Shown here one piece after another: positions 1 through 64,000 of a stretch of DNA of 64,000 nucleotides. The notes under the pieces were generated by a model, which worked only from the letters and a program-made list of their open reading frames with translations, had not been told where the DNA came from and did not search any database. Source of the stretch: Ectothiorhodospiraceae bacterium (GTDB taxonomy: Bacteria > Pseudomonadota > Gammaproteobacteria > Nitrococcales > Aquisalimonadaceae); NCBI GenBank assembly GCA_020831845.1, contig JAFIFV010000075.1:1-64000 (forward strand). Direction: 5' to 3'. Positions within the stretch are counted from its first letter, which is position 1; the number at the start of each line of letters is the position of its first letter. A program made the position numbers and the translations under genes.

Positions 1-2468
1 CCGGGCCCGGGTAGTTGCACCCATCGGCAAACCCCCGCCCCTGCCCCGTGTATGCGGGGTAATCGTCCCGGGTTGCGTGGGCGCTTCCCAAGCCGTTCCT
101 CCTCGGCGCAGTCGCCGGTGAGTGCCAGCTCCGTCAGTTGCTGTACGCGCTCGATCCAGTGAAATGTCAGTTGTTCACGCGCCTTTTCCGGAATGTCGTC
201 CCAGTCCTTCCGGTTTCGTGCCGGCAGCAACACCGTACGTATACCCGCCCTGTGGGCCGCCAGCACCTTTTCCTTGATGCCGCCCACCGGAAGCACCAGC
301 CCGCGCAGGGTGATCTCGCCGGTCATTGCCACATCCTCGCGCACGCAACGCCCGGAAAGGAGCGAAACCAGCGCTGTGAAGATGGCCGTCCCGGCGCTGG
401 GACCGTCCTTCGGGATGGCGCCCGCGGGTACGTGGACATGGATATCGGCCCTGGCCAGGCGGTCCGGGTCGATTCCCAGTTCATCCGCCCTCGCCTTCAC
501 CAGGCTCAGCGCAGCCTGGGCGCTTTCCTTCATCACGTCACCCAGTTGTCCGGTGAGGATCAGCTTGCCGGTGCCGGCCGACTGGCTGGCCTCGATGAAA
601 AGAATATCGCCCCCCACCGGCGTCCAGGCCAGCCCGGTGGCCACGCCGGGAACACTGGTACGCATGGCCACTTCATTCTCGAAACGCGGCGCTCCAAGCG
701 GTCCTTCCAGATCCTCCTGGTCCATCCTGGCGGTGTCGATAGTGCCCTCCGCGATGCGGACCGCGGCATTGCGCACCACGCTACCAATCAGTCGATCGAG
801 ATTGCGCACACCGGCCTCGCGCGTGTATTCGCTCACGATGCGGTGAAGCGCTGCGTCCGTAATTTCGAACTGCTGCTCGTCGAGTCCCGCGGCCTCGCGC
901 TGGCGCCGAACCAGGTAGCGCCGGGCGATCTGCACCTTTTCGTCCTCGGTGTAACCCGGCAGCTCGATCACCTCCATGCGGTCGCGCAGCGGCCCGGGAA
1001 TCTGGTCGAGCACGTTCGCGGTACCGATGAACATGACCCGGCTCAGATCGAAAGGAACGCCCAGGTAATTGTCACGGAAGCTATTGTTCTGCTCCGGATC
1101 CAGCACCTCCAGCAGAGCCGCGGAAGGATCCCCCTGAATGCCAGCCCCAAGCTTGTCCATTTCATCAAGCATGAAGACGGGGTTTCGCGTTCCCGCCTTG
1201 CGCATGCCCTGAATGACGTTGCCAGGCAGAGCGCCGATATAGGTGCGGCGGTGACCACGGATCTCCGCCTCGTCGTGAACGCCACCCATGCTGGCGCGCA
1301 CGAACTTCCGCCCCATGGCCCGGGCAATGCTCTGACCCAGCGACGTCTTGCCGACGCCGGGCGGCCCGACGAAGCAGAGAATGGGGCTCTTGCCTTCCGG
1401 GTTCAGCTTGTGCACCGCCAAGTGTTCAAGTATGCGCTTCTTGACTCGTTCCAGGCCGAAATGGTCGGCGTCGAGAATGTCCCGCGCGCGCGGTATCTCG
1501 ATATGCTCCTCGCTTAAACGCGACCAGGGCAGCTCAAGCAGCCAGTCCATGTAGGTGCGGCTCATCGCATACTCGCCGGCACCTTCCGGCATGCGCTCCA
1601 GCCGCTTGAGTTCCTTCCTGGCGTGCTCTTCCACCTCGTCCGGCATCCCTGCCTCGTTGATCCGCTCCTGCAGTTCGCGAATCTCCTCGCCTTTTTCGTC
1701 TCCCTCACCCAGTTCCTGCTGAATGGACCGCAGTTGCTCGCGCAGCAGCGCTTCGCGCTGACGCTCGCTCATGGTTTCCTGCGTTCGCTGGCTGATCTTC
1801 TGCGACAACTTCAGCACTTCCACACGGTAATCCAGGAAGCCCTGCACCTTGTCCATGCGCGCCTTGAGATCCACCAGCTCCAGGATCTCCTGTTTCTCGT
1901 GGGGCTTGAGGTCCAGGTAACCGGCGATGGTATCCGCCATCAAGGCTGGCTGGTCGATGGCACGGATGGCGCGGGTGAGTTCTTCCGGTGTCTGCGGCAG
2001 CAGGCTCAGTGCTTCCAGCGCCCGATCCCGGAGCGTAAGCATGCGGGCCTCGATCTCCTGGTCGCGTTTCTCTCGCTCGTGAATATGCTCCACGCGGGCT
2101 AGCAGGAACGGATAGCCGGGCAGGAAATCCAGTACGCGAAAGCGCTCCTGACCGTGGCAGACCAGGTGGTGGTTTCCATCTTCCCCGGACACGTAGCGCA
2201 GCACATTGGACATGGTGCCGACACGATGCAGATCATCAGGCTCCGGGTCGTTCTTCTCGGGATCCTTCTGCAGCAGCAGCCCCACCGGGCGGCCATGTTT
2301 CACCGCTTCCTGAGCCCCGGCCATCGATTGCGGCCTGCCAACCGTAATGGGCAGGACAAGCTCAGGGAACAGTACGGTGTTTCTCACCGGAATGACGATC
2401 AGCACATCATCGGGAAGCTTGTTCACGGGCTCTGGCGATTGCGTGGTGTCGTGTCCGTTTCCGCTCAT
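1..2468 (-). CDS. lon: ATP-dependent Lon protease (3' end outside window)
   Basis: This is a cytoplasmic AAA+ serine protease that degrades misfolded and regulatory proteins. An open frame of 822 codons runs off the left edge, so the C-terminus is missing. The order is an N-terminal LON substrate-binding domain (from about residue 15, VIPVRNTVLFP), a coiled coil, the AAA+ module with Walker A GPPGVGKTS near residue 370, and the S16 protease domain with nucleophile Ser691 in PKDGPSAG and dyad partner Lys734 in GGIKEK. The 43-residue spacing equals that of E. coli Lon (S679/K722). ATG follows a GAGGG site, 12 nt after the hsp20 stop, so the two genes form an operon. At least 40 residues follow the usual family end, rich in Arg and Gly. 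A paralogous, stress-linked Lon rather than the only Lon of the genome is possible. Confidence 0.96.
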   Translation of the reverse strand, partial: MSGNGHDTTQSPEPVNKLPDDVLIVIPVRNTVLFPELVLPITVGRPQSMAGAQEAVKHGRPVGLLLQKDPEKNDPEPDDLHRVGTMSNVLRYVSGEDGNHHLVCHGQERFRVLDFLPGYPFLLARVEHIHEREKRDQEIEARMLTLRDRALEALSLLPQTPEELTRAIRAIDQPALMADTIAGYLDLKPHEKQEILELVDLKARMDKVQGFLDYRVEVLKLSQKISQRTQETMSERQREALLREQLRSIQQELGEGDEKGEEIRELQERINEAGMPDEVEEHARKELKRLERMPEGAGEYAMSRTYMDWLLELPWSRLSEEHIEIPRARDILDADHFGLERVKKRILEHLAVHKLNPEGKSPILCFVGPPGVGKTSLGQSIARAMGRKFVRASMGGVHDEAEIRGHRRTYIGALPGNVIQGMRKAGTRNPVFMLDEMDKLGAGIQGDPSAALLEVLDPEQNNSFRDNYLGVPFDLSRVMFIGTANVLDQIPGPLRDRMEVIELPGYTEDEKVQIARRYLVRRQREAAGLDEQQFEITDAALHRIVSEYTREAGVRNLDRLIGSVVRNAAVRIAEGTIDTARMDQEDLEGPLGAPRFENEVAMRTSVPGVATGLAWTPVGGDILFIEASQSAGTGKLILTGQLGDVMKESAQAALSLVKARADELGIDPDRLARADIHVHVPAGAIPKDGPSAGTAIFTALVSLLSGRCVREDVAMTGEITLRGLVLPVGGIKEKVLAAHRAGIRTVLLPARNRKDWDDIPEKAREQLTFHWIERVQQLTELALTGDCAEEERLGKRPRNPGRLPRIHGAGAGVCRWVQLPGP

Positions 2469-2480
2469 CGAATCCCTCGC

Positions 2481-2882
2481 TCAGGCGAACTGCAGCCCCA
2501 GGTACAGACAGCCATCCAGCCACTCCCGCTCCTGCAGAGTATAGGTACCGGAGGGCAAGGGTACGCGCCGCTCAAAGCGGCCGTACGGCAGTTCCAGTCG
2601 TCGAACGGTGCCGCCGAGCGCTGCGGCGGGAAGACGCCTCTCGGCGCTCACCACGAGTTCGCCGTCTTCCACACTGACCTCGATGCTGTCCCCGCGGGCG
2701 CCGGGCATGGCTACCACCAGCCAGAGTCCGTCACTGACCTCGTAGATATCCACCGGGGGTTCCCAGGCCGATGCCTGGGATGGTCGACGGGGGCGGTAGA
2801 ACTGGCGATGCAGGCGTTCGGCGCGGTCCAGCATTTCGCAGGCCTCGGCCCACATCAGGCGCTCCAGATCACGGGAAGGCAT
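2481..2882 (-). CDS. Hsp20/alpha-crystallin small heat-shock protein
   Basis: This is a 133-aa small chaperone that holds unfolding proteins, probably for the Lon protease encoded directly downstream. A short N-terminal arm is followed by an alpha-crystallin domain (from about residue 48, PPVDIYEVSDGLWLVVAMPG), with the beta-strand motif GELVVSAERR and the C-terminal part YGRFERRVPLPSG. The ATG at 2882 is chosen because GGAGG lies five bases upstream. A TTG five codons earlier is open but lies upstream of that site. The canonical IxI/V C-terminal anchor is not evident. Gene order hsp20-lon on one strand with 12 nt between them suggests heat- or envelope-stress co-expression. No sigma-32 promoter was confidently recognised in the repeat-filled upstream region. 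Confidence 0.93.
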   Translation of the reverse strand: MPSRDLERLMWAEACEMLDRAERLHRQFYRPRRPSQASAWEPPVDIYEVSDGLWLVVAMPGARGDSIEVSVEDGELVVSAERRLPAAALGGTVRRLELPYGRFERRVPLPSGTYTLQEREWLDGCLYLGLQFA

Positions 2883-2910
2883 ACCACCTCCGGACAACTC
2901 GGGATTTAGT

Positions 2911-2962
2911 GAAGGAGCACTGACCGGTTCACGCGAGCACGAGAATTATTCAGCGTTTCCCC
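2911..2962. repeat. 50-bp inverted pair of the dispersed repeat
   Basis: GAAGGAGCACTGACC reads inward from the left, and ATTCAGCGTTTCCCC forms the opposite arm, so the unit is a short imperfect hairpin of two repeat ends. It abuts the longer MITE-like element at 2963. A similarly built unit occurs at 49351-49400. It lies in the upstream region of hsp20-lon and could place a hairpin in their leader. Confidence 0.5.
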
Positions 2963-3127
2963 TAGGGAAGCGCTGACGTATTCACGCTGCCGCGTTACGG
3001 TCGGATTTCGCCCGTGGCGGGGTTTCAAGCCACCGCAGGTAGAACCACTACCTGCGGCGTCTTGCTCCTGGCCACGAACGAGAACCGGTCTCGAGCGCGA
3101 CAACGTGAATACGTCAGTGCTTCCCTA
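2963..3127. mobile_element. MITE-like element with 23-bp terminal inverted repeats
   Basis: The left end at 2964-2986 starts AGGGAAGCGCTGACGTATTC. The right end at 3104-3126 is its reverse complement with one mismatch in 23 bp. The outer bases read TA on both sides, consistent with a two-base target duplication. The 120-bp interior holds a perfect 10-bp stem at 3033-3042/3048-3057 (CCGCAGGTAG) and no credible gene. The size and structure fit a non-autonomous miniature element mobilised by an IS5-type transposase elsewhere. That family assignment is inference. Confidence 0.6.
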
Positions 3128-3284
3128 ACAAGATAGGTGCTCTCGGGGCAGCTTCCAAGGGGGCACGGAACCGCAACCGTGCGCTAAGCTTTACCAGATA
3201 GGATATTCGGCATGGGCTTGGGAAACGCCACGTCGGGGCGGCGTTTTGGGTTTTCGTACCTCACACTTCACAGGAGGCAAGACC

Positions 3285-3755
3285 ATGGCCATGGCAATGA
3301 CACTACGCGAGTATCTGAAAAGTCTGGATGTGGACTACTCGGAAGTCCGTCACCCGCGGGAGGTCACAACCAGCCGTATCGCCCAGCAGGCGCATATTAC
3401 TGGGGATCAGATGGCAAAAGCCGTGCTGATCAAGTGCGATTCCGGCTACCGCGTGGCAGTGGTCCCGGCCAGTTGCCGGACCGATCTCGGTAAGCTCTCG
3501 CACATCCTGCACGAGCGCCTGGGACTGGCCGTGGAGGAGGAAATCGCCGAGAGTTTCAATGACTGCGACGCCGGTGCCCTTCCCCCGCTCGGCCAGGCCT
3601 ACGGTATACCGGTCTGCGTGGACGACGCACTGCTGAACCAGCCGGACATCTACTTCGAGGCGGGCGATCACGAAACGCTGGTGCATATGCGCGGCAGCGA
3701 TTTTTCCAGACTGATGGCCAATGCGGAGCACGGCCACTTCAGCCACCACATGTAG
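3285..3755 (+). CDS. YbaK/aminoacyl-tRNA deacylase-like protein
   Basis: This 156-aa single-domain protein belongs to the YbaK/ProX family, which hydrolyses mischarged aminoacyl-tRNA or binds related substrates in the cytoplasm. Visible hallmarks are the helix with the conserved lysine (MAKAVLIK, about residues 43-50), the strand VAVVPASCRTDLGKL, and the C-terminal substrate-loop motif GDHETLVHM. The ATG at 3285 is preferred because CAGGAGG lies nearby upstream. Two further ATGs follow at codons 3 and 5. Upstream lies about 150 bp after the MITE-like element. The gene converges with the Usp gene, and the two share a strong hairpin at their ends. Which amino acid is edited cannot be read from the sequence. 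Confidence 0.85.
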   Translation: MAMAMTLREYLKSLDVDYSEVRHPREVTTSRIAQQAHITGDQMAKAVLIKCDSGYRVAVVPASCRTDLGKLSHILHERLGLAVEEEIAESFNDCDAGALPPLGQAYGIPVCVDDALLNQPDIYFEAGDHETLVHMRGSDFSRLMANAEHGHFSHHM

Positions 3756-3764
3756 GATAGCCTG

Positions 3765-3798
3765 CGTGCTGCTGCGTCGCTAACGATGCAGCAGCACG
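3765..3798. terminator. Bidirectional terminator-like hairpin
   Basis: A perfect 11-bp stem, CGTGCTGCTGC (3765-3775) against GCAGCAGCACG (3788-3798), has a 12-nt loop. It sits between the convergent YbaK-like and Usp genes and overlaps the Usp stop codon. No T-run follows on either strand, so it may act as an RNA-stabilising or Rho-assisted end rather than an intrinsic terminator. Confidence 0.55.
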
Positions 3799-4610
3799 GG
3801 TTGGGTACTTGCCCGCAACAGTGCCTCGGTGGTGGATCCGAGCAGCCATTCCCTCACCCGACCATCGCCGAAGGCGCCGATGGTCAGCAGGTCGGTCGGC
3901 TCCGCCACCTCCAGCAGGACATCCACCGGATCACCCTTGTGCACCTCCAGGGCCACCTCGAACTTGTGCGCCTCGGCATAGTGTTGCACCACTTCCAGGG
4001 TCTTGCGTGCCAGCGACTCATCCCGATGCACCGACACGGCAATCATCGGGATATTCAGACGCTGGGACAACTCGGCGGCATAGATCATCGCCTCCCTGGC
4101 CGGGCTGGAACCGTCAAACCCCAGCACAACGCGCCTGAACTCCCCGGTTTGCTCGCCTGCGACCAGCACCGGTTGCGTGGCAGTGCGCAACACCCGCTCC
4201 ACCACCTCGCCCAGGGCTTTCCGGTCATCCGCCGCCGATTGTCCGCGTCGACCGATGACGATGATGTCGCAGTCAGCGGATGCCGCCAGCACCTCCACCG
4301 CGGGAATACCCGTACGCAGTTCCACGCGGCATGGCACACCCAATGCCTCCAGTTCCTCTGTTACCGCCTGCAGCACTTGGTTCCCCTGGGTTTCCAGTCG
4401 TCGCTGGAGCTCCTCGTTCAACTGAACCCTGCTCTCCACGCTGTGGGGGTTGGCATCATCCAGGTGGTAACCAGCAGCCACCAGACGCGAATCGATCACA
4501 TGAACGGCATGCACCGCGCCGTCCAGCTTCCTTGCAAGCAGTGCCGCACTGCGCGTGGCGTGCTGACGCTCGGCAGACCCATCGACGGCCAGCAGTATTG
4601 ATTGAAGCAT
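3780..4610 (-). CDS. Tandem UspA universal stress protein
   Basis: This 276-aa cytoplasmic protein has two consecutive UspA domains. Domain 1 begins at MLQSILLAVDG and ends near VLVAG (about residue 150). Domain 2 begins RRVVLGFDGSSPA. The nucleotide-binding pattern G-2X-G-9X-GS is intact in domain 2 (GAFG...LLGST). In domain 1 it reads GRRG followed by GEV without the Ser/Thr, so ATP binding may be restricted to the second half. The ATG at 4610 has GAGGAGGG six bases upstream. It lies 29 nt downstream of the FixJ-like regulator gene on the same strand, so the two are probably co-transcribed and the stress protein may be part of that regulator's output. Confidence 0.92.
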   Translation of the reverse strand: MLQSILLAVDGSAERQHATRSAALLARKLDGAVHAVHVIDSRLVAAGYHLDDANPHSVESRVQLNEELQRRLETQGNQVLQAVTEELEALGVPCRVELRTGIPAVEVLAASADCDIIVIGRRGQSAADDRKALGEVVERVLRTATQPVLVAGEQTGEFRRVVLGFDGSSPAREAMIYAAELSQRLNIPMIAVSVHRDESLARKTLEVVQHYAEAHKFEVALEVHKGDPVDVLLEVAEPTDLLTIGAFGDGRVREWLLGSTTEALLRASTQPVLLHR

Positions 4611-4639
4611 GGCGCACCCTCCTCGGTGTATGCATCTCA

Positions 4640-5296
4640 CTACTCACCGGGCCCGATCCCCGCGCGCCCGTCCGATAGCAAGTCCAGACGCATGGCGATA
4701 CGGATCAACTCGGGAAGATTGACGGCCCCGGACTTGGCCAGTACGCGGGAGCGGTAGACCTCCACCGTGCGGGGACTCACGCCCAGGTTGGCGGCGATCT
4801 CCACATTGGAGCGGCCGCGGATCATGGGCAGCAACACCTCCCACTCTCTGGGAGTCAGGGTCTCGAGCCGACCCCACAGCTCCCGCTTGGCGCTGCGACT
4901 CCGTTCCTGTCGCCAATCCTCCTCCATGGCTTCGTAGACGCTGTCCAGCAACATCTGGCCACTGTAGGGCTTCTCCAGGTAATCGGCACAGCCGCTTTTC
5001 ATCGCGAAAACCGCACCTGCGACATCACCGGGCAAGGAAAGGACAATAACCGGAAGCCGCACACCCCGGCGTCGCAGTTGCTGCAGTACGCTCACGCCAT
5101 CCACTTCCGGCGCTGTGGTGTCCACCACCACGCAGCCACGGTGAAACCGGTTGAGGCTACGGACGCCTTCGCTGGCGGATGAAAAATACTCCACCTGCAG
5201 ATGCACAGAGGAAAACAGGGCATCGTATGCGGGAAGGTTGCTACCCGCGGAATCAATCACATAGACAGTGGAGGTAATGTCTTGCGGTTCCACCAT
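4640..5296 (-). CDS. FixJ/NarL-type response regulator with altered receiver
   Basis: This transcription regulator of about 218 aa has a receiver domain at residues 10-125 and a LuxR-type helix-turn-helix near the C-terminus (LTPREWEVLLPMIRGRSNVE, then VSPRTVEVYRSRV). The phospho-acceptor Asp59 and the conserved Lys in YLEKPY are present. The usual acidic pair reads DS instead of DD/ED (Asp15-Ser16), and the switch Thr is Ser, so phosphorylation may be weak or absent. The start is uncertain: ATG at 5296 fits the domain, while an ATG at 5305 and longer openings exist. It is divergent from the 48-aa gene and a second FixJ-like regulator and sits upstream of the Usp gene. Confidence 0.85.
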   Translation of the reverse strand: MVEPQDITSTVYVIDSAGSNLPAYDALFSSVHLQVEYFSSASEGVRSLNRFHRGCVVVDTTAPEVDGVSVLQQLRRRGVRLPVIVLSLPGDVAGAVFAMKSGCADYLEKPYSGQMLLDSVYEAMEEDWRQERSRSAKRELWGRLETLTPREWEVLLPMIRGRSNVEIAANLGVSPRTVEVYRSRVLAKSGAVNLPELIRIAMRLDLLSDGRAGIGPGE

Positions 5297-5668
5297 CCCA
5301 CGCATGCCTCTGCATCTGAACAGGCTATGCGCCGTGGCCGGCGACTCCGCGATGCCCTTGGGCAGAAAATCCACCGTATTGTGCAATGCTCCAGGCATCG
5401 CGACAGAGCGGGCGGCAACGACCAATGTCCACACCATTCGGTGTTGCCCTAATCATAGCAGCTGCCGTGTGATGGCTGCGCCAAACGGCGACGTTGCGGA
5501 AAACCCCGATGTTCCGGGGTTCTTCCGGATTTACCCATGACCGATCACTGCCTAGATTGAACAGTGCCCGAACACCTCCCAACGAATGTCGGGCGGACAA
5601 TAATAATTCAGGTATCAGGGATGCACCGGGACCAGGGATGGACTGAGCGAGCAATCCAAGGAGACAGC
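5297..5668. promoter_or_regulatory. Divergent regulatory region between two FixJ-type blocks
   Basis: These 372 bp carry no credible gene beyond possible N-terminal extension of the left regulator. A perfect 7-bp stem (AACCCCG at 5502-5508, CGGGGTT at 5515-5521) sits near the middle and could be an operator or an RNA hairpin. Transcription must start here leftwards for the regulator-usp pair and rightwards for the 48-aa gene. I did not find a confident -35/-10 pair. Confidence 0.4.
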
Positions 5669-5815
5669 ATGAAGACACCCAACCCATTCGACGCCTGGTT
5701 GCGTTTCGCACGCTCGCTGGACTGGTCCGCGGCGCGGAGCAGTGAATCGAGCCTGATCGCATTCCGGGCATTGCAGGGAGCAATGGAGCATAGGACGCCA
5801 TTCGGCAAACGCTGA
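5669..5815 (+). CDS. 48-aa hypothetical small protein
   Basis: A short open frame encodes MKTPNPFDAWLRFARSLDW followed by a Ser/Ala-rich stretch and a basic end (TPFGKR). It is preceded by a strong site, AAGGAG, six bases before ATG, the main argument that it is translated. No signal peptide or membrane segment is visible. An amphipathic helix with several aromatic residues (Phe7, Trp10, Phe13, Trp19) is likely. It lies 83 bp upstream of the second FixJ-type regulator on the same strand and may be its co-transcribed partner or target. I do not recognise the family. A phasin-like or membrane-surface-binding peptide is conceivable given the phasin-like gene nearby, but that is speculation. Confidence 0.55.
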   Translation: MKTPNPFDAWLRFARSLDWSAARSSESSLIAFRALQGAMEHRTPFGKR

Positions 5816-5898
5816 CGGAACACCGGCCGCGGGCAAGGTCCCGCCTGACCCGCGGCCGGAAGCCGGGGGCGACACGCTACGGCAAGGCTGAGGGCGAC

Positions 5899-6507
5899 AT
5901 GGTCCAGACAGAAACCGTCTACGTGGTGGAGGACAACGCCGAAGTCAGGGAGTCGATCGCCGCGCTGCTCGCTTCGCGAGGGCTGGCTACACGCTCCTAT
6001 CCCGATGCATCCAGCTTTCTCGACGATTGCGACCCGCTCGCCGCGGGATGCCTGGTACTTGATATCCGCATGCCCGGCGCCAGCGGACTGGATCTGCAAC
6101 GTCAGATGAAAACGATGGGTTACAGTATGCCGGTGGTCATGATCACCGGGCACGCCGAGGTCCCGATGGCCGTTCGTGCCCTGAAAGCGGGCGCACTGGA
6201 CTTCATCGAAAAACCGTTTGAATCGTCACGGCTGCTGGACGCAGTGGAGAGAGGCCTGAGCAAAAGCCGGCATGAAGCGGAGAAGCGCCACCAGCAGGAG
6301 CTCCTTCGGGCCAGGCTGGCGACATTGACAGAGCGGGAGAAGCAGGTGCTGCACCATGTTGCCATGGGGCATTACAACAAGGTCATTGCCGACGAGCTGG
6401 GAATCGCCATCTCAACCGTCGAGGTTCATCGCCGGCGCATCATCGACAAGTTGCAGGCTGATTCGCTTTACGACCTGGTCCGGATCGCGGACCTCGACTC
6501 CCGGTGA
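5899..6507 (+). CDS. FixJ-type two-component response regulator
   Basis: This 202-aa regulator has a canonical receiver: acidic pair Glu11-Asp12, phospho-acceptor Asp55 in LVLDIRMPG, the Thr of MITGHAEVPMAV and the Lys of FIEKPF. A linker helix follows, then the LuxR-type DNA-binding domain (LTEREKQVLHHVAMGHYNKV, then ISTVEVHRRRI). The match to FixJ, TodT and StyR-class regulators is close in length and motif order. The ATG has GAGGG upstream. The cytoplasmic PAS kinase encoded at 7315 is the obvious cognate kinase, separated only by a convergent phasin-like gene. Unlike the neighbouring regulator at 4640, all phosphorylation residues are intact. Confidence 0.94.
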   Translation: MVQTETVYVVEDNAEVRESIAALLASRGLATRSYPDASSFLDDCDPLAAGCLVLDIRMPGASGLDLQRQMKTMGYSMPVVMITGHAEVPMAVRALKAGALDFIEKPFESSRLLDAVERGLSKSRHEAEKRHQQELLRARLATLTEREKQVLHHVAMGHYNKVIADELGIAISTVEVHRRRIIDKLQADSLYDLVRIADLDSR

Positions 6508-6628
6508 TCCAGACGAAGCGCTCGAGCCGGCTTTCGTGGCTCTGCAACGGGCTACGGCGCGATGCCTGGCACGTTGACCAGGAAGCAGCGAGAACCGCAC
6601 TCGAACGCGAACGTCTGATGCGGGCAGC

Positions 6629-7093
6629 TTACGCCGTCCCCGCCCCCTGTGTCGTTTCGCCAGCCGGGTCGGCAGCCGGTGTGGCATCCTGCTGTCTCAC
6701 GGCCCCGTTCTTGCGAGGCGTGCTCTCCTCGCTGCCGACCATTTCAATTCCGCGATGCCGCAGCTCATCAGCCAGGGCCAGAAACCGACGGTTGCTGCTT
6801 TGCGTCGCGTCCATGACGCATTTCAGCATGTCGGGCTGAACGGATATCAGCGCGCCAGGTTCCCTCGCCTGGCTGAGCAGCTCCGACATACGGGTGAACG
6901 TGGAGAACATGTCCTCCATCTGGCCCAGCGAGGTGCGATAAAAGGCATCGTTCAGCTCGTCCGCAACGTGCTGCAACTGCTTCAACCTCTTTTCGGCGTC
7001 GTGCATGCCATTGACCCAGCTGTCGGACCAGCTGGCGAAGCCGGCAAAGAATTCCTCGGGAGAACGTCCGCTTTCCTTGGTGATAGTACTCAT
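6629..7093 (-). CDS. Phasin-like protein
   Basis: This 154-aa protein is mainly helical and lacks a signal peptide or membrane segment. The pattern of amphipathic helices (residues about 10-60, then QPDMLKCVMDATQSSNRR) and a polar, low-complexity tail rich in Pro, Gln and Thr resembles phasins that coat polyhydroxyalkanoate granules. No diagnostic motif proves it, and a general coiled-coil protein is the alternative. The gene converges with the FixJ-type regulator and is divergent from the PAS kinase. That places it in the middle of the signalling block and makes it a plausible target. No PHA synthase or depolymerase gene is in the window. Confidence 0.5.
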   Translation of the reverse strand: MSTITKESGRSPEEFFAGFASWSDSWVNGMHDAEKRLKQLQHVADELNDAFYRTSLGQMEDMFSTFTRMSELLSQAREPGALISVQPDMLKCVMDATQSSNRRFLALADELRHRGIEMVGSEESTPRKNGAVRQQDATPAADPAGETTQGAGTA

Positions 7094-7240
7094 GGCAGTG
7101 TCAAACTCCTGCTTCCGCGTTGGCTCAAGGTTGTCTTCGGCCGCCGCCTCCCCAGGTTATCGCTCCCGTTTCGATGCGGCGACCGAAGCACTACCTTATG
7201 CTGGCCGGCGAACGCGCAGTAGTCGGTGCTACCCCAGTAC

Positions 7241-7262
7241 GAACAGGGTTTTCCCTACGTTC
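7241..7262. promoter_or_regulatory. Imperfect dyad upstream of the kinase gene
   Basis: GAACAGGGTTTTCCCTACGT shows AGGG/CCCT arms around a four-base centre, with outer GAAC (7241-7244) and GTTC (7259-7262) also complementary. It lies in the 220-bp divergent region between the phasin-like and kinase genes and is a candidate binding site for one of the FixJ-type regulators. Confidence 0.3.
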
Positions 7263-7314
7263 CCAGCAGGCGGCCGCCGGCGCTACACTCAGGCTTTACC
7301 TGCGGGACCGTTTC

Positions 7315-8445
7315 ATGGATGTCAGTAAAGTCATACCCGGCAACGGGCTCTCCGTGGACGACCTGCTGGAAAACCTTCCGGTGGGTATCTACACCTGTGA
7401 CACCGAAGGGTTGATCACCTACTTCAACCCGAGGGCCCGGGACCTCTGGGGGCGCGCACCAAAGCTGCGAGATCCTGAAGACCGCTTCTGCGGTTCATTC
7501 AAGCTCTATCTGCCGGACGGCAAGGCGATCCTCCACCAGGAATGCTGGATGGCGCTGGCGCTGCGCGACGCGAGCCCCTACCACGGCAGGGAAATCATCA
7601 TTGAGCGCCCCGATGGCAACCGGGTTACCGCGCTGGCGCATGCCAGCCCTCTACGGAACCACCAGGGGGAAGTGGTAGGCGCCATCAATGCCCTGATGGA
7701 CATCACGGACCACAAGGTGGCGCAGCAGGCGCAGACCGAAATGCGCGCCACGCTGGCCCATATCGGCCGCCTGAGCCTGGCCGGTGAAATGGCAACCGGG
7801 GTTGCGCACGAGTTGAATCAGCCGCTGACCGCCATCATCAACTACAGCGAGGCCTGCATCAATCTGCTGCGCAGCGGCGGTGATACCCGCTACGTCATCG
7901 ACCTGCTCACGCATATGGTGGACCAGGGTCGCTGGGCCGGCGAGATCATCCAGCGACTCAGGGGCTTTACCCGCAAGGCGCCGGTCCAGCGTCAGCCGGT
8001 GGATATCAATGCACTGGTGCGGGATTCGATCGATTTCATCGCCGGGGAAGCCCAGCGCGCGCGGGTAACGCTGCGCGTGGAAACCGCGGATGGTCTGCAA
8101 ATGCCGGAGGCAGACCCGGTGCAACTGCAACAAGTGCTGCTCAACCTGCTCCGCAACAGCCTGGACGCCATGGGTGAATGTCCATCCGACTCCCACGAAC
8201 TGCTCGTACAAACGTCCATGGCCGATAACGGCGCGGTGCAGGTGAGCGTTACCGACACCGGCCCCGGCGTCTCGGAACACCTCCGGGACCGCCTGTTCCA
8301 TCCTTTCATCACAACCAAGCCCCAGGGCATGGGACTGGGACTGTCCATCAGCAAGTCGATTATCAACGCGCAGGGCGGCGAGTTATCCGCGGATACCCAA
8401 CGCCGGCACGGCGCCAGCTTCCGGTTCGCCCTGCCCTGTCCGTGA
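7315..8445 (+). CDS. Soluble PAS-domain sensor histidine kinase
   Basis: This 376-aa kinase has one PAS domain (about residues 12-135, LPVGIYTCDTEGLITYFNP), a HisKA dimerisation helix with the H-box GVAHELNQP (His165) and an HATPase domain with N-box LLNLLRNSLDA, G1 DTGPGV and G2 GMGLGLS. No transmembrane segment is present, so it senses a cytoplasmic signal. The PAS lacks an obvious haem-binding arrangement, so an oxygen-sensing FixL role cannot be claimed. The frame is open for 65 codons upstream of ATG 7315. That codon is chosen because the PAS domain follows directly, but its ribosome site is weak. It probably phosphorylates the regulator at 5899. A strong hairpin follows the stop. Confidence 0.92.
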   Translation: MDVSKVIPGNGLSVDDLLENLPVGIYTCDTEGLITYFNPRARDLWGRAPKLRDPEDRFCGSFKLYLPDGKAILHQECWMALALRDASPYHGREIIIERPDGNRVTALAHASPLRNHQGEVVGAINALMDITDHKVAQQAQTEMRATLAHIGRLSLAGEMATGVAHELNQPLTAIINYSEACINLLRSGGDTRYVIDLLTHMVDQGRWAGEIIQRLRGFTRKAPVQRQPVDINALVRDSIDFIAGEAQRARVTLRVETADGLQMPEADPVQLQQVLLNLLRNSLDAMGECPSDSHELLVQTSMADNGAVQVSVTDTGPGVSEHLRDRLFHPFITTKPQGMGLGLSISKSIINAQGGELSADTQRRHGASFRFALPCP

Positions 8446-8634
8446 AGCGCCCCGGCTCTCTCCGGGGCTGCAAACTCGGAACTCGTACACCGCAGAGAGC
8501 CGGAGACTGCGGCCATCCAGGTAGACGCCGTCGGTGGAGCGGCCGGTCTGGGTATAACGGTAGGCCTGGTAGGTTTCCCCCTGCCACTCGTAGCTCCATT
8601 CATGGCCGTGGGTCGTGGGAGTGGCGGAACGCAA
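8383..8634 (-). pseudogene. Possible gene remnant, 83 codons, TTG start
   Basis: The frame reads HGHEWSYEWQGETYQAYRYT and then DGVYLDGRSLRLS, a composition that looks protein-like. The only start is TTG, immediately after a stop at 8650. The last third lies antisense to the 3' end of the kinase gene and covers its terminator hairpin. A decayed gene downstream of hemP is the best reading, and a chance open frame is equally possible. I recognise no family. Confidence 0.2.
8449..8468 (+). terminator. Terminator-like hairpin after the kinase gene
   Basis: A perfect 7-bp GC stem, GCCCCGG (8449-8455) and CCGGGGC (8462-8468), with a 6-nt loop begins 4 nt after the kinase stop. No T-run follows. Confidence 0.55.
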
Positions 8635-8735
8635 ACTCCCCGAGGCTGGCTACCCGCGTCATGAATGGCGGTTTGCTGGCTGGAAGATCAGGTCCGCCGG
8701 GTGCGGAAAGACGGATCCACCCCCGGCATGGCAGG

Positions 8736-8918
8736 CTATTTTGTCAGTATCAGCTTTCCCTGACGCGTCAGGCGCAGCCGGTACTCGTCCCTGCCGTGCG
8801 CGATGATCAGTTCGTTGTCGTTGCCTAGCAGCGACTTGCTGTCGACCCGGCGCCTGTTGGCGGGACCACCTTTGCCGGTGTCCTGCAAGGAATCGCCGGA
8901 GGGAGACGAATCCCTCAT
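8736..8918 (-). CDS. hemP: Hemin uptake protein HemP
   Basis: This 60-aa protein ends with the HemP signature: RRRVDSKSLLG, then a short variable turn, then RDEYRLRLTRQGKLILTK. HemP-family proteins promote iron or haem uptake gene expression and are normally Fur-regulated. A Fur box overlaps the promoter here (9007-9034). The N-terminal 20 residues are polar and variable, as in the family. ATG 8918 is preceded by a G-rich CGGGGG site. It is too small and GC-poor for casual gene finding and is divergent from an ABC exporter. A haem receptor or TonB system, its usual neighbour, is not in the window, so it stands alone. Confidence 0.85.
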   Translation of the reverse strand: MRDSSPSGDSLQDTGKGGPANRRRVDSKSLLGNDNELIIAHGRDEYRLRLTRQGKLILTK

Positions 8919-9006
8919 GATAGCCCCCGAGATAACAAGACATCCCGCGAAGACGTGAACACACCCGATTCCGCGGAGACAGGTCAGTATATTTTGATAA
9001 AGACGA

Positions 9007-9034
9007 ATGATAATGATTATTGTTAACAAGTCAA
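9007..9034 (-). promoter_or_regulatory. hemP promoter overlapped by a Fur box
   Basis: On the minus strand TTGACT (9034-9029) and TATCAT (9012-9007) are 16 bp apart, a good sigma-70 promoter pointing at hemP. The plus-strand sequence ATGATAATGATTATTGTTA between them matches the Fur consensus closely, so Fur-iron should block the promoter directly. The site is also within about 90 bp of the rightward ABC genes and could affect them. Confidence 0.8.
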
Positions 9035-9109
9035 ACATGAAGGGGTACTTGACGCCCACCCCCATCTCCTCTTCCATTAGGAGCCCCGACATCGCACAGG
9101 GAGCAGCGA

Positions 9110-10081
9110 ATGGACCCGGCCATCAACGTCCAGGGACTGACCAAGCATTTTCGCGAGACCACGGCGCTGGACGATGTGAGTTTCTGGGCAAATCCGGGGA
9201 CGGTGCTTGGCCTGCTGGGTCCCAACGGCGCCGGCAAGACCACGGCGGTGCGCGTGCTCGCGACGCTTCTCAAAGCCGACGCGGGGCATGCCAGCGTAGG
9301 CGGCTATGATGTCCGCACCCAGGCCCACCTGGTTCGGCAGCGCATCGGCCTTACCGGACAATACGCCTCGGTGGACGAAAAGCTGACGGGGCGGGAGAAC
9401 CTGTTGCTGATTGGCCGCCTGCTCGGCCTGTCCCGACGGGATGCTCGCCGGCGGGCGCAGGAACTGTTATCGGAATTCAGCCTGGAAGAGGCGGCCGGGC
9501 GGGCGGCCAAGACCTACTCCGGGGGCATGCGGCGGCGCCTGGATCTCGCCGCCAGCCTGATCGGCAGGCCCAGCATCCTGTTCCTGGATGAACCCACCAC
9601 CGGTCTCGACCCGAGAGCACGCCTGGATCTCTGGAATCTGATCCGACGCCTGGTTGCAGACGGTACGACCGTCCTGCTGACAACACAGTACCTGGAGGAG
9701 GCCGACCAACTCGCCGACGACATTGTGGTTCTCGACCGTGGCCGCATCATCGCCTCGGGCACGCCGGAACAGCTCAAGCAGCATATTGGCGCCAGGACCC
9801 TTGCGGTCCAGGCCCGGCAGGAGCAGGACGTCCCGGCCATCGCCGCCATGCTGGCCGACCTCACCGGGGGCCATGCCGAAGTGGCCGGCCTCACCATCAG
9901 CGTACCAGCCCCGGACCCCGGGCACCTGCCCGCATTGGTTCGGCGGCTGGATGCCTCCGGGATTTCCGTCAACGAGCTGATGTTGCGCAGTGCCAGCCTG
10001 GACGATGTATTCCTGACTCTGACCGGCCGCCATGCCGAGCCGACTGGTGCGCCCACGGAGCAGAGAGAGTCATCGGCATGA
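9110..10081 (+). CDS. ABC transporter ATP-binding protein, DrrA type
   Basis: This 323-aa ATPase belongs to the daunorubicin-resistance (DrrA) group and powers export through the adjacent permease. It has Walker A GPNGAGKTTAVR (about residues 37-48), Q-loop GLTGQYASVDE, signature YSGGMRRRLDLAASL, Walker B ILFLDEPTTGLDP and the H-loop position read as LLTTQYLEEADQL, where Gln replaces the usual His as in DrrA relatives. The C-terminal extension with MLRSASLDDVFLTLTG is typical of the group. ATG has AGGGAG six bases upstream. It overlaps the permease start by 4 nt (ATGA), so the two are translationally coupled. The substrate is unknown; drugs, lipids or polysaccharide precursors are possible. 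Confidence 0.94.
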   Translation: MDPAINVQGLTKHFRETTALDDVSFWANPGTVLGLLGPNGAGKTTAVRVLATLLKADAGHASVGGYDVRTQAHLVRQRIGLTGQYASVDEKLTGRENLLLIGRLLGLSRRDARRRAQELLSEFSLEEAAGRAAKTYSGGMRRRLDLAASLIGRPSILFLDEPTTGLDPRARLDLWNLIRRLVADGTTVLLTTQYLEEADQLADDIVVLDRGRIIASGTPEQLKQHIGARTLAVQARQEQDVPAIAAMLADLTGGHAEVAGLTISVPAPDPGHLPALVRRLDASGISVNELMLRSASLDDVFLTLTGRHAEPTGAPTEQRESSA

Positions 10082-10887
10082 AACCGCCCCGGGAGACCAC
10101 CCATCATCCACGCACCAGCCTGCTGCAGGGTCTGCAGCAGACCATGACCCTGGCCTGGCGAACGCTGCTCCAGATCCGCCACAACCCCTGGGAACTGGGC
10201 GACTTCAGCATACAGCCGATTCTGTTCCTGCTGCTGTTCCTGTTCGTGTTCGGGGGCGCGATCGCCGGCTCCACCGCCGATTACCTGCGCTTTGTACTGC
10301 CCGGCGTCATCGTGATGAACATGGTGTTCGTCACCGTGTACGTGGGCCACGGGCTGAACACCGATCTGACCAAGGGGATGTTCGACCGGCTTCGCGCCCT
10401 GCCCATCGCCCGCTGGTCGCCGCTTGCAGGGCGGATCATCGCCGACCTGGTCAAGCAGGCCGGGTCCATCCTGCTGCTGCTGTCCGTGGGCGCGCTACTG
10501 GGCTTCCGGCTGGAGACCTCGATCTCCTCGCTGCTGTTGATGGTCGTGCTGGTACTGACCGTGGCGCTGGCCATTTCCTGGGTCATGGTGCTGGTGGGCG
10601 TCCTCGCCCGCGACCCGGAGCATGTGCAGTTGTTCGGGTTCACCGCGCTGTTCCCGATCACCTTCATCAGCAACGTGTTCGTTCCGGTGGAAACCATGCC
10701 CGGGTGGGTGCAGGCGCTGGTGAACGTCAACCCGGTCTCGCTGCTCGCCGACGCGGCCCGCGGATTGCTTGTCGGCGGGCCAGTTCTGCAGCCTGCGCTC
10801 TGGTCCCTGCTATGGGCTCTCGCCATCATGGCCGTTTTCGCCCCGCTGTCGGTATGGGCCCTGAATCGCCGGCTGTCTGCACAGTAA
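10078..10887 (+). CDS. ABC-2 type permease
   Basis: This 269-aa inner-membrane protein has about six transmembrane helices (for example ILFLLLFLFVFGGAIAG and LLLMVVLVLTVALAISWVMV) and the ABC-2 motif region FISNVFVPVETMPGWVQ near the end. It is the DrrB-type partner of the ATPase gene that overlaps it by four bases. The pair forms a two-gene exporter, with probable subunit composition of two ATPases and two permeases. The N-terminal cytoplasmic stretch is short and basic. The neighbouring exopolysaccharide genes begin 264 bp later, but Wzx makes an ABC exporter unnecessary for that polymer, so a link is not implied. Confidence 0.93.
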   Translation: MKPPRETTHHPRTSLLQGLQQTMTLAWRTLLQIRHNPWELGDFSIQPILFLLLFLFVFGGAIAGSTADYLRFVLPGVIVMNMVFVTVYVGHGLNTDLTKGMFDRLRALPIARWSPLAGRIIADLVKQAGSILLLLSVGALLGFRLETSISSLLLMVVLVLTVALAISWVMVLVGVLARDPEHVQLFGFTALFPITFISNVFVPVETMPGWVQALVNVNPVSLLADAARGLLVGGPVLQPALWSLLWALAIMAVFAPLSVWALNRRLSAQ

Positions 10888-11151
10888 CGTCCAGTCCCCG
10901 GAGCGACCTACCGGGACGCCCCACAACAGTGCCAAGGGAGGCACCAGAATTGCTGTCACGGTGCATGCGCCGGACCGTCCCCGCCCAACAACACCGCACC
11001 CCACTGTCCCCGCTATTTGGCGACACGTTGCCGATGTGAACCAGTTCGCTAGCATAGACCGGGCTTCGAGAAACCACATTCGCTAACGCGAGGCCGCTGG
11101 CTCGGAATATGCACCAGTCAGCGGATCGTCTGCGCTCAAGGAGGGGCTGTC
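10888..11151. other. Intergenic region before the exopolysaccharide locus
   Basis: The 264 bp carry no credible gene. The region should hold the promoter of the WcaJ-like gene. No confident promoter or terminator was recognised. Confidence 0.4.
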
Positions 11152-12603
11152 ATGAACGGTGGTCCAACAGAACAGCATCGAATCAACACGGGCCCCAGCC
11201 GGACCACGGCGATTCGGCCTCACCACTCCAACATCCTGGCATTGTTCAGGGCGTTCGACAGCTTTATGGTGGTTCTCCTGCTCTGGGGCATTCTCGGCCT
11301 GCTGCAGACTCCCTGGGACAACACGTATACCTGGCTCAGCGTCCTGGCGATCATTTCATTCAGCTTTCTCGCCGAAATCAACGGCGTCTATGACGTCTGG
11401 CGCGGCTACTCCACCCCTGCCCTGGCGTCGCGCCTGCTGATGGCATGGACCGGAACAGCAGTGATTACGGGCACAGCGATCCTGCTGCTTGAGGTGTTTC
11501 GCGACTCCAACGCCTTGGCGCTGACGCTGTGGCTGGTCTGCACGCCGCTCATCATCGTCACCTGTCACTGGCTGCGGCGCCTGCTGCTTGCCATCCTCCG
11601 CCGACAGCCCGCACAACCCCGCCGCGTTGGCATCGTGGGAGCCACTCCCCTGGGTTACAGACTGTCACGCGCCATCAACGACATGCCCTGGATGGGTTAC
11701 CGCATCCACGGCTACTATGACGACCGTCTGAACACCAGCGGAAGCGCCCGACGTCTTTCCGGCAAGGAAATCGAGATCCGCGGCAACCTGGAACAGCTCC
11801 AGGCGGATGCCCATGACGGCAAGCTGGATATTATCTTCATCACGCTGCCCATGGCCGCGGAACAGCGGATTCGAGGCCTGATGGGCAAGCTTGCGGACAG
11901 CACGGTATCGGCCTACCTGATCCCTGACGTGTTCACCTTCGACCTGCTGCATTCGCGCTTGACAGCTATCCAGGGCATTCCCGCGGTCAGCATCTATGAT
12001 TCTCCGCTGGTGGAACACGGCTGGACCAAGCGCGCCTGCGATCTGGTGCTCAGCCTGGGAATACTGGCGGTACTCGCGCTACCCATGCTTGCCGTGGCCA
12101 TTGGCGTGAAGCTGAGTTCTCCGGGGCCTGTCCTGTTCAAGCAGACCCGTTACGGTATACACGGCGAGCGGATCAAGGTCTGGAAATTCCGCTCCATGTC
12201 CGTCTGCGAGGATGGCGGCACCATCAACCAGGCGTCCCGCAACGATCCACGTGTTACCCGGTTTGGCGCCTTCATCCGCCGCACGTCGCTGGACGAACTG
12301 CCGCAACTCTTCAATGTCCTGGGCGGAAGCATGTCCCTGATCGGGCCTCGTCCGCATGCCGTGGCCCACAACGAGTTCTATCGCGAACATATCCAGGGCT
12401 ACATGCTGCGACACAAGGTGAAACCGGGTATTACCGGCCTCGCCCAGGTGAACGGATTTCGCGGCGAGACGGAAACCATGGACAAGATGGCCGGCCGCAT
12501 TGCCTACGATCTGGAGTACATCCGCAACTGGTCGCTGTGGCTGGACATCAGAATTCTCTGGTGGACCATCTTCCGGGGCTTCGTAGGCCAACACGCTTAC
12601 TGA
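11152..12603 (+). CDS. Undecaprenyl-phosphate glucose phosphotransferase (WcaJ/GumD type)
   Basis: This 483-aa polyisoprenyl-phosphate hexose-1-phosphate transferase starts repeat-unit assembly by moving a sugar phosphate, normally glucose-1-phosphate, onto undecaprenyl phosphate. Four N-terminal membrane helices lead into a CoA-binding-like domain (GIVGATPLGYRLSRAI, about residue 160) and the catalytic C-terminal domain from residue 285 (KRACDLVLSLG). That domain has the motifs KVWKFRSM, SLDELPQLFNVLGGSMSLIG and KPGITGLAQV. Length and layout match WcaJ, GumD and PssY-type enzymes. AAGGAGG precedes ATG. It is the first gene of the exopolysaccharide locus, followed 15 bp later by the outer-membrane barrel gene. 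Confidence 0.95.
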   Translation: MNGGPTEQHRINTGPSRTTAIRPHHSNILALFRAFDSFMVVLLLWGILGLLQTPWDNTYTWLSVLAIISFSFLAEINGVYDVWRGYSTPALASRLLMAWTGTAVITGTAILLLEVFRDSNALALTLWLVCTPLIIVTCHWLRRLLLAILRRQPAQPRRVGIVGATPLGYRLSRAINDMPWMGYRIHGYYDDRLNTSGSARRLSGKEIEIRGNLEQLQADAHDGKLDIIFITLPMAAEQRIRGLMGKLADSTVSAYLIPDVFTFDLLHSRLTAIQGIPAVSIYDSPLVEHGWTKRACDLVLSLGILAVLALPMLAVAIGVKLSSPGPVLFKQTRYGIHGERIKVWKFRSMSVCEDGGTINQASRNDPRVTRFGAFIRRTSLDELPQLFNVLGGSMSLIGPRPHAVAHNEFYREHIQGYMLRHKVKPGITGLAQVNGFRGETETMDKMAGRIAYDLEYIRNWSLWLDIRILWWTIFRGFVGQHAY

Positions 12604-12618
12604 GGCGGAAACCGGATC

Positions 12619-13782
12619 ATGCTGCAGACAACGCACCGTGCGCTTCCCCCCGTGTTCGCCCTGGCCCTGGCGGCCGTTCACGGTACCGCGTTCGCAGACG
12701 TCTCCGGGCCGGATCCGCTGGTACTGCACGCCGGTTTGCAACAGATCTGGGACAGCAATTTCGACCGTTCGCAGGATGATGTCTCCGAGCGGCAAACAGT
12801 GGGCTCCGCCGGGTTCCGGGTCAACGGCAGTTGGGGCAGACAACGACTGACCGCCCAGGCGAGCGCAGCGCGCTACATGCACGCGAGACGGGACTTCCTG
12901 GATGCCACCACCTATGACGGTGGCATTGCCTGGCTCGGGGAAATCGGCTCCAGGTTCGATACCCGGCTGCGCTGGCACCGCCGCGAGCGACCCGCCGACC
13001 GTCTGGAGTTTACCGGCAAGGATCTGATCCGGTTGACCGAGCGAGAAGCCACACTGATCTACAACGTGACGCCACGTGTCGGACTGGAGGTCTCGGCGCT
13101 GGCCGCCGACCAGCGGCACTCCAACTCCGAACGCCGCCGCATGGAATACAACGACCGCGGCGTCTCTTCCGCCATCAGCTACAGCACCGAGCGGGATACC
13201 AGAATAGCGCTGCGCTACACCCAGGGTGACCGCGAGTACCCCAACGTGCCGCCGCCTGAACCCTCCGATGCGCTGGACTACGACTACATGCAGCTGGAAC
13301 TGGAGGCGGACTGGGCGCTGACATCGAAAGCGATGCTGCTGGGCACCGTGGGCTATTTCAACCGCGACGGTGACGTCAATGAGGGTAGCGGCCTGTTCAC
13401 CACCTGGGCACTGCACTGGGAAATCACCGACCGGACCCGTCTGGAGAGCGGCGTTTCCTATACCCAGCCCCCGGTGGGAGACACCATCGACAACCCCTCG
13501 GAGGATCTCCGCATCTTCACCAGGGCATTCTGGCAATGGACGCCAAAGATTCAGCTCAAGGCGGAAGCGCGCGCCGCCGAACAGTCATTCGATGGTGTCC
13601 TTGATGACACCCCCGCCAGAGACGAACGCATCTATTCGGTCACACCGTTCGGTCTTGAATACACCCCCACCGACTATCTGACCCTGGAGCTGGAGGCTAC
13701 CTGGCACAGCCGGGAATCGGAGCTGGATTTCAGGGACTACTCGGGGGAGACGATCATGGTCGGTGTGCGGGGCCAGTTCTAG
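12619..13782 (+). CDS. Outer-membrane beta-barrel protein of the polysaccharide locus
   Basis: This 387-aa protein has a signal peptide (hydrophobic LPPVFALALAAVHGTAFA, cleavage after AFA) and then alternating amphipathic strands dense in Tyr, Trp, Arg and Glu. It ends in a terminal strand finishing VGVRGQF, the usual Phe-terminated outer-membrane barrel signal. About 16-18 strands fit the length. Similar barrels (EpsL-like) occur in exopolysaccharide clusters, where their role in secretion or anchoring is poorly known. It is co-transcribed with the WcaJ-like gene 15 bp upstream and converges with the sulfotransferase gene 47 bp downstream. Confidence 0.8.
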   Translation: MLQTTHRALPPVFALALAAVHGTAFADVSGPDPLVLHAGLQQIWDSNFDRSQDDVSERQTVGSAGFRVNGSWGRQRLTAQASAARYMHARRDFLDATTYDGGIAWLGEIGSRFDTRLRWHRRERPADRLEFTGKDLIRLTEREATLIYNVTPRVGLEVSALAADQRHSNSERRRMEYNDRGVSSAISYSTERDTRIALRYTQGDREYPNVPPPEPSDALDYDYMQLELEADWALTSKAMLLGTVGYFNRDGDVNEGSGLFTTWALHWEITDRTRLESGVSYTQPPVGDTIDNPSEDLRIFTRAFWQWTPKIQLKAEARAAEQSFDGVLDDTPARDERIYSVTPFGLEYTPTDYLTLELEATWHSRESELDFRDYSGETIMVGVRGQF

Positions 13783-13829
13783 CGTTCCGTAACCCCAGGC
13801 TGGTTGCCGTTGCGAGCGCGGGAGCGCTT

Positions 13830-14606
13830 CTACCCAGGGTGGCTTGCCACGCCATCACAGGCGGGAACTGGCGGCTGGTAATCGAACAATGCCACGTCAC
13901 CCGCGTAGAACTCCGCGACCGCATCCAGCACCTCGGGGCTGCGGTAACTGCTAGCCAGCAGTTCCGCGGAACCGGTGGCGTTGTTGCGCGCAATATTGAC
14001 GGGCCTTCCCAGACGCTGGGTCAGATCGTTGCCCAGCCGATCGATATCGCCCATGTCGTAGAGAGCATCCACGATCAGATTCCCCGCCCCATCCTGCACG
14101 AACAGGTGCTGGGGCATGAACAGCGAATGCAGGCGTTCCGGCTGCTGATGTACCAGCCAGTCCAGCACGAACGGCTCGAACTGTTCCGGAATGCGCCGAT
14201 GCAGCGCATGGGCGTTGTTCAGCTCCACTTCGTCGGTGCCGCCCTGCCGGACGAAATGGTATGCCGAGACCAGCCGCTCCCACGGGTTTCGCACCACGGC
14301 AAAGCGGTACAGGCTTCGGAACAGTGCCGGATTGATATCCCGGGCGGTCACCGCGCGGTAGTGCCCGACGCCCTGCAGCCCGTAAAGCGCGCGCACAATG
14401 GCAGTACCGGCTGCCTTGGGCACATGGACGAACAATACGCCGGTATCGGTCACCTCCCGGCGGTAAATGCCGCTGCCGGCGGCATGCAGGACGCGCTGGA
14501 ACAGGCGTGTCGGCAAGTGATGCTCCAGCACGCCCAGGATCCTGCGTCGGTGCCGTCTCGGCAGACGCCGCCAGACCGTGTTGTTGATGGCATGAAATGG
14601 TTTCAT
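13830..14606 (-). CDS. Sulfotransferase family protein
   Basis: This 258-aa enzyme of the Sulfotransfer_2 type should transfer sulfate from PAPS to a carbohydrate hydroxyl. The 5'-phosphosulfate loop is clear at about residues 57-70 (GVLFVHVPKAAGTAIV). The 3'-phosphate site FAVVRNPWERLVSAYHF follows at about residue 100. The family usually has KxGGTS or KAAGTS in the loop, so the Lys is present. It has no signal peptide, and the enzyme works in the cytoplasm or at its membrane face. It is the last gene of the leftward glycosyltransferase operon, 48 bp after the GT26 gene. This position suggests sulfation of the polymer made here. Another sulfated product cannot be excluded. Confidence 0.85.
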   Translation of the reverse strand: MKPFHAINNTVWRRLPRRHRRRILGVLEHHLPTRLFQRVLHAAGSGIYRREVTDTGVLFVHVPKAAGTAIVRALYGLQGVGHYRAVTARDINPALFRSLYRFAVVRNPWERLVSAYHFVRQGGTDEVELNNAHALHRRIPEQFEPFVLDWLVHQQPERLHSLFMPQHLFVQDGAGNLIVDALYDMGDIDRLGNDLTQRLGRPVNIARNNATGSAELLASSYRSPEVLDAVAEFYAGDVALFDYQPPVPACDGVASHPG

Positions 14607-14654
14607 GGTCCTTGCTCCGGAAATGCCGCGCCCTGTCCCGGGGCGGCGGGAAGG

Positions 14655-15443
14655 TTATTTCTCCGCTGTCCCCCCGCTCTCGGGGCCAGTCAACGCCCGC
14701 TTGCCACGTCGCAGACTCAAAAGCAGAAACCGCGCCATGTCCAGCGTGTAGCGGCGGAGCAATCTCGTCGGTTCGAGGCTGAGGCGATACAACCATTCCA
14801 GCCGCAACCGGCGAATCAGTTCCGGGGCCCGAGGCTTGTCGCCGGCCAGAAAATCCAGCAAGGCGCCGACGCCGACCAGCAGTCTGGCATCCAGCACCCC
14901 GCGGTGCTTGAGTATCCATTGCTCCTGCAGCGGGTTCCCCATTGCCACCAGCACGACGTCGGCCCCGGAACGGTTGATGGTGTCAACCACCTGCTCCGTA
15001 TCGCGAGACTCGCCGTAGCCGTCCAGCGCCCCGACTACCTTGACACCTCTCGACAGCAGTTCCTCACCGGCCCTGCGGGCGATCCCGGGCTTTGCTCCCA
15101 GCAGGAACGCCCGCAGCCCTCCGTCCGCTCCGGCATTCGCTCGTTGCAGCAGATAGGGAACGAAATCGGTGCCATTCAGATTGTCCGGGAACGCCTGTCG
15201 ATGCACCAACCAGCCCGCGACATCCATGCCGACACCGTCGTTGACCAGGAGTACCGAGGGATCCCGCAGTTGCGGCATCAGACATTCGCACTGGATCACA
15301 AAATTGGCATTGACGAAGAACAGCAACCGCTGCTCTCCGGCGCGATGCGCATCCAGCAGCAGGTTCACCAGGTCGTCCGCGTGCATCTGCTGCACCGGGA
15401 AACCGGCAATCGGCAGTGCCGCGCCCGATCCGTATCCGCTCAT
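14655..15443 (-). CDS. GT26 glycosyltransferase (WecG/TagA/CpsF family, GumM class)
   Basis: This 262-aa membrane-associated glycosyltransferase of family GT26 includes GumM of the xanthan pathway, which adds the second glucose to make the lipid-linked cellobiose backbone. Seen motifs are [14 protein letters not shown] (about residue 65), [17 protein letters not shown] and [14 protein letters not shown], with the conserved Gly-Val-Gly near [14 protein letters not shown]. The C-terminal basic helix ([19 protein letters not shown]) fits membrane attachment. The start codon overlaps the upstream GumK-like stop by 4 nt (ATGA). Assignment to GumM rather than WecG function depends on the neighbours and is inference. 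Confidence 0.9.
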
Positions 15444-16612
15444 AACCGCGTATCCTCGAATTGATCGGGTTGCAGCACCCGATCAGTCACCTCCTGCCAG
15501 CTCAGGTGCCGCCGTGATGGCCGGTGCGGGGCTTCCCGTGCCGAGACAATGGCGGACGCGATGGAATCCGGGTCGCCCGGGGTATAGCCGAAACGGGTGG
15601 AGTAATCCCCCACCACGGCGTGAGGGCAGACCGCGGGCAGGCCCAGGAAATCGTACTGGATCAGTTTCATGGACGTGTCCGCCAAGTAGGGCGGAACCGC
15701 CTCGGACCGGTAGGGTGCCACACCGAAACGGGCATGGCGGATATACCGCACCGTTTCATCGTGGGGCATCTCGCCGTAGACGGTGACGTTGGGCCCATAC
15801 TCCGAATGCGACGCCTGACCGCAGCCGATGACGTGAAAATGCACATCCGGAAACAGACGGGAGGCATGCACGAAAAAGTCCGGATCGAACAGCATCGAGC
15901 CCACCGAAACCGCATGCTCCCCCTCCCCATATGGGGAGGCATCCTCCCGATCGGCGAGCGCATGATTGATGCCATGAGGTATGAAATAGACGTTGCCGCG
16001 GCTGGGCACGGAGGGAGCCAGCGCCCGCGACGGGAGACGTATGGCACTCATGGCCGGCGCCACGCGCCGAAAGGTGCGCTTCACGTACTCCGCCACGTTG
16101 ATCGTATCCAGATCGTCCGAGGCTATGTAAATGGTCCTGGCCGACGGATTGAGCTTGCGCGCCAGGTCGAAGAATACCGGCGCCACACCGCTCTCGAACA
16201 GGATGACATCGGCCTCCTCCAGCCACTGGCGCAGCACCGGGCTGGCTGCTCCCACATACCAGCGGAACAGCATGTCCTCCCCCATGCGCAAGGCCGCCCT
16301 ACGGGTATTGAAAGGGTGCACCGGTGTCTTCCACAGGTAGCAGTCCACTCCCTTATGTCTCTCGACGCGGTTGGCCAGGCTGTCCAGCGACAGCCTGGGG
16401 TCCGCGGTGTAGCGTGACAAGCGACTATAGCGTAGCGAGAAAAACCGCACTTGGCCGCGCCCGGCCAACTCCTCGGCGATGAAATGGATATTGGCCTTCC
16501 GCGGCGAGCGATAATCATGCGCCGACAGCACCAGAAAACGCGGAGCCCGCTCAGCATCGGGTTCCGGCGCGTGTGCCACCCCTGCTTCCATCGCCTTGTC
16601 CACTGTCGTCAT
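15440..16612 (-). CDS. GumK-like glucuronosyltransferase (GT70 type)
   Basis: This 390-aa glycosyltransferase resembles GumK, which adds glucuronic acid to the lipid-linked Man-Glc-Glc acceptor in xanthan synthesis. The N-terminal part shows the GumK-type opening [19 protein letters not shown] and then [12 protein letters not shown]. The C-terminal nucleotide-sugar domain has [21 protein letters not shown] and [15 protein letters not shown]. There are two Rossmann folds (GT-B) and no membrane helix. ATG 16612 has AAGGGGG upstream. An open extension of 66 codons further upstream overlaps the GH5 gene in another frame and is rejected. It lies 10 bp after the GH5 stop and overlaps the GT26 start. 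Confidence 0.85.
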
Positions 16613-16622
16613 GCCGGCCCCC

Positions 16623-17696
16623 TTATTGTTCCTGGAGCCGCGGATCGCGGGGTGCGCCCGGATCCCTGCCACAGCCCTCGCCCCTCCAGCATGGGGCCAG
16701 CAAGGACATCTGCGGAGCATCCCGACCATCTCTCGGCGCCACCGACATGGGGTAATCACCCCACCAACTGCCTGCGGCCCAGTAGGCCCAGCCCCGCCAG
16801 ATCCCGGCATCCTCCGTCAGCGCCAATATCCGCCCCAGCGCCGCCATGCAGGACCTGCTGGACGGAACGCCGAACTCGCCGAGAAACAGTTGCAGGTCGT
16901 TCTCCTGCGCCCACTCGTCGATGGCCGAAAACATGGCGTTGAAATGCTCAGGATCGCGGCAGTTGCCGCCGGTACCGGAGTAGTCCCGATCCGCGTACTG
17001 ATGCACTTCGATCACGGTGCGCCGCAACGGATCCTCAAGGTCGGCGAAGGTCTCGGCGTTACTGCTGCCGCCAATGGTCCTGTGCCATTCGTGAACGCCA
17101 CTCCAGCGTCCGCCAGAGACCATGATCAGATGCTCCGCCCCGGCCTCCCGCAGCGCATCGACCGTCTGCTGCGCCACCGCGCCCCAGTCGGCAATGTCCA
17201 TCCGGAACGGTTCGTTCATCAGCCCCAGTGCCAGGTATTCCGGCTCGTCAAGCGCCGCGGACAACCGTGTCCAGAGATCAAGGAAAGCCTCCGTCGGCAC
17301 GGCCTCGGAACCGATGATCTCGCCGTGATACATGCCGTAGTTGTGGATATCGAGGATCAGGCACAGACCACGCTCCTTCGCCTGATCCAGCACCGAGGCG
17401 ATCTGGCCCAGTTCGCCCTCGTGCAGTTCCTGATTCAGCTCGCGCTGGACGCGCTCCCAGCGCACCGGCAAGCGGATGGTGTTCGCTCCGCTGTCGGCAA
17501 AGTAATCCAGTTCCTCGGTCCGGGGATAGGTGTAGTCGTGGTGCAACTCGCCGGGCAGACTGTTACTGCTGAATTCAGCTCCCGCGATATTGACTCCACG
17601 CAGCGGTTCGTCCCCCAGGCAGACCGCCCCAGCGGCCAGCGGCAGCATGGACAGGAACAGGCTCGAAACAGTGATCAGCGCGCGGCATACAGACAT
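16623..17696 (-). CDS. Secreted GH5 endoglucanase-like glycosidase
   Basis: This 357-aa periplasmic or secreted glycoside hydrolase of family GH5 probably acts on beta-1,4-glucan. A signal peptide ([17 protein letters not shown]) ends near residue 24. The TIM-barrel landmarks are [33 protein letters not shown], the acid/base Glu in LMNEP, and the nucleophile Glu in [11 protein letters not shown]. Both catalytic glutamates are present. The C-terminus is unusually Arg/Pro/Asp-rich after WWGDYP. The start overlaps the upstream GT4 gene by 22 bp. Its position inside the glycosyltransferase operon suggests trimming or release of the polymer made here and hence a glucan backbone. Periplasmic endoglucanases play that role in cellulose and acetan-type systems. 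Confidence 0.9.
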
Positions 17697-18820
17697 CCGT
17701 GACCTCCCAGTCGTTCGTAAACATCCAGATAGCGATCCGCCACGTGGCGCCAGGAGTAGCGATCGGCGAATGCCATGGCACTCTCCCGGCGGCGATGGAA
17801 AGCGTCGTCGCCTTCCGCGTGCAAGGTGCAGATCCGGTCCGCCAGCGCGGCTGGCGTCGCGGCGGGCACGGCCAGCCCCATGCCGGAGGTGTCCACCAGG
17901 CGACGAAATGGTGGTATATCGCTGAGCACCGGCGTCAATCCCGCGCTCATGGCCTCGATCGCGGCCAATCCGAACCCCTCATGGCGCGACAGACAGAGAA
18001 ACCAGCTTGCCTGCGCGATCAGTTCCCGCATGGCGTGGTCCGTAGGGCTGGGGTGCAGTTCCACGCTTCCCTCCAGCCCCCGCCGCTGCAATTCGGCCTG
18101 CAGATCCGCCGTCGTGTAGTCGTATTCTCGGCCGGCAATGATCAGCCGCCACCCCGGGTGCAGCGCGGTCAACACTTCCATCAGCGCCAACGATTCCACC
18201 AGGCCCTTGTTGCCGGACCAGCGGCCGAAGTAGATCAACGTACGGTTCAACGCCCGGGCGCCGGCGCCAGCGTATTTGTCGGTGTCCACACCGTTCTCGA
18301 TGACCTGCAACCGCCCGGCGGGAACGATGTCGGCGAAGCGCGCACCGTCGTTCTCGCTGGTAGCGACCACGCTCTGGTAGGCCCGCGCCGACGCCTTTGT
18401 GATGGTGCCGAACCAGATCTGCTTCAAACGGCTGGCAAATGCGGTATGAAAGAAACCGCCATGGGTGGAAAGCACCAGCGGCCGCCGGTGCAAGCGCCTG
18501 GTCAGCGCCAGGAAATCGTAGAAGAAATCGACCCCATGCACATGCACAACATCCGCCTCCCCCAGGTGCCGGAGTACCTGGGGACAGAGCGGGTAACGGC
18601 TCGACCCGGTGTAGGCCAGCCTTCGTACCGGGATTCCGTCGATCATGTCCCGTGCCGGCAAGCGGTCGCGGCTGTTCCTGAACAGCCGGTTCAGGGTGAC
18701 GATCCGGGCTTCCTGCCCGGCCCGGCGCGACTGGTTGGCCGCGATATTCCTTACCACTTCTTCCATCCCGCCTACGGACGGCAGGTATTGCCTCACGACA
18801 TGGGTCACACGAATGGTCAT
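17675..18820 (-). CDS. GT4 glycosyltransferase (GumH-class mannosyltransferase candidate)
   Basis: This 381-aa GT-B retaining glycosyltransferase opens with ITHVVRQYLPSVGGMEEVV-like sequence (MTIRVTHVVRQYLPSVGGME). It has the acceptor-side motif VHVHGVDFFYDFLAL and the donor-site motif HEGFGLAAIEAMSAGLTPVL (E-x7-E type), the hallmark of family 4. GumH of the xanthan pathway is the GT4 enzyme that adds mannose to cellobiose-PP-lipid, and the neighbours favour that role. The start at 18820 overlaps the upstream Wzy stop (ATGA). The frame stays open for 417 codons further upstream, but that stretch is the Wzy gene in another frame and is not part of this protein. Confidence 0.92.
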   Translation of the reverse strand: MTIRVTHVVRQYLPSVGGMEEVVRNIAANQSRRAGQEARIVTLNRLFRNSRDRLPARDMIDGIPVRRLAYTGSSRYPLCPQVLRHLGEADVVHVHGVDFFYDFLALTRRLHRRPLVLSTHGGFFHTAFASRLKQIWFGTITKASARAYQSVVATSENDGARFADIVPAGRLQVIENGVDTDKYAGAGARALNRTLIYFGRWSGNKGLVESLALMEVLTALHPGWRLIIAGREYDYTTADLQAELQRRGLEGSVELHPSPTDHAMRELIAQASWFLCLSRHEGFGLAAIEAMSAGLTPVLSDIPPFRRLVDTSGMGLAVPAATPAALADRICTLHAEGDDAFHRRRESAMAFADRYSWRHVADRYLDVYERLGGHGCLYAAR

Positions 18821-20160
18821 GCTCCGGCCTCCTCGCCGCCAAGCCCCAGTACCGGCTCGATACGCTCGCGGCGTCCACCTGATGATTGACGTCTGCGCCT
18901 GCCACGCGGCGGTCCTTCCGGTGCCGGGTGCACCGGCTGCGGCTCGGCACCGGCAGTCGCCAGGCCCGGCGCCGGATCGCGCTGCATGCATCCGAACAGG
19001 AACCAGAGCACGCCGGCGCTCTTCAACGCGAAAAGAGAGGTGCCGCTGATGGCCAGGATCAAGGCGATATACACGGCGACGTAGCAACGAAAGCGGTTGC
19101 CACGCTCGTCCGGCATGGGGATCAGCCAAAGCGTCACCCAGAGCGCGATGGCAAGCACCACGCCGAAGGTGTAGAGCACGTAGGCATAACCCTCGTCGGC
19201 GTACCAGCCGTCGGTCCCATACCCCAGCAACGTGGGTGCGTCGAAGCCCACCAGCGACCGACCACTGATCACCAGGCGTCCCAGATAGTTGTCGCCGTAG
19301 ACACCTTGCGTGAACAGCCCCAGGTAGACGAGCAGCGCAATGATGGCGAACGGCATCAGCACGACCATGTAGTTGGCGCGGCCGTGGACGAGAATTCTCA
19401 GCGCCACCAGCAGGGCCACTGAGATCAGGGCGAAACGCGAGTCCGCAAGCACGATCAGCACGATTGCGGCGGTGAGATAGAACAGCATCTGACCCAGTTC
19501 GTCGCGACCCCGGGCCAATCCCCAGGCGGCCACGACAGTGGCAAAGTTCCCCAGCGAAACCGGCTCCAGATACAGGGAGGAGACGCGGTGCTGGCCAAGC
19601 AGCGAAGGCAGCAGGGTCCGCCCGATATCCTCGGGCCGGATCCCGCTCAGCTGCAGGCGACTCTCCCTGACGTAGTCGGTAATGGGCTGCAGATTGCCGA
19701 TGGCGACGTAGTACGAAAAAATGTCGAAGATGTCGGTGAACCGGTCCACCGCCACCAATTCGAAGACGCCGAAAGCCAGCAGCAGCGCGATCACCGCTTT
19801 CAGCATCCAGTCCGCCAGCCTGGGGTCGCCGACATTGCGCCCGAGCCAGTAGAACCAGACTGGGATCAGCAGGTCCCGAAATGCCTTCACGTCCACACTG
19901 CCGCGCAGCAGCACCAGCAGGCAGAGCATGGCGCCGGTCAGGGCTGCGAACACCACCACATGGGGCAGCATGCGTCGGAAGATCAGCGGCAGCGAGGCCA
20001 GCATGATCATCAGTTCCGCCACCCCCACCAGTGCCCGCGACATCGGCATCACGTGGGTGTGAACCGCGCACAGAACCGCCTGGTAGACCACCGTGGCGAC
20101 AATCACCAGGACGGCCAGATTACGCAGAGACTGATTGTGCTGTTCGGCATGAACCGACAT
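18817..20160 (-). CDS. Wzy-type polysaccharide polymerase
   Basis: This 447-aa integral inner-membrane protein has about ten to twelve hydrophobic segments (for example LAVLVIVATVVYQAVLCAV and YMVVLMPFAIIALLVYLGLF). A larger periplasmic loop near residues 140-215 contains Arg-rich sequence (ESRLQLSGIRPEDIGRTL), as in O-antigen and GumE-type polymerases that join repeat units in the periplasm. The C-terminal 55 residues are Pro/Arg-rich and cytoplasmic, an unusual tail. No signature sequence exists for the class, so the call rests on topology and context. It is the first gene of the leftward glycosyltransferase block and lies 93 bp downstream of the export-regulatory block EpsE/F/G. Confidence 0.8.
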   Translation of the reverse strand: MSVHAEQHNQSLRNLAVLVIVATVVYQAVLCAVHTHVMPMSRALVGVAELMIMLASLPLIFRRMLPHVVVFAALTGAMLCLLVLLRGSVDVKAFRDLLIPVWFYWLGRNVGDPRLADWMLKAVIALLLAFGVFELVAVDRFTDIFDIFSYYVAIGNLQPITDYVRESRLQLSGIRPEDIGRTLLPSLLGQHRVSSLYLEPVSLGNFATVVAAWGLARGRDELGQMLFYLTAAIVLIVLADSRFALISVALLVALRILVHGRANYMVVLMPFAIIALLVYLGLFTQGVYGDNYLGRLVISGRSLVGFDAPTLLGYGTDGWYADEGYAYVLYTFGVVLAIALWVTLWLIPMPDERGNRFRCYVAVYIALILAISGTSLFALKSAGVLWFLFGCMQRDPAPGLATAGAEPQPVHPAPEGPPRGRRRRQSSGGRRERIEPVLGLGGEEAGA

Positions 20161-20221
20161 GGCTTCCTCTGCCTGTGAGTGACGAGACCGAACGCGAACG
20201 GGTCACCGACCGCAGCCCCCT

Positions 20222-20257
20222 AGGGAGCCTCTGATCTATACGCATGGGGCTCCTTAG
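20222..20257 (-). terminator. Hairpin at the end of the EpsE/F/G block
   Basis: AGGGAGCC (20222-20229) pairs with GGCTCCTT (20248-20255) with one mismatch. The hairpin overlaps the stop of the EpsG-like gene and precedes the Wzy gene. It may attenuate transcription between the two blocks. The sequence AGGGAGCCTCTGATCTATA also resembles a transposon end. Confidence 0.4.
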
Positions 20258-21132
20258 TGGGACAGGGCAACCCCCATCACCGAGACCCCCACGGACTGCA
20301 ACCGCAGGCGAGCATGATCGAGTTCCCCGAGAGAGGTCACGTGCTCCCTGGCCACCATGACCGCCGCGCCGGCACGGGCGGCGATCAGTTGGGCGTCCAC
20401 GTTCTCGCTCATCGACGGCGTATTAACCAGGATCACGTCGAACTTCTCGGCCAGTCGGCTCATCAGCTTGCGGTAGCGATCTCCCGAGAGCAGTTCCTGA
20501 GGGTTGGGTGCGCGCGTGCCAGCATTCAGCAGCCACAGTGACTGTAGCGGCGTACACAGGCGCGGCGAGACCGAGGCCCGCCCGGCCAGCACATCGGAGA
20601 GCCCCTCCACGTTGTCCTGGCCGAAGAGCGTGTGCAGTTCGGGTTGACGCATATTGGCGTCGATCAGCAGCGTGAGCGCCCCCACCTGAGAAAAGACAAC
20701 GGCCAGATTGGCCGTCAACTCGCCGGTGGCCTTGCCGCTATCCACCCCGACCAGTGGCAGCACCCGATGGTGCTGGCCATCGAAATAGCGCAACAACAAT
20801 TCACTGCGCAGACCGCGCAGCGCTTCCACTTCCCGGCTCTCGGGGATGTTGGCGGCCACCAGTGACGGAGCGAGCCGACGATCCGCGACCGGCGCCAACG
20901 CATAGGAAAACTGCTGGGCAAGCGCGATCCGGACGTCCTCTTCGGTCAGCAACCCCAGCGCCACCGCGGCTTCACCAAAGCGCAGCCCGGTCTTTTGCTG
21001 GTAGTGGGTTATCCGCTCCAGCTCAATCGCATCCAGCTTGCCGCTCTCCACCAGCTGCCGGCCGATGGGACCGGAGCGGGTGAGGACGCGCGCGGTCTCG
21101 TCACGCTCCGAGGGCGGAAACAGATCGGTCAT
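20254..21132 (-). CDS. EpsG-like BY-kinase homologue with degenerate nucleotide site
   Basis: This 292-aa cytoplasmic protein pairs an MshEN-type N-terminal domain (IGRQLVESGKLDAIELERI, then LGLLTEEDVRIALAQQF) with a tyrosine-autokinase-like P-loop domain. In working relatives (EpsG, CpsD, Wzc) Walker A reads like GxGEGKS/RS-xxAANLA. Here it is VDSGKATGELTANLA, with Thr-Gly where Lys/Arg-Ser should be. Walker A' LLIDANMRQPE keeps its Asp. Walker B reads VILVNTPS, with Asn for Asp. No C-terminal tyrosine cluster exists; the end is VSVMGVALSH. It is probably a catalytically dead partner of the chain-length protein, whose gene overlaps its start by 4 bp. A kinase with unusual residues remains possible. 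Confidence 0.85.
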   Translation of the reverse strand: MTDLFPPSERDETARVLTRSGPIGRQLVESGKLDAIELERITHYQQKTGLRFGEAAVALGLLTEEDVRIALAQQFSYALAPVADRRLAPSLVAANIPESREVEALRGLRSELLLRYFDGQHHRVLPLVGVDSGKATGELTANLAVVFSQVGALTLLIDANMRQPELHTLFGQDNVEGLSDVLAGRASVSPRLCTPLQSLWLLNAGTRAPNPQELLSGDRYRKLMSRLAEKFDVILVNTPSMSENVDAQLIAARAGAAVMVAREHVTSLGELDHARLRLQSVGVSVMGVALSH

Positions 21133-22508
21133 GGTCGGTCGACTCCCAGCGTGAGCCGGCGCCGCTTGCCGGGGAGGTGGGCAAGCACCGGCAAGCCAAG
21201 GTGTTCCTCGATGTCGGCGCGGCTTCTCACCCTCCGGTTTCTCAGCTCCAGCAGCAGTGACAAGCCGATACCCAGCAACAGGCCGAGCGCCGCAGCCACC
21301 ACAAGATTCAGTCGGATATCGGGCGCAGAGGGCAGCATGGGCGGCACGGCCGCATTGAGCACGGCGATGTCGGTCTCTCCAAGACGGCTCTCCAGTCGGC
21401 TGGTGGAGGCACGCGAGGAGGCGGCGTTATACGCTTCCTGGGCGTTGGAGACTTCCTGCTGCAGCAGTTCCATCTCGTCGCGCCGGGCGTTGAGTTCCAG
21501 TACCCGTTCACGTTGCCGTTCCACGGCGGCCTCCAGTTCCTCGACCCGCTGCGCGGAAATGCCTGCAACGGAACGCATGCTGCTGTCCACGGTGGCCTTC
21601 TCGTTCTCCAGCCTCCGCGTCAGGGAGTCCACCTCGGCCTCGGCGCGGCGGAACGTGGGGTGGTTGACGCCATAACGGGTGGAAACATCGTCCAGACGGG
21701 CCTCGGCCCGCGCAAGTTCGGCGCGCAACTCCTGCACCACCGGGTTATTCAGCACGTCCGCGCTACTCTCGCGCCATTCGGCATCGTTCTCGCGGGACTG
21801 CCTGAGGTCGTCCTGCAACCGCTCTCCCTGGGCGGCCACCAGTAGCGAGGAAAGTTCACGCAGTCGCTCGTTCTCGACATCCAGCCGCTCGTCCGCCGCC
21901 GCGATGCGATGTTCCTGCTGATAGCTCGACAGGTTCCTGCGCGCTTCGCGCAGATTCTCGCGCAGCACGTCCAGTTCTTCCTCATACCAGTCGGAGAAAC
22001 GCTGGGCGGGTTCGGTGCGCAGATCCAGGCTGGTGCGGATATAGGCCTCGGCGTGGGCATTGGCCAGCGCGGCGGCCAGGTCCGGGTTCTGACTGTCGAC
22101 GCTGATGCGCAACACGCTGCTGTTGCGACCAGGGTTCACCCGAAGATTGCGCTCCAGCATTCTCGGAATCCAACGCTCTGCATCCAGTTGCCCATTGGTG
22201 GCCGCGGCGGCGCGCTCCTCGGCCAGGGCCCGCTCTTCCGGCGAGAGCAGACCAAAGACTTTCTCGGCCACGTTGCGGCTGCCCGCCACATCCACTTGCG
22301 TGGCAATGTAGGCGGAGCGCGTGTTGGCCGGAAGCATCTGCCCGCTGAGCATATCCTGGTCACCATCCAGCACCAGCTCCGTCGTCGCGGTGTAAGTGCT
22401 CGGCAGGTAGAGCGTCACCGCCAGCGCGGCCCCGACGCTAAGCACCAGCAACGACGCGGTCAGCAGCCACCGGGCAAGCAGTATGCGAAAGAAACTGGAC
22501 AGGCTCAC
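21129..22508 (-). CDS. Polysaccharide co-polymerase / chain-length determinant (EpsF/GumC type)
   Basis: This 459-aa inner-membrane protein controls polymer length and bridges Wzy to the export channel. It has an N-terminal membrane helix (LLTASLLVLSVGAALAVTLYL), a long periplasmic coiled coil (about residues 160-370, rich in Glu/Arg/Leu heptads), and a C-terminal membrane helix (LVVAAALGLLLGIGLSLLLEL) with the Pro-rich entry VPPMLPSAPDIRLN typical of the Wzz family. A short cytoplasmic tail (VRSRADIEEHLGLPVLAHLPG) is the docking segment for a BY-kinase. The start is GTG, overlapping the upstream TAG by one base. The encoded tail and the separate EpsG-like protein form the usual two-polypeptide arrangement. 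Confidence 0.93.
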   Translation of the reverse strand: MSLSSFFRILLARWLLTASLLVLSVGAALAVTLYLPSTYTATTELVLDGDQDMLSGQMLPANTRSAYIATQVDVAGSRNVAEKVFGLLSPEERALAEERAAAATNGQLDAERWIPRMLERNLRVNPGRNSSVLRISVDSQNPDLAAALANAHAEAYIRTSLDLRTEPAQRFSDWYEEELDVLRENLREARRNLSSYQQEHRIAAADERLDVENERLRELSSLLVAAQGERLQDDLRQSRENDAEWRESSADVLNNPVVQELRAELARAEARLDDVSTRYGVNHPTFRRAEAEVDSLTRRLENEKATVDSSMRSVAGISAQRVEELEAAVERQRERVLELNARRDEMELLQQEVSNAQEAYNAASSRASTSRLESRLGETDIAVLNAAVPPMLPSAPDIRLNLVVAAALGLLLGIGLSLLLELRNRRVRSRADIEEHLGLPVLAHLPGKRRRLTLGVDRP

Positions 22509-23308
22509 TAGAACCAGCGCTCCCTGACAAAGATCACGTCACCGTCCTGTACGCGGTCGTCCAGCCCAACGCTGGCTTCCTCCACGGAACCGTCCGGTTG
22601 CTGTCGGTAGACAGTGAGCCCACGTCGGCTGGCATTGGCGCTGAGGCCACCGCCCACGGACAGGGCCTGCCTGACCGTCAGCGGTCGATCCAGCACGTAG
22701 TTGCCGGGTTCCTGCACCTCTCCATAGACGTAGAACCGGTCGGCCCTGGGGACATAAATGGTGTCGCCGTTGCGCAGCGGAACCTGCTCGCTGTTGTCGG
22801 CCTGCACGTCCAGCAGCTCCCGCAGGTTGTACTCCTGACGAAGCTGGCGACCATCGCGCTCCGTTCGCAGCAGGATCACCCGCTCGCTGCCGTCATTGCT
22901 GACGCCGCCTGCCAGTGCCAGCGCCTCGGTCAGCGTCATCGGACCGTCCATCATCAGCCTGCCGGGCTGGTTCACCTGCCCGAGCACGGCCAACGTATTG
23001 CTGCGGTACTCGTCCACCAGCACGTTCACGTGGGCGTTCTGGAGGAAGCCTCCCCGCTCCAGCCTGGACTCGATATGCTCTGCCGCCTCCCTGGCCGAGA
23101 GATCAAGCACGTGGACGCGCCCGAGCAGCGGAATGGAAATGGTGCCGTTGCCCGCGACCTCGGCCTCGGTGTGCAGATCGTCTTCGCCGTAGACCATGAC
23201 GCGAACGCGATCACCGACTCCCAGCGTATAGATCTCGTCAGCCAGACTGAGGCCGGGAACGCAGAACGCGGCCAGAAGCGGTATCAGGAAACACCAGCGG
23301 ATATTCAT
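22508..23308 (-). CDS. Polysaccharide export protein (Wza/GumB/EpsE type)
   Basis: This 266-aa periplasmic/outer-membrane export protein has a signal peptide (CFLIPLLAAFCVPGLSLA), a Poly_export domain (YTLGVGDRVRVMVYGEDDLH) and two SLBB repeats (LAVLGQVNQPGRLMMDGPMT and YVYGEVQEPGNYVLDRPLT). The N-terminal Cys7 and Cys16 are not in a lipobox, so lipidation is doubtful. It lacks the C-terminal membrane helix of E. coli Wza and resembles the shorter GumB/EpsE class, which may need a separate barrel for outer-membrane passage. The beta-barrel encoded at 12619 is a candidate partner. It is the first gene of the leftward epsE-epsF-epsG block, whose promoter must lie in 23309-24104. Confidence 0.92.
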   Translation of the reverse strand: MNIRWCFLIPLLAAFCVPGLSLADEIYTLGVGDRVRVMVYGEDDLHTEAEVAGNGTISIPLLGRVHVLDLSAREAAEHIESRLERGGFLQNAHVNVLVDEYRSNTLAVLGQVNQPGRLMMDGPMTLTEALALAGGVSNDGSERVILLRTERDGRQLRQEYNLRELLDVQADNSEQVPLRNGDTIYVPRADRFYVYGEVQEPGNYVLDRPLTVRQALSVGGGLSANASRRGLTVYRQQPDGSVEEASVGLDDRVQDGDVIFVRERWF

Positions 23309-24104
23309 TGCAGTCCATCCCTTGTCGGAGCCTCAACATTGCTGGGGCGGCAAACAGCAACTGATTCCCGAAAACAGCCATCCGTGGAAACAGAAGTACG
23401 CCTACGGAAACGCCGCCTCCCTGAGGATCATTGATTAATCACATGCAAAAGCGAGGCCCATGCCCTTACGCTCCCCCCGCTTCGCCATGGCTTTCGGCCA
23501 ATGGACCAGACGGGGCACAAACACATCAGGTTCCAACCCTTGAACAGCAGCCGAAAGCGCCAAAACAGTGCACGTCGTGTTCAGCTTGCCCGATTCCGGG
23601 GAGCTCCCGAGATAGTCACGCGGCGATGTGAATACCTCGATAGCGCCCTGGTTGCATGGGGGGAATAACGCCTCTCCCATGCATCCGGTTTCAGAGGATA
23701 CACGCCGCTGCCGCGCCCGACGAACTGTCGCGAAACACTGACACCATGGGCAGTCAAAGGCGGCGGAACGGGTAACACAAGACGCCCACCGAAGCGCCGC
23801 CGGCAAAGAATCGACCCGAACTGTTGCAGTGCAGCAGAAATCTACACACAATCCAGTGTAGACGGGAGAAACGTGATGTACAGGCGCGCTTTCCGACACC
23901 TGAATACCGGTACTCAGCAGTCCCCGAGGATTGTGAAGGGCCAGAGTGTATCCCGGCCCGGCACGGCTGCCGGTACCGGCGTCTCACTCCAACGACAGTT
24001 TTGCTTTCTCCGATTCGGATGGTAAACCATCGTTCTGATTCGCACGCATTGCAGCTTTTCCACGCCGGAACCGGGAAAGTGTGGTCGTCTGCAGGGAGCA
24101 CCGA
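23309..24104. promoter_or_regulatory. Long divergent control region of the exopolysaccharide locus
   Basis: Nearly 800 bp separate the leftward export operon from the rightward nitroreductase-Wzx-pyruvyltransferase operon. Open frames inside are not convincing as genes. Candidate operators are an 18-bp near-perfect dyad (CTGAATACCGGTACTCAG, 23900-23917), a 7-bp inverted repeat with 8-bp spacer (TCTACAC 23841-23847, GTGTAGA 23856-23862) and GATGG/CCATC (24018-24031). The length suggests complex regulation with several factors. I could not assign promoters with confidence. Confidence 0.55.
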
Positions 24105-25193
24105 ATGAAACAATACATCAAGGCACTGCTAGGTCCGAATGGCATCCGGTTCTGCCTGCAAATGGTGGACAAAATCCGCCTGACCTGGTTGAGAGTCGCT
24201 TATAAATCCGCATTTCTATCGCGCCTGCATTACCTGTTGATTTCACCCAGTTTCACGCGTGAAGCGCAGGCAGTAATTGCCGGCCATATCCGCTTTGAAG
24301 AGAACAGAAAGAACCACGAATCCGTCAACTATTTCCTGCGCCGTTCCATCCATCGGCTGGAAAAGGGGCTGATCATGCGGCCACGGCGCGAGGTGTTCGC
24401 GGCGGACTACATCGAGGATGCGGTGGCCAGTTTCATCACCGGCAGGGACAACCTCAATCAGCAGGAAGCGGACTGGGCGAACGACGTCTTCACCGAATAT
24501 TTCTCCGTCACTGGCCGCAACCCCGCCATCGACAAGGCAAGAGACCACTTCCAGCAGTTCCGGCAGAGCAGCGGCCCGGACGGCGGGTCTCCGGGCATGG
24601 GGGGAAATATCCCGTATGTGCGTGCCCTGGGCGAACCCCCGCCAGTGGATCACGACGCCTTCCGGGCATTGTCAGTGCGCCGCCGATCGGTGCGCTGGTT
24701 TCAGCAGAAGCCGGTTCCCCGTGAACTGGTGGACCAGGCAATCGAAACCGCGGCACTGGCACCAAGCGCGTGTAACAGGCAGCCGTTCGAGTACCGTCTG
24801 TTTGATGACCCGGCGCTGATCGCCCCTCTGCTGGAGCTGCCCATGGGCATCAAGGGCTATGAGGACAACGTCCCGGCCGTGGCGGTGCTGGTGGGCAAGC
24901 TCCGCGCCTACCCTCACCCACGCGACAGACACGTGATCTACATCGACGCCAGTCTTTCCGCAATGAGTTTCATGTACGCCCTGGAGACACTGGGGCTGAG
25001 TTCCTGCCCGATCAACTGGCCGGACGTCCCGCAGCGGGAACGACGTATGAAGGAGTTGCTGGGGCTGGCACTGGACGAACGCCCGATCATGCTGGTCGCC
25101 TACGGCTACCCGGATCCCGACGGGATGGTGCCGAAGTCCACCAAGATTCCGCTGGCGGAAATTCGTTCCTACAACAGAGTGAACTCGGCGTGA
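24105..25193 (+). CDS. Nitroreductase-family protein with N-terminal extension
   Basis: This 362-aa protein has a C-terminal half (from about residue 190) that is an FMN-dependent nitroreductase fold: SVRRRSVRWFQQKPVP, then APSACNRQPFEYRLFDDP, and a final ALETLGLSSCPINWPD. The N-terminal 180 residues are helical, with the motif NYFLRRSIHRLEKGL found in polysaccharide-cluster members of this family. The substrate is unknown. Such genes often neighbour pyruvyltransferases, which suggests a redox step on a sugar donor or on a modification, but that is inference. ATG 24105 has AGGGAG six bases upstream. It opens a rightward operon with wzx and the pyruvyltransferase. Confidence 0.85.
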   Translation: MKQYIKALLGPNGIRFCLQMVDKIRLTWLRVAYKSAFLSRLHYLLISPSFTREAQAVIAGHIRFEENRKNHESVNYFLRRSIHRLEKGLIMRPRREVFAADYIEDAVASFITGRDNLNQQEADWANDVFTEYFSVTGRNPAIDKARDHFQQFRQSSGPDGGSPGMGGNIPYVRALGEPPPVDHDAFRALSVRRRSVRWFQQKPVPRELVDQAIETAALAPSACNRQPFEYRLFDDPALIAPLLELPMGIKGYEDNVPAVAVLVGKLRAYPHPRDRHVIYIDASLSAMSFMYALETLGLSSCPINWPDVPQRERRMKELLGLALDERPIMLVAYGYPDPDGMVPKSTKIPLAEIRSYNRVNSA

Positions 25194-25212
25194 CCGGAGC
25201 GAAGCGCCCGCG

Positions 25213-26523
25213 ATGAGTTCCGTTGCCGGAATCATCATCAAGAACACGAGCTGGATGTTCCTGGGCAAGGTTGGTGTGCTGGTCATCAACTTCCTGGCCA
25301 TCCTGCTCGTTGCCCGTCACCTGGGGCCGGAATTGTTCGGGCGCCTCAGTTTCGCGATTGCGGGGGTTGCGCTGATTGCGCCGGTGGCGCAACTGGGCCT
25401 GCATGCCATTGTGACGCGGGACCTGGTCCGCAGCCCCGGGGACCGGGAACAGATCCTGGGCACCGCGCTATCGCTTCGCCTGATGGGCGGTACGCTGGCG
25501 GTGGGACTGGGCCTGCTACTCATCTGGGTGCTGCGGCCCGAGGATCCGGCGCTGCAGCTCTACTTCCTGCTGCTGCTGATCGGCGAAGCGCTGAAGTCCT
25601 TCATGGTCTTCATGCACTGGATGGAAAGCGAGGTGAACGGCCGGCTGGTGGCGCTCTGTCAGCTCGCGGTATCGCTGCTGCTGGCCTTTGGCAGAGTCGC
25701 CTGCGTGTTCGCCGACGCTCCGCTGCTCGCCTTCGTTATCGTGGAGGCTCTGCAGGGTGCCTTTATCGCCGCGATGTTCGGCGGCGCCTACATGACCAGC
25801 GGCAACTCCCTGATCCGGCTTCGCTTCTCAGGTGCCATCGCACGTCGCCTGCTGCGACAGTGCGCCCCACTGATGGCGTCGGGCATTACCGCCGTGATCT
25901 ACCTGAAAATCGACCAGGTCATGCTCGGCCAGATGATCGGGGAAGCAGAAGTGGGGGTCTACGCCCTCGCCTCGCGCATTTCCGACGTCTGGTATTTCTT
26001 CCCCACCATGCTGGTGACATCGGCCTTTCCGTTCCTGCTCAGACATCAGGAGACCAGCAGGGCCGATTACGAGCGCATGCTGCAGAACCTGATGGACGTA
26101 CTGTTCTGGATCGGCGTCGCAGTGGCACTGTCCGTGTCCCTTACCGCACCGTTCCTGATGCCCCTGCTCTTCGGTGAAGCATACGCCACCACCGGCTACA
26201 TACTGGCCATTCACATCTGGGCCGGCGTCTTCATTTCCATGCGTGCCCTCGTCAGCAAATGGATTCTCGCCGAGGGGCTGCTGATGTTCTCGCTGATATC
26301 CCAGGGTTCGGGCGCCATCGCCAACGTGGCGCTGAATCTCTATCTGATCCCGGCCTGGGGTGGCTATGGCGCCGCCGTGGCCACGCTGATCTCGTTCGCC
26401 ATCGCAACCTATTTCTCGCTGGTGGTGTTCCGCCGGACGCGCTACATCACCACCACCATGACGCGTTCCGTCGTCGCGCCGGTACGACTGCTGCTGAGGG
26501 GATTGCATGTTCATCGAAATTAG
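25213..26523 (+). CDS. Wzx-type flippase
   Basis: This 436-aa inner-membrane protein of the polysaccharide-transporter (PST/MATE-like) family moves lipid-linked repeat units across the membrane. About twelve hydrophobic segments are visible, beginning with TSWMFLGKVGVLVINFLAIL and including the family hallmarks ARHLGPELFGRLSFA and KIDQVMLGQMIGEAEVGVYA. It starts 20 bp after the nitroreductase gene and overlaps the pyruvyltransferase start by 17 bp, so the three are one transcription unit. It is the functional counterpart of GumJ in xanthan export. Confidence 0.94.
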   Translation: MSSVAGIIIKNTSWMFLGKVGVLVINFLAILLVARHLGPELFGRLSFAIAGVALIAPVAQLGLHAIVTRDLVRSPGDREQILGTALSLRLMGGTLAVGLGLLLIWVLRPEDPALQLYFLLLLIGEALKSFMVFMHWMESEVNGRLVALCQLAVSLLLAFGRVACVFADAPLLAFVIVEALQGAFIAAMFGGAYMTSGNSLIRLRFSGAIARRLLRQCAPLMASGITAVIYLKIDQVMLGQMIGEAEVGVYALASRISDVWYFFPTMLVTSAFPFLLRHQETSRADYERMLQNLMDVLFWIGVAVALSVSLTAPFLMPLLFGEAYATTGYILAIHIWAGVFISMRALVSKWILAEGLLMFSLISQGSGAIANVALNLYLIPAWGGYGAAVATLISFAIATYFSLVVFRRTRYITTTMTRSVVAPVRLLLRGLHVHRN

Positions 26524-27709
26524 AGGTGTCGGATTCATCAACAAAGGCGCTGAACTGATGCTCCATGCAGCGCTGCAGAAAGCCCGTAGCGTCTTCCCCG
26601 ATGCGCGATACGTCATGGCGCCAGGCACCGATGGCAGTGGCGCTCCCTACCTGCAGCGAGCCCGGCTCGGCCTTTACCAGAAAGCCTGGCAATGGCGCTA
26701 CGGCGTGCAATGGGGCGACCTGGCGAAAGTCGCCCCGGCCAGGCTGCGGGAGAAATTCGGCGTGGTGCTGGATTCGGAGATCGACCTGGTGCTGGATGCC
26801 GCCGGTTTCGCCTACAGCGACCAGTGGGGGGCTCACAACACGCAGGAGCTGGCCCGCGCCAGCCGGCGTTGGAAGCGCCATGGCACGAAAGTGATACTGC
26901 TACCCCAGGCCTTCGGACCCTTCGAAACCGAGGCTACCAGGAAAGCCGCCCGCGAATTCGTCGAGCACGCCGACCTGGTCTGTGCGCGTGACCGCATATC
27001 GTATGAAAACCTCACTGCGGTGGCCGGGGAGCAGGAGAAGATCCGCATCTATCCGGACTTCACCAATCTGGTGCAAGGGGTGGTACCGACGGGGTTCGAC
27101 ACCCGGAACCAGCGCTTCTGCCTTATTCCCAACCACCGCATGGTGGACAAGACGAACAGCGCCACCGCAACCGCCTACCTGCCCCTGCTGGTCGCAATCG
27201 CCTCCCACCTGAAGGCAAGAAACGCCGGACCCTTTCTGCTGGTTCATGGCGACGAGGGAGACCGCCGACTGGCGGAACAGGTCTCGGAGGCGGCGGGCGG
27301 CATTCCCATCGTCGAGGAACCCGATCCGCTGGCCATCAAGGGAATCCTCGGCACTTGCCGGGGTTCGGTAAGCAGCCGCTTTCACGGCCTGGTCAGCGCC
27401 CTGTCGCAAGGCGTACCGTCACTGGCCACCAGTTGGAGCCACAAGTACGAGATGCTGTTTGCCGACTACGGCATCAGTGAGGGTGTGCTCGAGGTGAACT
27501 CCGACCACACGGCGGTGCGTCGGAAACTGGATGCGCTGCTGGACCCGGCCACTGCTGACGGGCTCCGCGGGCAGTTGCTGGAACGTTCAGCCGCAATCAA
27601 GCAGGAGGCCGAAAAGATGTGGCAGGCGGTTTTCGCCGTGGCGGGCAGCCCGGCGGCTGGCGAGTCGCCGGGTGCGCACGAGCCTACTGCCAACCGGCCC
27701 CCTCCATGA
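26507..27709 (+). CDS. Polysaccharide pyruvyl transferase (GumL/WcaK family)
   Basis: This 400-aa enzyme of family PF04230 adds a pyruvate ketal to a sugar of the repeat unit, using phosphoenolpyruvate. Recognisable parts are the N-terminal nucleotide-binding-like fold (VGFINKGAELMLHAAL), the middle motif VILLPQAFGPFETEATR and the C-terminal SSRFHGLVSALSQGVPSLATSWSHKYEML, the most conserved region of the family with its Arg-Phe-His. The last 30 residues are Pro/Ala-rich and probably disordered. Pyruvylation would add negative charge to the polymer. It overlaps the Wzx gene by 17 bp and is the last gene of this operon. Confidence 0.92.
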   Translation: MFIEIRGVGFINKGAELMLHAALQKARSVFPDARYVMAPGTDGSGAPYLQRARLGLYQKAWQWRYGVQWGDLAKVAPARLREKFGVVLDSEIDLVLDAAGFAYSDQWGAHNTQELARASRRWKRHGTKVILLPQAFGPFETEATRKAAREFVEHADLVCARDRISYENLTAVAGEQEKIRIYPDFTNLVQGVVPTGFDTRNQRFCLIPNHRMVDKTNSATATAYLPLLVAIASHLKARNAGPFLLVHGDEGDRRLAEQVSEAAGGIPIVEEPDPLAIKGILGTCRGSVSSRFHGLVSALSQGVPSLATSWSHKYEMLFADYGISEGVLEVNSDHTAVRRKLDALLDPATADGLRGQLLERSAAIKQEAEKMWQAVFAVAGSPAAGESPGAHEPTANRPPP

Positions 27710-27783
27710 CCTCCCGCGCTGTCCGGGTCCGGGCTCCCAGTTCATTATTCGGAACAGCTCCATGTTGTGGCATGCCGCGCATT

Positions 27784-27802
27784 CCAAATGCAAATCATTA
27801 TC
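27784..27802. promoter_or_regulatory. Putative Fur box upstream of the tricorn-like gene
   Basis: CCAAATGCAAATCATTATC matches 14 of 18 bases of the Fur consensus (ATAATGATAATCATTATC), with the right half perfect. It lies in a locally AT-rich 216-bp gap, about 125 bp before the protease gene. A Fur site was also seen at hemP, so iron control is established elsewhere in the window. Confidence 0.55.
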
Positions 27803-27925
27803 AATATCTATTCTGTTTTTCTGCAACAGTTTGCAAGGCGCATCACAGAGTTGACATTCGGGGTTTTACCAGCTTGCCGCTAAGTTGATACGGTACGCCA
27901 GAGGAAGGTCAGCGCGGTCAAGATT

Positions 27926-30900
27926 GTGGGGTTCAACGACATCTCTCTCCATTCCAGTCCCCACCGCCGCAAGGCGGTTCAACGGCTGGCAGGCACGCGA
28001 CCGCGCCCTGCCGTTGTGGCCTTGCTGGCACTTTTCTGTCTGCTGATGGCCCTGGCCTGGCAAAGCGCCCACGCGAACCCCGACCAGGTCAGTCTGCCCC
28101 GCTTCCCCTCGATCAGCCCCGACGGCTCGGAAATCATCTTCTCCTGGGCCGGCAACCTTTGGCGCGCCCCCTCAGCCGGTGGCCATGCGCGGCGGCTCAC
28201 CCGCCATCATCTCGATGATCTGCACTCCAGTTGGAGCCCGGATGGTCAATGGATCGCGTTCACCTCCATGCGCGACGGCTACATGAACCTCTGGCACATC
28301 CACCGGGACGGCACACGGCTCAACCAGCTCACCCATAGCGATCGCCACATGCGCAACCCTTCCTATGCGCTGAACGAGGATGGCTTGCCGGTGATTACCT
28401 TCTCCGGACTGCTGGAGGCCGACGTCTACCGTGACCAGCGCCCATATGTGGTGTCGCCGGAAGGCGGGGAACATGCGCGCCTGCACGACGCCTTTGGCTC
28501 GGAACCGCAGCTCTCGCCGGACGGTCGCCGCCTGGCGTTCACCCGGGGAGGCTACTACCACGGCTGGAATCGCAGGCACTACCGCGGCCCGGACGCAATG
28601 AATGTCTGGCTGCAGGATCGCGAGACCGGAGAGTTTGAACAGATCACCACCCGGGACGGGGACGACGGCAGCCCGCAGTGGGTGAACGAACATAGCCTGA
28701 TCTTCATGTCGGATCGGGACATGGACACCGTGAACCTGTACATGGTGGATCTGACTGCCGAGGAACGGACTTTCCGCCGGCTGACCCACTTCGACCACCA
28801 CGACGTCCAGCATTTCGACGTTTCCCGGGACGGCAGCACAGCAGTACTGCACGTCTGGGATACCTTGTACACGCTGGACCTCACCACCCCGGATGCAGAA
28901 CCCCGGCCAGTGACACTACGTGCCGGTGACGACGGCCACGATGACTACGCGCTGCGCCGCGTCGACCGGGAGATCAGCGAGGCGGCGCTGAGCCCGGACG
29001 GCAAGGTGATGGCCTACATCGCTTATGGCCGGGTCTATGTAAGGCACATGGACGAGCACAGTCCGACACGGGCGGTCACCCCCGGCACCCACGCGCGCCA
29101 TGGTGACCTGGCCTGGTCGCCGGACGGCGTCCGGCTCTATTTCACCAATGATTCGGACGGCACATCGTCCATCTACAGCGCCCGCGTGGCCCTGACACGG
29201 GAAGAGATCCGGCTGGCCCATGTGCCCGTGGAAAGTACGCCCCCGTCCGAGCAGCCGAACGGCCGGCAGCTGGTTCCCGCACGGCCCAGGGTAGTGGCGG
29301 ACCGGAACTGGCGCACCGTCGGTTTCCAGACCCCGCCCGAGGAGCCGGCCGACCCGAACCTGCAGGCAGAGAACCCGGAGGACCCGTTTGCCCCGGTGGA
29401 TCCGGCGGTGCCCGCCGACCCTGCCACGGAACCGGACCCCGCAAACCCTGATCCGCCTGCCGAGCCTACCCAGGAAGTCCCGGAAGCGCCGGAGAGCATT
29501 CCCGAAGACGAACTCGAGGCGGAGACTCCCGACGACCCCCCCGGTACGTTGGACCCCGCCCGCTGGCATGACGGGGTGCGCTTCTCCATCCGGCCGGTGG
29601 TGCAGACCATCCATAACGACCGCGAGGTGAGCCCCTCGCCCGATGGCAACATGATCGCCTTCCGCAGAGGGCGCGGCGACCTGATGGTGATGAACCTTCG
29701 CAACGGCGACACGCGGACGCTGGTGGAGGGCTGGGACAGCTCCATACAGTGGCGCTGGTCACCGGACAGCCGGCACATCGCTTACTCCCAGCACGATCTG
29801 AACTTCAGCGCCAATATATTCATCGTGCCGTCGGACGGTTCCCGCTCTCCGGTGAACATAACCCGACACCCCCGCAACGACCGCAACCCGCGCTGGTCGG
29901 CGGATGGCAGGAAGCTGACCTTCATCTCCAACCGCTCGGGAAACAGCTATGACCTCTACCGGGTGTACCTGGACCCGGCACTGGAGAACTACACGGCCCG
30001 GGAACTGAGCACCTACTACCGCAACGCACGCACCGCCGCCGCCCAACACCGGCCATTGCCGGTACGCCCCGCGGCGGACGGCGAGCAGCAGCTCACGGCC
30101 CCCGAGCTGGATCTTGAGGACGCTTGGCGCCGGGTCCGCCGCGTCACCGCCCTGCCCACCCACCAGTCCGCCAACGAGATGACGCCCGCCGGTGATCGCT
30201 ATGTGTTCAATTCCGCCGGCGAGGGGCTGGTCGCCATGGACTGGGACGGGAGCGGCAGGCAACGACTGGGGCCGGCGGTGGACGTCCAGCATCTGACCAT
30301 TACCGGCGACCGTGTCGTCTATGTTGCGAACGGCCGCGTGGGGGTGGTCCCGCTGGCTGGCGGCGATCACCGGCACCCGGATATTTCCGACCGCATCCGT
30401 ATCAATCTCCGGCAGCAATCCGTGCAGAAGTTCCGTGAAGCGGCCAGGATGATCGGCGAGAGCTTCTACCGATCCGACATGAAGGGACTGGATTGGCCAG
30501 CCGTGGTCGCGGACTACGAAAGCCTGATCCAGCAGGCACGCACTGCCAGTGAATTCAGCGACATTGCCAACCGCCTGATGGGAGAATTGGCCGCCTCGCA
30601 CATGGGGGTCACCAACCCCGGCCCGGCCTCCGGGCTGCGGGAGCACTCGGGACGGCTCGGCCTTGGCCACGAAACGGTTATCCGCGGCAACGGCCAGGTC
30701 GGTTACCGGGTCACCGAGGTCGTGCCCCGCGGCCCGGCCACCAGAGGTCCGGTCAGACTGGCCGACGGCGATGTGATCACCCAGATCGACATGCAGAACT
30801 TCGACGAGCGGGACACGTTGTCCCTGCTCTTGCGCGGCCGTGTGGGCCAGGAAGTCATCGTCACGTTCGAGCGCCGCGGCCCCAATGGCTGGCAGGAACA

Positions 30901-31582
30901 TCGCACGCTGATCACGCCGGTGGATTACGCCGAACTGTCGCGTCTGAAGTATGACGCCTTTCTCGAGCAGAGCCGGGAAAAGGTGCGGGAGTTATCCGGC
31001 GGCAGGCTGGGCTATATCCATATCCAGGCCATGAACCAGACGTCACTGGAAGGCTTCCAGGGGGATCTCTATGCTGCGGCGGTGGACAAGGACGGCCTGA
31101 TCATCGACGTGCGCAACAACGGTGGCGGCCATACCACCGACCGGATACTGACCTCGATCATGGCACCGGAACACGCTTACACGCTCCCTGCCGGGGCCGA
31201 CTCTGCAAGGACGGGACACTACCCGCAGGACCGCCTGGATGCGCCCCGCTATACGCTCCCCGTGAACATGCTGGCCAACGAGAAAAGCTATTCCAACGCG
31301 GAGATTCTTGCGCATTCATTCTCGACGCTGAACCGGGGCACGCTGGTGGGGCAGCAGACCTACGGTGGCGTCATCTCCACCGGCAACTACTCCCTGATCG
31401 ACGGTGCCACCGTGCGTCGTCCGTTCCGGGGCTGGTACCTGCCTGACGGCACCGACATGGAGCACAACGGCGCCGTCCCCGATCTGAAAGTGGAGCAGTC
31501 ACCGGAAGACGAGATCAGCGGCAGGGACCGACAACTGGAACAGGCGGTCAAGGATATGCTGGATCGCCTGGGCAACCGTTGA
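27926..31582 (+). CDS. Periplasmic tricorn-like protease with two propellers, PDZ and S41 domain
   Basis: This 1218-aa exported peptidase has a signal peptide (AVVALLALFCLLMALAWQSAHA, residues about 29-51). A first beta-propeller with PD40 repeats follows (SISPDGSEIIFSW, SSWSPDGQWIAFTS). A linker rich in Pro, Glu and Asp covers residues about 470-545. Then come a second propeller, a PDZ domain (about 895-1000) and the C-terminal S41 core with LIIDVRNNGGG, the nucleophile region NEKSYSNAEI and MEHNGAVPD. The archaeal tricorn layout is retained, but with an added export signal and a long acidic linker. The start is GTG with a weak ribosome site. It probably trims peptides in the periplasm. A Fur box upstream suggests an iron link. 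Confidence 0.92.
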   Translation: MGFNDISLHSSPHRRKAVQRLAGTRPRPAVVALLALFCLLMALAWQSAHANPDQVSLPRFPSISPDGSEIIFSWAGNLWRAPSAGGHARRLTRHHLDDLHSSWSPDGQWIAFTSMRDGYMNLWHIHRDGTRLNQLTHSDRHMRNPSYALNEDGLPVITFSGLLEADVYRDQRPYVVSPEGGEHARLHDAFGSEPQLSPDGRRLAFTRGGYYHGWNRRHYRGPDAMNVWLQDRETGEFEQITTRDGDDGSPQWVNEHSLIFMSDRDMDTVNLYMVDLTAEERTFRRLTHFDHHDVQHFDVSRDGSTAVLHVWDTLYTLDLTTPDAEPRPVTLRAGDDGHDDYALRRVDREISEAALSPDGKVMAYIAYGRVYVRHMDEHSPTRAVTPGTHARHGDLAWSPDGVRLYFTNDSDGTSSIYSARVALTREEIRLAHVPVESTPPSEQPNGRQLVPARPRVVADRNWRTVGFQTPPEEPADPNLQAENPEDPFAPVDPAVPADPATEPDPANPDPPAEPTQEVPEAPESIPEDELEAETPDDPPGTLDPARWHDGVRFSIRPVVQTIHNDREVSPSPDGNMIAFRRGRGDLMVMNLRNGDTRTLVEGWDSSIQWRWSPDSRHIAYSQHDLNFSANIFIVPSDGSRSPVNITRHPRNDRNPRWSADGRKLTFISNRSGNSYDLYRVYLDPALENYTARELSTYYRNARTAAAQHRPLPVRPAADGEQQLTAPELDLEDAWRRVRRVTALPTHQSANEMTPAGDRYVFNSAGEGLVAMDWDGSGRQRLGPAVDVQHLTITGDRVVYVANGRVGVVPLAGGDHRHPDISDRIRINLRQQSVQKFREAARMIGESFYRSDMKGLDWPAVVADYESLIQQARTASEFSDIANRLMGELAASHMGVTNPGPASGLREHSGRLGLGHETVIRGNGQVGYRVTEVVPRGPATRGPVRLADGDVITQIDMQNFDERDTLSLLLRGRVGQEVIVTFERRGPNGWQEHRTLITPVDYAELSRLKYDAFLEQSREKVRELSGGRLGYIHIQAMNQTSLEGFQGDLYAAAVDKDGLIIDVRNNGGGHTTDRILTSIMAPEHAYTLPAGADSARTGHYPQDRLDAPRYTLPVNMLANEKSYSNAEILAHSFSTLNRGTLVGQQTYGGVISTGNYSLIDGATVRRPFRGWYLPDGTDMEHNGAVPDLKVEQSPEDEISGRDRQLEQAVKDMLDRLGNR

Positions 31583-31652
31583 CACCGTCAGCGCGCCGAC
31601 CGCCCCCAAGTGGATCTGGCCCCGGGGAAACGATCAGCGCGCCTGGCTACCG

Positions 31653-32042
31653 TCAGTTGCCTGCCGCCACCCGGTCCAGCCGGCGCTTGAATTCGGCGTC
31701 GTTCTGCGCCAGGTAACCGATGGCTCGATAGGTCTCCACTTTCAGGCCGGAGAACTCGATCGCCGTGGTCATGTCACCCACCGCCCCCTCACGCAGTTCG
31801 GCACGCTCGCTTTCAGGAGCCTCGCGGATCATCTCCGCGTAACTGGCACGGATGCTTTGCACCTGGCCCGCCGCAATCAGGAACGCTTCCAGCGTCCGGT
31901 CCGAGATGTCCTCGCCGCGCATATCGGTGCTCTCGGCGATCTCGCTCTGGTATATATCCGAAGCATGGGCGCCGGAAATGCCGCCCACCACCAGAGCCGC
32001 CAGCAACAGCAGGGCGGAAGTCATGTGTCCGCTTGCTTTCAT
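31653..32042 (-). CDS. Exported DUF4168-like protein
   Basis: This 129-aa protein has a signal peptide (MTSALLLLAALVVGGISGAHA) and a helical domain of the DUF4168 type: FLIAAGQVQSIRASYAEMI, then VGDMTTAIEFSGLKVETYRAI and a final AQNDAEFKRRL. The function of the family is unknown. Members are small periplasmic proteins that often respond to stress. ATG 32042 has AGGAGGAG five bases upstream, a very strong site. It converges with the tricorn-like gene, which ends 70 bp away, and is divergent from the methyltransferase gene at 32344. Confidence 0.85.
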   Translation of the reverse strand: MKASGHMTSALLLLAALVVGGISGAHASDIYQSEIAESTDMRGEDISDRTLEAFLIAAGQVQSIRASYAEMIREAPESERAELREGAVGDMTTAIEFSGLKVETYRAIGYLAQNDAEFKRRLDRVAAGN

Positions 32043-32343
32043 TATTCTCCTCCTAATGAACCGTGGACCCTGACGATGCCAGTTTTCCTCACATACTGCC
32101 AGCCTCCCTCGTGCGCGCACGATCCCACGCTTCCCTCGCAGCCTGATCGTCCAACCACAAGCATGGGGCAATTTTCTGCATCGCGGGTGATGCTGTCCTG
32201 ACTCGGCCAGTGATCGTCGCACCAGAGGGAAATCGACAACCCCTCCCGCTGACGAACTGGTCGTTTCCCGGTAGGCTGAGAAGCGCTCGAACCATCGCCG
32301 GTCAAACACATCGCCGACACCGTGCAGCGAGGACTGCCAACCT
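32043..32343. other. Divergent intergenic region, 301 bp
   Basis: It separates the DUF4168-like gene from the methyltransferase gene. No gene is convincing here. Sequences TGATCGTCC and TGATCGTCG occur 55 bp apart on the same strand. No promoter was assigned. Confidence 0.35.
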
Positions 32344-33018
32344 ATGCAAGCCGCAGGTCTGGAACACACGCAGGAACTGCTCACCGCACGATTGCGCTCT
32401 CATCTCCCCGGCGCACAGGTGGAGTTGGCCTCGCTTCCCCGGGTGCCGGAGCTCCGCCTCTTTTTGCTGGCATCGGATTTCTGCAGCGCCACGCTCGGGG
32501 CAGAGGAAATCCAGGCGGCCATGGACTACCCGGCCTACTGGGCCTTCTGCTGGGCCAGCGGTCAGGTGCTGGCCCGATACGTGCTGGACCACCCGGAGCT
32601 GGTGCGCGGCCGTACCGTGCTGGACTTCGGCTGCGGAAGCGGAGTTGCCGGCATCGCGGCGGCATTGGCCGGCGCGGCGCGGGTGATTGCCTGCGACCTG
32701 GATCCGGACGCGTTGGTTGCCGCCCGCGAGAACGCAAGGCTCAATGGGGTGGAGCTGCAGATGGTGTCCGACTTCTGGCAGGGAGGCGCCGAGGCAGAGC
32801 TGATTCTGGCCGCAGACATCCTCTATGATCGCGCCAACATGGACTGGCCCTCCCGTTTCCTGCGGCACGCCGAGGCAGCCCTGCTTGCGGATTCACGCAT
32901 CCGGAACTTCAGGGAGCCTGGTTACCGCAAGGTCGCCAGCAGGCTCGGCTGTACCTGGCCGGACCTGGATGAAATGGACGAATTCCGGAAAGTGAACATT
33001 TATCTGGGTTTCACCTGA
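32344..33018 (+). CDS. Class I SAM-dependent methyltransferase (ETFB-KMT-like)
   Basis: This 224-aa cytoplasmic methyltransferase has motif I VLDFGCGSGVAGIAAALAGA (about residues 92-111), motif II RVIACDLDPDALVAARENA and motif IV-like AELILAADILYDRA. The pre-domain sequence PAYWAFCWASGQVLARYVL matches the nicotinamide/lysine methyltransferase-like group related to ETFB lysine methyltransferase. The substrate is probably a protein side chain, but that is a family-level inference. Its 3' end overlaps the convergent DUF1643 gene by 19 bp. Confidence 0.85.
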   Translation: MQAAGLEHTQELLTARLRSHLPGAQVELASLPRVPELRLFLLASDFCSATLGAEEIQAAMDYPAYWAFCWASGQVLARYVLDHPELVRGRTVLDFGCGSGVAGIAAALAGAARVIACDLDPDALVAARENARLNGVELQMVSDFWQGGAEAELILAADILYDRANMDWPSRFLRHAEAALLADSRIRNFREPGYRKVASRLGCTWPDLDEMDEFRKVNIYLGFT

Positions 33019-33503
33019 CTACCAACCGGTGCATCCACAGTGCCCATAGGAACCGGCCGCAGCGCCGCTTTCAGGTACAGGGGGTGGGCCGGTTCGCCGG
33101 AACGGTTCATCCGCAGGCAGTACATATCGGGAATCATCGCGCGCACCTGGCGCGAACGTCCCAGGTGGGCACCATCGTTGCCCCAGGCGGCCACCACCAC
33201 GCCGGCGTCCGCGGCCAGTTTTCGCAGCCAGGCGTCATTACGGCGGCCCACCGGATCCTCCGCCGACTTCAGGTCCCTGGGATAGGTGGCCTTGTAGGCA
33301 AACAGATTCGCCACGCAAACCCCACCGTAGCCCCAGGAGCGGGCGAAGTTGATACACCGGGTAATTGTCGGATCGTTCACCGTCTCGTCGGCAGTGGACG
33401 GATTCAGACCGATGATCATGGCGTACGGCATGGCGGCGTCCCACACGCGCCAGAGAGCGAACCGGTACCGCCTGCAGCGGGAGAAATGCGCCCAGGTATT
33501 CAT
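33000..33503 (-). CDS. DUF1643 domain protein
   Basis: This 167-aa protein matches the DUF1643 family through YRFALWRVWD, then IIGLNPSTADETVNDPTITR and the later VVVAAWGNDG with RPVPMG. The family fold is uracil-DNA-glycosylase-like and the biochemical role is unproven. Homologues are common on chromosomes and phages. The start at 33503 lies 13 bp after the stop of the SDR gene, so it may be the second gene of that operon. The ribosome site is not strong. The end overlaps the methyltransferase gene on the other strand. Confidence 0.9.
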   Translation of the reverse strand: MNTWAHFSRCRRYRFALWRVWDAAMPYAMIIGLNPSTADETVNDPTITRCINFARSWGYGGVCVANLFAYKATYPRDLKSAEDPVGRRNDAWLRKLAADAGVVVAAWGNDGAHLGRSRQVRAMIPDMYCLRMNRSGEPAHPLYLKAALRPVPMGTVDAPVGSQVKPR

Positions 33504-33516
33504 GAGACGCCGGGGG

Positions 33517-34284
33517 TCACAGTGTACGCGTCAGCCCGCCGTCGACGTCCAGCACGGCGCCCTGGCAGTAGCTGGCGCCCGACGATGCCAGAAAGACCAC
33601 CACATCCGCTACTTCCCGGGGCTCACCGAAGCGCGACACCCGCATCTGTTCCGCCATCACGCCGGCAGCCTGCTCCTCGGGGATGCCCTGCTCTTCGGCC
33701 AGACGCTTGATACGCACCGTCAGACGGTCGGTACGGATGGGCCCCGGGTTGATGGCATTCACACGGACGCCATCGCTGACGCCCCGGTCGGCCATGACCT
33801 TGGTGAAATTCAGTACGGCGGCATTCACCGCCCCGCCAATGGCGAACTCGGCGCTGCCGGTCCGCCCCCCGATGCCGACGATGTTCACGATGCTACCGCC
33901 GCTTTTCATCAGCGCCGGCCAGGCCGCGCGGGTGCACCGGACTGCGCCGTAGAATTTCAGCGCGAAGCCGTCATGCCAGTCGTCCTCGGTGAGTTCGAAG
34001 AAATCGCCGCGTTTGGTGGCGCCGGCGTTGTTGACCAGCAGGTCCACCCGGCCGAAACGCTGGACGGCGAAGTCGATCAGCCGTTGCGGAGCATCCTGCT
34101 CACGCAGGTCCACCGGAAAGGTGGCAACCTCCGAGACGCAGGTCCGCGCGACCTGCTCCAGCAGGTCCGACGAACGGGCCGCCAGCACCACACGCATGCC
34201 TTGCCCGCTCAACGCCTCGGCAATGGCACGGCCGATACCCCGGCTGGCGCCGGTGATCACGGCAACCTTGCTATCCAGATCCAT
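33517..34284 (-). CDS. Short-chain dehydrogenase/reductase family protein lacking the YxxxK pair
   Basis: This 255-aa Rossmann-fold protein has the NAD(P)-binding TGASRGIGRAIA at residues 12-23, LVNNAG and the C-terminal SGASYCQGAVLDVDGG. The catalytic Tyr-x3-Lys of classical SDRs is replaced: the aligned stretch reads AEFAIGGAVNAAV, with Phe and Gly at the Tyr and Lys positions. It therefore belongs to an atypical SDR subgroup or is inactive. ATG 34284 is preferred, with AGGAG upstream. The frame stays open upstream but lacks family sequence. It lies 62 bp downstream of the TetR regulator gene on the same strand and before DUF1643. A hydroxyacyl or lipid substrate is a guess from the acyl-CoA neighbours. 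Confidence 0.85.
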   Translation of the reverse strand: MDLDSKVAVITGASRGIGRAIAEALSGQGMRVVLAARSSDLLEQVARTCVSEVATFPVDLREQDAPQRLIDFAVQRFGRVDLLVNNAGATKRGDFFELTEDDWHDGFALKFYGAVRCTRAAWPALMKSGGSIVNIVGIGGRTGSAEFAIGGAVNAAVLNFTKVMADRGVSDGVRVNAINPGPIRTDRLTVRIKRLAEEQGIPEEQAAGVMAEQMRVSRFGEPREVADVVVFLASSGASYCQGAVLDVDGGLTRTL

Positions 34285-34346
34285 TCGTTCACTCGCTCCT
34301 GGGTCCAGGGAAACATCGGAGTATGCACGCATGCCTGCGCCGTACG

Positions 34347-34982
34347 CTATCGTCGAGGCGATGCGCTCCCACCCCGCTCCCGGTCCTCGACACCCACCGC
34401 CCGCCATGCGGCATCGATCAGTGCCGCTCGATGTGCCGGCGTTGGTGCGGGTACCCGCCCTGCCATCCAGGCCCGGATGTAGAGCTGCGCAGGTCCGTGC
34501 AGCAGCGGCAGGTACAGTTCCTCCGGCAGGGCGCGCAACTCGCCACCCTGCACGAAACGCATCAGGTAGCCGCGCAGGATGTCGAGGCGCTCCCGATTGA
34601 CGGAGGCGAATCGCTCTCCCTCGGGGCCGTGCATCAAGCCGGAACGCATCAGCAAGATGAACCGCGCCCACTCGGGATTCTCCAGGCACCAGTCCATGAA
34701 GGTGCCGACGAGAACGGCAACGCTCTCACGTGCGCCGGTCCTGCCGGCCCCCTCCAGCCCGCTCAGCATACGATCGAAATGCTCCTCCAGCCCCTGCTCG
34801 TACAACGCGGCGGCAATTCCTTCCTTGTTGCCGAAATGGTGATACACGCTGCCGATACTGGCCCCGGCCCGCTCGCAGATCGCAGCGATGGTGGCATCGG
34901 CCACACCACGCTCGGTAAAGATCTCCAATGCGGCCTCGAGAATCCGTCTGCGGCGCACCTGGCCGCGAAATTGACCCGGCAT
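34347..34982 (-). CDS. TetR-family transcriptional regulator
   Basis: This 211-aa repressor has an N-terminal TetR helix-turn-helix (RRRILEAALEIFTERGVADA, then ASIGSVYHHFGNKEGIAAAL) and a helical ligand domain. It is divergent from the DUF4442 thioesterase-like gene across a 49-bp gap that contains a perfect palindrome at 34998-35014, its probable operator. A fatty-acid or acyl-CoA ligand fits the neighbours (SDR, DUF4442, acyl-CoA dehydrogenase). The C-terminus is Arg/Gly-rich. Confidence 0.93.
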   Translation of the reverse strand: MPGQFRGQVRRRRILEAALEIFTERGVADATIAAICERAGASIGSVYHHFGNKEGIAAALYEQGLEEHFDRMLSGLEGAGRTGARESVAVLVGTFMDWCLENPEWARFILLMRSGLMHGPEGERFASVNRERLDILRGYLMRFVQGGELRALPEELYLPLLHGPAQLYIRAWMAGRVPAPTPAHRAALIDAAWRAVGVEDRERGGSASPRR

Positions 34983-34997
34983 GATGAAAACCCTAAT

Positions 34998-35014
34998 CTA
35001 GAATAATATTCTAG
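34998..35014. promoter_or_regulatory. TetR operator palindrome
   Basis: CTAGAATAATATTCTAG is a perfect 8-1-8 palindrome in an AT-rich 49-bp divergent gap. AATATT-like sequence within it overlaps where promoters of both genes must lie. Autorepression and repression of the DUF4442 gene are expected. Confidence 0.8.
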
Positions 35015-35031
35015 TTTTGGAGAGTCCCACG

Positions 35032-35505
35032 ATGAACAGGACATTGCAACTCTACCGGTCACTCGCAGGCCGTCCCGGCGGCAAGTGGCTCTTCGCCCGC
35101 GCCGTATGCCTGCGGGCACCCTATTTCGGGAGCATTCGCCCGCGCGTGCTGGCCATGGAGCCCGGGCGCAGCCGTTGGTCCATGCGCAAGCGCCGCGCCG
35201 TCCACAACCACATCGGCACCGTTCATGCGCTGGCAATGGGCAACCTCTGCGAACTGGCGGCCGGCACCCTCATGGAATGCACGGTCACGCCCGACCAACG
35301 CTGGATCCCCAAGGGCATGGACATCCGGTACCTGAAAAAGGCCGAAACGGACGTCACCGCCGAGGCAACCCTCGCGCCCGAGCTGCATGGCAAAACGGGC
35401 GATCTTCCGGTCAATGTCGACGTCACGAATACGGCGGGAGAGATCGTGGCACAGGCCACCATCAGCATGTACGTGTCCGAGAGGAGCGGGAGCCGCGGAA
35501 CCTGA
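35032..35505 (+). CDS. DUF4442 hotdog-fold thioesterase-like protein
   Basis: This 157-aa protein of the DUF4442 family has the hotdog-fold thioesterase-like layout: VLAMEPGRSRWSMRKRRAVHN leads into HIGTVHALAMGNLCELAAGT, and WIPKGMDIRYLKKAETDVTA forms the central strands. Such proteins are predicted acyl-CoA thioesterases, though few were tested. ATG 35032 has GGAGAG eight bases upstream. Control by the divergent TetR regulator is likely. The final residues (SERSGSRGT) are extra to the fold. Confidence 0.85.
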   Translation: MNRTLQLYRSLAGRPGGKWLFARAVCLRAPYFGSIRPRVLAMEPGRSRWSMRKRRAVHNHIGTVHALAMGNLCELAAGTLMECTVTPDQRWIPKGMDIRYLKKAETDVTAEATLAPELHGKTGDLPVNVDVTNTAGEIVAQATISMYVSERSGSRGT

Positions 35506-35597
35506 GAAGCGGGTGCGGAAAGAGCGCTGGCGGATTTTTTCAAGACGTGGGGCGATCCGTGCCCTTAGTGTCCAGGTCACGCTGTCGTGTTGGAATC

Positions 35598-35629
35598 TGA
35601 GGAAGCGCTGAAGTATTCACGCTGCCCTA
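35598..35629 (+). repeat. Dispersed repeat, single copy
   Basis: TGAGGAAGCGCTGAAGTATT and onward to CACGCTGCCCTA matches the copies at 42633 and 62218. It ends 10 bp before the truncated VOC gene. Confidence 0.7.
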
Positions 35630-35639
35630 TGGAGCAGGC

Positions 35640-35780
35640 ATGAAATTCGGCTACACCATCCTCCATGTCGAAGATGTCCGCGCCACCATCGCCTTCAATG
35701 AATCCACCTTCGGGAGGACGCCCCGGTTCGTCGACGAAGGCGGCGAACTCGACACCGGCGCCCCTCAAGTTCCGGGCGTC
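35640..35780 (+). pseudogene. Truncated VOC/glyoxalase-family gene
   Basis: The frame starts MKFGYTILHVEDVRATIAF and continues NESTFGRTPRFVDEGGEL, the standard first 40 residues of a bleomycin-resistance/glyoxalase (VOC) domain. About residue 43 (DTGA) similarity stops and the sequence runs into the 3' end of the convergent acyl-CoA dehydrogenase. A normal protein has 120-135 residues, so about two thirds is lost, including the metal-binding second half. A dispersed repeat directly upstream may have taken part in the rearrangement. Confidence 0.75.
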
Positions 35781-35795
35781 CCCCGGGAATCCCCT

Positions 35796-36959
35796 TCAGG
35801 ATTCCTCGAACCGCGCCCGCAAACCGGCACCGATCCGTTCGTTCATCATCTCGGTGCTGCCATCGGTGTAGGCAGCAATCTTCGCACAGGCCAGGTGGCG
35901 GCCCAGCGGATAGTCCTGACGCAGCCCCGCAGCCCCCATTGCCTGCATACAGGCGGTCACCGCCGGTACGGTGACGCGGCCGGCGAATTTCTTCGCATGC
36001 GCGGCGGCCATCACCGCATCCTCACCACGGTCGATCACCGAACCGGCGTGCCAGAACAGGCCGCGCAGGGCTTCCAGATCGTTGGCCACATCGCCCAGTG
36101 ACCAGTTGAGCCCCTGATGATGAACGATGGGGCGACCGAACGCCTCGCGCCCGGCCCCGTAACGCAAGGCGGTCTCCAGCGAGGAGGCGATCATTCCGGC
36201 ACACATGGCGGCCACATACGTCCTGGCTTCGTTGACCAGGCTGAGCGCCAGCTTGAAACCCTCACCGGGCGCAGACAGGGCATCCTCCTCCGGCAGGAAG
36301 TAGTCCTCAAGCACGAAGCCACCGGTGCCGATGGCGTGACCTCCCAGCAGCGCGTAGGGTTCGGCGCGGCGGAAGCCCGGACGGCGGGCGTCGATCAGAA
36401 AGCCGCCGATGCCCCTCCAGCCGGCGCCGGGATCGGTCTGGGCGTAGGTCATGAACAGCGTCGCCTCGGCGGCGTTGGTGATCCAGGCCTTCTCGCCGTT
36501 CAACACCCAGCCGCCGTTCACCCGCTCGGCCCGCATCCGGATGGCGGAGAAATCACTGCCGGCATGGGGTTCGGTGAGAGCGGTGGCGCCCAGAATATCG
36601 CCCCGGAGCAGCGCGGGCACATGCTCCTCCCGATGCCGGGCACAGACGCCTCCTGCAAGGCGCGAGGTCACGTTCTGGGTGTTCACCAGCGAGAACGCGA
36701 ATGCCATGTCGCCCCGCGCCAGTTCCTCCGCCATCGCCAGCTTCACCAGGTAGCGGTAGCCCAGCCCGCCCTGGTCGCGCGGCGTCTGTACCGCCAGCAA
36801 CTGCTGCGCCGCGGCCTCCCGCAACGCCTCGACCGGCATGCTGCGGCCGGCCTCCCAGCGAGCCGCATACGGTTCGACACTGGACTGACGGAAGGCGGCC
36901 ACCCGTTCCAGGAAGGCCCTTTCCTCCGCGTTGAAGCGGTCTTCGGGATTGATCGTCAT
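35796..36959 (-). CDS. Acyl-CoA dehydrogenase
   Basis: This 387-aa flavoenzyme introduces a 2,3 double bond into acyl-CoA. The N-terminal helical domain contains GGLGYRYLVKLAMAEELARG. The FAD-binding middle domain has ATALTEPHAGSDFSAIRMRA and NGEKAWITNAAEA. The C-terminal domain contains REAFGRPIVHHQGLNWSLGD, QAMGAAGLRQDYPL and a final YTDGSTEMMNERIG. The exact catalytic Glu could not be placed with certainty, since the usual YEGT motif reads YTDGST. The gene is monocistronic and ends against the truncated VOC fragment. Electron transfer flavoprotein genes are not nearby. Confidence 0.93.
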   Translation of the reverse strand: MTINPEDRFNAEERAFLERVAAFRQSSVEPYAARWEAGRSMPVEALREAAAQQLLAVQTPRDQGGLGYRYLVKLAMAEELARGDMAFAFSLVNTQNVTSRLAGGVCARHREEHVPALLRGDILGATALTEPHAGSDFSAIRMRAERVNGGWVLNGEKAWITNAAEATLFMTYAQTDPGAGWRGIGGFLIDARRPGFRRAEPYALLGGHAIGTGGFVLEDYFLPEEDALSAPGEGFKLALSLVNEARTYVAAMCAGMIASSLETALRYGAGREAFGRPIVHHQGLNWSLGDVANDLEALRGLFWHAGSVIDRGEDAVMAAAHAKKFAGRVTVPAVTACMQAMGAAGLRQDYPLGRHLACAKIAAYTDGSTEMMNERIGAGLRARFEES

Positions 36960-37045
36960 ACGGCTGAATGCCCCCTGAATGGACCTGTTCAGGGGAAAAG
37001 ACTACACGAAGTGGGCACTTGGGGGGCGAGGAGGCACCGCACGAA

Positions 37046-37657
37046 TCAGCGTACCGTATCCAGAATGTCCCTTAGATAAGGCTTGTGCCTGTCGATGTCT
37101 TCGCGCGAGAGCCCGTTCATTTCATAGGGAAACACCAGCCAGTCCTCGGTTTCGTGCAGACAGAAGTCGGGTTGCAGACCGGTTTGATTGGCGGCGGGCC
37201 GCTGATAGAGCGCGGCGATACGGGTGTCGGCCGGCATGTTGCGCTTGAGCTGCTGATTCAGCCTGCGCAGGACCGCGGCCACGCTGTAACCGGTGCGGAA
37301 CACGTCGTCGACGATCAGCAGGCGGTCATCGTGGTTCAGGTTGTCGAGCAGGTAATGGGTACCGTGCACGCGAATCTTGGATTCCGGCGACGCCACCATA
37401 GCGTCGTAGTCGTGCAGGCCGCGATAGGAGGTCCGCAGGGCGATGTGGTCCGTGGCCACGCCCAGGGTCTGGAGGCACTCCTGCACGTAGATGCCCACCG
37501 TGCTCCCCCCGCGCCACAGCCCGACGATGAAATTCGGCCGGAAGCCGCTTTCATAGATGCGCACGCCCAGCCGGAAGGCGTCCTCCACCAATTCGCCCTC
37601 CTTCAGGAAGCGACGGGGGCGGGCGGCCTCTTCGGGAGTTGCTTCGCGTCTGGTCAC
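37046..37657 (-). CDS. Phosphoribosyltransferase-family protein (copy A)
   Basis: This 203-aa type I PRTase has the PRPP loop LLIVDDVFRTGYS (about residues 113-125). It also has VGLWRGGSTVGIYVQECLQ, a pyrophosphate loop with WRGG. The C-terminus (FPYEMNGLSREDIDRHKPYLRDIL) matches xanthine/hypoxanthine PRTase-like proteins of the GPT group. Divergent from and clearly homologous to the gene at 37720: both share LVEDAFRL/LLEDAFRL, SGFRP, IRVHG and YLxETxxW segments. A purine salvage or a regulatory role is possible. The base specificity is not readable. Confidence 0.87.
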   Translation of the reverse strand: MTRREATPEEAARPRRFLKEGELVEDAFRLGVRIYESGFRPNFIVGLWRGGSTVGIYVQECLQTLGVATDHIALRTSYRGLHDYDAMVASPESKIRVHGTHYLLDNLNHDDRLLIVDDVFRTGYSVAAVLRRLNQQLKRNMPADTRIAALYQRPAANQTGLQPDFCLHETEDWLVFPYEMNGLSREDIDRHKPYLRDILDTVR

Positions 37658-37719
37658 AGGATTGCCAGCCTGCCGTAGTTGATGGGACTATGCCCGGAAT
37701 CAATAACGGTAAAGGCGGC

Positions 37720-38283
37720 ATGGCCGAGAAACAATACATCAGCGCACAAAGCCTGCTGGAGGACGCCTTCCGTCTGGCTGCCCAGGTGTTGAACTCGGGC
37801 TTCAGGCCCACCTTCATGATCGCGGTCTGGCGGGGCGGCGCGCCCATCGGCGTTGCGGTACAGGAGTTCCTGGATTATCACGGGGTCCACACCGACCACA
37901 TCGCAATCCGCACCTCGTCCTACCAGGGTATCGACGAACGCAGCCGGACTGTGCGCGTACACGGACTGAACTACCTGGTGAAACACGTCACCCACGACGA
38001 CGCGCTGCTGATCGTCGACGACGTGTTCGACACCGGCCGATCGGTGGAGGCCATCATCGAGCAACTGCGGCAACGGGCCCGCCTGAACACGCCGCACGAC
38101 ATACGGGCTGCCGTCCCCTACTACAAGCCGGGGCGCAACGAGGTCGGCTGGCCGCCGGACTACTACCTCCACGAAACCGATGCCTGGCTGAAGTACCCCC
38201 ACTCGCTGGAAGGCCTCTCGCTAGCGGAAATCCGCGACAACAGGCCGGAGCTTCATGCGATCCTGGCACCGCATCTCAAGTAG
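37720..38283 (+). CDS. Phosphoribosyltransferase-family protein (copy B)
   Basis: This 187-aa PRTase is the head-to-head paralogue of copy A. The PRPP loop reads LLIVDDVFDTGRS and the pyrophosphate loop AVWRGGAPIGVAVQEFL. Its PRPP loop keeps the canonical acidic Asp-Asp and Asp-Thr-Gly, whereas copy A has Arg in place of the third Asp. ATG 37720 is preferred, with AAAGG five bases before; an upstream ATG adds 11 residues. The two genes share a 62-bp divergent promoter region. The pair could make a heterodimer or supply different base specificities. Confidence 0.87.
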   Translation: MAEKQYISAQSLLEDAFRLAAQVLNSGFRPTFMIAVWRGGAPIGVAVQEFLDYHGVHTDHIAIRTSSYQGIDERSRTVRVHGLNYLVKHVTHDDALLIVDDVFDTGRSVEAIIEQLRQRARLNTPHDIRAAVPYYKPGRNEVGWPPDYYLHETDAWLKYPHSLEGLSLAEIRDNRPELHAILAPHLK

Positions 38284-38300
38284 CGGCTGTTCGGGTCCGG

Positions 38301-38921
38301 TTACGGCAGTTCCCAGCCGGCATACAGGATGCCCAGCAGCCGAAAACCGTCGTCGCCCCGCGGCTCGAAAACGGCGACGGCACCTTCTGGAAAGGTGGAA
38401 CGGGTGATGCCGGTTCCGACCGCGATGGATAACGGAACGATGTGTCCGACCAGCCAGATATTTCCCTGCTCCGGCATTTCAGCAAGGCGCTGGCGAAGAT
38501 AGAGCGCGTGCGCCTGGTAGGAACCACGGACGTAGTCGTCGGCGGTCAGCATGGGGTCCACTTCGACCCGCTCGGCACCGAAAGCCAGCTCGGCGGTATC
38601 CCGCGCGCGTAAAACCGGGCTGGTGGCGATGCGGTTCGCCGGAAGCCCCAACCGCTTCACTGCGCGGCCAATGCGCCGCGCCTGGTCTCGGCCCTGCGGG
38701 GAGAGATTGCGCTGGCGCTCCCGATCATCCAGATCCATGGTGGCATCCAGCGGTTCGCCGGAGGTATCGGCGTGGCGGAGATACACCACCAGTCCACCCT
38801 CCCGCAGCCGCTCCAGCAACCAGTCCGAGTCCTGATCCGCCGCTGCAGACGGGGAAAGCACGACCACCACCAAGCAGACCAGAAGACTGATGGCGGCAAA
38901 GGAAGCGCTGGTCAATTCCAA
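38301..38921 (-). CDS. Exported histidine phosphatase-family protein
   Basis: A periplasmic branch-2-like histidine phosphatase has the modified motif YLRHADTSGEP (RHG reads RHA) in the mature N-terminus, the second catalytic region GRDQARRIGRAVKRLGL and the C-terminal histidine in WLVGHIVPLSIAVGTG. A signal sequence (FAAISLLVCLVVVVLSPSAAA) precedes the domain. The start is ambiguous: ATG 39008 would overlap the upstream gene by 68 bp without a ribosome site, so a TTG near 38921 is proposed. The gene follows the DcrB-like gene on the same strand with an overlap or very small gap, so co-transcription is likely. Confidence 0.78.
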   Translation of the reverse strand: MELTSASFAAISLLVCLVVVVLSPSAAADQDSDWLLERLREGGLVVYLRHADTSGEPLDATMDLDDRERQRNLSPQGRDQARRIGRAVKRLGLPANRIATSPVLRARDTAELAFGAERVEVDPMLTADDYVRGSYQAHALYLRQRLAEMPEQGNIWLVGHIVPLSIAVGTGITRSTFPEGAVAVFEPRGDDGFRLLGILYAGWELP

Positions 38922-38940
38922 ACAACGGCCAATGATGGTT

Positions 38941-39414
38941 CTACGCCTCCGGAACCAGCTTGAGCGACTGAAGAATCGCCTGGAATACCGGCAGGTCACG
39001 CGACGCATTCGAAGCGAGCATGGAGCCGTCGATCTGCACGGCCTTGCCGCTCGCGATATCCGTGACCATCAGCACCATGACCTGTTCGAGAACCTGCTTC
39101 TTCGCGTCCACCAGCCAGCGGAAATGCACCAGCCAGGCCGGCATTCCGGCCTGGGCGAACCGGGTTTCACGCAGGACCTCCGTTCCCGGGTGGCGTTTGC
39201 TCAAGGCAGCCGGAACGTCACGAATCACTTCCTCGAATCGGGCCGGCGTCGGCGGATCAAGCAGATCCGAAGCCAGGGACAGGGTCGCCCTGTAGCCCTG
39301 TCGAGCAGGCGCCTGAAAGGTGGCGTGCTCCGGTTCCGAGCGTGTCCACGACCAGTCCGCCGGTACGGCGATTTCCAGCCCAAGCGCCGGAACGTGCTGC
39401 AGTACGAAATCCAC
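38941..39414 (-). CDS. DcrB/DUF1795-like protein
   Basis: This 157-aa protein has a start GTG and AGAGGG upstream. The pattern LGLEIAVPADWSWTRSEPEH, then GMPAWLVHFRWLVDAKKQVLEQVMVL, resembles DcrB/DUF1795-type proteins with their VPxxW opening. Many relatives are secreted, but this one has no signal peptide as annotated. A longer, signal-bearing version would need a non-standard start upstream and is not supported. It is probably co-transcribed with the histidine phosphatase gene downstream. The family function is unknown, with occasional links to phage adsorption or type VI effectors. Confidence 0.6.
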   Translation of the reverse strand: MDFVLQHVPALGLEIAVPADWSWTRSEPEHATFQAPARQGYRATLSLASDLLDPPTPARFEEVIRDVPAALSKRHPGTEVLRETRFAQAGMPAWLVHFRWLVDAKKQVLEQVMVLMVTDIASGKAVQIDGSMLASNASRDLPVFQAILQSLKLVPEA

Positions 39415-39454
39415 CGCGCGAATCCCTCTCTTCCCGAAAATCCATGATGCCTTC

Positions 39455-39480
39455 TTGAGGAAGCGCTGACTATTTTCCGC
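39455..39480. repeat. Dispersed repeat, partial copy overlapping a stop codon
   Basis: TTGAGGAAGCGCTGACTATT keeps the first 15 bases of the repeat, then diverges where it becomes the last codons of the alpha/beta-hydrolase gene. The stop codon at 39470-39472 lies inside it, so the repeat end may have supplied the present terminus. Confidence 0.5.
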
Positions 39481-41107
39481 GCTCGGTGGGAAACAGGCGC
39501 TTCAGCCGCTCCGTATCCCCGTCAGTCCACCTCTGCGGTTCCAGCAACGCCACCCAGGCATCGATATAATGCTCTGCCGCGTATACATGGCCATAGCCCA
39601 TGGGTGAGGTTCCCATCACCATCATGTCCGCGGCCAGTTGCAGCATGGTCACAACCGGAAACCACCGCAGGTCCGGTGAGACATCCGGGCCACGTTCACC
39701 ACTCATCCAGGCGGGTTCGCTGTAGAACGCCTGCGGGTCGAAGAACGTCACCGGATCGCTGGCGTACTGGAGATAGGCAATGCGAAACGGCCCCCAGTCG
39801 GTCTCCAGCGTGTTGAGGCCCTGCTCCTGGTTCATGAAACGCACGACGGTACCGTCGCGAAAGCGCGGCAGCCAGGCTGGCGACCCACGCTCGCGGCTGC
39901 TGGTGATCTGCCTCCAGGTGTCGCTTCGAAAGGGCGGACCGCTCCAGAGCGCCCCCTGGAACGGGTCGTCGATGATGTCGTAGAGATCGAACGAACGGTC
40001 GGAATTCAGCGCCCCCAGGCTCAACCCGTGCAGATAGAGTGCCGGGCGCTCGTCTTCCGGCAGGGTCGTCCAGTGGCCATAGATCTCCTCGAACAGCGCC
40101 CTGGCCGTTTCCACGCCGTATTCCCCCTCTGCGATCAGCGCCAGCGGGCTGGGCAGATAGGAGTACTGGGCGGCAACGGTGGCAACGTCGCCGCGCAGGA
40201 TGTATTCCACCGGGTTCTGGGCTGCGGGGTCCACCCAGCCGCGGCCGGTGGGCGTGGCCAGCAGCAGGACCGAGCGTTCGAAGCCACCCACCCGCTTGAG
40301 TTCCTCGAGCGCCAACCGGGCGCGCTCCTGCGGCGTTTCCGCGGCATTCAGTCCCACATAGACACGGATCGGATCCTGCGCCTCTTCGCCATGAAAAGCG
40401 CCGATGTCCTCGCCGCTGGGGCCTGAAGTCACGAACCGTCGCCCCCTGCCACCGAGATCCTCCCAGGAGATCAGCGATTCCGCACCGCCCGTGTGGGCAG
40501 GATCGTCCGGCGGTTCGACATCGTCCTGCATCAGCACGTCCAGTTGGCGATAGGTGTTGTCCGCCATCCGCAACGTTTGCGTGAAGATCACGCCGTCTAT
40601 CACCGACCAGAACAGCGCCAACGCAGCGGCAGTGCCGAGCGCGAAGGAGACGCGCCGAGGCACGAAACGCTCCATGCGTCGGGACAGGAAATGGAAGGTG
40701 CGACGGAACAGCCAGGCGACCAGCACGAAAAAGGCGAACACCAGCAGGGCGATGAAGGCAACACCAAAGGGCTGCACTCCTCCAGCCTCCTCCATTTCCA
40801 TCAGCCTGCGAACGGAGTTCTGCCACTCCGATGCACGCCAGAGGAAAACCACGGCAATCACCAGGAAGACAGCGGAAGCTGCCAGTTTCACGAAGCGTTC
40901 GGTGCGCGGGCCAGGCAACGGAAACTCCAGATAGGACCAGAGCCAGCGCCCTGCGTAGCCGAGCGCATACCCCGCAGTGAATGACAGCCCCGAGATGATG
41001 CCCTGCACGAAAAAGGGCCGTGGCAACAGGCTTGGAGTCAGCGAGAAGGCGAAGAACAGTGTTCCCAGCAACAATCCGGATGCGGAAAACAGCTTTAGCA
41101 GACGCAT
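39470..41107 (-). CDS. Membrane alpha/beta-hydrolase family protein (DUF2319-like)
   Basis: This 545-aa protein has an N-terminal domain of about four to five membrane helices (LFSASGLLLGTLFFAFSL, AASAVFLVIAVVFLW, FGVAFIALLVFAFFVLVAWL, ALGTAAALALFWSVIDGVIF) and a large cytoplasmic or periplasmic hydrolase domain. The domain contains the nucleophile elbow LYLHGLSLGALNS, with Ser in a GLSLGA arrangement, and ALWSGPPF. The C-terminus is WVALLEPQRW. This layout matches the alpha/beta-hydrolase membrane family whose substrate is unknown. ATG 41107 is preferred over a TTG 13 codons upstream. Transcription is separate from the methyltransferase to its right. Confidence 0.85.
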   Translation of the reverse strand: MRLLKLFSASGLLLGTLFFAFSLTPSLLPRPFFVQGIISGLSFTAGYALGYAGRWLWSYLEFPLPGPRTERFVKLAASAVFLVIAVVFLWRASEWQNSVRRLMEMEEAGGVQPFGVAFIALLVFAFFVLVAWLFRRTFHFLSRRMERFVPRRVSFALGTAAALALFWSVIDGVIFTQTLRMADNTYRQLDVLMQDDVEPPDDPAHTGGAESLISWEDLGGRGRRFVTSGPSGEDIGAFHGEEAQDPIRVYVGLNAAETPQERARLALEELKRVGGFERSVLLLATPTGRGWVDPAAQNPVEYILRGDVATVAAQYSYLPSPLALIAEGEYGVETARALFEEIYGHWTTLPEDERPALYLHGLSLGALNSDRSFDLYDIIDDPFQGALWSGPPFRSDTWRQITSSRERGSPAWLPRFRDGTVVRFMNQEQGLNTLETDWGPFRIAYLQYASDPVTFFDPQAFYSEPAWMSGERGPDVSPDLRWFPVVTMLQLAADMMVMGTSPMGYGHVYAAEHYIDAWVALLEPQRWTDGDTERLKRLFPTERGK

Positions 41108-41206
41108 GCGATGGTGGTTCCCGTGGTCGCTTCCCTGACTCTCCAAGTTATCAGGGCCGCTCGGAGCTGCAACCGCGCAGTTCCACCCGTGTCCTTCAAC
41201 CAGGGG

Positions 41207-41995
41207 TCAGCCCGCCTTGCGCGCAGCAAAATTCACGCTGCGAATCTCAAGCGACGCCATTTTTTCCGCCACGGAAGTGTGGCGGAAACAATCGAACGTC
41301 TCCATTACCCGTCCGCCCTCCAGCCCGGCATCGGCGGCGATTCGGGCCAGTTCTTCCCGCATAAGCGCGCCACCGATGCAGGCGGCCCACAACGCCGGCA
41401 TTTCACGTGCCGCCACCGCCAGTTCCCTTTCTGCCACAACGTCAGCCAGGTACAACCGCCCACCGGGCTTCAACACCCGCCGGATCTCGCGGAACACCTG
41501 CATCTTGTCCGGCGCCAGGTTGACGACCCCATTGGAAATCACCACGTCCACGGTGGCGTCCGCCACCGGCAGTGCTTCCATCTCCCCTGCCACAATCGCG
41601 ATGCGGTCACTCAGGCCTGCCGCCGCGGCGGTGCTAGTGGCAACTTCCCGCATGGCCGGAGTGAGATCGACGCCGGTTACCCTTCCTTTCGGGCCCACGC
41701 GTCGCGCAGCCAGCAATGCATCCATACCAGCGCCGCAGGCGTGATCGAGCACGTGCTCTCCGGCCCATATCGGGCCAATGCGCAGCGGATTGCCGACACC
41801 GGCAAACCGCTCCGTGGCCGCCGCCGGGAGTTGTCGGAGCTCGTTGCCATCGTAGCCAAGCATATCCCGCGCATAGGCGGAGCCACGGTGGAAGTGGAAT
41901 GCGGAATCCGGCTCGTGCGCCACCCGCTCGTACGTTCGGATGATCTCCTCGCGCAGGGCGGCGACGTCAAAACCAATCGGACAGTTTGTAGCCAT
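41207..41995 (-). CDS. ArsM-like methyltransferase lacking the arsenic-binding cysteine
   Basis: This 262-aa SAM methyltransferase closely follows ArsM layout: VLDHACGAGMDALLAARRVG, RVTGVDLTPAMREVA and a middle motif ISNGVVNLAPDKMQVFREIRR, then RVLKPGGRLYLADVV. In ArsM the middle motif reads SNCVINL with an essential cysteine. Here it reads SNGVVNL with Gly, so arsenite methylation is unlikely and another substrate is expected. The start has AGGAG upstream. It lies 102 bp downstream of the DUF4242 gene on the same strand, separated by a long inverted repeat. Confidence 0.88.
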   Translation of the reverse strand: MATNCPIGFDVAALREEIIRTYERVAHEPDSAFHFHRGSAYARDMLGYDGNELRQLPAAATERFAGVGNPLRIGPIWAGEHVLDHACGAGMDALLAARRVGPKGRVTGVDLTPAMREVATSTAAAAGLSDRIAIVAGEMEALPVADATVDVVISNGVVNLAPDKMQVFREIRRVLKPGGRLYLADVVAERELAVAAREMPALWAACIGGALMREELARIAADAGLEGGRVMETFDCFRHTSVAEKMASLEIRSVNFAARKAG

Positions 41996-42026
41996 GATTG
42001 GACTACTCCTGAAGTGAACCCCGGCG

Positions 42027-42102
42027 GATAGCGCCTTTGGCCCATGGGTTGAGTTCGAGCCGGTGAAGCCTCGCGCCCACCGGCCCGGCAGAAGGCGCTA
42101 TC
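42027..42102. repeat. Long inverted repeat between DUF4242 and methyltransferase genes
   Basis: GATAGCGCCTT (42027-42037) and AAGGCGCTATC (42092-42102) are an exact 11-bp inverted repeat around 54 bp. The right arm covers the DUF4242 stop codon. In RNA it forms a stem that could separate or couple expression of the two genes. It could also be a remnant mobile palindrome. Confidence 0.55.
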
Positions 42103-42373
42103 GCGCCGCCGTCGTGGGGTCCATTACCGTCCGGACCTGCTCGACACGGTTCGCCGGAAACCCGCTGCGTTCGGCGTGCTCGTGAATCAGGCCCTCGTTG
42201 TCGGCAAGGTAGACACAGTAGATCTTGTCGCCGGTCACGAACGACTGGACCCACTGTATGCGGGTACCAATGGCGTCAAGTGCATCTTTCGAGCGCTGCG
42301 CTCCTGCACAGTATTCCTCCGGCGAGAGTCCGCCGATCCCCGGAATATCGCGTTCAATCACGTATCTCAACAT
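42098..42373 (-). CDS. DUF4242/SCO4226-like protein
   Basis: This 91-aa ferredoxin-like fold protein is typical of DUF4242: MLRYVIERDIPGIGGLSPEE, then DKIYCVYLADNEGLIHEHAE and a final GFPANRVEQV. SCO4226-type members bind nickel. The metal ligands here (His, Asp, Glu) cannot be assigned with confidence. ATG 42373 has GAGGAG upstream. It is the upstream gene of the pair with the methyltransferase, perhaps a metal- or oxyanion-responsive operon, but the arsenic cysteine is missing in the methyltransferase. Confidence 0.85.
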   Translation of the reverse strand: MLRYVIERDIPGIGGLSPEEYCAGAQRSKDALDAIGTRIQWVQSFVTGDKIYCVYLADNEGLIHEHAERSGFPANRVEQVRTVMDPTTAAR

Positions 42374-42632
42374 GGCTTCAACTCCTCGGGTTGTGCTGCT
42401 CAGCACGCTGTATGGGCTGTTTGCCTTCGTGGCCGCTTTCCGGCGTGGTGCCCACGGCCGGAAACACTGCACGATCGACAGACAGGAGCATGGACGGAGA
42501 CGGTATACGACGGATGTCAGGCAGGTAACCGAATGTAGCCCGCGTGTTGCAGGCCCCCGGTGCACGAGCATTTTTCCTTTCCCGGACGAGCGGGATGCTC
42601 CAACTCTTCCCTAGTGACCAGAACTACGTCAT

Positions 42633-42660
42633 CTTAAGGAAGCGCTGAAGTATTCACGCG
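42633..42660 (+). repeat. Dispersed repeat, single copy
   Basis: TTAAGGAAGCGCTGAAGTAT and onward to TCACGCG lies 40 bp before the substrate-binding protein gene. The surrounding gap 42374-42699 has no other feature that I can support; its promoter is not recognised. Confidence 0.65.
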
Positions 42661-42699
42661 CTGGAGTCGTCCTTTGCTGAAGCGGCATGAGGGATATGC

Positions 42700-43488
42700 A
42701 TGGGGAAATCATTGCTCGCCAGCGTGCCGCTTGCCCTGTTCGGCATGGCGACACTGGCCGGCACCGTGCACGGACAGGACGCCCGGACGCTGGTGGTCGC
42801 CGCCGATATCTGGTGCCCCTATAACTGTGAGCCCCACGACGAGAATCGGGGTTACCTGGTGGATCTGCTGGAGGAGGTATTCACACCGCACGGCTTCGCA
42901 ATCGAGTACCGGGTCATGCCGTGGGCACGAGCCCTGATCGAGGTTGAACGTGGTCTGATCGACGGGGTACTCGGCGTGGTCAGGGGCAATCAGGGCGGCA
43001 CACTGATCGGCGACGAACCCGTGGGCCGGGACGAAACCGTACTGGTGGTCCGGCGTGGCGAGGAATTCGAATACTCCCGCCCGGACGACCTGGATGACAA
43101 GGCCATTGGCAGGATTGCCGGCTACTCTTATGACGGCCTGGGTCCATTCGATGCCTACCTGGCCGTTCGCAGCTATGATTCCAGGGAGATTTACGTCATC
43201 CACCATGACAAACCGCTGGAATCACTGCTCTCCATGCTGCAGGACGGCCGTATCGATGTCTTTCCGGAGAACCGTTACGTGGCGAACCACACTATCTACA
43301 GGCTTGGACTCTACGGGGCGGTGTCGATGCTGGAAACCGGTCTGGGCGATGATATTTTTGTCGCATTTGCGCCCAACGAGACGGGAGAAAGGAAGCTGGC
43401 CATTCTGGATGAAGGAGTAAGAGCGCTCAAGGACTCCGGACGGTTTGCGGACATTCTCTCCCGTTATGGTATCGACGAATCGAACTAG
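42700..43488 (+). CDS. Periplasmic solute-binding protein (family 3 type)
   Basis: This 262-aa exported binding protein has a signal peptide (LASVPLALFGMATLAGTVHG, cleavage before QDART). The PBPb-type fold shows LVVAADIWCPYNCEPHDENR, YLVDLLEEVFTPHGF and LDEGVRALKDSGRFADIL. Two cysteines (Cys38, Cys42) lie close together near the ligand mouth. No ABC permease or ATPase is nearby. Instead, 30 bp downstream is a membrane-bound GGDEF-EAL enzyme, so this is likely its ligand-sensing partner. The ligand may be an amino acid or other small anion, not readable. ATG has GAGGG upstream. Confidence 0.87.
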   Translation: MGKSLLASVPLALFGMATLAGTVHGQDARTLVVAADIWCPYNCEPHDENRGYLVDLLEEVFTPHGFAIEYRVMPWARALIEVERGLIDGVLGVVRGNQGGTLIGDEPVGRDETVLVVRRGEEFEYSRPDDLDDKAIGRIAGYSYDGLGPFDAYLAVRSYDSREIYVIHHDKPLESLLSMLQDGRIDVFPENRYVANHTIYRLGLYGAVSMLETGLGDDIFVAFAPNETGERKLAILDEGVRALKDSGRFADILSRYGIDESN

Positions 43489-43518
43489 CGCCGGGAAACA
43501 GATCGGGAGGGAGCCCCC

Positions 43519-45834
43519 GTGGTCCCGGTGAAAAGTATTACCGGGCGCATTGCCGCGATCGCCATCGGGCTGGTGGTTTGCGGTATAGCCTTCGCCATCC
43601 TGGGCGCCACGTGGATCCTTTACGACCGCTCGGTGGGCGAGTACCAGGCCCGCCTGGAGCGGCAGCTGAGCAGCCTGTCGGTCGCACTGGTGCAACCGCT
43701 GTGGTCCTTCGACAGCCAGAGCATCGAGAGCATCTGCAACGCCTTCGGATCCCACAATGATGTCGCCAGGGTCCGGGTCATCGGCGACAACCCCGCGCAA
43801 CCGCACTGCGACATAGATGACAACTCCACGCTGAACACCATCTTCGGCACCCGTGACGTGGTCTACCAGGGGCGTCATCTGGGCACGGTGGAAATCGGTA
43901 TCAGCATGGTTTCTCTTCGGGAAACGCTTGAGAGCCTGATCATTTTCGGACTGGTCAGCGCCCTTCTGGTGTCCTTGCTGGTTGCGGCCGGTATTCAGCG
44001 GCTGTTGCACATTTTTCTCAGGACGCCGCTGGACACGCTGTCCAACTGGGCACGGGAGATGTCCCAGGGGCAATACAGTGCGCTGTCCGGCACCATTTCT
44101 GAAGTGGAGTTGCGGGAACTCGCCGACCGCTTCCAGGACATGGCGGAAATCATTGCCTCCCGGGAGATGGAGCTGCGAAAGCTTTCCATGGCCACCGAGC
44201 AGAGCCCGGCCGCGGTGGTGATCACCGACCCCGATGGCCGTATCGAATACGTCAACCAGGCATTCGAAAGCATTACCGGGTTTTCCGCCGAAGAGGTCAA
44301 GGGCAGCACGGCCAGCCCCATGAAGACGGGCGATCTGCCCGATGATGAGCAAGAACGGCTATGGGCCACCATCCGCGCCGGAGAATCCTGGCAGGGCGAA
44401 TTCGTCAACACCACCAAGGACGGTCGCGTGATCTGGGAGGAAACGCGCATTGCGCCGATCGTCGGCGCGGACGGAACCATCCGCAACTATGTCGCCATCC
44501 GCGAGGACGTCACGCTGCAGAAGGAGCAGGAAGAACAGATTCTGCACCAGGCCCATTACGACAGCCTGACCCACCTGCCCAATCGCCTGCTCTGCATCGA
44601 CCGCCTGGGGCAGTACATCAACGAAGCGCGACGCCGGCGTACGCATCTCGCAGTCATGTTCCTGGACATGGACGATTTCAAGAAAGTGAATGACACCATG
44701 GGCCATGAAGTGGGTGACGAACTACTGCGCCAGGTGGCTACGCGCCTGTCCTCGGCGGTGCGGGAGGAAGACACCGTAGGCCGCCTGGGCGGCGATGAAT
44801 TCATCATCCTGGCGGGGGAACTGGGGGCACCGGAAGATGCCAGCACCCTAGCCGAACACCTCATGGAACAATTCAGGACGCCGTTCGTGCTCCGGGATCG
44901 TGAGATTCTGATGACCGCCAGCATCGGCATCGCCTGTTTCCCCCATGACGGCTCGGCCACCGCGGAACTGCTGCGCAATGCCGACACGGCCATGTATTAC
45001 TCGAAGAAGCAGGGCCGCAATACGTTCCACTATTTCGATGCCTCAATGAACCTGCAGGCCTTCCGCCGGCTGCAACTGGAGGAACGGCTGCAGCGCGCCA
45101 CCGAGCAACGCAAACTGGAGGTGTACTACCAACCCATCGTGGACGTACGGACTGGCCGCTGGCGCGGAGCGGAGGCGCTGCTACGCTGGAACGACGCTGA
45201 ACTGGGGGAGATATCACCAACCGAGTTTGTCCCCATTGCCGAGCAGAACAGTCTGATCGTGCCCATCGGCCTGCAGGTTGTGAGACGCGCGGCAATTGCG
45301 GCCAGGGAATGGCAAAGCCACTACGGCGAGGGCTTCGCCGTCTCCGTTAATGTGTCGCCCCGGCAGTTCCGGGAGCGGGATCTGGCGGACAGCATTGCGC
45401 TGTCCTTGCGCGAGTCAGGGCTGGCTGGTGCCTCCCTGACCATGGAGATCACCGAAGGCGTGGTGATCTCCGGTCATCCGGACACCAATCACACATTGCA
45501 GGAACTCTCCCGGATGGGGGTTGGCATTGCCATGGACGATTTCGGCACCGGCTATTCATCGCTGAGTTATCTGCGTAGCTACCCCTTCACCAGCCTGAAG
45601 ATCGATCGCACCTTCATCAACGACCTCACCGCCAACCCCGCCGGCCGGGAACTGGTCAGCGTCGCCATCCAGATGGGACATGCCCTGGGCATGAAGGTGG
45701 TCGCGGAAGGTGTGGAGACGCCGCAACAACTCTCGATACTGTCCGAACTCGGCTGCGATTTCGCGCAGGGCTTTCTGTTCAGCGAGGCCGTGACGCAGCA
45801 GGAGCTGAGCGAACTGCTGGTGGCCAACGGCTGA
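43519..45834 (+). CDS. PAS-GGDEF-EAL cyclic-di-GMP enzyme with periplasmic sensor
   Basis: This 771-aa inner-membrane protein has two membrane helices (IAAIAIGLVVCGIAFAILGA near the start and SLIIFGLVSALLVSLLVAAG near residue 140) bracketing a periplasmic sensor of about 115 residues. A HAMP-like stretch, a PAS domain (MATEQSPAAVVITDPDGRIE), a GGDEF domain with intact GGDEF at residues 424-428 and an I-site RxxD five residues before it, and an EAL domain (EALLRW with Glu552, then DDFGTGYSSLSYL) follow. Both activities look intact, with product inhibition of the cyclase. The start is GTG with GGAGGG upstream. Coupled to the binding protein 30 bp upstream, it forms a ligand-to-c-di-GMP pair. 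Confidence 0.94.
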   Translation: MVPVKSITGRIAAIAIGLVVCGIAFAILGATWILYDRSVGEYQARLERQLSSLSVALVQPLWSFDSQSIESICNAFGSHNDVARVRVIGDNPAQPHCDIDDNSTLNTIFGTRDVVYQGRHLGTVEIGISMVSLRETLESLIIFGLVSALLVSLLVAAGIQRLLHIFLRTPLDTLSNWAREMSQGQYSALSGTISEVELRELADRFQDMAEIIASREMELRKLSMATEQSPAAVVITDPDGRIEYVNQAFESITGFSAEEVKGSTASPMKTGDLPDDEQERLWATIRAGESWQGEFVNTTKDGRVIWEETRIAPIVGADGTIRNYVAIREDVTLQKEQEEQILHQAHYDSLTHLPNRLLCIDRLGQYINEARRRRTHLAVMFLDMDDFKKVNDTMGHEVGDELLRQVATRLSSAVREEDTVGRLGGDEFIILAGELGAPEDASTLAEHLMEQFRTPFVLRDREILMTASIGIACFPHDGSATAELLRNADTAMYYSKKQGRNTFHYFDASMNLQAFRRLQLEERLQRATEQRKLEVYYQPIVDVRTGRWRGAEALLRWNDAELGEISPTEFVPIAEQNSLIVPIGLQVVRRAAIAAREWQSHYGEGFAVSVNVSPRQFRERDLADSIALSLRESGLAGASLTMEITEGVVISGHPDTNHTLQELSRMGVGIAMDDFGTGYSSLSYLRSYPFTSLKIDRTFINDLTANPAGRELVSVAIQMGHALGMKVVAEGVETPQQLSILSELGCDFAQGFLFSEAVTQQELSELLVANG

Positions 45835-45919
45835 AACAATCGCGCCCCTGCCCTGTCGGACGGGCAACAAGCATTTCTTCAGAGCCGCAAACCCCAGCAA
45901 CCACGGAGACAATCCCGCG

Positions 45920-47839
45920 ATGGACCATGGCTACAGGGAACTGGTAGAGCAATGCATCCAGCAGCTTGATGGAAACATCGTGCTGGGCCTGCCCCTGGGC
46001 CTGGGCAAGCCCAACAGGCTGGTGAATGCGATCTACGAACGTGCCAGGGAGGATCCCGATATCAGGCTGGAGATCGTCACCGCTTTGTCACTCGCGCCGC
46101 CGACGCCCGGCAGTGACCTGGAGGCGCGATTCATCACACCGTTCTCCGAGCGGCATTTCGGCACGGACTACCCCCGGCTGCGTTACGCGGACGACCTGGC
46201 CAACGGGGAGTTGCCGGGCAACATCACCGTGACCGAGTTCTATCTGCTCTCCGGCAGCCAACTGGGCAACACGCACGCACAGCGGCAGTACATCTCCAGC
46301 AACTACACCCACGTGGCCCGAGACCTGGTGGATCGGGGCGTGAACCTGGCCGCGCAGCTTGTCGCCAGCAGGGAGACCCCCGAGGGTCCGCAATACAGCC
46401 TGAGCTGCAACCCGGACGTGACACTGGATGTGGCGGCGGAACTGAAGCGGCAGGGAAGCCCCTGCATCATCCTTGGCCAGATCCATCCCGAGCTGCCGTT
46501 CATGGAAGGTGACGCCATGGTCGAGGCGGACTTCTTCGACCAGCTGCTCAAGGACGACCCCAGGCAACCCCTGTTCGCCATGCCGCGCGGCCCGGTGTCC
46601 AGCCAGGACTATGCCGTGGGCCTGAACGCCAGTGCCCTGATCGCCGATGGCGGCACACTGCAGATCGGTATCGGCTCCCTGAGCGACGCACTGGTCCATG
46701 GCCTGGTACTACGCCAGAAGCACAACGAGAGCTACCGGGGGGCGTTCCCGACGAATCTGCCGGGACAGGAGGCCATTGATGCCATCGGTGGCCGGGCAGC
46801 CCTGGAACAGGGGCTCTACGGAGCCAGCGAAATGTTCCTGGACGGCTTCATGCACCTGTACAAGGCCGGCGTGCTGAAGCGGGAGGTATTCGAGGACATC
46901 GAGCTGCAGAAGCTCGCGAACGAGGGGCGGCTCGCCCCTGACCACGAACGCGCCGGCGCCGGCAGGCTGATGGATGGCGGCTTCTTCCTGGGCTCCACCG
47001 ACTTCTACGACTGGCTGCGAGGGCTGGATGCGGAGGAACGGCCACGCTTCCGCATGAATTCCGTCGCCCGCATCAATCAGTTGTACGGCGGCAACGAGGA
47101 GCTGGAACTGTTGCAACGGCGGAACGCCCGTTTCATCAACAGTTGCATGATGGTGCACCTCACCGGCGCCGTGGTCTCCGACGGCCTGGAAGATCACCAG
47201 ATCGTGTCCGGCGTCGGTGGCCAGTACAACTTCGTGGCCATGGCGCATGCGATGCGGGACGGACGCTCGGTCATGATGCTGAGGAGTACGCGGGAAAGCG
47301 GTGGTCAACGCAAATCCAACATCGTCTGGCAGTACCCGCATACCACCGTCCCCCGCCACCTGCGGGACATCGTCGTCACCGAGTACGGTATCGCCAGCCT
47401 GCGCGGCCGCACCGACGAGGAATGCATCCAGGCCCTGATCTGCATCGCGGACAGCCAGTTCCAGGGTGGCCTCCGGCAGCAGGCCATCACCGCGGGGAAA
47501 CTGCGGGATGACTGGGAAATTCCGGCGCATGCCCGGAACAACACGCCGGGGACCGTGGACCACAGGCTCTCGGTGGCCGGCGGCAGCAGCCTCTTCCCCA
47601 CCTTCCCTTTCGGCAGCGATTTCACCCCGGTGGAGGAGCGGCTGATGACAGCCCTGCAGCGCATGAAAGCGGTGCAGAAGCAGCCCATGACGCTGGCCAA
47701 AGCGGTGCTGGCGGGCGGCCCGGAGGACGAGGAAGCCCTGGAGCGCATGGGGCTCGCCAACCCCGGAAGCGTGAAAGAGAAGCTCTACGCCCGGCTGCTT
47801 TGCTGGGGGCTGCATCAAGGGAACGCAGCGCGAGGCTGA
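45920..47839 (+). CDS. Acetyl-CoA hydrolase/transferase family protein
   Basis: This 639-aa CoA transferase/hydrolase family enzyme is longer than the usual 430-500 aa. N-terminal GNIVLGLPLGLGKPNRLVNA leads into the transferase fold. The C-terminal domain includes QIGIGSLSDALVHGLVLRQ, SDGLEDHQIVSGVGGQYNFV and VTEYGIASLRGRTDEEC. The C-terminal conserved pattern around GGQYNFVAMA is typical of AcetylCoA_hyd_C. It probably moves CoA between acetate and another acid. The extra length lies mainly between residues 250 and 400. The promoter region upstream is 85 bp. Direction and spacing make it a single gene. Confidence 0.9.
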   Translation: MDHGYRELVEQCIQQLDGNIVLGLPLGLGKPNRLVNAIYERAREDPDIRLEIVTALSLAPPTPGSDLEARFITPFSERHFGTDYPRLRYADDLANGELPGNITVTEFYLLSGSQLGNTHAQRQYISSNYTHVARDLVDRGVNLAAQLVASRETPEGPQYSLSCNPDVTLDVAAELKRQGSPCIILGQIHPELPFMEGDAMVEADFFDQLLKDDPRQPLFAMPRGPVSSQDYAVGLNASALIADGGTLQIGIGSLSDALVHGLVLRQKHNESYRGAFPTNLPGQEAIDAIGGRAALEQGLYGASEMFLDGFMHLYKAGVLKREVFEDIELQKLANEGRLAPDHERAGAGRLMDGGFFLGSTDFYDWLRGLDAEERPRFRMNSVARINQLYGGNEELELLQRRNARFINSCMMVHLTGAVVSDGLEDHQIVSGVGGQYNFVAMAHAMRDGRSVMMLRSTRESGGQRKSNIVWQYPHTTVPRHLRDIVVTEYGIASLRGRTDEECIQALICIADSQFQGGLRQQAITAGKLRDDWEIPAHARNNTPGTVDHRLSVAGGSSLFPTFPFGSDFTPVEERLMTALQRMKAVQKQPMTLAKAVLAGGPEDEEALERMGLANPGSVKEKLYARLLCWGLHQGNAARG

Positions 47840-47855
47840 TTCGGGATACGCGGGC

Positions 47856-48164
47856 TCAAGCCCGCGATGCGTGCGCGTCCAGTTCCGCGCAGAGCTGCCT
47901 GAGCCAGCCGCGTATCCCGACATCGCCGAGGTCAGGTCGTGGCATATAGCAGCAGCCGTAGTCAGACATGACCTTGCGTTCCAGCGCCGCGTCCGAGGGC
48001 TGCAGCAGCAGAGCCCTCAGCGAATCGGCGGTCGCGGTGGCACAGGCCTGCCCCGCATCCTCAACGAAGTTCTCGATGACGCCCTGCCAGTCGGATGCTT
48101 CCAGCGACCAGTCCTGATGAAAGCAGGCGCCGAAGAGCAGCTCGAGATGTTCGCACTGAGCCAT
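47856..48164 (-). CDS. CdiI-like contact-inhibition immunity protein
   Basis: This 102-aa acidic cytoplasmic protein matches the CdiI_2-type immunity family through LELLFGACFHQDWSLEASDW near the start and MSDYGCCYMP with GIRGWLRQL at the end. Family members neutralise the toxin tip of CdiA-type proteins. No CdiA, CdiB or toxin gene is in the window, so it is an orphan. Unlinked immunity genes can defend against neighbours' toxins. It lies 6 bp after the AAC(3)-I-like acetyltransferase gene on the same strand, so the two are probably co-transcribed. Confidence 0.7.
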   Translation of the reverse strand: MAQCEHLELLFGACFHQDWSLEASDWQGVIENFVEDAGQACATATADSLRALLLQPSDAALERKVMSDYGCCYMPRPDLGDVGIRGWLRQLCAELDAHASRA

Positions 48165-48170
48165 GGAGTA

Positions 48171-48662
48171 CTATCCCCCCTTCCTTGAGGAAGCGCTTAC
48201 AGCGATGTCGAAATGCAGCACGGATTCTCGGGCTCCAAGCCTGGAATACAAGGCGATGGCCGCTGCATCCTCGATGCCCGTATCGGCCTGCACGAAAATC
48301 ACGTAGGCACCGCGATCCGCTGCTATGCCTTTCAGACACTCGATGAGCCCGGTAGCAATCCCCTCGCGGCGGTGGCCTTCCGCCACCGCAAGATCATAGA
48401 GATAGACCTCGCTGCGTTCCTGCTCGAACTTCCGCAGCACATACGCGGCGATACCGCCCACCACCTCGTCAGCCTTCACCGCTGCCAACGCGATGAACTC
48501 CTCGCTGGCCAGCAGCCGTTCCATGTACTCCCTGCCCGGCCGGGCGGCGCAATAGGTCTCTTCTTCATGGAACGCTTTTCCGAACATGGCCAGCAGCCTG
48601 TCCATCAGAAGCAGATCAGAGGAGGAAAGCAGGTGAAAACGCACGTTCGTCCCGGCCGCCAT
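48171..48662 (-). CDS. AAC(3)-I-like GNAT acetyltransferase
   Basis: This 163-aa GNAT enzyme resembles aminoglycoside 3-N-acetyltransferase type I. Seen are MFGKAFHEEETYCAARPG, EEFIALAAVKADEVVGGIAA and YVLRKFEQERSEVYLYDLAV, then the acetyl-CoA loop HRREGIATGLIE and YVIFVQADTGIEDAAAIALY. These align strongly in order with AAC(3)-Ia. Resistance is not proven; a natural physiological substrate is possible in a chromosomal homologue. The last six codons overlap a dispersed repeat. No integron attC site was recognised on either side, so it is not evidently a gene cassette. Confidence 0.88.
   Translation of the reverse strand: MAAGTNVRFHLLSSSDLLLMDRLLAMFGKAFHEEETYCAARPGREYMERLLASEEFIALAAVKADEVVGGIAAYVLRKFEQERSEVYLYDLAVAEGHRREGIATGLIECLKGIAADRGAYVIFVQADTGIEDAAAIALYSRLGARESVLHFDIAVSASSRKGG
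48182..48200. repeat. Dispersed repeat, partial copy in a gene end
   Basis: CTTGAGGAAGCGCTTACAG keeps only the outer part of the repeat and encodes the last residues of the AAC(3)-I-like protein on the opposite strand. The neighbouring family members do not share this tail as far as I can tell. Confidence 0.45.
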
Positions 48663-48918
48663 GGCACGCCCCCGTATGTATCCCCAGAGACAACAGGACT
48701 TCCAGAAAAAGCCCCGGAATTCTCAGGCCGCCGTGCTCCGTGCCGGATTGCCCTGACGGCCGGGAGCAAGACGCCGCAGACCGTCATTCTACCTGCGACG
48801 TCTTGCGACAACACCACGGAGATCAGTCTGACACCTGGCATGGAAACCGGGATGGAGGACGCGTGCAGGATACAGTAGCGAGATGGGGCGCGCCGATACC
48901 AGGGCGCGCCCCCTGGGC
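48663..48918. repeat. Intergenic hairpin repeat region
   Basis: In these 256 bp no gene is convincing. GCAAGACGCCGCAG (48766-48779) and CTGCGACGTCTTGC (48793-48806) form a 14-bp stem with one mismatch around 13 bp. The left arm is the exact reverse complement of CTGCGGCGTCTTGC at 3052-3065 in the MITE-like element. Confidence 0.55.
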
Positions 48919-49332
48919 TCAGCGGTGGTAGTCGCCGGCGCGTTCCGGCTGATAGACGATTTCCTCGATCCGAACGCGCAGCGTGCCGCCACCCGGTTTG
49001 GGCCATTCGATCTCGTCGCCCTCGGACAGACCGAGCAATGCGCTGCCCACCGGTGCAAGTATTGAAATAGTTTGTCCATCCGCATCCACCTCACGCGGAT
49101 AGACGAGTGTCAACTGGAAATCCTTGCCCGAGCCGATCTCCCGAAACCGGACCGTGGAATTCATTGTGACCACCGTCGGCGGCATCTCACGCGTCGGAAC
49201 AACTTCCGCCCGCTCCAGTTCTTCTTCCAGTTCCGCTATCCCGGGCAGGTTTTTCTGGGCAAGCGGTTCCAGCAGCCGCTCCAACCGATCCAGATCCGTG
49301 TCCGAAATAATGATGCGCGGTTTTGTGGTCAT
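48919..49332 (-). CDS. rnk: Nucleoside diphosphate kinase regulator Rnk
   Basis: This 137-aa GreA/GreB-family protein of the Rnk type binds RNA polymerase and influences nucleotide pools. It has an N-terminal short coiled coil (LERLLEPLAQKNLPGIAELE) and a C-terminal FKBP-like domain (TVVTMNSTVRFREIGSGKDF, then LAPVGSALLGLSEGDEIEWP, then RVRIEEIVYQPE). The short coil lacks the long GreA arm, typical of Rnk. ATG 49332 has AGAGG upstream. A 50-bp inverted pair of the dispersed repeat lies immediately upstream of its start. Confidence 0.93.
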   Translation of the reverse strand: MTTKPRIIISDTDLDRLERLLEPLAQKNLPGIAELEEELERAEVVPTREMPPTVVTMNSTVRFREIGSGKDFQLTLVYPREVDADGQTISILAPVGSALLGLSEGDEIEWPKPGGGTLRVRIEEIVYQPERAGDYHR

Positions 49333-49350
49333 TTCATCCTCTGTATCAAC

Positions 49351-49400
49351 AAGGGAGCACTGAAGTGTCAGAAAAGCACCGAATACCACAGCGCTTCCCT
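49351..49400. repeat. 50-bp inverted pair of the dispersed repeat
   Basis: AGGGAGCACTGAAGTGTCAG on the left and GAATACCACAGCGCTTCCCT on the right face each other as an imperfect inverted repeat with about 9 bp between. It resembles the unit at 2911-2962 and lies just before rnk. Confidence 0.6.
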
Positions 49401-49486
49401 GGCGCCGAACCGAAATTATCCAAGGCGATATGGTAGCGTAACAGGGAACGCTCTCCCCTGCCCTGCCCGTGGAGGCCCGCAGCCAG

Positions 49487-49795
49487 ATGCCCAGTGATTG
49501 CTGGCACCAGATCAACCTGGGCGATGCGCTGACTGCAACGCAGCGACAGTCAGGTATCGAGCGCGACTTTGTGGCCGAATACGAGCGACGCGGCCGCCCA
49601 GCAGACATGGCTCTGTTCATTCGCCATGTCTCCGAAGGCAAGCTGCATTGCGATGTCGTCCTTTATTTTCCGCCGCAAGCATCAGCGTCTGCCACAGCAG
49701 CGAATGCGGACCGCTGCCCGGCGCCCGATCCCGAGGGGCTTGGCCTCCTGGCCGGTTCGCCTGACGCCTGGACTCGGCTCTTCGACAAACGCTGA
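49487..49795 (+). CDS. Hypothetical protein, 102 aa
   Basis: A small soluble protein opens MPSDCWHQINLGDALTATQR and has DMALFIRHVSEGKLHCDVVLYF in the middle, ending in AGSPDAWTRLF. The central alternating pattern looks like a beta-strand core, so the frame is likely coding, with codon use like its neighbours. ATG 49487 is preferred because GGAGG lies upstream; a GTG six codons earlier is possible. Its stop abuts the stop of the Pat-like gene head-on (TGATCA). The family is not recognised. Confidence 0.6.
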   Translation: MPSDCWHQINLGDALTATQRQSGIERDFVAEYERRGRPADMALFIRHVSEGKLHCDVVLYFPPQASASATAANADRCPAPDPEGLGLLAGSPDAWTRLFDKR

Positions 49796-52480
49796 TCAGT
49801 CCCCACGGTCCTGGCGCTTTCCCAGCGCCAGCTCGAGGATCCGCGTTTCCGCGTCCTCTCCGGCGCGCTCTCGCATCCCGAGCTTGGCGGCCAGGCTCCG
49901 CATGCCGCGATTATCGGCCAGTACGCTGCCGAAAAGCAGCTGGATACCGCTGGCCCGGCAGTAGCGGATAGCCTTGTCCATCAGCATCCTTCCCATCCCC
50001 CGGCCCTTCATGTCCGAGCGGGTGACAACGGCGAACTCGGCCCGTTCGTTGTCCGCGTCCGCAATCACCCGCACCTCACCCAGAATCTCGCCCCCATCCT
50101 CCCCTTGCGCCTCGGCGATGAAAGCCATCTCGCGGTCATAGTCGATCTGCGTGAGCCGGGCCAGTTCGGGCCGCTCGATCTTCTCCACCTTTCGGAAAAA
50201 GCGAAGGAACAGATCCTCCGATGAGAGCCGGGAAAAAAACAGCGCGTGCAGGGGCTCGTCTTCCGGACGGATCGGACGAAGCAGCACCGTTCTCCCATCA
50301 CCCAGGGTACCCTGCTCCTCCAACGCGGTCGGATAGGGGCGGAATACCAGTTGCGGACGCTCGCCTTCCGCAGCCAGGCGCATATGGGCCCCGGCAACGG
50401 AAATCCCTGACTCGTCCGCGAAAATCGGGTTGATGTCCATTTCCGCGATTTCCGGGAAGTCGACGACGATACGGGAGACCTTCACGATGAGCTGGCAGAT
50501 CGCGTCGATGTCGGCATCCGGCCGGGCCCTGGAGCCGCACAGCGTTTGCCAGACCCGGGATCGGGAGAGCATGTCCCGGGCCAACGGCAGGTTCAGTGGC
50601 GGCAATCCCACCGCGTGCTCGCGGTAGGCCTCAAGGGCACGCCCACCTTCGCCCACAACCAGTACGGGACCGAAGGTGCGGTCGGTGCTTACGCCGACAA
50701 AAAGCTGTCGGGCGTTGGGCCTGGGCACCATGTGCCGCAGATTCAGGCCTTCCACCCGCGCTTCGGGCCGTTCCCGGGCGACCCGATCCATCATCTCCTC
50801 TGCCGCGGCGCGCACTGCCTGGGCATTGTTCAGATAGAGAGCGATGCCGCCGGCGTCCCGGAGCCTGGGAATATCCGGTGAGTTCAAGGTCAGGGCAATG
50901 GGAAAACCCAAGCCGCCGCTGATATCCGCAGCCTCATCAGGATCAGCCGCCGCCCTGATAGGCACTGTGGCAACACCGTATGCTGCGAGCACCTGGATGG
51001 CATCCGACTCGGGGAGCGCGCCATCGCCTGCGCGACTGCTGACCAACCGGCGCACGGCCTCCACCTCGGGCCGTTGCTCCACGGGCAGTTGAGGCGGTAT
51101 CTGCATCAGCAGTTGCTGATTCCGATGGTGGTTGACCAGGTGAGCGAACGCCTTGACGGCGCTGCCCGGTGTCTCATAACTCGCGATGCCCGACTCTGCC
51201 AGCAGCCGGCGCGCTTCCGCCGTGGATTGCCCGCCCATCCAGGCCGTCAGCAACTGCCGTCGACCGCTCCGGCTGGTGACGGTCATCAGTGTCCTGGCCA
51301 CTTCCTCGGCGGTCTCGTGGCTGGAAGGCGCCTGGATCACAAGCGTTGCATCCAGCTCGTCCGCGTCCAGCAGCACCCTGGCGGCAGCGCCGTGCCTTTC
51401 CACCGGCCCGCGAATCCCCACATCGACGGGGCAGCCGATGCTTCGCGGTGGCGGAGAGAGGCGCTGCAGTTTTCCGATCGTATCGGGCGCCAGAACGGCG
51501 GGCTGCAACCCTGCCGCCATCAGGGCATCCCGCGCCATGGTGCCGGTGCCACCGCCGCTGGTAACCACGCCGAGGCGGTCCCCGCGGATGTGGAGCCCAC
51601 GGCCCAAGGTCTCCACGGCATCGAACAGCTCCTCCAGTTCGCGGACGGGAAGCACGCCGGTTCGACGTAGCACCGCTTCGAACAGGTCATCCAGCCCGGC
51701 GAGCGCACCGGCGTAGCTCGTTTCGTCACCGCGTCTCCGGTCGCCCTGAAGACCCGCCTTGACGGCCACCACCGGCTTGCCACGTGCGGCCGCGCGAGCG
51801 GCAGTGACGAACCGGGGACCGTCATCGATCGTTTCGATGTAGAGCAGAATGGCGCTGGTGGCATGATCGGCGGCGAGATAATCCAGGACATCGGCGAAGC
51901 CCACATCGCAGGGCTCACCCATGGCGAGAAAATGGGAGAACCCGATGCCTTTCTCCCTGGTCCAGTCGAGCACCGCGCTGCCCAGGGCGCCGGACTGGGT
52001 GACAAAGGCGATCCGGCCAGACCGCGCGGGCGCATAGGCCACACTGGCGTTAAGCCTGCTGGCGGGAGAAATCGCCCCGAGGCTGCCTGGCCCCAGCACC
52101 CTGAGACCGTGTGGTCGAGCCGCCTCGCGGATCTGCTTCACCAGCGGTTGATCGCCATCATTGCCCGGCTGGTCCGACAGTTCAGTCACCACGACCGCAG
52201 CGCGACCGCCCCGCTCGCCAAGCGCCCCGACAATGCCCGGCAGGGTTGATGGTGGGGTGGCGATGACGGCCAGGTCCGGAACAAGCGGAAGACTGGCGAC
52301 ATCGGGATACGCCAGCACCCCGGCCGCGGCCCTTCGCCGCGGGTTCACCGGCATGATCGGACCGTTGAAGCCACCGGCGAGCAGATTGCGCATGATCACG
52401 CCGCCGGTCCCTCTGTCGGAGGCACCGATCACTGCGACGCTGCCGGGGTTGAAGAGACAGTCCAGGTTCCTGCTGCGCAC
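49796..52480 (-). CDS. Pat-like protein acetyltransferase: inactive acyl-CoA synthetase plus GNAT
   Basis: An 894-aa protein has an NDP-forming acyl-CoA synthetase region (SVAVIGASDRGTGGVIMRNL, then VTQSGALGSAVLDW), an ATP-grasp part near residues 490-700, and a C-terminal GNAT domain (VLLRPIRPEDEPLHALFF, then RSDMKGRGMGRMLMDKAIRY). The phospho-His motif of working synthetases (SHTGALAG) reads SYAGALAG here, with Tyr for His. The same loss is known in Salmonella Pat, a lysine acetyltransferase that shuts off acetyl-CoA synthetase. Acyl-protein transfer is therefore the expected role. Two GTGs near 52480 follow GGGAGG; a longer GTG start at 52543 is open. Confidence 0.9.
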   Translation of the reverse strand: MRSRNLDCLFNPGSVAVIGASDRGTGGVIMRNLLAGGFNGPIMPVNPRRRAAAGVLAYPDVASLPLVPDLAVIATPPSTLPGIVGALGERGGRAAVVVTELSDQPGNDGDQPLVKQIREAARPHGLRVLGPGSLGAISPASRLNASVAYAPARSGRIAFVTQSGALGSAVLDWTREKGIGFSHFLAMGEPCDVGFADVLDYLAADHATSAILLYIETIDDGPRFVTAARAAARGKPVVAVKAGLQGDRRRGDETSYAGALAGLDDLFEAVLRRTGVLPVRELEELFDAVETLGRGLHIRGDRLGVVTSGGGTGTMARDALMAAGLQPAVLAPDTIGKLQRLSPPPRSIGCPVDVGIRGPVERHGAAARVLLDADELDATLVIQAPSSHETAEEVARTLMTVTSRSGRRQLLTAWMGGQSTAEARRLLAESGIASYETPGSAVKAFAHLVNHHRNQQLLMQIPPQLPVEQRPEVEAVRRLVSSRAGDGALPESDAIQVLAAYGVATVPIRAAADPDEAADISGGLGFPIALTLNSPDIPRLRDAGGIALYLNNAQAVRAAAEEMMDRVARERPEARVEGLNLRHMVPRPNARQLFVGVSTDRTFGPVLVVGEGGRALEAYREHAVGLPPLNLPLARDMLSRSRVWQTLCGSRARPDADIDAICQLIVKVSRIVVDFPEIAEMDINPIFADESGISVAGAHMRLAAEGERPQLVFRPYPTALEEQGTLGDGRTVLLRPIRPEDEPLHALFFSRLSSEDLFLRFFRKVEKIERPELARLTQIDYDREMAFIAEAQGEDGGEILGEVRVIADADNERAEFAVVTRSDMKGRGMGRMLMDKAIRYCRASGIQLLFGSVLADNRGMRSLAAKLGMRERAGEDAETRILELALGKRQDRGD

Positions 52481-52598
52481 CACACCGACCTCCCGCTGCA
52501 ATCCGGCACGCGCGGTGGGAGACGGACTCGCCCGCTGACGCACCGGACCCCGCCTGGCATCTCACCAGGCCATACAGCAATCCTCCGTCAATGAACGG

Positions 52599-52779
52599 GA
52601 ATCGCTTTGACCTGGATCAACAGGCCGACCCAACTCCGGCAAACCAGACCAGGAGGGGCGGTCAGAGCAGAACTTTTTCCACGCCCCTGCCCTTCGCGTG
52701 TTCGATGAACGTCTCCTGCCAACCGTCGCCGAGCAGATGCTTGGCCAGCTCGGTGACGATGTAGTCCGCGTCTCAACGC
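52599..52779. repeat. Direct repeat of the oxidase 3' end (copy 1)
   Basis: About 180 bp match 54927-55107 in the same orientation at roughly 85 per cent by eye, including 60 bp downstream of the stop codon (for example AATCGCTTT and CCTGGATCAAC). Sharing of untranslated sequence shows a DNA duplication rather than conserved protein. The two copies bracket 2.15 kb with two genes. Confidence 0.85.
52662..52778 (-). pseudogene. Fragment of the DUF3683 FAD/Fe-S oxidase gene
   Basis: The frame from the duplicated stop backwards encodes [20 protein letters not shown] and IEHAKGRGVEKVLL. That is the last 34 residues of the intact oxidase, with only Thr for Ile and Arg for Lys changed. Upstream the frame meets TGA almost at once, and homology ends near 52779. 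About 1260 codons are absent. Confidence 0.85.
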
Positions 52780-52952
52780 CCCGCCGTGCGAAAGATACGG
52801 CCGGCAGCGCGCAGTCGCATCCGGCCGACTTCCTGTCTAGTGTATCGGCACTGGAACACATGCTGTGCCAGGCTAGGCGCAACGCCTGCCGCCACAGCCG
52901 TCGCAAAGCTCCTTTCTCTTTTGTTTTTGCTTTGTTTTTCCTTTTTTTATTC

Positions 52953-52967
52953 TGGCACGTCTTGTGC
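52953..52967 (+). promoter_or_regulatory. Sigma-54 (RpoN) promoter
   Basis: TGGCACG, four bases (TCTT), then GTGC matches the consensus TGGCACG-N4-TTGC at ten of eleven fixed positions, with GG and GC exactly 12 bp apart. A T-rich tract of about 45 bp (52906-52950, TTTGTTTTTCC and similar) lies directly upstream, as in bent DNA or IHF sites at such promoters. Start would be near 52979, giving a 135-nt leader before the first gene. Confidence 0.75.
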
Positions 52968-53113
52968 TTAACACTCTCGGAGAGCCACAAGGAGCGACAT
53001 GGCGCTCCCGACCACAGAAGAAAAACCAGGAGCCACGGGCGGTCCCCCGAACTGGTCAACGTACGCCAGCGGGTATTCCGACCCCGGTCGTGTTCTGCGG
53101 AGGAGGGACCAAC

Positions 53114-53830
53114 GTGAATACTCGGGAGTTGTATCGGCAATTGCTGGCCATTGGCGACCCCTGGCGGGTGCGGCGACTGGAAATCAACGTTCGCGACAAG
53201 CGCCTGGATATCTGGGTCGAGCACGTGGCGGGATCCACCGGTGGTTTTCTGAGCAGGGCCCTGGGCAAGAAATCCGCCGGCTTTGACCGGGAACGCGTCT
53301 GGCGTCATCTCAATGTCGGTCGTTACCGCGCGTTCGTCCACTCGGAGGCGGCACCTTCCGGGGTCGAGCCGTTTCTGGGCGAGGAAGGAATACCGTTTAC
53401 CAACGCCATGGCCGCACGGGTTTCCAGCTTGCTGGCCGTGGGCACTTGCTACCGCGCCATCTGCACAGCGATGGACTTGGACTTCGAGGACGTCTGGCAA
53501 TTGAAGGCCGCACGTTACCGCGGTGCCGATACCAACGATACGGCACCCGACGCAGGGAATGAACTAGTCGCGTGGACGTCTGGCGGCCTGCCCCCTATTC
53601 CGGACGTGTCCGATCCTGTCTGGGAGCGGATGCTGGCCGGCGACCACAACTCGCGCATCAAGATCCTAAGCCTGCGCTTGCTGCTATCACAGACGCAGAT
53701 CCAGCTCCGGAACGTCGACGATCCGTCGCTCCGGCAGCAGAAGATCCACAAGCTGCGACGCTATTTCATCAACAATGCGCGCGCCCTGCGGCCGGAGATG
53801 CAACGTATATTCGATGACGTGCGCGTGTAG
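53114..53830 (+). CDS. ISL3-transposase-N-terminus-like protein without catalytic domain
   Basis: This 238-aa protein starts at GTG with AGGAGGG six bases upstream. The region RLEINVRDKRLDIWVEHVAG, then ERVWRHLNVGRYRAFVHSEA and PFTNAMAARVSSLLAVGTCY RAICTAMDLD follows the pattern of the N-terminal part of ISL3-family transposases (zinc ribbon, then helix-turn-helix). The zinc-binding cysteines and the whole DDE half are missing; the last 60 residues form a basic helical tail. It may be a domesticated DNA-binding or regulatory protein. It lies 26 bp before the next gene and shares the sigma-54 promoter. Homology by pattern only; function unknown. Confidence 0.7.
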   Translation: MNTRELYRQLLAIGDPWRVRRLEINVRDKRLDIWVEHVAGSTGGFLSRALGKKSAGFDRERVWRHLNVGRYRAFVHSEAAPSGVEPFLGEEGIPFTNAMAARVSSLLAVGTCYRAICTAMDLDFEDVWQLKAARYRGADTNDTAPDAGNELVAWTSGGLPPIPDVSDPVWERMLAGDHNSRIKILSLRLLLSQTQIQLRNVDDPSLRQQKIHKLRRYFINNARALRPEMQRIFDDVRV

Positions 53831-53856
53831 CACATCGACAGGATAGAGGGTCGGTT

Positions 53857-54885
53857 ATGGAACAAGCACAGCAACGGATGGATGGCCCCCATGGTGGCGC
53901 ACTTCTGGGCGCGGAGCAGGCGGCTGCCATGATACGCAGCGGCGGGTGGTTCGCCATTGCCGCAGACGAACCCGTGCTACGGCGGTTGCCACAGGGCAAC
54001 TGGATCGGCGGCACCATACCATACTTCATGGGCGCGAACGGCGGTGAGATCAGCCGCGAAAAGGTGCACGTAACACCGCTGCCGACAAGCGCGCATGGCG
54101 GGCCGTGGATTAGGCGATACGATGCGGAACATCTGCACCGCATCTGTGTGGACGCCCCGGAGCATGGCTATACACTGGTGATTTTGCCGGCGATGACCCC
54201 GGTCCATCAAACCTATGCGCGTGAAGCCCCCGGCTTCGAGGACATGTTCCTGAAGCCGGTCTTCGGCTGGGTAGCCGGCATCCATCTGGACGATATCAAC
54301 CGGTGCAGTCCGGCCGCCGTCGATGGTTCCAACAGCGTACTGTGCAGCCAGGAAGCAGTCGCGCTGCACGTTCCGTTGCCGGAAAGCCAGGTTGCCGAAA
54401 TCGGCATCGTCAACATCTTCGAGCAGGACCACGGAGACGTCATCCGCTTTCCCAGCGCAAGCTTCACGATCACCGGGTGCACGGTCAACGGCCGGCAGGA
54501 CAATCTTGCCGAGTACCTGCGCCGGCGAAATGCGGACCTGCGCTTACCGCTCGTTGCCGATTACTCCGGAAGCATGATCAATGTCAGCGTGAAGGCGGTG
54601 GACGAGGCGCGTGGCGCCGTGGAGCTCTATGCGCCGGTATTTCCCGGCGTGGAGTACCAGCTTGCCCGGCCGGTGGGGGACTATGTGCAGGCCTTCGAGC
54701 GCGCGCTGCGCGACGAAGGCGCCGGTACCGCGTGCTCCTTCAATTGCGTCCTGAATTTCCTGTACTCGGATCTCGAGGGGCGGTGCACACCCGGCTTCAA
54801 CGGCCCGATGACCTTTGGTGAAGTGGCATACCAGTTATTGAATCAGACCATGGTGTACATGGCGGTCCGCCGGCTCCCCACCTAG
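53857..54885 (+). CDS. Conserved protein of unknown function (DUF6976/FIST-like)
   Basis: This 342-aa cytoplasmic protein has no signal peptide or membrane segment. Recognisable parts are GGWFAIAADEPVLRRLPQGN, IGGTIPYFMGANGGEISREK near residue 50 and a later MINVSVKAVDEARGAVELYA. The layout is reminiscent of FIST-type sensory proteins. I recall similar proteins under DUF6976, but that label needs checking. It is the second gene of the sigma-54 operon. ATG lies 26 bp after the previous stop, with GAGGG upstream. Sigma-54 control suggests a role in nitrogen, flagellar or carbon-storage physiology, but none is shown. Confidence 0.75.
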   Translation: MEQAQQRMDGPHGGALLGAEQAAAMIRSGGWFAIAADEPVLRRLPQGNWIGGTIPYFMGANGGEISREKVHVTPLPTSAHGGPWIRRYDAEHLHRICVDAPEHGYTLVILPAMTPVHQTYAREAPGFEDMFLKPVFGWVAGIHLDDINRCSPAAVDGSNSVLCSQEAVALHVPLPESQVAEIGIVNIFEQDHGDVIRFPSASFTITGCTVNGRQDNLAEYLRRRNADLRLPLVADYSGSMINVSVKAVDEARGAVELYAPVFPGVEYQLARPVGDYVQAFERALRDEGAGTACSFNCVLNFLYSDLEGRCTPGFNGPMTFGEVAYQLLNQTMVYMAVRRLPT

Positions 54886-54926
54886 CGTCCAGCCTGCGGA
54901 TTGCCTTCCATCTCCGCCTTGGCGGC

Positions 54927-55107
54927 GAATCGCTTTTACCTGGATCAACCAGCCAACCGGACTATGGAAAACCAGGCCAGGAGGTTCGGTCAGAGCAGGA
55001 CTTTTTCCACGCCTTTGCCCTTCGCGTGCTCGATGAACGTCTCCTGCCAGCCGTCGCCGAGCAGGTGCTTGGCCAGTTCGATGACGATGTAGTCCGCTTC
55101 CACGCCG
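54927..55107. repeat. Direct repeat of the oxidase 3' end (copy 2, intact gene)
   Basis: It contains the last 38 codons of the intact oxidase and about 60 bp downstream of its stop. It is the partner of copy 1 at 52599-52779 and bounds the two-gene insert on the right. Confidence 0.85.
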
Positions 55108-58100
55108 GTATCGGCTTCGTAGCGGCTCAGGCCCTGCAGGCAGGCCGGGCAGGAGGTGAGCATTTTCACCTTGCCCTTGGCCACCGTCGGTTCACCGGTC
55201 AGCGCCGTCACACCCTTGTTGATTTCCTCTTCCTTGCGGAAACGCACCTGGGTGGCAATGTCCGGGCGGCTGACTGCGAAGGTGCCGGCCTCGCCGCAGC
55301 AGCGATCGTTCAGCGGCACGTCCTTGCCCATCAACGTGCTGGCCACCTTCATGGAGTTGTGGGTCTTCATCGGCGTGTGACAGGGCTCGTGGTACATGTA
55401 CTGCACGCCGTCCACGCCATCCAGCTTGTAGCCCTTTTCCATCAGGTACTCGTGGATGTCCAGCAGCCGGCAGCCCGGGAAGATGCGTTCGAATTCGTAC
55501 TTCAGCAACTGGTCCATGCAGGTGCCGCAGGACACGATCACCGTCTTGATGTCCATGTAGTTCAGCGTGTTGGCCACGCGGTGGAACAGCACGCGGTTCT
55601 CGGTGGTGATGGCCTGACCCTTGTCGATATCACCGTTGGAGGTCTGCGGGTAGCCGCAGCAGAGATATCCGGGCGGCAGCACGGTCTGGGCACCGGCGTC
55701 GTACAGCATGGCCATGGTAGCCAGACCGATCTGGCTGAACAGCCGCTCCGAGCCGCAGCCGGGGAAGTAGAATACGGCGTCGCTGTTCTCGTTCACCTTC
55801 TCCGGGTTTCGGAGGATGGGCACGTGGGTGCGGTCCTCGATGTCCAGCAGCGCACGCGCCGTCTTGCTGGGCAGGTTGCCGGGCATGGGCTTGCGCACGA
55901 AATGCACCACCTGCGCCGGAATGGACGAGCGGTCCGTGGTGTTCGCCGGCCGTGCCTTGGGCTTGGCGTCCGGCGCCTTCCTGCTGGGCACGATACCGAC
56001 CTTGCGGGCCAGGCTGGAGCCGATGCGCTGGGCGCCGTAGCCCCATTCGATCATGCCCTTGCGCATGACCTTGATGGTGCGCGGGTCGGTGGTATTGAGG
56101 AACGCCATGGACGCCATCGTGGCGACCTTGGTCTTGCGCTTGCCGTGTTCCTTCAGGATGCCGCGCATCTTCACCGTGACGTCGCCGAAATCGATGTTCA
56201 CCGGGCACGGGGTCACGCAGCGGTGGCAGATGGTGCAGTGGTCCGCTACGTCGTTCATCTGGTCCCAGTGATCCAGCGAGATGCCACGCCGGGTCTGTTC
56301 CTCGTACAGGAAGGCCTCCACCAGCAGGTTGGTGGCCAGGATCTTGTCCCGCGGCGAGTAGCGCAGGTTGGCCCGCGGCACGTGGGTGGTGCAGACGGGC
56401 TTGCACTTGCCGCAGCGCAGGCAGTCCTTGATGTCGTTGTTCAGGTCGCCCAGTTCGCTCTGCTCCAGGATCAGCGCTTCCTGCTCCACCAGTCGCAGAG
56501 AGGGCGTATAGGCGTTCTGCAGCCCGGAACCGGTGAGCAGCTTGCCGCGGTTGAACCACCCCTGCGGGTCCACCTGTTCCTTGTAGGCCCTGAAGGAGTC
56601 GATGGTGGCCTGATCCAGATACTGCATCTTGGTGAGGCCGATGCCATGCTCGCCGGAGATCACGCCGTTCAGCCGCCGTGCCAGGGCCATGACCTGGTCA
56701 ACGATGCGGTCGGCTTCCTGCATCATCTCGTAATCGTTGGAATTGACCGGAATATTGGTGTGTACGTTGCCGTCGCCGGCGTGCATGTGCAGCGCCACGA
56801 ACAGACGGCTGGACAGAACGTCCTTGTGAATGGCGTCGATCTTGCGGCACACCGGCTCCAGGTCACGGCCATCGAAGATCTCCTTCAGCGACCGTTCGAT
56901 CTCCGTCCGGTAGGAAATACGCAGGCTACGGCGCAGCAACAGGTTGATGAGCCGGTCGCCCTCGCGCAGGTCGGCGCGCGCGGTCTCGTCCAGTAGCGCA
57001 TCGTGTTCTGCAGCCGGGGACTCCAGGTTGTCCAGTACCGCCTGCCAGCGTGCTTCCACCGCCGCCAGGTGCTTCACCGCACGCTTCTGCTTGCGCGAGA
57101 GAATGGAGCCGCCCTCTTCCGAGGCATCCAGGTCCTCGCGATCCAGGTAGTCCGGCCGCGCCTGCTTCAGTTCCGGCAGGCTGCCCTGGAAATGCGCTTT
57201 CAACTCCTGCGCCATGCGCAGCTTGTTCTTCATGGACTGGACGATGTTGATGCGCTCGATGCCGTCGCTGTATTCCGCCAGCTTGTCCAGCGGGATGACC
57301 ACGTCCTCGTTGATCTTGAAGGCGTTGGTGTGGGCGGCGATGGCGGCGGTGCGGGAGCGGTCGGCCCAGAAAGTCTTCCGCGCCTCGGCGCTGACGGCAA
57401 TGTAGCCGTCGCCGTTGCGCTTGCCGGCCAGCCGCACCATGCGTTCGGCGGCATCCTGACAGGCGGCTTCCTCGTCGGCGGCCAGGTCGGCGATCAACAC
57501 CATCTTGGGTCGTTCGCCGCGCTCGCCCTTGGGGGAGTAGCCCACGGCGCGCACGTAGCGTTCGTCCAGATGCTCCAGACCGGAGAGTTTTACGTTGGGA
57601 TCGGCCTGCAGGTCGTCGACAATCTCGACGATGGCGGGCACGGCTTCCTGCAGATCCAGCCCGTAGAACTCCAGGCAGACGGTGCGCATGTGCTTCGGCA
57701 TCACGTGCAGGATGAACGTGGCCGACGTGATCAGCCCGTCGCAACCTTCCTTCTGCACGCCGGGCACGCCGCCCAGGAACTTGTCGGTGACATCCTTGCC
57801 CAGGCCCACCTTGCGGAAGCTGGCACCGGGGAAAGTGAGCACCTCCGGTTCGCCCTTGCGGGTCTTGCCGTCGGCCTGGTAACGGGTCACGCGGAACTGC
57901 ACCGTTTCCTGGTCATGGATCTTGCCCAGGTTATGGTTCAGGCGCTCCACATCCAGCCATTCGGCGTCCGGCGTTACCATGCGCCAGGAGGCCAGGTTGT
58001 CCAGTGCCGTACCCCAGAGCACTGCCTTCTTGCCACCGGCATTCATGGCCACATTGCCGCCGATGGTGCAGGCGTCCTGGCTGGTGGGGTCCACTGCGAA

Positions 58101-58883
58101 CACGTAACCGTGCATATTGGCCAGATCGGATACCCGCCGCGTCACCACACCGGCCTCGGCACGCACCGTAGGCACCTTGCTTTCCACGCCGGGGAGTTCC
58201 TTCAACTCCACACGCCCCAGCCCTTCCAGCTTTTCCATGTTGATGACGGCGCAGTGCTCGTGCATGGGCACGGCACCGCCGGTATAGCCAGTGCCGCCGC
58301 CGCGCGGGATCACGGTCAGGCCCATTTCGATAGCGGTTTTCACCACCCCGGCCATCTCTTCCTCGGTGTCCGGGGTCAACACCACGAACGGCACCTCGAT
58401 GCGCCAGTCGGTGGCGTCGGTCTGGTGGGAGACGCGGGAAATGCCATCGAAACGGATGTTGTCCTTGCGGGTGTGCTTCTGGAAGGCCTTGCGCGCCTCG
58501 TCCCGGCGAGCGATGGTGGCCGGGAACCAGGCTTCGAACTCTTCCACCGCCTTGCGCGCCAGTTCCGCCAGCCGATGCGCCTGCTCATTGTTGTCGGCCC
58601 GCTGCACGATCTGGTCCAGCCGATGGTGCATGGCCTTGACCAGGGCATCCAGCCGCTTCGCGTTATCCAGCAGATCGTCCTGGATATAAGGGTTCCGGCG
58701 GACTACCCAGAGATCGCCCAGCACCTCGAACAACATGCGTGCCGAAATGCCCGTACGGCGCTCCTCGCGCAGGGTGTTCAGCGTCTCCCATGCCTCTTCG
58801 CCGAGATAACGAAGAACGATCTCCCGGTCGGAAAAAGACGTGTAGTTGTAGGGAATTTCTCGGATACGCGCAGTGCTGGTCAT
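54990..58883 (-). CDS. Giant FAD-linked oxidase with Fe-S domain (DUF3683, D-2-hydroxyacid dehydrogenase class)
   Basis: This 1297-aa cytoplasmic enzyme oxidises a 2-hydroxyacid, probably D-lactate or a relative, passing electrons through iron-sulfur clusters. The layout is DUF3683 (about residues 1-150, [20 protein letters not shown]), an FAD_binding_4 domain ([20 protein letters not shown]), FAD-oxidase C-terminal domain, two 4Fe-4S motifs ([11 protein letters not shown] and [12 protein letters not shown]) and two CCG domains ([10 protein letters not shown] with [15 protein letters not shown] with DRCCGEAG). It is therefore a natural fusion of the flavin and Fe-S subunits that are separate in glycolate oxidase. 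ATG 58883 fits the DUF3683 start. A duplicate of its 3' end lies 2.2 kb away. Confidence 0.94.
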
Positions 58884-59024
58884 GATACGGCGGCAACTCG
58901 GCGTTGGCTGTCGAAAAGAAAGAGCGCAGATGATACCAGCGCGACCGGAGGTTCTGTAGGTGTCAGGCGACGGATTTCCGCAATTTACCGCATATGGCGA
59001 CGCAACGAACGGGCAGGCGCCTGC

Positions 59025-59372
59025 TCAGCGGCGGGTATGGGTATAGCCCGTGAGGAAGTCCAGAAAGGCGATAACCTGTTCGAAACGGGCGCGGGCCGCC
59101 CAGACGATCATGGCCAGTCCCAGGACCGCCAGGATGGGCACACCGAAGAAAGACACCATGACCGTGTTCATGCTGGCAAGCAGGTGGCCGTGGTGATCCA
59201 GCATGCCCCCCACCAGCGCCCACGCCATGGTCAGCACGAGCACACCGGCAACCCCCAGCACACCGCGTGCCTGACGCTGACTGGGCTCGACCAGCAGGCG
59301 CAGACGATTACGGCGGTAGTACACGCCGAGACCGATCAATGTGACGACAATCAGGGTTTGGGTGAACAGCAT
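59025..59372 (-). CDS. Small membrane protein, 115 aa
   Basis: This protein has three probable transmembrane helices (LFTQTLIVVTLIGLGVYY, GVLGVAGVLVLTMAWALVGG and SFFGVPILAVLGLAMIVWAA) separated by a basic loop (YRRNRLRLLVEPSQR) and short polar ends. ATG 59372 has AGGAG seven bases upstream. I do not recognise the family. It follows the giant oxidase gene on the other side of a 141-bp gap and is on the same strand, upstream of it. Co-transcription with the oxidase is possible, but no evidence beyond direction and spacing exists. Confidence 0.75.
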   Translation of the reverse strand: MLFTQTLIVVTLIGLGVYYRRNRLRLLVEPSQRQARGVLGVAGVLVLTMAWALVGGMLDHHGHLLASMNTVMVSFFGVPILAVLGLAMIVWAARARFEQVIAFLDFLTGYTHTRR

Positions 59373-59507
59373 CAGCCGCTCCTGCACCTGGGCAGGGGTA
59401 GCATACTACGCCGAAGTGATTTACTGCATCTACCGTCGTGATAGATGTGGCCTGGCATGCCGGACGCCCTGCGAAGCGCCCGCAGACGGCAGCAGCAGTA
59501 GGCATCG

Positions 59508-59528
59508 CTTCGCGATGGGCACCCTACG
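59508..59528. repeat. Palindromic intergenic repeat A
   Basis: ATCGC-TTC-GCGAT forms a perfect stem, and the unit continues GGGCACCCTACG. Flanking GTAGG can pair with CCTAC. It occurs once more in related form at 59596. Confidence 0.5.
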
Positions 59529-59595
59529 TCAGCACCAGCCGCAGCTGCAGGGTATGCATGCGACGCACCTGCACCCCGAACCGTATCGGGAAAAA

Positions 59596-59627
59596 GGTGC
59601 GCACCACAAAGTGGTGCACACCCTACG
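59596..59627. repeat. Palindromic intergenic repeat B
   Basis: GTGCGCACCAC-AAA-GTGGTGCACAC is a long palindrome with one mismatch and ends in the same ACCCTACG tail as repeat A. The gap 59373-59705 holds these two units and no credible gene. Such REP-like units are often at gene ends. Confidence 0.55.
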
Positions 59628-59705
59628 CCAGGATCGCCTCCTGCCGGAGCGTTGTCTTCGCTACGACCCAATCACCCTGAGGTGACGCCAGCCGCAGGCA
59701 GCGGC

Positions 59706-62171
59706 TCACTGGTTGATTTCGTTCCACTGGAACCGGGTGATCCGATTGCTGATCAGCGAGTAGACGAACACCGCCCCCCCACCCGATTCCACGTGCTCGG
59801 CGGCGAACAGTCCACCAGGGCGGGTGCCGAGATCCGGATCCAGCCAATGGCCGAGGTACGCAGGACTGATCGTGCCATCACCCGCCACCGGCGCGCCATC
59901 CGGGTTCGACCAGGCACGCGCCACCATGCTGAAACTGTCGCCCACGATCAGTGCATCCTGGGCCGCATCGTAGGCCAGCCCCACCGGCAGGAAGAACTGC
60001 TCCGGATCGAGTCCGTCGGGGTGATCGTAGGTGCCGCCGCCCTGCCCCACCTGCCCCAGCAGCGCGCCGTTGGAAGGATTCAGCGCCTGCACGCGCTGGT
60101 TACGGCGGTCGACCACGTAAACGCGGTCATCCAGCGCCAACACATCGTGGATCTGATCAAAGGTACCGGCCGCACCCTGGTCGAAAAACGCCGTGCCCAG
60201 GCTCCAGTCGGGGCCCAGGTCATCCCCTTTCGCGGCATCCGGTCCGCCGCTGTACCAGGCGCCCGTCAGCGTGCCGCTGCTGGCGTTGTAGTTGAAACGC
60301 CAGGCGTAGCCGCCAAAGCTTGTCAGATACACCTGATGCTGTCGGCTGCTCTCACTGCGCACCGATACCGCCACGGGAAAGTTGCCATTCGTGAATGCAA
60401 TGCGCGGAACCGCCAGACCGCCGGTGCGGTAGGTGAGATTGAAAATGTGCCGCAAGTTACCGTTGGCCGAATAGACGCGCAGGCTGCTGTCGCCGGTGTA
60501 GGGCCAGGGTAGCGTGGCATCGGCCGCCACCAGCACCGCCACGCTCTCGCCGAAGCCGCCGTCGGTGAAGGCGTTGATACCCATGACGCCGTAACTGATG
60601 TTGGTACCCGGGAATCGCCCCAGGTAATTGCCTTCGTGGTCGTACATGTTGATACGCGTATTCGGCGTATCGCTGACCAGCAGCCGGTTGGTGTTCTCGA
60701 AATAGGCCATGCCGGAAACAGCGTGGAGCTGCCCCTGCAGCGTGCGCGGATATCCCCAGAATTCGTGATTGCTCTGGCCTCCCACACCGGCGGAGACGGA
60801 ACAGCGCAGCAGCGTCTGGCCGCTGGAGGAACTCCAGCACTTCTTGATGCGGTGGTTGCCGGTGTCGCTGACCAGGTGAACGCGGGCGTTGGTGTAGTGG
60901 ATTCCCCAGGCCCAGATGTTTTCCCGATAGATGCTGCCATCCGCCCGGACCAGCGGGACCACGTCGTTGGGGAGTTGGAACGCGGCATCCTCGGTACCAG
61001 CTGTAGCGGGCGTGCGCATTTCGATCTGATGGATCCCAAGGCGGCCATACACCCAGGCGGCCTGGGCATCGGTGCTGCCGCTGCTGCGATACCTGATCGC
61101 GTGCGGATCACCACTCCCGGCAATGTTCGGCAGCTTGATGATACGGCCGTTGTAGGTGTCTGCAATGTACAGATTACCCGCCGCATCAGTGCGCAAACCA
61201 CGCGGCCGTTTCAGATGGTCTGCGCTACCGCCGGCATCGCGGAACCGGCCTATCATGTCCAGCAGACTCAATTGGCCGGTGCCGTTATCCACCGCGTAGA
61301 TCTTTACCCGGTTGCTGCCGTTGTCAGCCACGTAGACGTAGGTCTGTTCGGTCTGGGCATCACGGTAATAGGTCAGGCCCTGGGGGATGCGGAAACCGTC
61401 CCGCTTGTCGGGGTCCGAGGCATAGTCCTCGTAGTGCGTGGAGTTGCTGCCGTAGTTCTTGTCCACACCCCGGATGACAGGTCCCGCCGGTACGTGGCTT
61501 CCGCCCTGCTGCCAGCCCAGCGTCTGCACCAGCGTGGCCTGGTAGGCCAGATCCGGGTCGATCTGGAAAGCCTTGACCCTGTGATTGAACTCGTCCGACA
61601 CGTAAATGAAGCCCTGCGGCGTGATCACCATGTTCCTGGGCAACTTCAGCTCGTCCCCGCCCCCGGTGCCCTTGGTACCGATCGAGGTCACGTACTCGAA
61701 GGCGTTCGGATCACCGGAAACCGTACGGTAGAAGTGGATCTGGTGCAGACCGACGTCGTTCACGTACAAGCCCGCCAGGCGATTGTCATCGGCCTCGCTC
61801 TCGGACAGGAAGGCAATGCCCAGTGGCGCACGTATCTCCGGCACGCCGGCATGAGGGCTGTCCGCGGCCAGGCTCTGGGTTGAATCGTTCAACGTGCCGA
61901 TCCGCTGGCCGTTCAGGTTCAGCACCTGGATTTCGTGGTTGCCCATGTCCGCCACGTAAACCCGCACTGTGGCCGGATTGCTGCCCAGTGTGTCCATGTC
62001 ATAGGTGACCGTGGTGGGCGTGTTGAACTGGTAACGTTGATGAACCGGTTTCGACGCAAGTTCCGCCGAGCGGTCCTCGTCGGCAAACGTGATGAAGGCT
62101 GGCGCCAGTGCGGGAAATCCCGCCAGCAACGCCGAAAACAACACCCCGATTAGCAAACGCCTGATCGCCAT
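59706..62171 (-). CDS. Secreted NHL-repeat beta-propeller protein
   Basis: This 821-aa exported protein has a signal peptide (LLIGVLFSALLAGFPALAPA) and many NHL-type blades. Examples are VYVADMGNHEIQVLNLNGQR, GFIYVSDEFNHRVKAFQ, YVYVADNGSNRVKIYAVD, NLYIADTYNGRIIKLPN and VYVVDRRNQRVQALNPSNG, enough for one or two propellers. No catalytic domain is visible. NHL proteins in the periplasm or outside commonly bind ligands or other proteins. The gene is preceded by a dispersed repeat at 62218-62250 and is alone on its strand. A role at the cell surface with the polysaccharide is conceivable, without direct evidence. Confidence 0.88.
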   Translation of the reverse strand: MAIRRLLIGVLFSALLAGFPALAPAFITFADEDRSAELASKPVHQRYQFNTPTTVTYDMDTLGSNPATVRVYVADMGNHEIQVLNLNGQRIGTLNDSTQSLAADSPHAGVPEIRAPLGIAFLSESEADDNRLAGLYVNDVGLHQIHFYRTVSGDPNAFEYVTSIGTKGTGGGDELKLPRNMVITPQGFIYVSDEFNHRVKAFQIDPDLAYQATLVQTLGWQQGGSHVPAGPVIRGVDKNYGSNSTHYEDYASDPDKRDGFRIPQGLTYYRDAQTEQTYVYVADNGSNRVKIYAVDNGTGQLSLLDMIGRFRDAGGSADHLKRPRGLRTDAAGNLYIADTYNGRIIKLPNIAGSGDPHAIRYRSSGSTDAQAAWVYGRLGIHQIEMRTPATAGTEDAAFQLPNDVVPLVRADGSIYRENIWAWGIHYTNARVHLVSDTGNHRIKKCWSSSSGQTLLRCSVSAGVGGQSNHEFWGYPRTLQGQLHAVSGMAYFENTNRLLVSDTPNTRINMYDHEGNYLGRFPGTNISYGVMGINAFTDGGFGESVAVLVAADATLPWPYTGDSSLRVYSANGNLRHIFNLTYRTGGLAVPRIAFTNGNFPVAVSVRSESSRQHQVYLTSFGGYAWRFNYNASSGTLTGAWYSGGPDAAKGDDLGPDWSLGTAFFDQGAAGTFDQIHDVLALDDRVYVVDRRNQRVQALNPSNGALLGQVGQGGGTYDHPDGLDPEQFFLPVGLAYDAAQDALIVGDSFSMVARAWSNPDGAPVAGDGTISPAYLGHWLDPDLGTRPGGLFAAEHVESGGGAVFVYSLISNRITRFQWNEINQ

Positions 62172-62217
62172 GGCGATACCCCTCCTCCGGTTGTTCTTCT
62201 GATGAAAGCGAGTCCAT

Positions 62218-62250
62218 TAAGGGGGCGCTGAAGTATTCACGCTGCCCTAA
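62218..62250 (+). repeat. Dispersed repeat, single copy
   Basis: TTAAGGGGGCGCTGAAGTAT and then TCACGCTGCCCTAA occupies the middle of the 62172-62404 gap, which otherwise shows an AT-rich stretch (ACTCACTATTCATTAATTA) and no gene. The end CCTAA and start TTAAGG are themselves complementary. Confidence 0.7.
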
Positions 62251-62404
62251 AATGAGATATGACTCACTATTCATTAATTAGGCGGCAAAATGCCGCATGT
62301 CAAATCGGGGCAATGCAAGAAAGGTGGGGCGTACCCTTGGGCCTGGCCGAAACAAGGCCAGTGGCGCGCATTCCGGCGCTCTGGCACCGCTACGAGCGGG
62401 GGGG

Positions 62405-64000
<1,596 letters not shown>

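Follow-up and report, generated by a model that had tools for sequence, protein, structure and literature searches.

A gum-type exopolysaccharide locus with a predicted lactyl-ether module in an Ectothiorhodospiraceae bacterium

The gene cluster at positions 11152 to 27709 of the window (the whole stretch of 64,000 nucleotides analyzed here) very probably makes a xanthan-like slime polymer with a cellulose-type backbone and side groups of mannose and glucuronic acid. We lean towards a full model in which a gum-type assembly line builds a repeat unit without GumI, the unit is decorated with sulfate and a lactyl ether, and the polymer leaves the cell through Eps-type export proteins. The genes are as follows, with bit scores, identities or E-values in brackets.

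11152..12603, forward strand: polyprenyl-phosphate glucose-1-phosphate transferase, WcaJ/GumD class (TIGR03023, 518 bits, cut-off 411)
12619..13782, forward strand: EpsL-like outer-membrane beta-barrel (TIGR03014, 152 bits, under the cut-off of 275; weak BBP2_2)
13830..14606, reverse strand: predicted PAPS-dependent carbohydrate sulfotransferase (PF03567, 3.1e-11)
14655..15443, reverse strand: GumM-like GT26 (PF03808, 4.8e-50)
15440..16612, reverse strand: GumK-like GT70 glucuronosyltransferase (PF22059, GumK_N, 2.4e-67; likely start 16612)
16623..17696, reverse strand: predicted secreted GH5 endo-beta-1,4-glucanase (PF00150, 5.7e-44)
17675..18820, reverse strand: GumH-like GT4 alpha-mannosyltransferase
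18817..20160, reverse strand: GumE-like Wzy polymerase (25%, 6.5e-22 to Xanthomonas GumE)
20254..21132, reverse strand: BY-kinase-like EpsG (TIGR03029, 275.7 bits, under the cut-off of 313.8)
21129..22508, reverse strand: EpsF chain-length regulator (PCP; TIGR03017, 454 bits, cut-off 423 passed)
22508..23308, reverse strand: EpsE outer-membrane polysaccharide export protein (TIGR03028, 232 bits, under the cut-off of 263)
24105..25193, forward strand: nitroreductase-fold flavoprotein and PyrT partner, predicted enolpyruvyl-ether reductase (PF00881, 3.4e-24)
25213..26523, forward strand: Wzx flippase (PF01943, 4.1e-21)
26507..27709, forward strand: predicted PEP-dependent (enol)pyruvyl transferase of PF04230, not GumL-like (2.2e-28)

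Judged by homology, the WcaJ/GumD-class initiator, GT26, GT70, GT4, Wzy and Wzx, as well as EpsE, EpsF, the outer-membrane barrel, GH5, the PF03567 sulfotransferase, the nitroreductase and the PF04230 gene, are all found where the first-pass annotation had placed them. The four transcription blocks that it described are replaced by three strand blocks (11152-13782, forward; 23308-13830, reverse; 24105-27709, forward), which record strand and not transcription units. A promoter scan of the locus gave fewer promoter-like sites than shuffled sequences and was uninformative on transcription blocks. The G+C content of the locus (about 59-66%) is not distinctive, and horizontal acquisition was rejected as a reading of its composition.

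The assignment to the xanthan class follows from the transferases, since homologues of Xanthomonas GumD, GumM, GumH and GumK are present at 39, 49, 54 (over 367 residues for GumH) and 61% identity, respectively, over long stretches. The initiator is also 74 and 69% identical to Marinobacter homologues. The GT26 protein scores 224 bits against GumM and 103 bits against the best solved TagA-type enzyme, and the solved kin of the GumH-like GT4 are the PimA GDP-Man enzymes. The GT70 protein has a GumK_N domain and resembles GumK along its full length, with 502 bits to the GumK structure 2hy7 and identities of 71% to Marinobacter and about 61-62% to Xanthomonas GumK. That the GT26 and GT70-like proteins might fall in non-gum families is thus not borne out, as GT26, GT4 and GT70 match GumM, GumH and GumK along their lengths. 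These sequence comparisons support the xanthan-class core proposed earlier, and Glc-Glc-Man-GlcA assembled on a lipid carrier is a well-supported prediction.

The three transferases GT70, GT4 and GT26 are packed with Wzy, the EpsE/F/G export genes and GH5 in one operon-like block. Wzy is 59% identical to its Marinobacter homologue. EpsE carries Poly_export and SLBB domains, and Pseudoxanthomonas GumC and GumB are matched in the window at 24 and 32% identity, respectively. EpsG, a gene overlooked in the earlier reading, scores 39.2 bits against NF053729 (cut-off 38) and carries an MshEN-like c-di-GMP motif; its aligned Walker A motif is degenerate and the tyrosine cluster is absent, so that it lacks the Walker A lysine and C-terminal tyrosines that define BY-kinases. 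The GH5 protein matches solved cellulases down to 4.6e-83, keeps both catalytic glutamates (NEP, GEFG) and starts with a sequence resembling a signal peptide.

The order EpsE-F-G-Wzy-GT4-GH5-GT70-GT26, with GumD-EpsL nearby, is kept in six related loci (L004, L005, L006, L007, L017, L021). Genomes in which the gene order is found are those of Marinobacter, Cellvibrio, a Gammaproteobacteria MAG and one member of the same order. The GumD-EpsL pairing is as here in L004-L008, L017 and L021, and GH5 is conserved inside the operon of related loci. GumK_N was found in two of 54 genomes of the order and two of 369 of the class, the genome studied here being counted in each; this patchy distribution suggests transfer or loss.

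Like the Xanthomonas xanthan cluster, the locus encodes GumD/M/H/K-class transferases, a GumE-related Wzy and export proteins of the OPX and PCP types. In contrast to that cluster, it has no GumI, GumL, GumF or GumG, its export proteins are of the EpsE/F/G/L type, it is arranged in three strand blocks, and it contains additional genes (GH5 in the operon, the sulfotransferase and the nitroreductase-PF04230 pair). The acetan locus of Komagataeibacter/Acetobacter likewise has a GT70 GumK and a glycoside hydrolase gene, eg (PMC7961339). Compared by description, the present locus differs from it in its export genes and in that no AceP/AceQ/AceR-type chain-extending genes were recognized.

GumI, GumF, GumG, GumJ and GumL gave no tblastn match in the window at E<=1e-4, and a profile search for GumI in the genome of this organism, which is 89% complete, was also negative, although a very divergent enzyme would escape it. 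The earlier statement that a GumI-like last mannosyltransferase is lacking therefore stands, and the tetrasaccharide deduced from it is consistent with these data: with GumI absent, the unit is probably Glc-Glc-Man-GlcA. Sulfation, which had been suggested with a 'perhaps', is plausible from the PAPS-site-like motifs VPKAAGTAI and VRNPWERLVSAY of the sulfotransferase and from an APS kinase in the genome, where the precursor genes Ugd and GMP/PMI are found as well. A search for solved relatives of the sulfotransferase returned none.

One earlier assignment had to be changed. The PF04230 protein had been called a GumL-type pyruvyltransferase, but its aligned identity to GumL is only 16-19% and GumL has no tblastn match, which rules out that the gene is GumL. 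It is 55% identical to a homologue in genome G214, and the adjacent Wzx is 42% identical to the Wzx of a Wzx-NiR-PyrT cassette in the same genome (locus L037; NiR, nitroreductase; PyrT, PF04230 transferase). The nitroreductase belongs to a subfamily with a PF04230 transferase within 1.5 kb in 15 of 15 sampled genomes, whereas generic nitroreductases, used as a control, have such a neighbor in none of 12. In Paracoccus the two are fused into one protein. For some related Rhizobium nitroreductases, and for one located in a glycan locus of Ruegeria, the stretch displayed contains no PF04230 gene. In the homologous Marinobacter loci, MurB-like genes take the place of the nitroreductase pair, and one locus also has a MurA-like gene. 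MurA and MurB transfer enolpyruvyl from PEP and then reduce it with a flavin, which yields a lactyl ether.

A further parallel comes from Klebsiella, where the published passages on the capsule types concerned describe 4-O-[(S)-1-carboxyethyl]-GlcA in the K22 polymer (a reference listed in PMC3857182), a pyruvyltransferase gene in K22/K37 with pyruvate absent from the polymer, and two nitroreductase genes among 79 capsule loci (PMC4616057). From these counts, and not from sequences, we infer that K22 and K37 may be exactly the two nitroreductase-bearing types. As far as these passages go, the K22/K37 loci share with the present locus the pyruvyltransferase gene and, for K22, the predicted lactyl ether in place of pyruvate, while their sugar backbone differs from the polymer predicted here. 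Together with the nitroreductase-PF04230 linkage and the Marinobacter MurB-like genes, they suggest enolpyruvyl transfer followed by flavin reduction. The PF04230 lineage, being distinct from GumL and tied to a flavin reductase, also indicates a lactyl ether, so that by analogy the PEP-derived group would be a 1-carboxyethyl (lactyl) ether rather than the GumL-type pyruvate ketal assumed at first.

An ordinary pyruvate ketal on a gum-type core, with the nitroreductase unrelated to it (e.g., acting in redox on another sugar), would fit a PF04230 family that includes the ketal-forming GumL and WcaK, and the SSRFHG motif of the protein in the window is comparable to theirs. We consider it less likely given the linkage in all 15 sampled genomes and the fusion noted above, and given that GumI and GumL-like sequence are both absent; without GumI there would be no terminal mannose available for GumL-type ketalation. 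There is a small probability that the unit is a complete xanthan-like pentasaccharide and that its GumI-like enzyme lies outside the locus or was not captured in the MAG: the genome is incomplete, and the Cellvibrio homologues have both GumI- and GumL-like genes, but here GumI is unmatched in locus and genome and a GumL-like gene is lacking as well.

There is likewise a slim chance that the NiR-Wzx-PyrT block merely adjoins the gum-type locus and serves another glycan, as it forms its own strand block behind a gap of about 800 bp and the L037 cassette has no gum core in the stretch seen. Against this, the gum-type locus needs a wzx and has no other, and in genome G212 EpsEFG, Wzy and GH5 form one row with the trio NiR-Wzx-PyrT, which has the order found here. 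A methanolan-type XrtB/PEP-CTERM locus making unrelated sugars is very improbable. EpsE, EpsF, EpsG and EpsL-like proteins are common to such systems and their model names are among the matches, but only EpsF passes its equivalog cut-off (EpsE, EpsG and EpsL fall below theirs), the transferases are gum-type, and no exosortase gene was recognized among the locus genes scanned.

Under the lactyl-ether model, the WcaJ/GumD-class enzyme would place Glc-1-P on the lipid carrier, followed by beta-1,4-Glc (GumM-like GT26), alpha-1,3-Man (GumH-like GT4) and beta-1,2-GlcA (GumK-like GT70), these linkages being predicted from the enzyme classes. The PF03567 enzyme would add sulfate, and the PF04230 transferase with its nitroreductase partner would install the predicted 1-carboxyethyl ether, perhaps at O4 of the terminal GlcA, where xanthan has the residue added by GumI. 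The unit would be flipped by Wzx and polymerized by the GumE-like Wzy, with chain length set via EpsF and EpsG, the latter probably a c-di-GMP-sensing pseudokinase, and export through EpsE and the EpsL-like barrel. The GH5 enzyme may trim or free the beta-glucan backbone in the periplasm, and the acetan-locus endoglucanase may act likewise.

We tentatively propose, at slightly less than even confidence, that PF04230 with a dedicated nitroreductase is a general two-enzyme route to lactyl ethers of bacterial polysaccharides, here capping a xanthan-type side chain. Just as tentatively, this route may parallel MurA/MurB with enzymes of unrelated folds, transferring enolpyruvyl from PEP and then reducing the C=C bond; the acceptor here is presumably a lipid-linked oligosaccharide. 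The PF04230 partners of the nitroreductase fall into several divergent lineages, which makes a single chemistry for all of them uncertain, and a tree of PF04230 proteins was mostly unresolved, with long branches and no one nitroreductase-linked clade. In one alignment the row for Acuticoccus, read out of frame, was disregarded. Our search of the open-access literature found nothing tying a nitroreductase to lactyl ethers. If the pair does make them, it would be a genetic marker for a substituent chemically known for decades, and many 'pyruvyl transferase' annotations would be corrected. Xanthan is a major industrial polymer, and the family of gum-type loci, in which one fixed core is combined with exchangeable caps (GumI, GT25, sulfotransferases, lactyl-type modules), would represent nature's route to its variation.

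Open reading frame scans of the window, positions 1-64000 of contig C34, bore out every gene class listed in the first-pass annotation and added an EpsG gene at 20254-21132 (-). By their coordinates, the genes lie in three strand blocks and not in the four transcription blocks described previously:

11152-13782 (+), initiator and EpsL-like barrel
23308-13830 (-), EpsE, EpsF, EpsG, Wzy, GT4, GH5, GT70, GT26 and sulfotransferase
24105-27709 (+), nitroreductase (24105-25193), Wzx and PF04230 protein (26507-27709)

Genes of the minus-strand block overlap or are at most about 100 bp from their neighbours. Just upstream of the locus (9110-10887) are a DrrA-type ABC transporter ATPase (over the TIGR01188 cut-off) and an ABC-2 permease. 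A Tricorn-like protease (PD40 propeller, PDZ, S41) is encoded directly downstream (27926-31582) and a PAS-GGDEF-EAL protein at 43519-45834. Contig C55 of the same genome carries a second polyprenyl glycosylphosphotransferase (L054, 5888-7366; scanned with the Bac_transf profile) in surroundings with an XrtA/PEP-CTERM-like look, as judged by eye.

Homology gives good support to the central reading, a xanthan-class assembly system. The window proteins share 61% (GumK), 54% (GumH), 49% (GumM), 39% (GumD) and 25% (GumE) identity with a Xanthomonas gum cluster, and 24% (GumC) and 32% (GumB) with one of Pseudoxanthomonas; the GT70 protein scores 502 bits against the solved Xanthomonas GumK, across the entire enzyme. 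GumI, GumF, GumG, GumJ and GumL have no match in the window at E<=1e-4, and the GumI profile gave zero matches in the genome (4.7 Mb, 158 contigs, estimated completeness 89%). In known gum biochemistry, GumD transfers Glc-1-P, GumM adds beta-1,4-Glc, GumH alpha-1,3-Man and GumK beta-1,2-GlcA, and the lipid-linked product is therefore most likely Glc-Glc-Man-GlcA. Precursor genes found in the genome are Ugd, GMP/PMI and APS kinase.

GumK_N is rare (2/54 order and 2/369 class genomes, the window's own included in both). Searching genome contigs with the GT70 protein yielded 15 loci. The order EpsE-EpsF-EpsG-Wzy-GT4-GH5-GT70-GT26 is common to two Marinobacter, a Cellvibrionaceae MAG, Cellvibrio and a Gammaproteobacteria MAG, all five with EpsL and GumD nearby on the opposite strand; L021, from a genome of the window's order (G023), also has it. 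Glaciimonas has Wzy-GT4-GH5 plus GT26, with GT70 at a greater distance. The genes after the core differ: GumI- and GumL-like genes in Cellvibrio, GT25 in L004 (Marinobacter) and L006, two sulfotransferases in L021, and one sulfotransferase plus the nitroreductase-Wzx-PF04230 block in the window.

GH5, which was not found in the Xanthomonas stretches examined, is kept inside the operon across relatives, begins with a secretion-signal-like segment and retains both catalytic Glu residues in the alignment; its nearest solved relatives are cellulases. The acetan locus, also GumK-bearing, likewise contains a glycoside hydrolase gene, eg (PMC7961339). Together these features favour a beta-1,4-glucan backbone without proving it.

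An MshEN-like c-di-GMP motif is present in EpsG (39.2 bits against a cut-off of 38). The window protein and its aligned relatives have a shifted or absent Walker A lysine, and the window protein lacks a tyrosine cluster at its C-terminus. EpsG is likely a pseudokinase that senses c-di-GMP, is conserved in relatives and may link c-di-GMP to the control of chain length. Myxococcus EcpK is a tyrosine pseudokinase for EPS, according to the title of PMC12004946.

Genomes were searched with the nitroreductase alone, disregarding neighbours. Five other genomes of the class sample matched (E<=1e-12), all five with a PF04230 protein at most 1.5 kb away, verified by Pfam in the most divergent one (G212). 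Ten further genomes of the phylum sample matched at about 1e-21 or better, with PF04230 at most about 0.6 kb away in 10/10, whereas genomes with weak matches (E 1e-9 to 1e-11), to generic nitroreductases, had this neighbour in 0/12, one control contig being only 4.2 kb long. PF04230 presence in this sample divides along nitroreductase match strength (Fisher p about 1.5e-6, the sampled species not being phylogenetically independent), and the combined count is 15/15 versus 0/12. Both genes are adjacent in Acuticoccus, Pseudorhodobacter and E. coli plasmids, within one gene of each other in Allorhizobium and Lactiplantibacillus, and fused on a Paracoccus alcaliphilus plasmid (L026:3961-6510; 849 aa, both domains by Pfam). 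Exceptions are Ruegeria and two Rhizobium plasmids. Siderophore transport genes lie alongside the Paracoccus fusion. On an E. coli plasmid (L028:12164-14647), PF04230 is paired with a second type of flavoenzyme: consecutive genes encode Wzx, a flavoprotein of the FrhB type and the PF04230 protein. G214 encodes Wzx-nitroreductase-PF04230 (42/43/57% to the window counterparts). G212 has nitroreductase-Wzx-PF04230 in one row with EpsEFG, Wzy and GH5 and so connects the block with EPS loci of this type.

The PF04230 protein had been taken for a GumL-type pyruvyltransferase, but sequence comparison shows no likeness to GumL; with this and its nitroreductase partner, the proposed pyruvate decoration is probably wrong. 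MurA and MurB produce a lactyl ether (1-carboxyethyl ether) by enolpyruvyl transfer from PEP and subsequent flavin reduction. C=C reductases are among the enzymes with the nitroreductase fold, for example the enone reductase CLA-ER, which is weakly related in sequence. Two Marinobacter loci with the same core encode a MurB-like protein, scoring 184 and 181 bits against the TIGR00179 cut-off of 144.5; L004 has a MurA-like protein as well (TIGR01072, 336 bits, below the cut-off of 393). This suggests that a lactyl- or muramic-type sugar is produced for EPS. These genes lie amid polysaccharide genes (L004:14911-17289, L005:13547-14644). Klebsiella K22 contains 4-O-[(S)-1-carboxyethyl]-GlcA and its cps region is indistinguishable from that of K37 but for one acetyltransferase gene (PMC3857182); four types, K22 and K37 among them, have a pyruvyltransferase gene yet no pyruvate, and two nitroreductase genes occur among the 79 loci (PMC4616057). 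The two would be those of K22 and K37. From the Mur precedent, the Marinobacter genes, the Klebsiella types and the C=C reductases, we infer on circumstantial grounds that the PF04230 protein and the nitroreductase would form a lactyl ether; the substituent, its site and its order of addition are predictions.

The locus is overall a homology-level gum variant, and the nitroreductase partner of PF04230 is its interesting lead: the pair would represent a two-enzyme route to lactyl ethers, possibly a general one.

Follow-up and report, generated by a model that had tools for sequence, protein, structure and literature searches.

A putative sigma-54 operon pairing an ISL3-like protein that lacks a catalytic half with DUF6976, a protein of predicted FIST fold

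The operon and its setting

The window, that is, the whole 64,000-nucleotide stretch of DNA that was analysed, contains two plus-strand genes separated by 26 bp, downstream of a T-rich tract and a sigma-54 element with exact -24/-12 spacing. All of these had been picked out in a preliminary description of the window, and all were recovered at defined coordinates. The features considered here are as follows.

52599-52772: left copy of a 174-bp direct repeat, which includes the final 37 codons of the FAD/Fe-S oxidase gene that lies downstream (minus strand)
52834-52850, plus strand: candidate enhancer dyad TGTCTAGTGTATCGGCA (weak), 119 bp ahead of the -24 element
52851-52871: imperfect inverted repeat CTGGAACA-N5-TGTGCCAG, an alternative enhancer candidate
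52912-52952, plus strand: T-rich tract (30 of 41 bases are T), abutting the -24 element on its upstream side
52953-52968, plus strand: putative sigma-54 -24/-12 promoter TGGCACG-TCTT-GTGCT (TGGCACGTCTTGTGCT), spacing GG-N10-GC
53114-53830, plus strand: gene 1, 238 amino acids, GTG start codon, Shine-Dalgarno sequence GGAGGAGG
53402-53533, plus strand: predicted helix-turn-helix (HTH) region of gene 1 (residues 97-140), from the AF2 model and VIA alignments
53597-53815, plus strand: helical domain at the C-terminus of gene 1 (roughly residues 162-234), which partners DUF6976 almost universally
53857-54885, plus strand: gene 2, 342 amino acids, DUF6976 (PF22396), predicted FIST fold
54927-55100: right copy of the 174-bp direct repeat, comprising the 3' end of the oxidase gene and DNA downstream of it

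The element TGGCACGTCTTGTGCT scored 16.44 of a maximum of 20.05 and was the top position on either strand of the window (runner-up, 14.14), using a sigma-54 matrix that does not come from a database and a scoring rule of our own. Transcription from it is predicted to start near 52979. T content peaks within the window in the adjoining tract, at 29 of 38 bases in the 38-mer starting at 52913-52914. Across the source genome the pattern TGGCACGNNNNNTGCW matched 22 times, compared with 4 matches for a reversed control pattern. One match lies upstream of a PEP-CTERM gene; others precede what we take, by eye from the translations, to be two PII-type genes, a type IV pilin gene, FlgB and a response regulator. 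The excess over the control, together with typical sigma-54 genes downstream, indicates that the motif is meaningful in the source organism, which also encodes RpoN (PF04552 match, E 6.3e-70). No sigma-70-like promoter was found across 52500-55200. These sequence features suggest that TGGCACGTCTTGTGCT may be used as a promoter, and that both genes are probably switched on together, under particular conditions only. A 95-amino-acid frame (52999-53286) that overlaps gene 1 out of frame begins 20 nt past the predicted start site, at an ATG that has a good AAGGAG site; it is perhaps a leader peptide, or a chance occurrence.

The operon is bracketed by the two repeat copies, one on each side and 88% identical. 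The oxidase gene occupies 54990-58883 on the minus strand, and the left copy matches the oxidase at the protein level over 52665-52775. Both genus mates carry the oxidase and gave no DUF6976 match, and their alignments to the window end at the oxidase stop codon. Because a repeat brackets the operon and the genus mates do not have it, the operon was probably gained, or moved to this position, in the source lineage.

Co-occurrence of the two genes

Many bacteria carry the gene pair, for which no function is known. DUF6976 was found in 6 of 59 relative genomes, the source genome included, and in all five others a gene 1 homologue lies directly upstream of it. Of 369 genomes of the class, six contain DUF6976 and the same six contain the C-terminal domain of gene 1 (Fisher p 3e-13, uncorrected for relatedness); one further marginal match to that domain in genome G179 (E 9.8e-4), interrupted by stop codons, was left out of the count.

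A profile scan of named genomes yielded 177 relatives, and the 80 best were retained; with later searches these make up a set of 100 loci, in which the window's own locus and five pairs of duplicates are counted. In 96 of the 100, DUF6976 is directly preceded by the C-terminal domain of gene 1, so the suggestion that the two genes might never co-occur outside this strain clearly fails. The four loci where no partner domain was found upstream are L125, L126, L128 and L129; the upstream gene resembles, by eye, a Ser/Thr kinase gene in L125 and L126 and a membrane transporter gene in L129. Among 80 loci, no third constant neighbour gene was found. DUF6976 extends from Betaproteobacteria to metagenome-assembled genomes assigned to Spirochaetes and Acidobacteria. 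It is also present on three plasmid records.

Gene 2 encodes a DUF6976 protein with a predicted FIST fold

The second gene, initially described as encoding a conserved protein of unknown function, is DUF6976 (437.5 bits, compared with a Pfam cut-off of 27 bits). By sequence it falls outside Pfam's FIST family: FIST_C scored 14.7 bits on gene 2 of the window, under the 28.5-bit Pfam cut-off, and matched 12 of 49 DUF6976 members with a best E of 0.0014. An hhalign comparison aligned DUF6976 collinearly with ten FIST proteins across 232 columns (E 6.8e-4), but the probability it reported was low, at 26.9%. A search of PDB sequences with DUF6976 returned nothing, and a literature search for DUF6976 found no mention of it.

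The structural model of gene 2 has a mean pLDDT of 90.5 and a pTM of 0.89. Foldseek ranked FBXO22 entries best (E 3.4e-4), and with VIA four FBXO22 entries led (Z 11.6, 11.4, 11.3 and 10.8), the next row being a chorismatase at 6.2. Judged from this model, gene 2 likely has a FIST fold, which is a sensory fold. Its predicted fold resembles the FIST domain of human FBXO22 over 216 residues in the top alignment (Z 11.6); the identity there is only 12%, however, and gene 2 differs from FBXO22 in its role and in having no F-box.

The C-terminal helical domain as the constant part of gene 1

The first protein had been likened to the N-terminal part of ISL3 transposases, without a catalytic half. 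The likeness is seen among its homologues: of 45, Zn_ribbon_ISL3 was matched by 11 and HTH_Tnp_ISL3 by 4, with a best E of about 5e-4. The window's protein itself has no Pfam match, DDE included, and carries a different helical domain at its C-terminus instead of DDE. The AF2 model (mean pLDDT 86) predicts a strand-rich start, the HTH, a disordered linker and a helical end. VIA alignments of residues 96-148 gave a best Z of 6.4, with leading rows that are mostly HTH proteins. Foldseek returned nothing for gene 1 at E <=0.001, a search of PDB sequences gave nothing usable and a search of the genome contigs with gene 1 alone gave no match. The C-terminal domain had no usable Pfam match among 44 members scanned, and no solved structure stood out for it in a gene 1 comparison that barely covered that domain. 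Gene 1 resembles ISL3-family transposases in a putative ribbon and HTH at the N-terminus, and is unlike them in its missing DDE domain, its new C-terminal domain and its fixed partnership with DUF6976. A literature search on ISL3 with 'domesticated transposase' found nothing, and one on HTH_Tnp_ISL3 a single paper on another subject.

Comparison of 94 distinct foreign loci revealed the N-terminal part in 66, the C-terminal domain only in 24 and neither in 4. Ten of the 100 loci have the C-terminal domain repeated in tandem, 2 to 5 times, with five copies in the gene 1 homologue of L118 and four in that of L119. At L084:2-1255, where the contig begins, this domain is fused to DUF6976 in one frame. 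What stays constant in gene 1, by these architecture counts, is the small C-terminal domain rather than the ISL3-like half. The latter has been added, mainly in Beta- and some Gammaproteobacteria; in distant bacteria the C-terminal domain accompanies DUF6976 without it.

Both zinc-ribbon CxxC pairs are kept in only 1 of the 66 loci with the N-terminal part (L055), and in our reading the presumed recognition helix of the window's gene 1 is not notably basic, so DNA binding may have been lost. Nor would it be essential to the module, since the partner domain occurs without the DNA-binding part in 24 of the 94 loci and DUF6976 stands alone in 4. Gene 1 may plausibly bind DNA directly, a proposal made with caution because the zinc ligands are lost and partners without an HTH exist.

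Recurrence of the promoter element among relatives

Upstream regions scored at least 11 on the sigma-54 matrix in 24 of 72 loci, compared with 3.8% of segments drawn at random from those loci. In a fuller set the sigma-54-like site was found in 24 of 65 loci with the ISL3-like part but in only 1 of 25 without it (Fisher p about 9e-4, uncorrected for relatedness). On this set the reversed matrix gave 0 and 200 column-permuted matrices gave a mean of 0.99 and a maximum of 10. Of the 24 loci with the site, 21 (Zoogloea, Dechloromonas, Hydrogenophaga and their relatives) have it 65-110 bp ahead of the aligned start; in L080, L081 and L120 the distance is 172-234 bp. No such site was found in the other 41 of the 65, which include the window's four closest relatives (L008-L011) and all eight Methyloversatilis loci.

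Proposed mechanism and alternatives

The best explanation, to which we give somewhat less than an even chance, is that a FIST sensor controls a DNA-binding partner in an operon expressed by sigma-54. Sigma-54 RNA polymerase would transcribe the operon from 52953-52968 once an NtrC-family activator is active. Gene 2 would be a soluble protein of FIST fold, probably the binder of a small ligand, and gene 1 would dock on it through the C-terminal helical domain. The ISL3-derived ribbon and HTH, devoid of the catalytic domain, have probably been domesticated as a DNA-binding output, and ligand binding would alter the activity of this transcription regulator with no kinase step. More tentative still is the broader proposal of a kinase-free signal relay, running from a FIST-fold sensor through a helical docking domain absent from Pfam to a domesticated transposase DNA-binding domain, in which the DNA-binding part was added to an older sensor-partner pair, often under sigma-54.

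The alternatives differ in which part of this scheme they replace. It is possible, if doubtful, that the FIST protein joins its helical partner in a sensor or scaffold complex that acts through protein-protein contact, with the ISL3-derived part serving as an oligomerization or docking extension that does not bind DNA. Partners without the ISL3-like part (24 of 94 distinct loci), tandem partner domains (10 of 100 loci) and the disappearance of the zinc ligands from all but one of 66 loci would fit such a scaffold; the HTH, however, is modelled confidently (blocks of about 93-95 pLDDT) and sequence conservation runs through it. DUF6976 could instead be an enzyme of the chorismatase or cyclic amide hydrolase (Toblerone) type, with gene 1 as its regulator or chaperone. 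We consider this improbable: although rows 5-12 of the structure comparison are of chorismatase and cyanuric-acid-hydrolase type, near full length at Z 4.6-6.2, and DUF6976 has many invariant polar residues, the FIST domain of FBXO22 is far ahead (Z 10.8-11.6, compared with 6.2) and the recurring Pfam match is FIST_C.

Given its ISL3-like N-terminus, gene 1 could also be a repressor of ISL3 insertion sequences, or a remnant of them, that binds their ends. This is very unlikely, as DDE_Tnp_ISL3 occurs in only 7 of 14 DUF6976-positive genomes and gene 1 is partnered with DUF6976, not with a transposase. As for the promoter, there is a slim chance that the sigma-54 match arose by coincidence and that some other promoter drives the operon. 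Its absence from the four closest relatives and the four genomic matches to the reversed pattern point that way, but the site is the best of the window, the genome-wide count is 22 compared with 4, the site recurs at similar positions in betaproteobacteria and the search for a nearby sigma-70-like site came back empty. The reading of a sigma-54-driven pair whose first product is ISL3-like and lacks the catalytic half is supported, with promoter use deduced from sequence.

The proposed sensor-partner operon has a parallel in NosP, which, according to PMC12570481, is a heme-binding FIST protein that controls a partner encoded beside it. As with NosP/NosK, the operon encodes a soluble FIST-type protein, by prediction, beside the protein that it would control. 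The partner of NosP is a histidine kinase, whereas here a new helical domain takes its place, in many cases joined to an ISL3-derived HTH; DUF6976 is also a separate Pfam family. If the proposal is correct, DUF6976, a family of unknown function, becomes a FIST-type sensor with its own near-obligate partner domain, and parts of a transposase have been recruited as the output module of such a sensor. It would also offer a route to finding what FIST proteins bind and which regulon they control when no kinase pathway is involved, in a two-gene system small enough for reconstitution and testing.

Candidate activator sites

Candidate activator sites lie upstream of the putative promoter. The dyad TGTCTAGTGTATCGGCA scores just at threshold, near the chance level for one sequence. 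Among the 24 relatives with a sigma-54-like site, a 17-bp dyad TGT-N11-ACA lies upstream in 14, compared with a shuffled mean of 1.73, under a rule of our own, set after the sequences had been viewed; it is weak in the window. In 8 of 80 loci (L010, L011, L027, L029, L031, L049, L071 and L081) the pair has a gene for an AcoR-like sigma-54 activator no more than 10 kb away; these neighbours are a lead only. L071 has AcoR-like copies on both sides of the pair, and in L081 (the same locus as L003) the AcoR-like gene is just upstream of gene 1.

PMC1569441 describes PEP-CTERM genes controlled by PrsR and RpoN that have a sigma-54 promoter and an upstream 17-bp site, an arrangement that the operon, with its putative promoter and candidate dyad, may share. 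The PrsR motif was rebuilt from 14 sites upstream of PEP-CTERM genes (training scores 14.9-25.3), the criterion being a 17-nt motif ending in TTTACA upstream of a sigma-54 site. Unlike those genes, none of the 24 operon upstream regions with a sigma-54-like site reached PrsR motif scores (window, -2.8), and the TGT-N11-ACA dyad differs from the rebuilt motif; control by PrsR is not supported. Nor does the presence of PrsR follow that of the operon, with TIGR02915 above cut-off in 12 of 26 DUF6976-positive and 13 of 24 DUF6976-negative genomes, and membership of a PrsR/PEP-CTERM regulon was rejected. The source genome itself carries PrsR and PEP-CTERM genes, and one PEP-CTERM gene (L142/L185, contig C55 of genome G000) has a sigma-54 site and the PrsR-type motif TGTCAGGTTCCTTTACA upstream. 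Within the window, an NHL-repeat protein encoded at 59706-62171 on the minus strand resembles the PEP-CTERM protein ScyF, below the curated cut-off.
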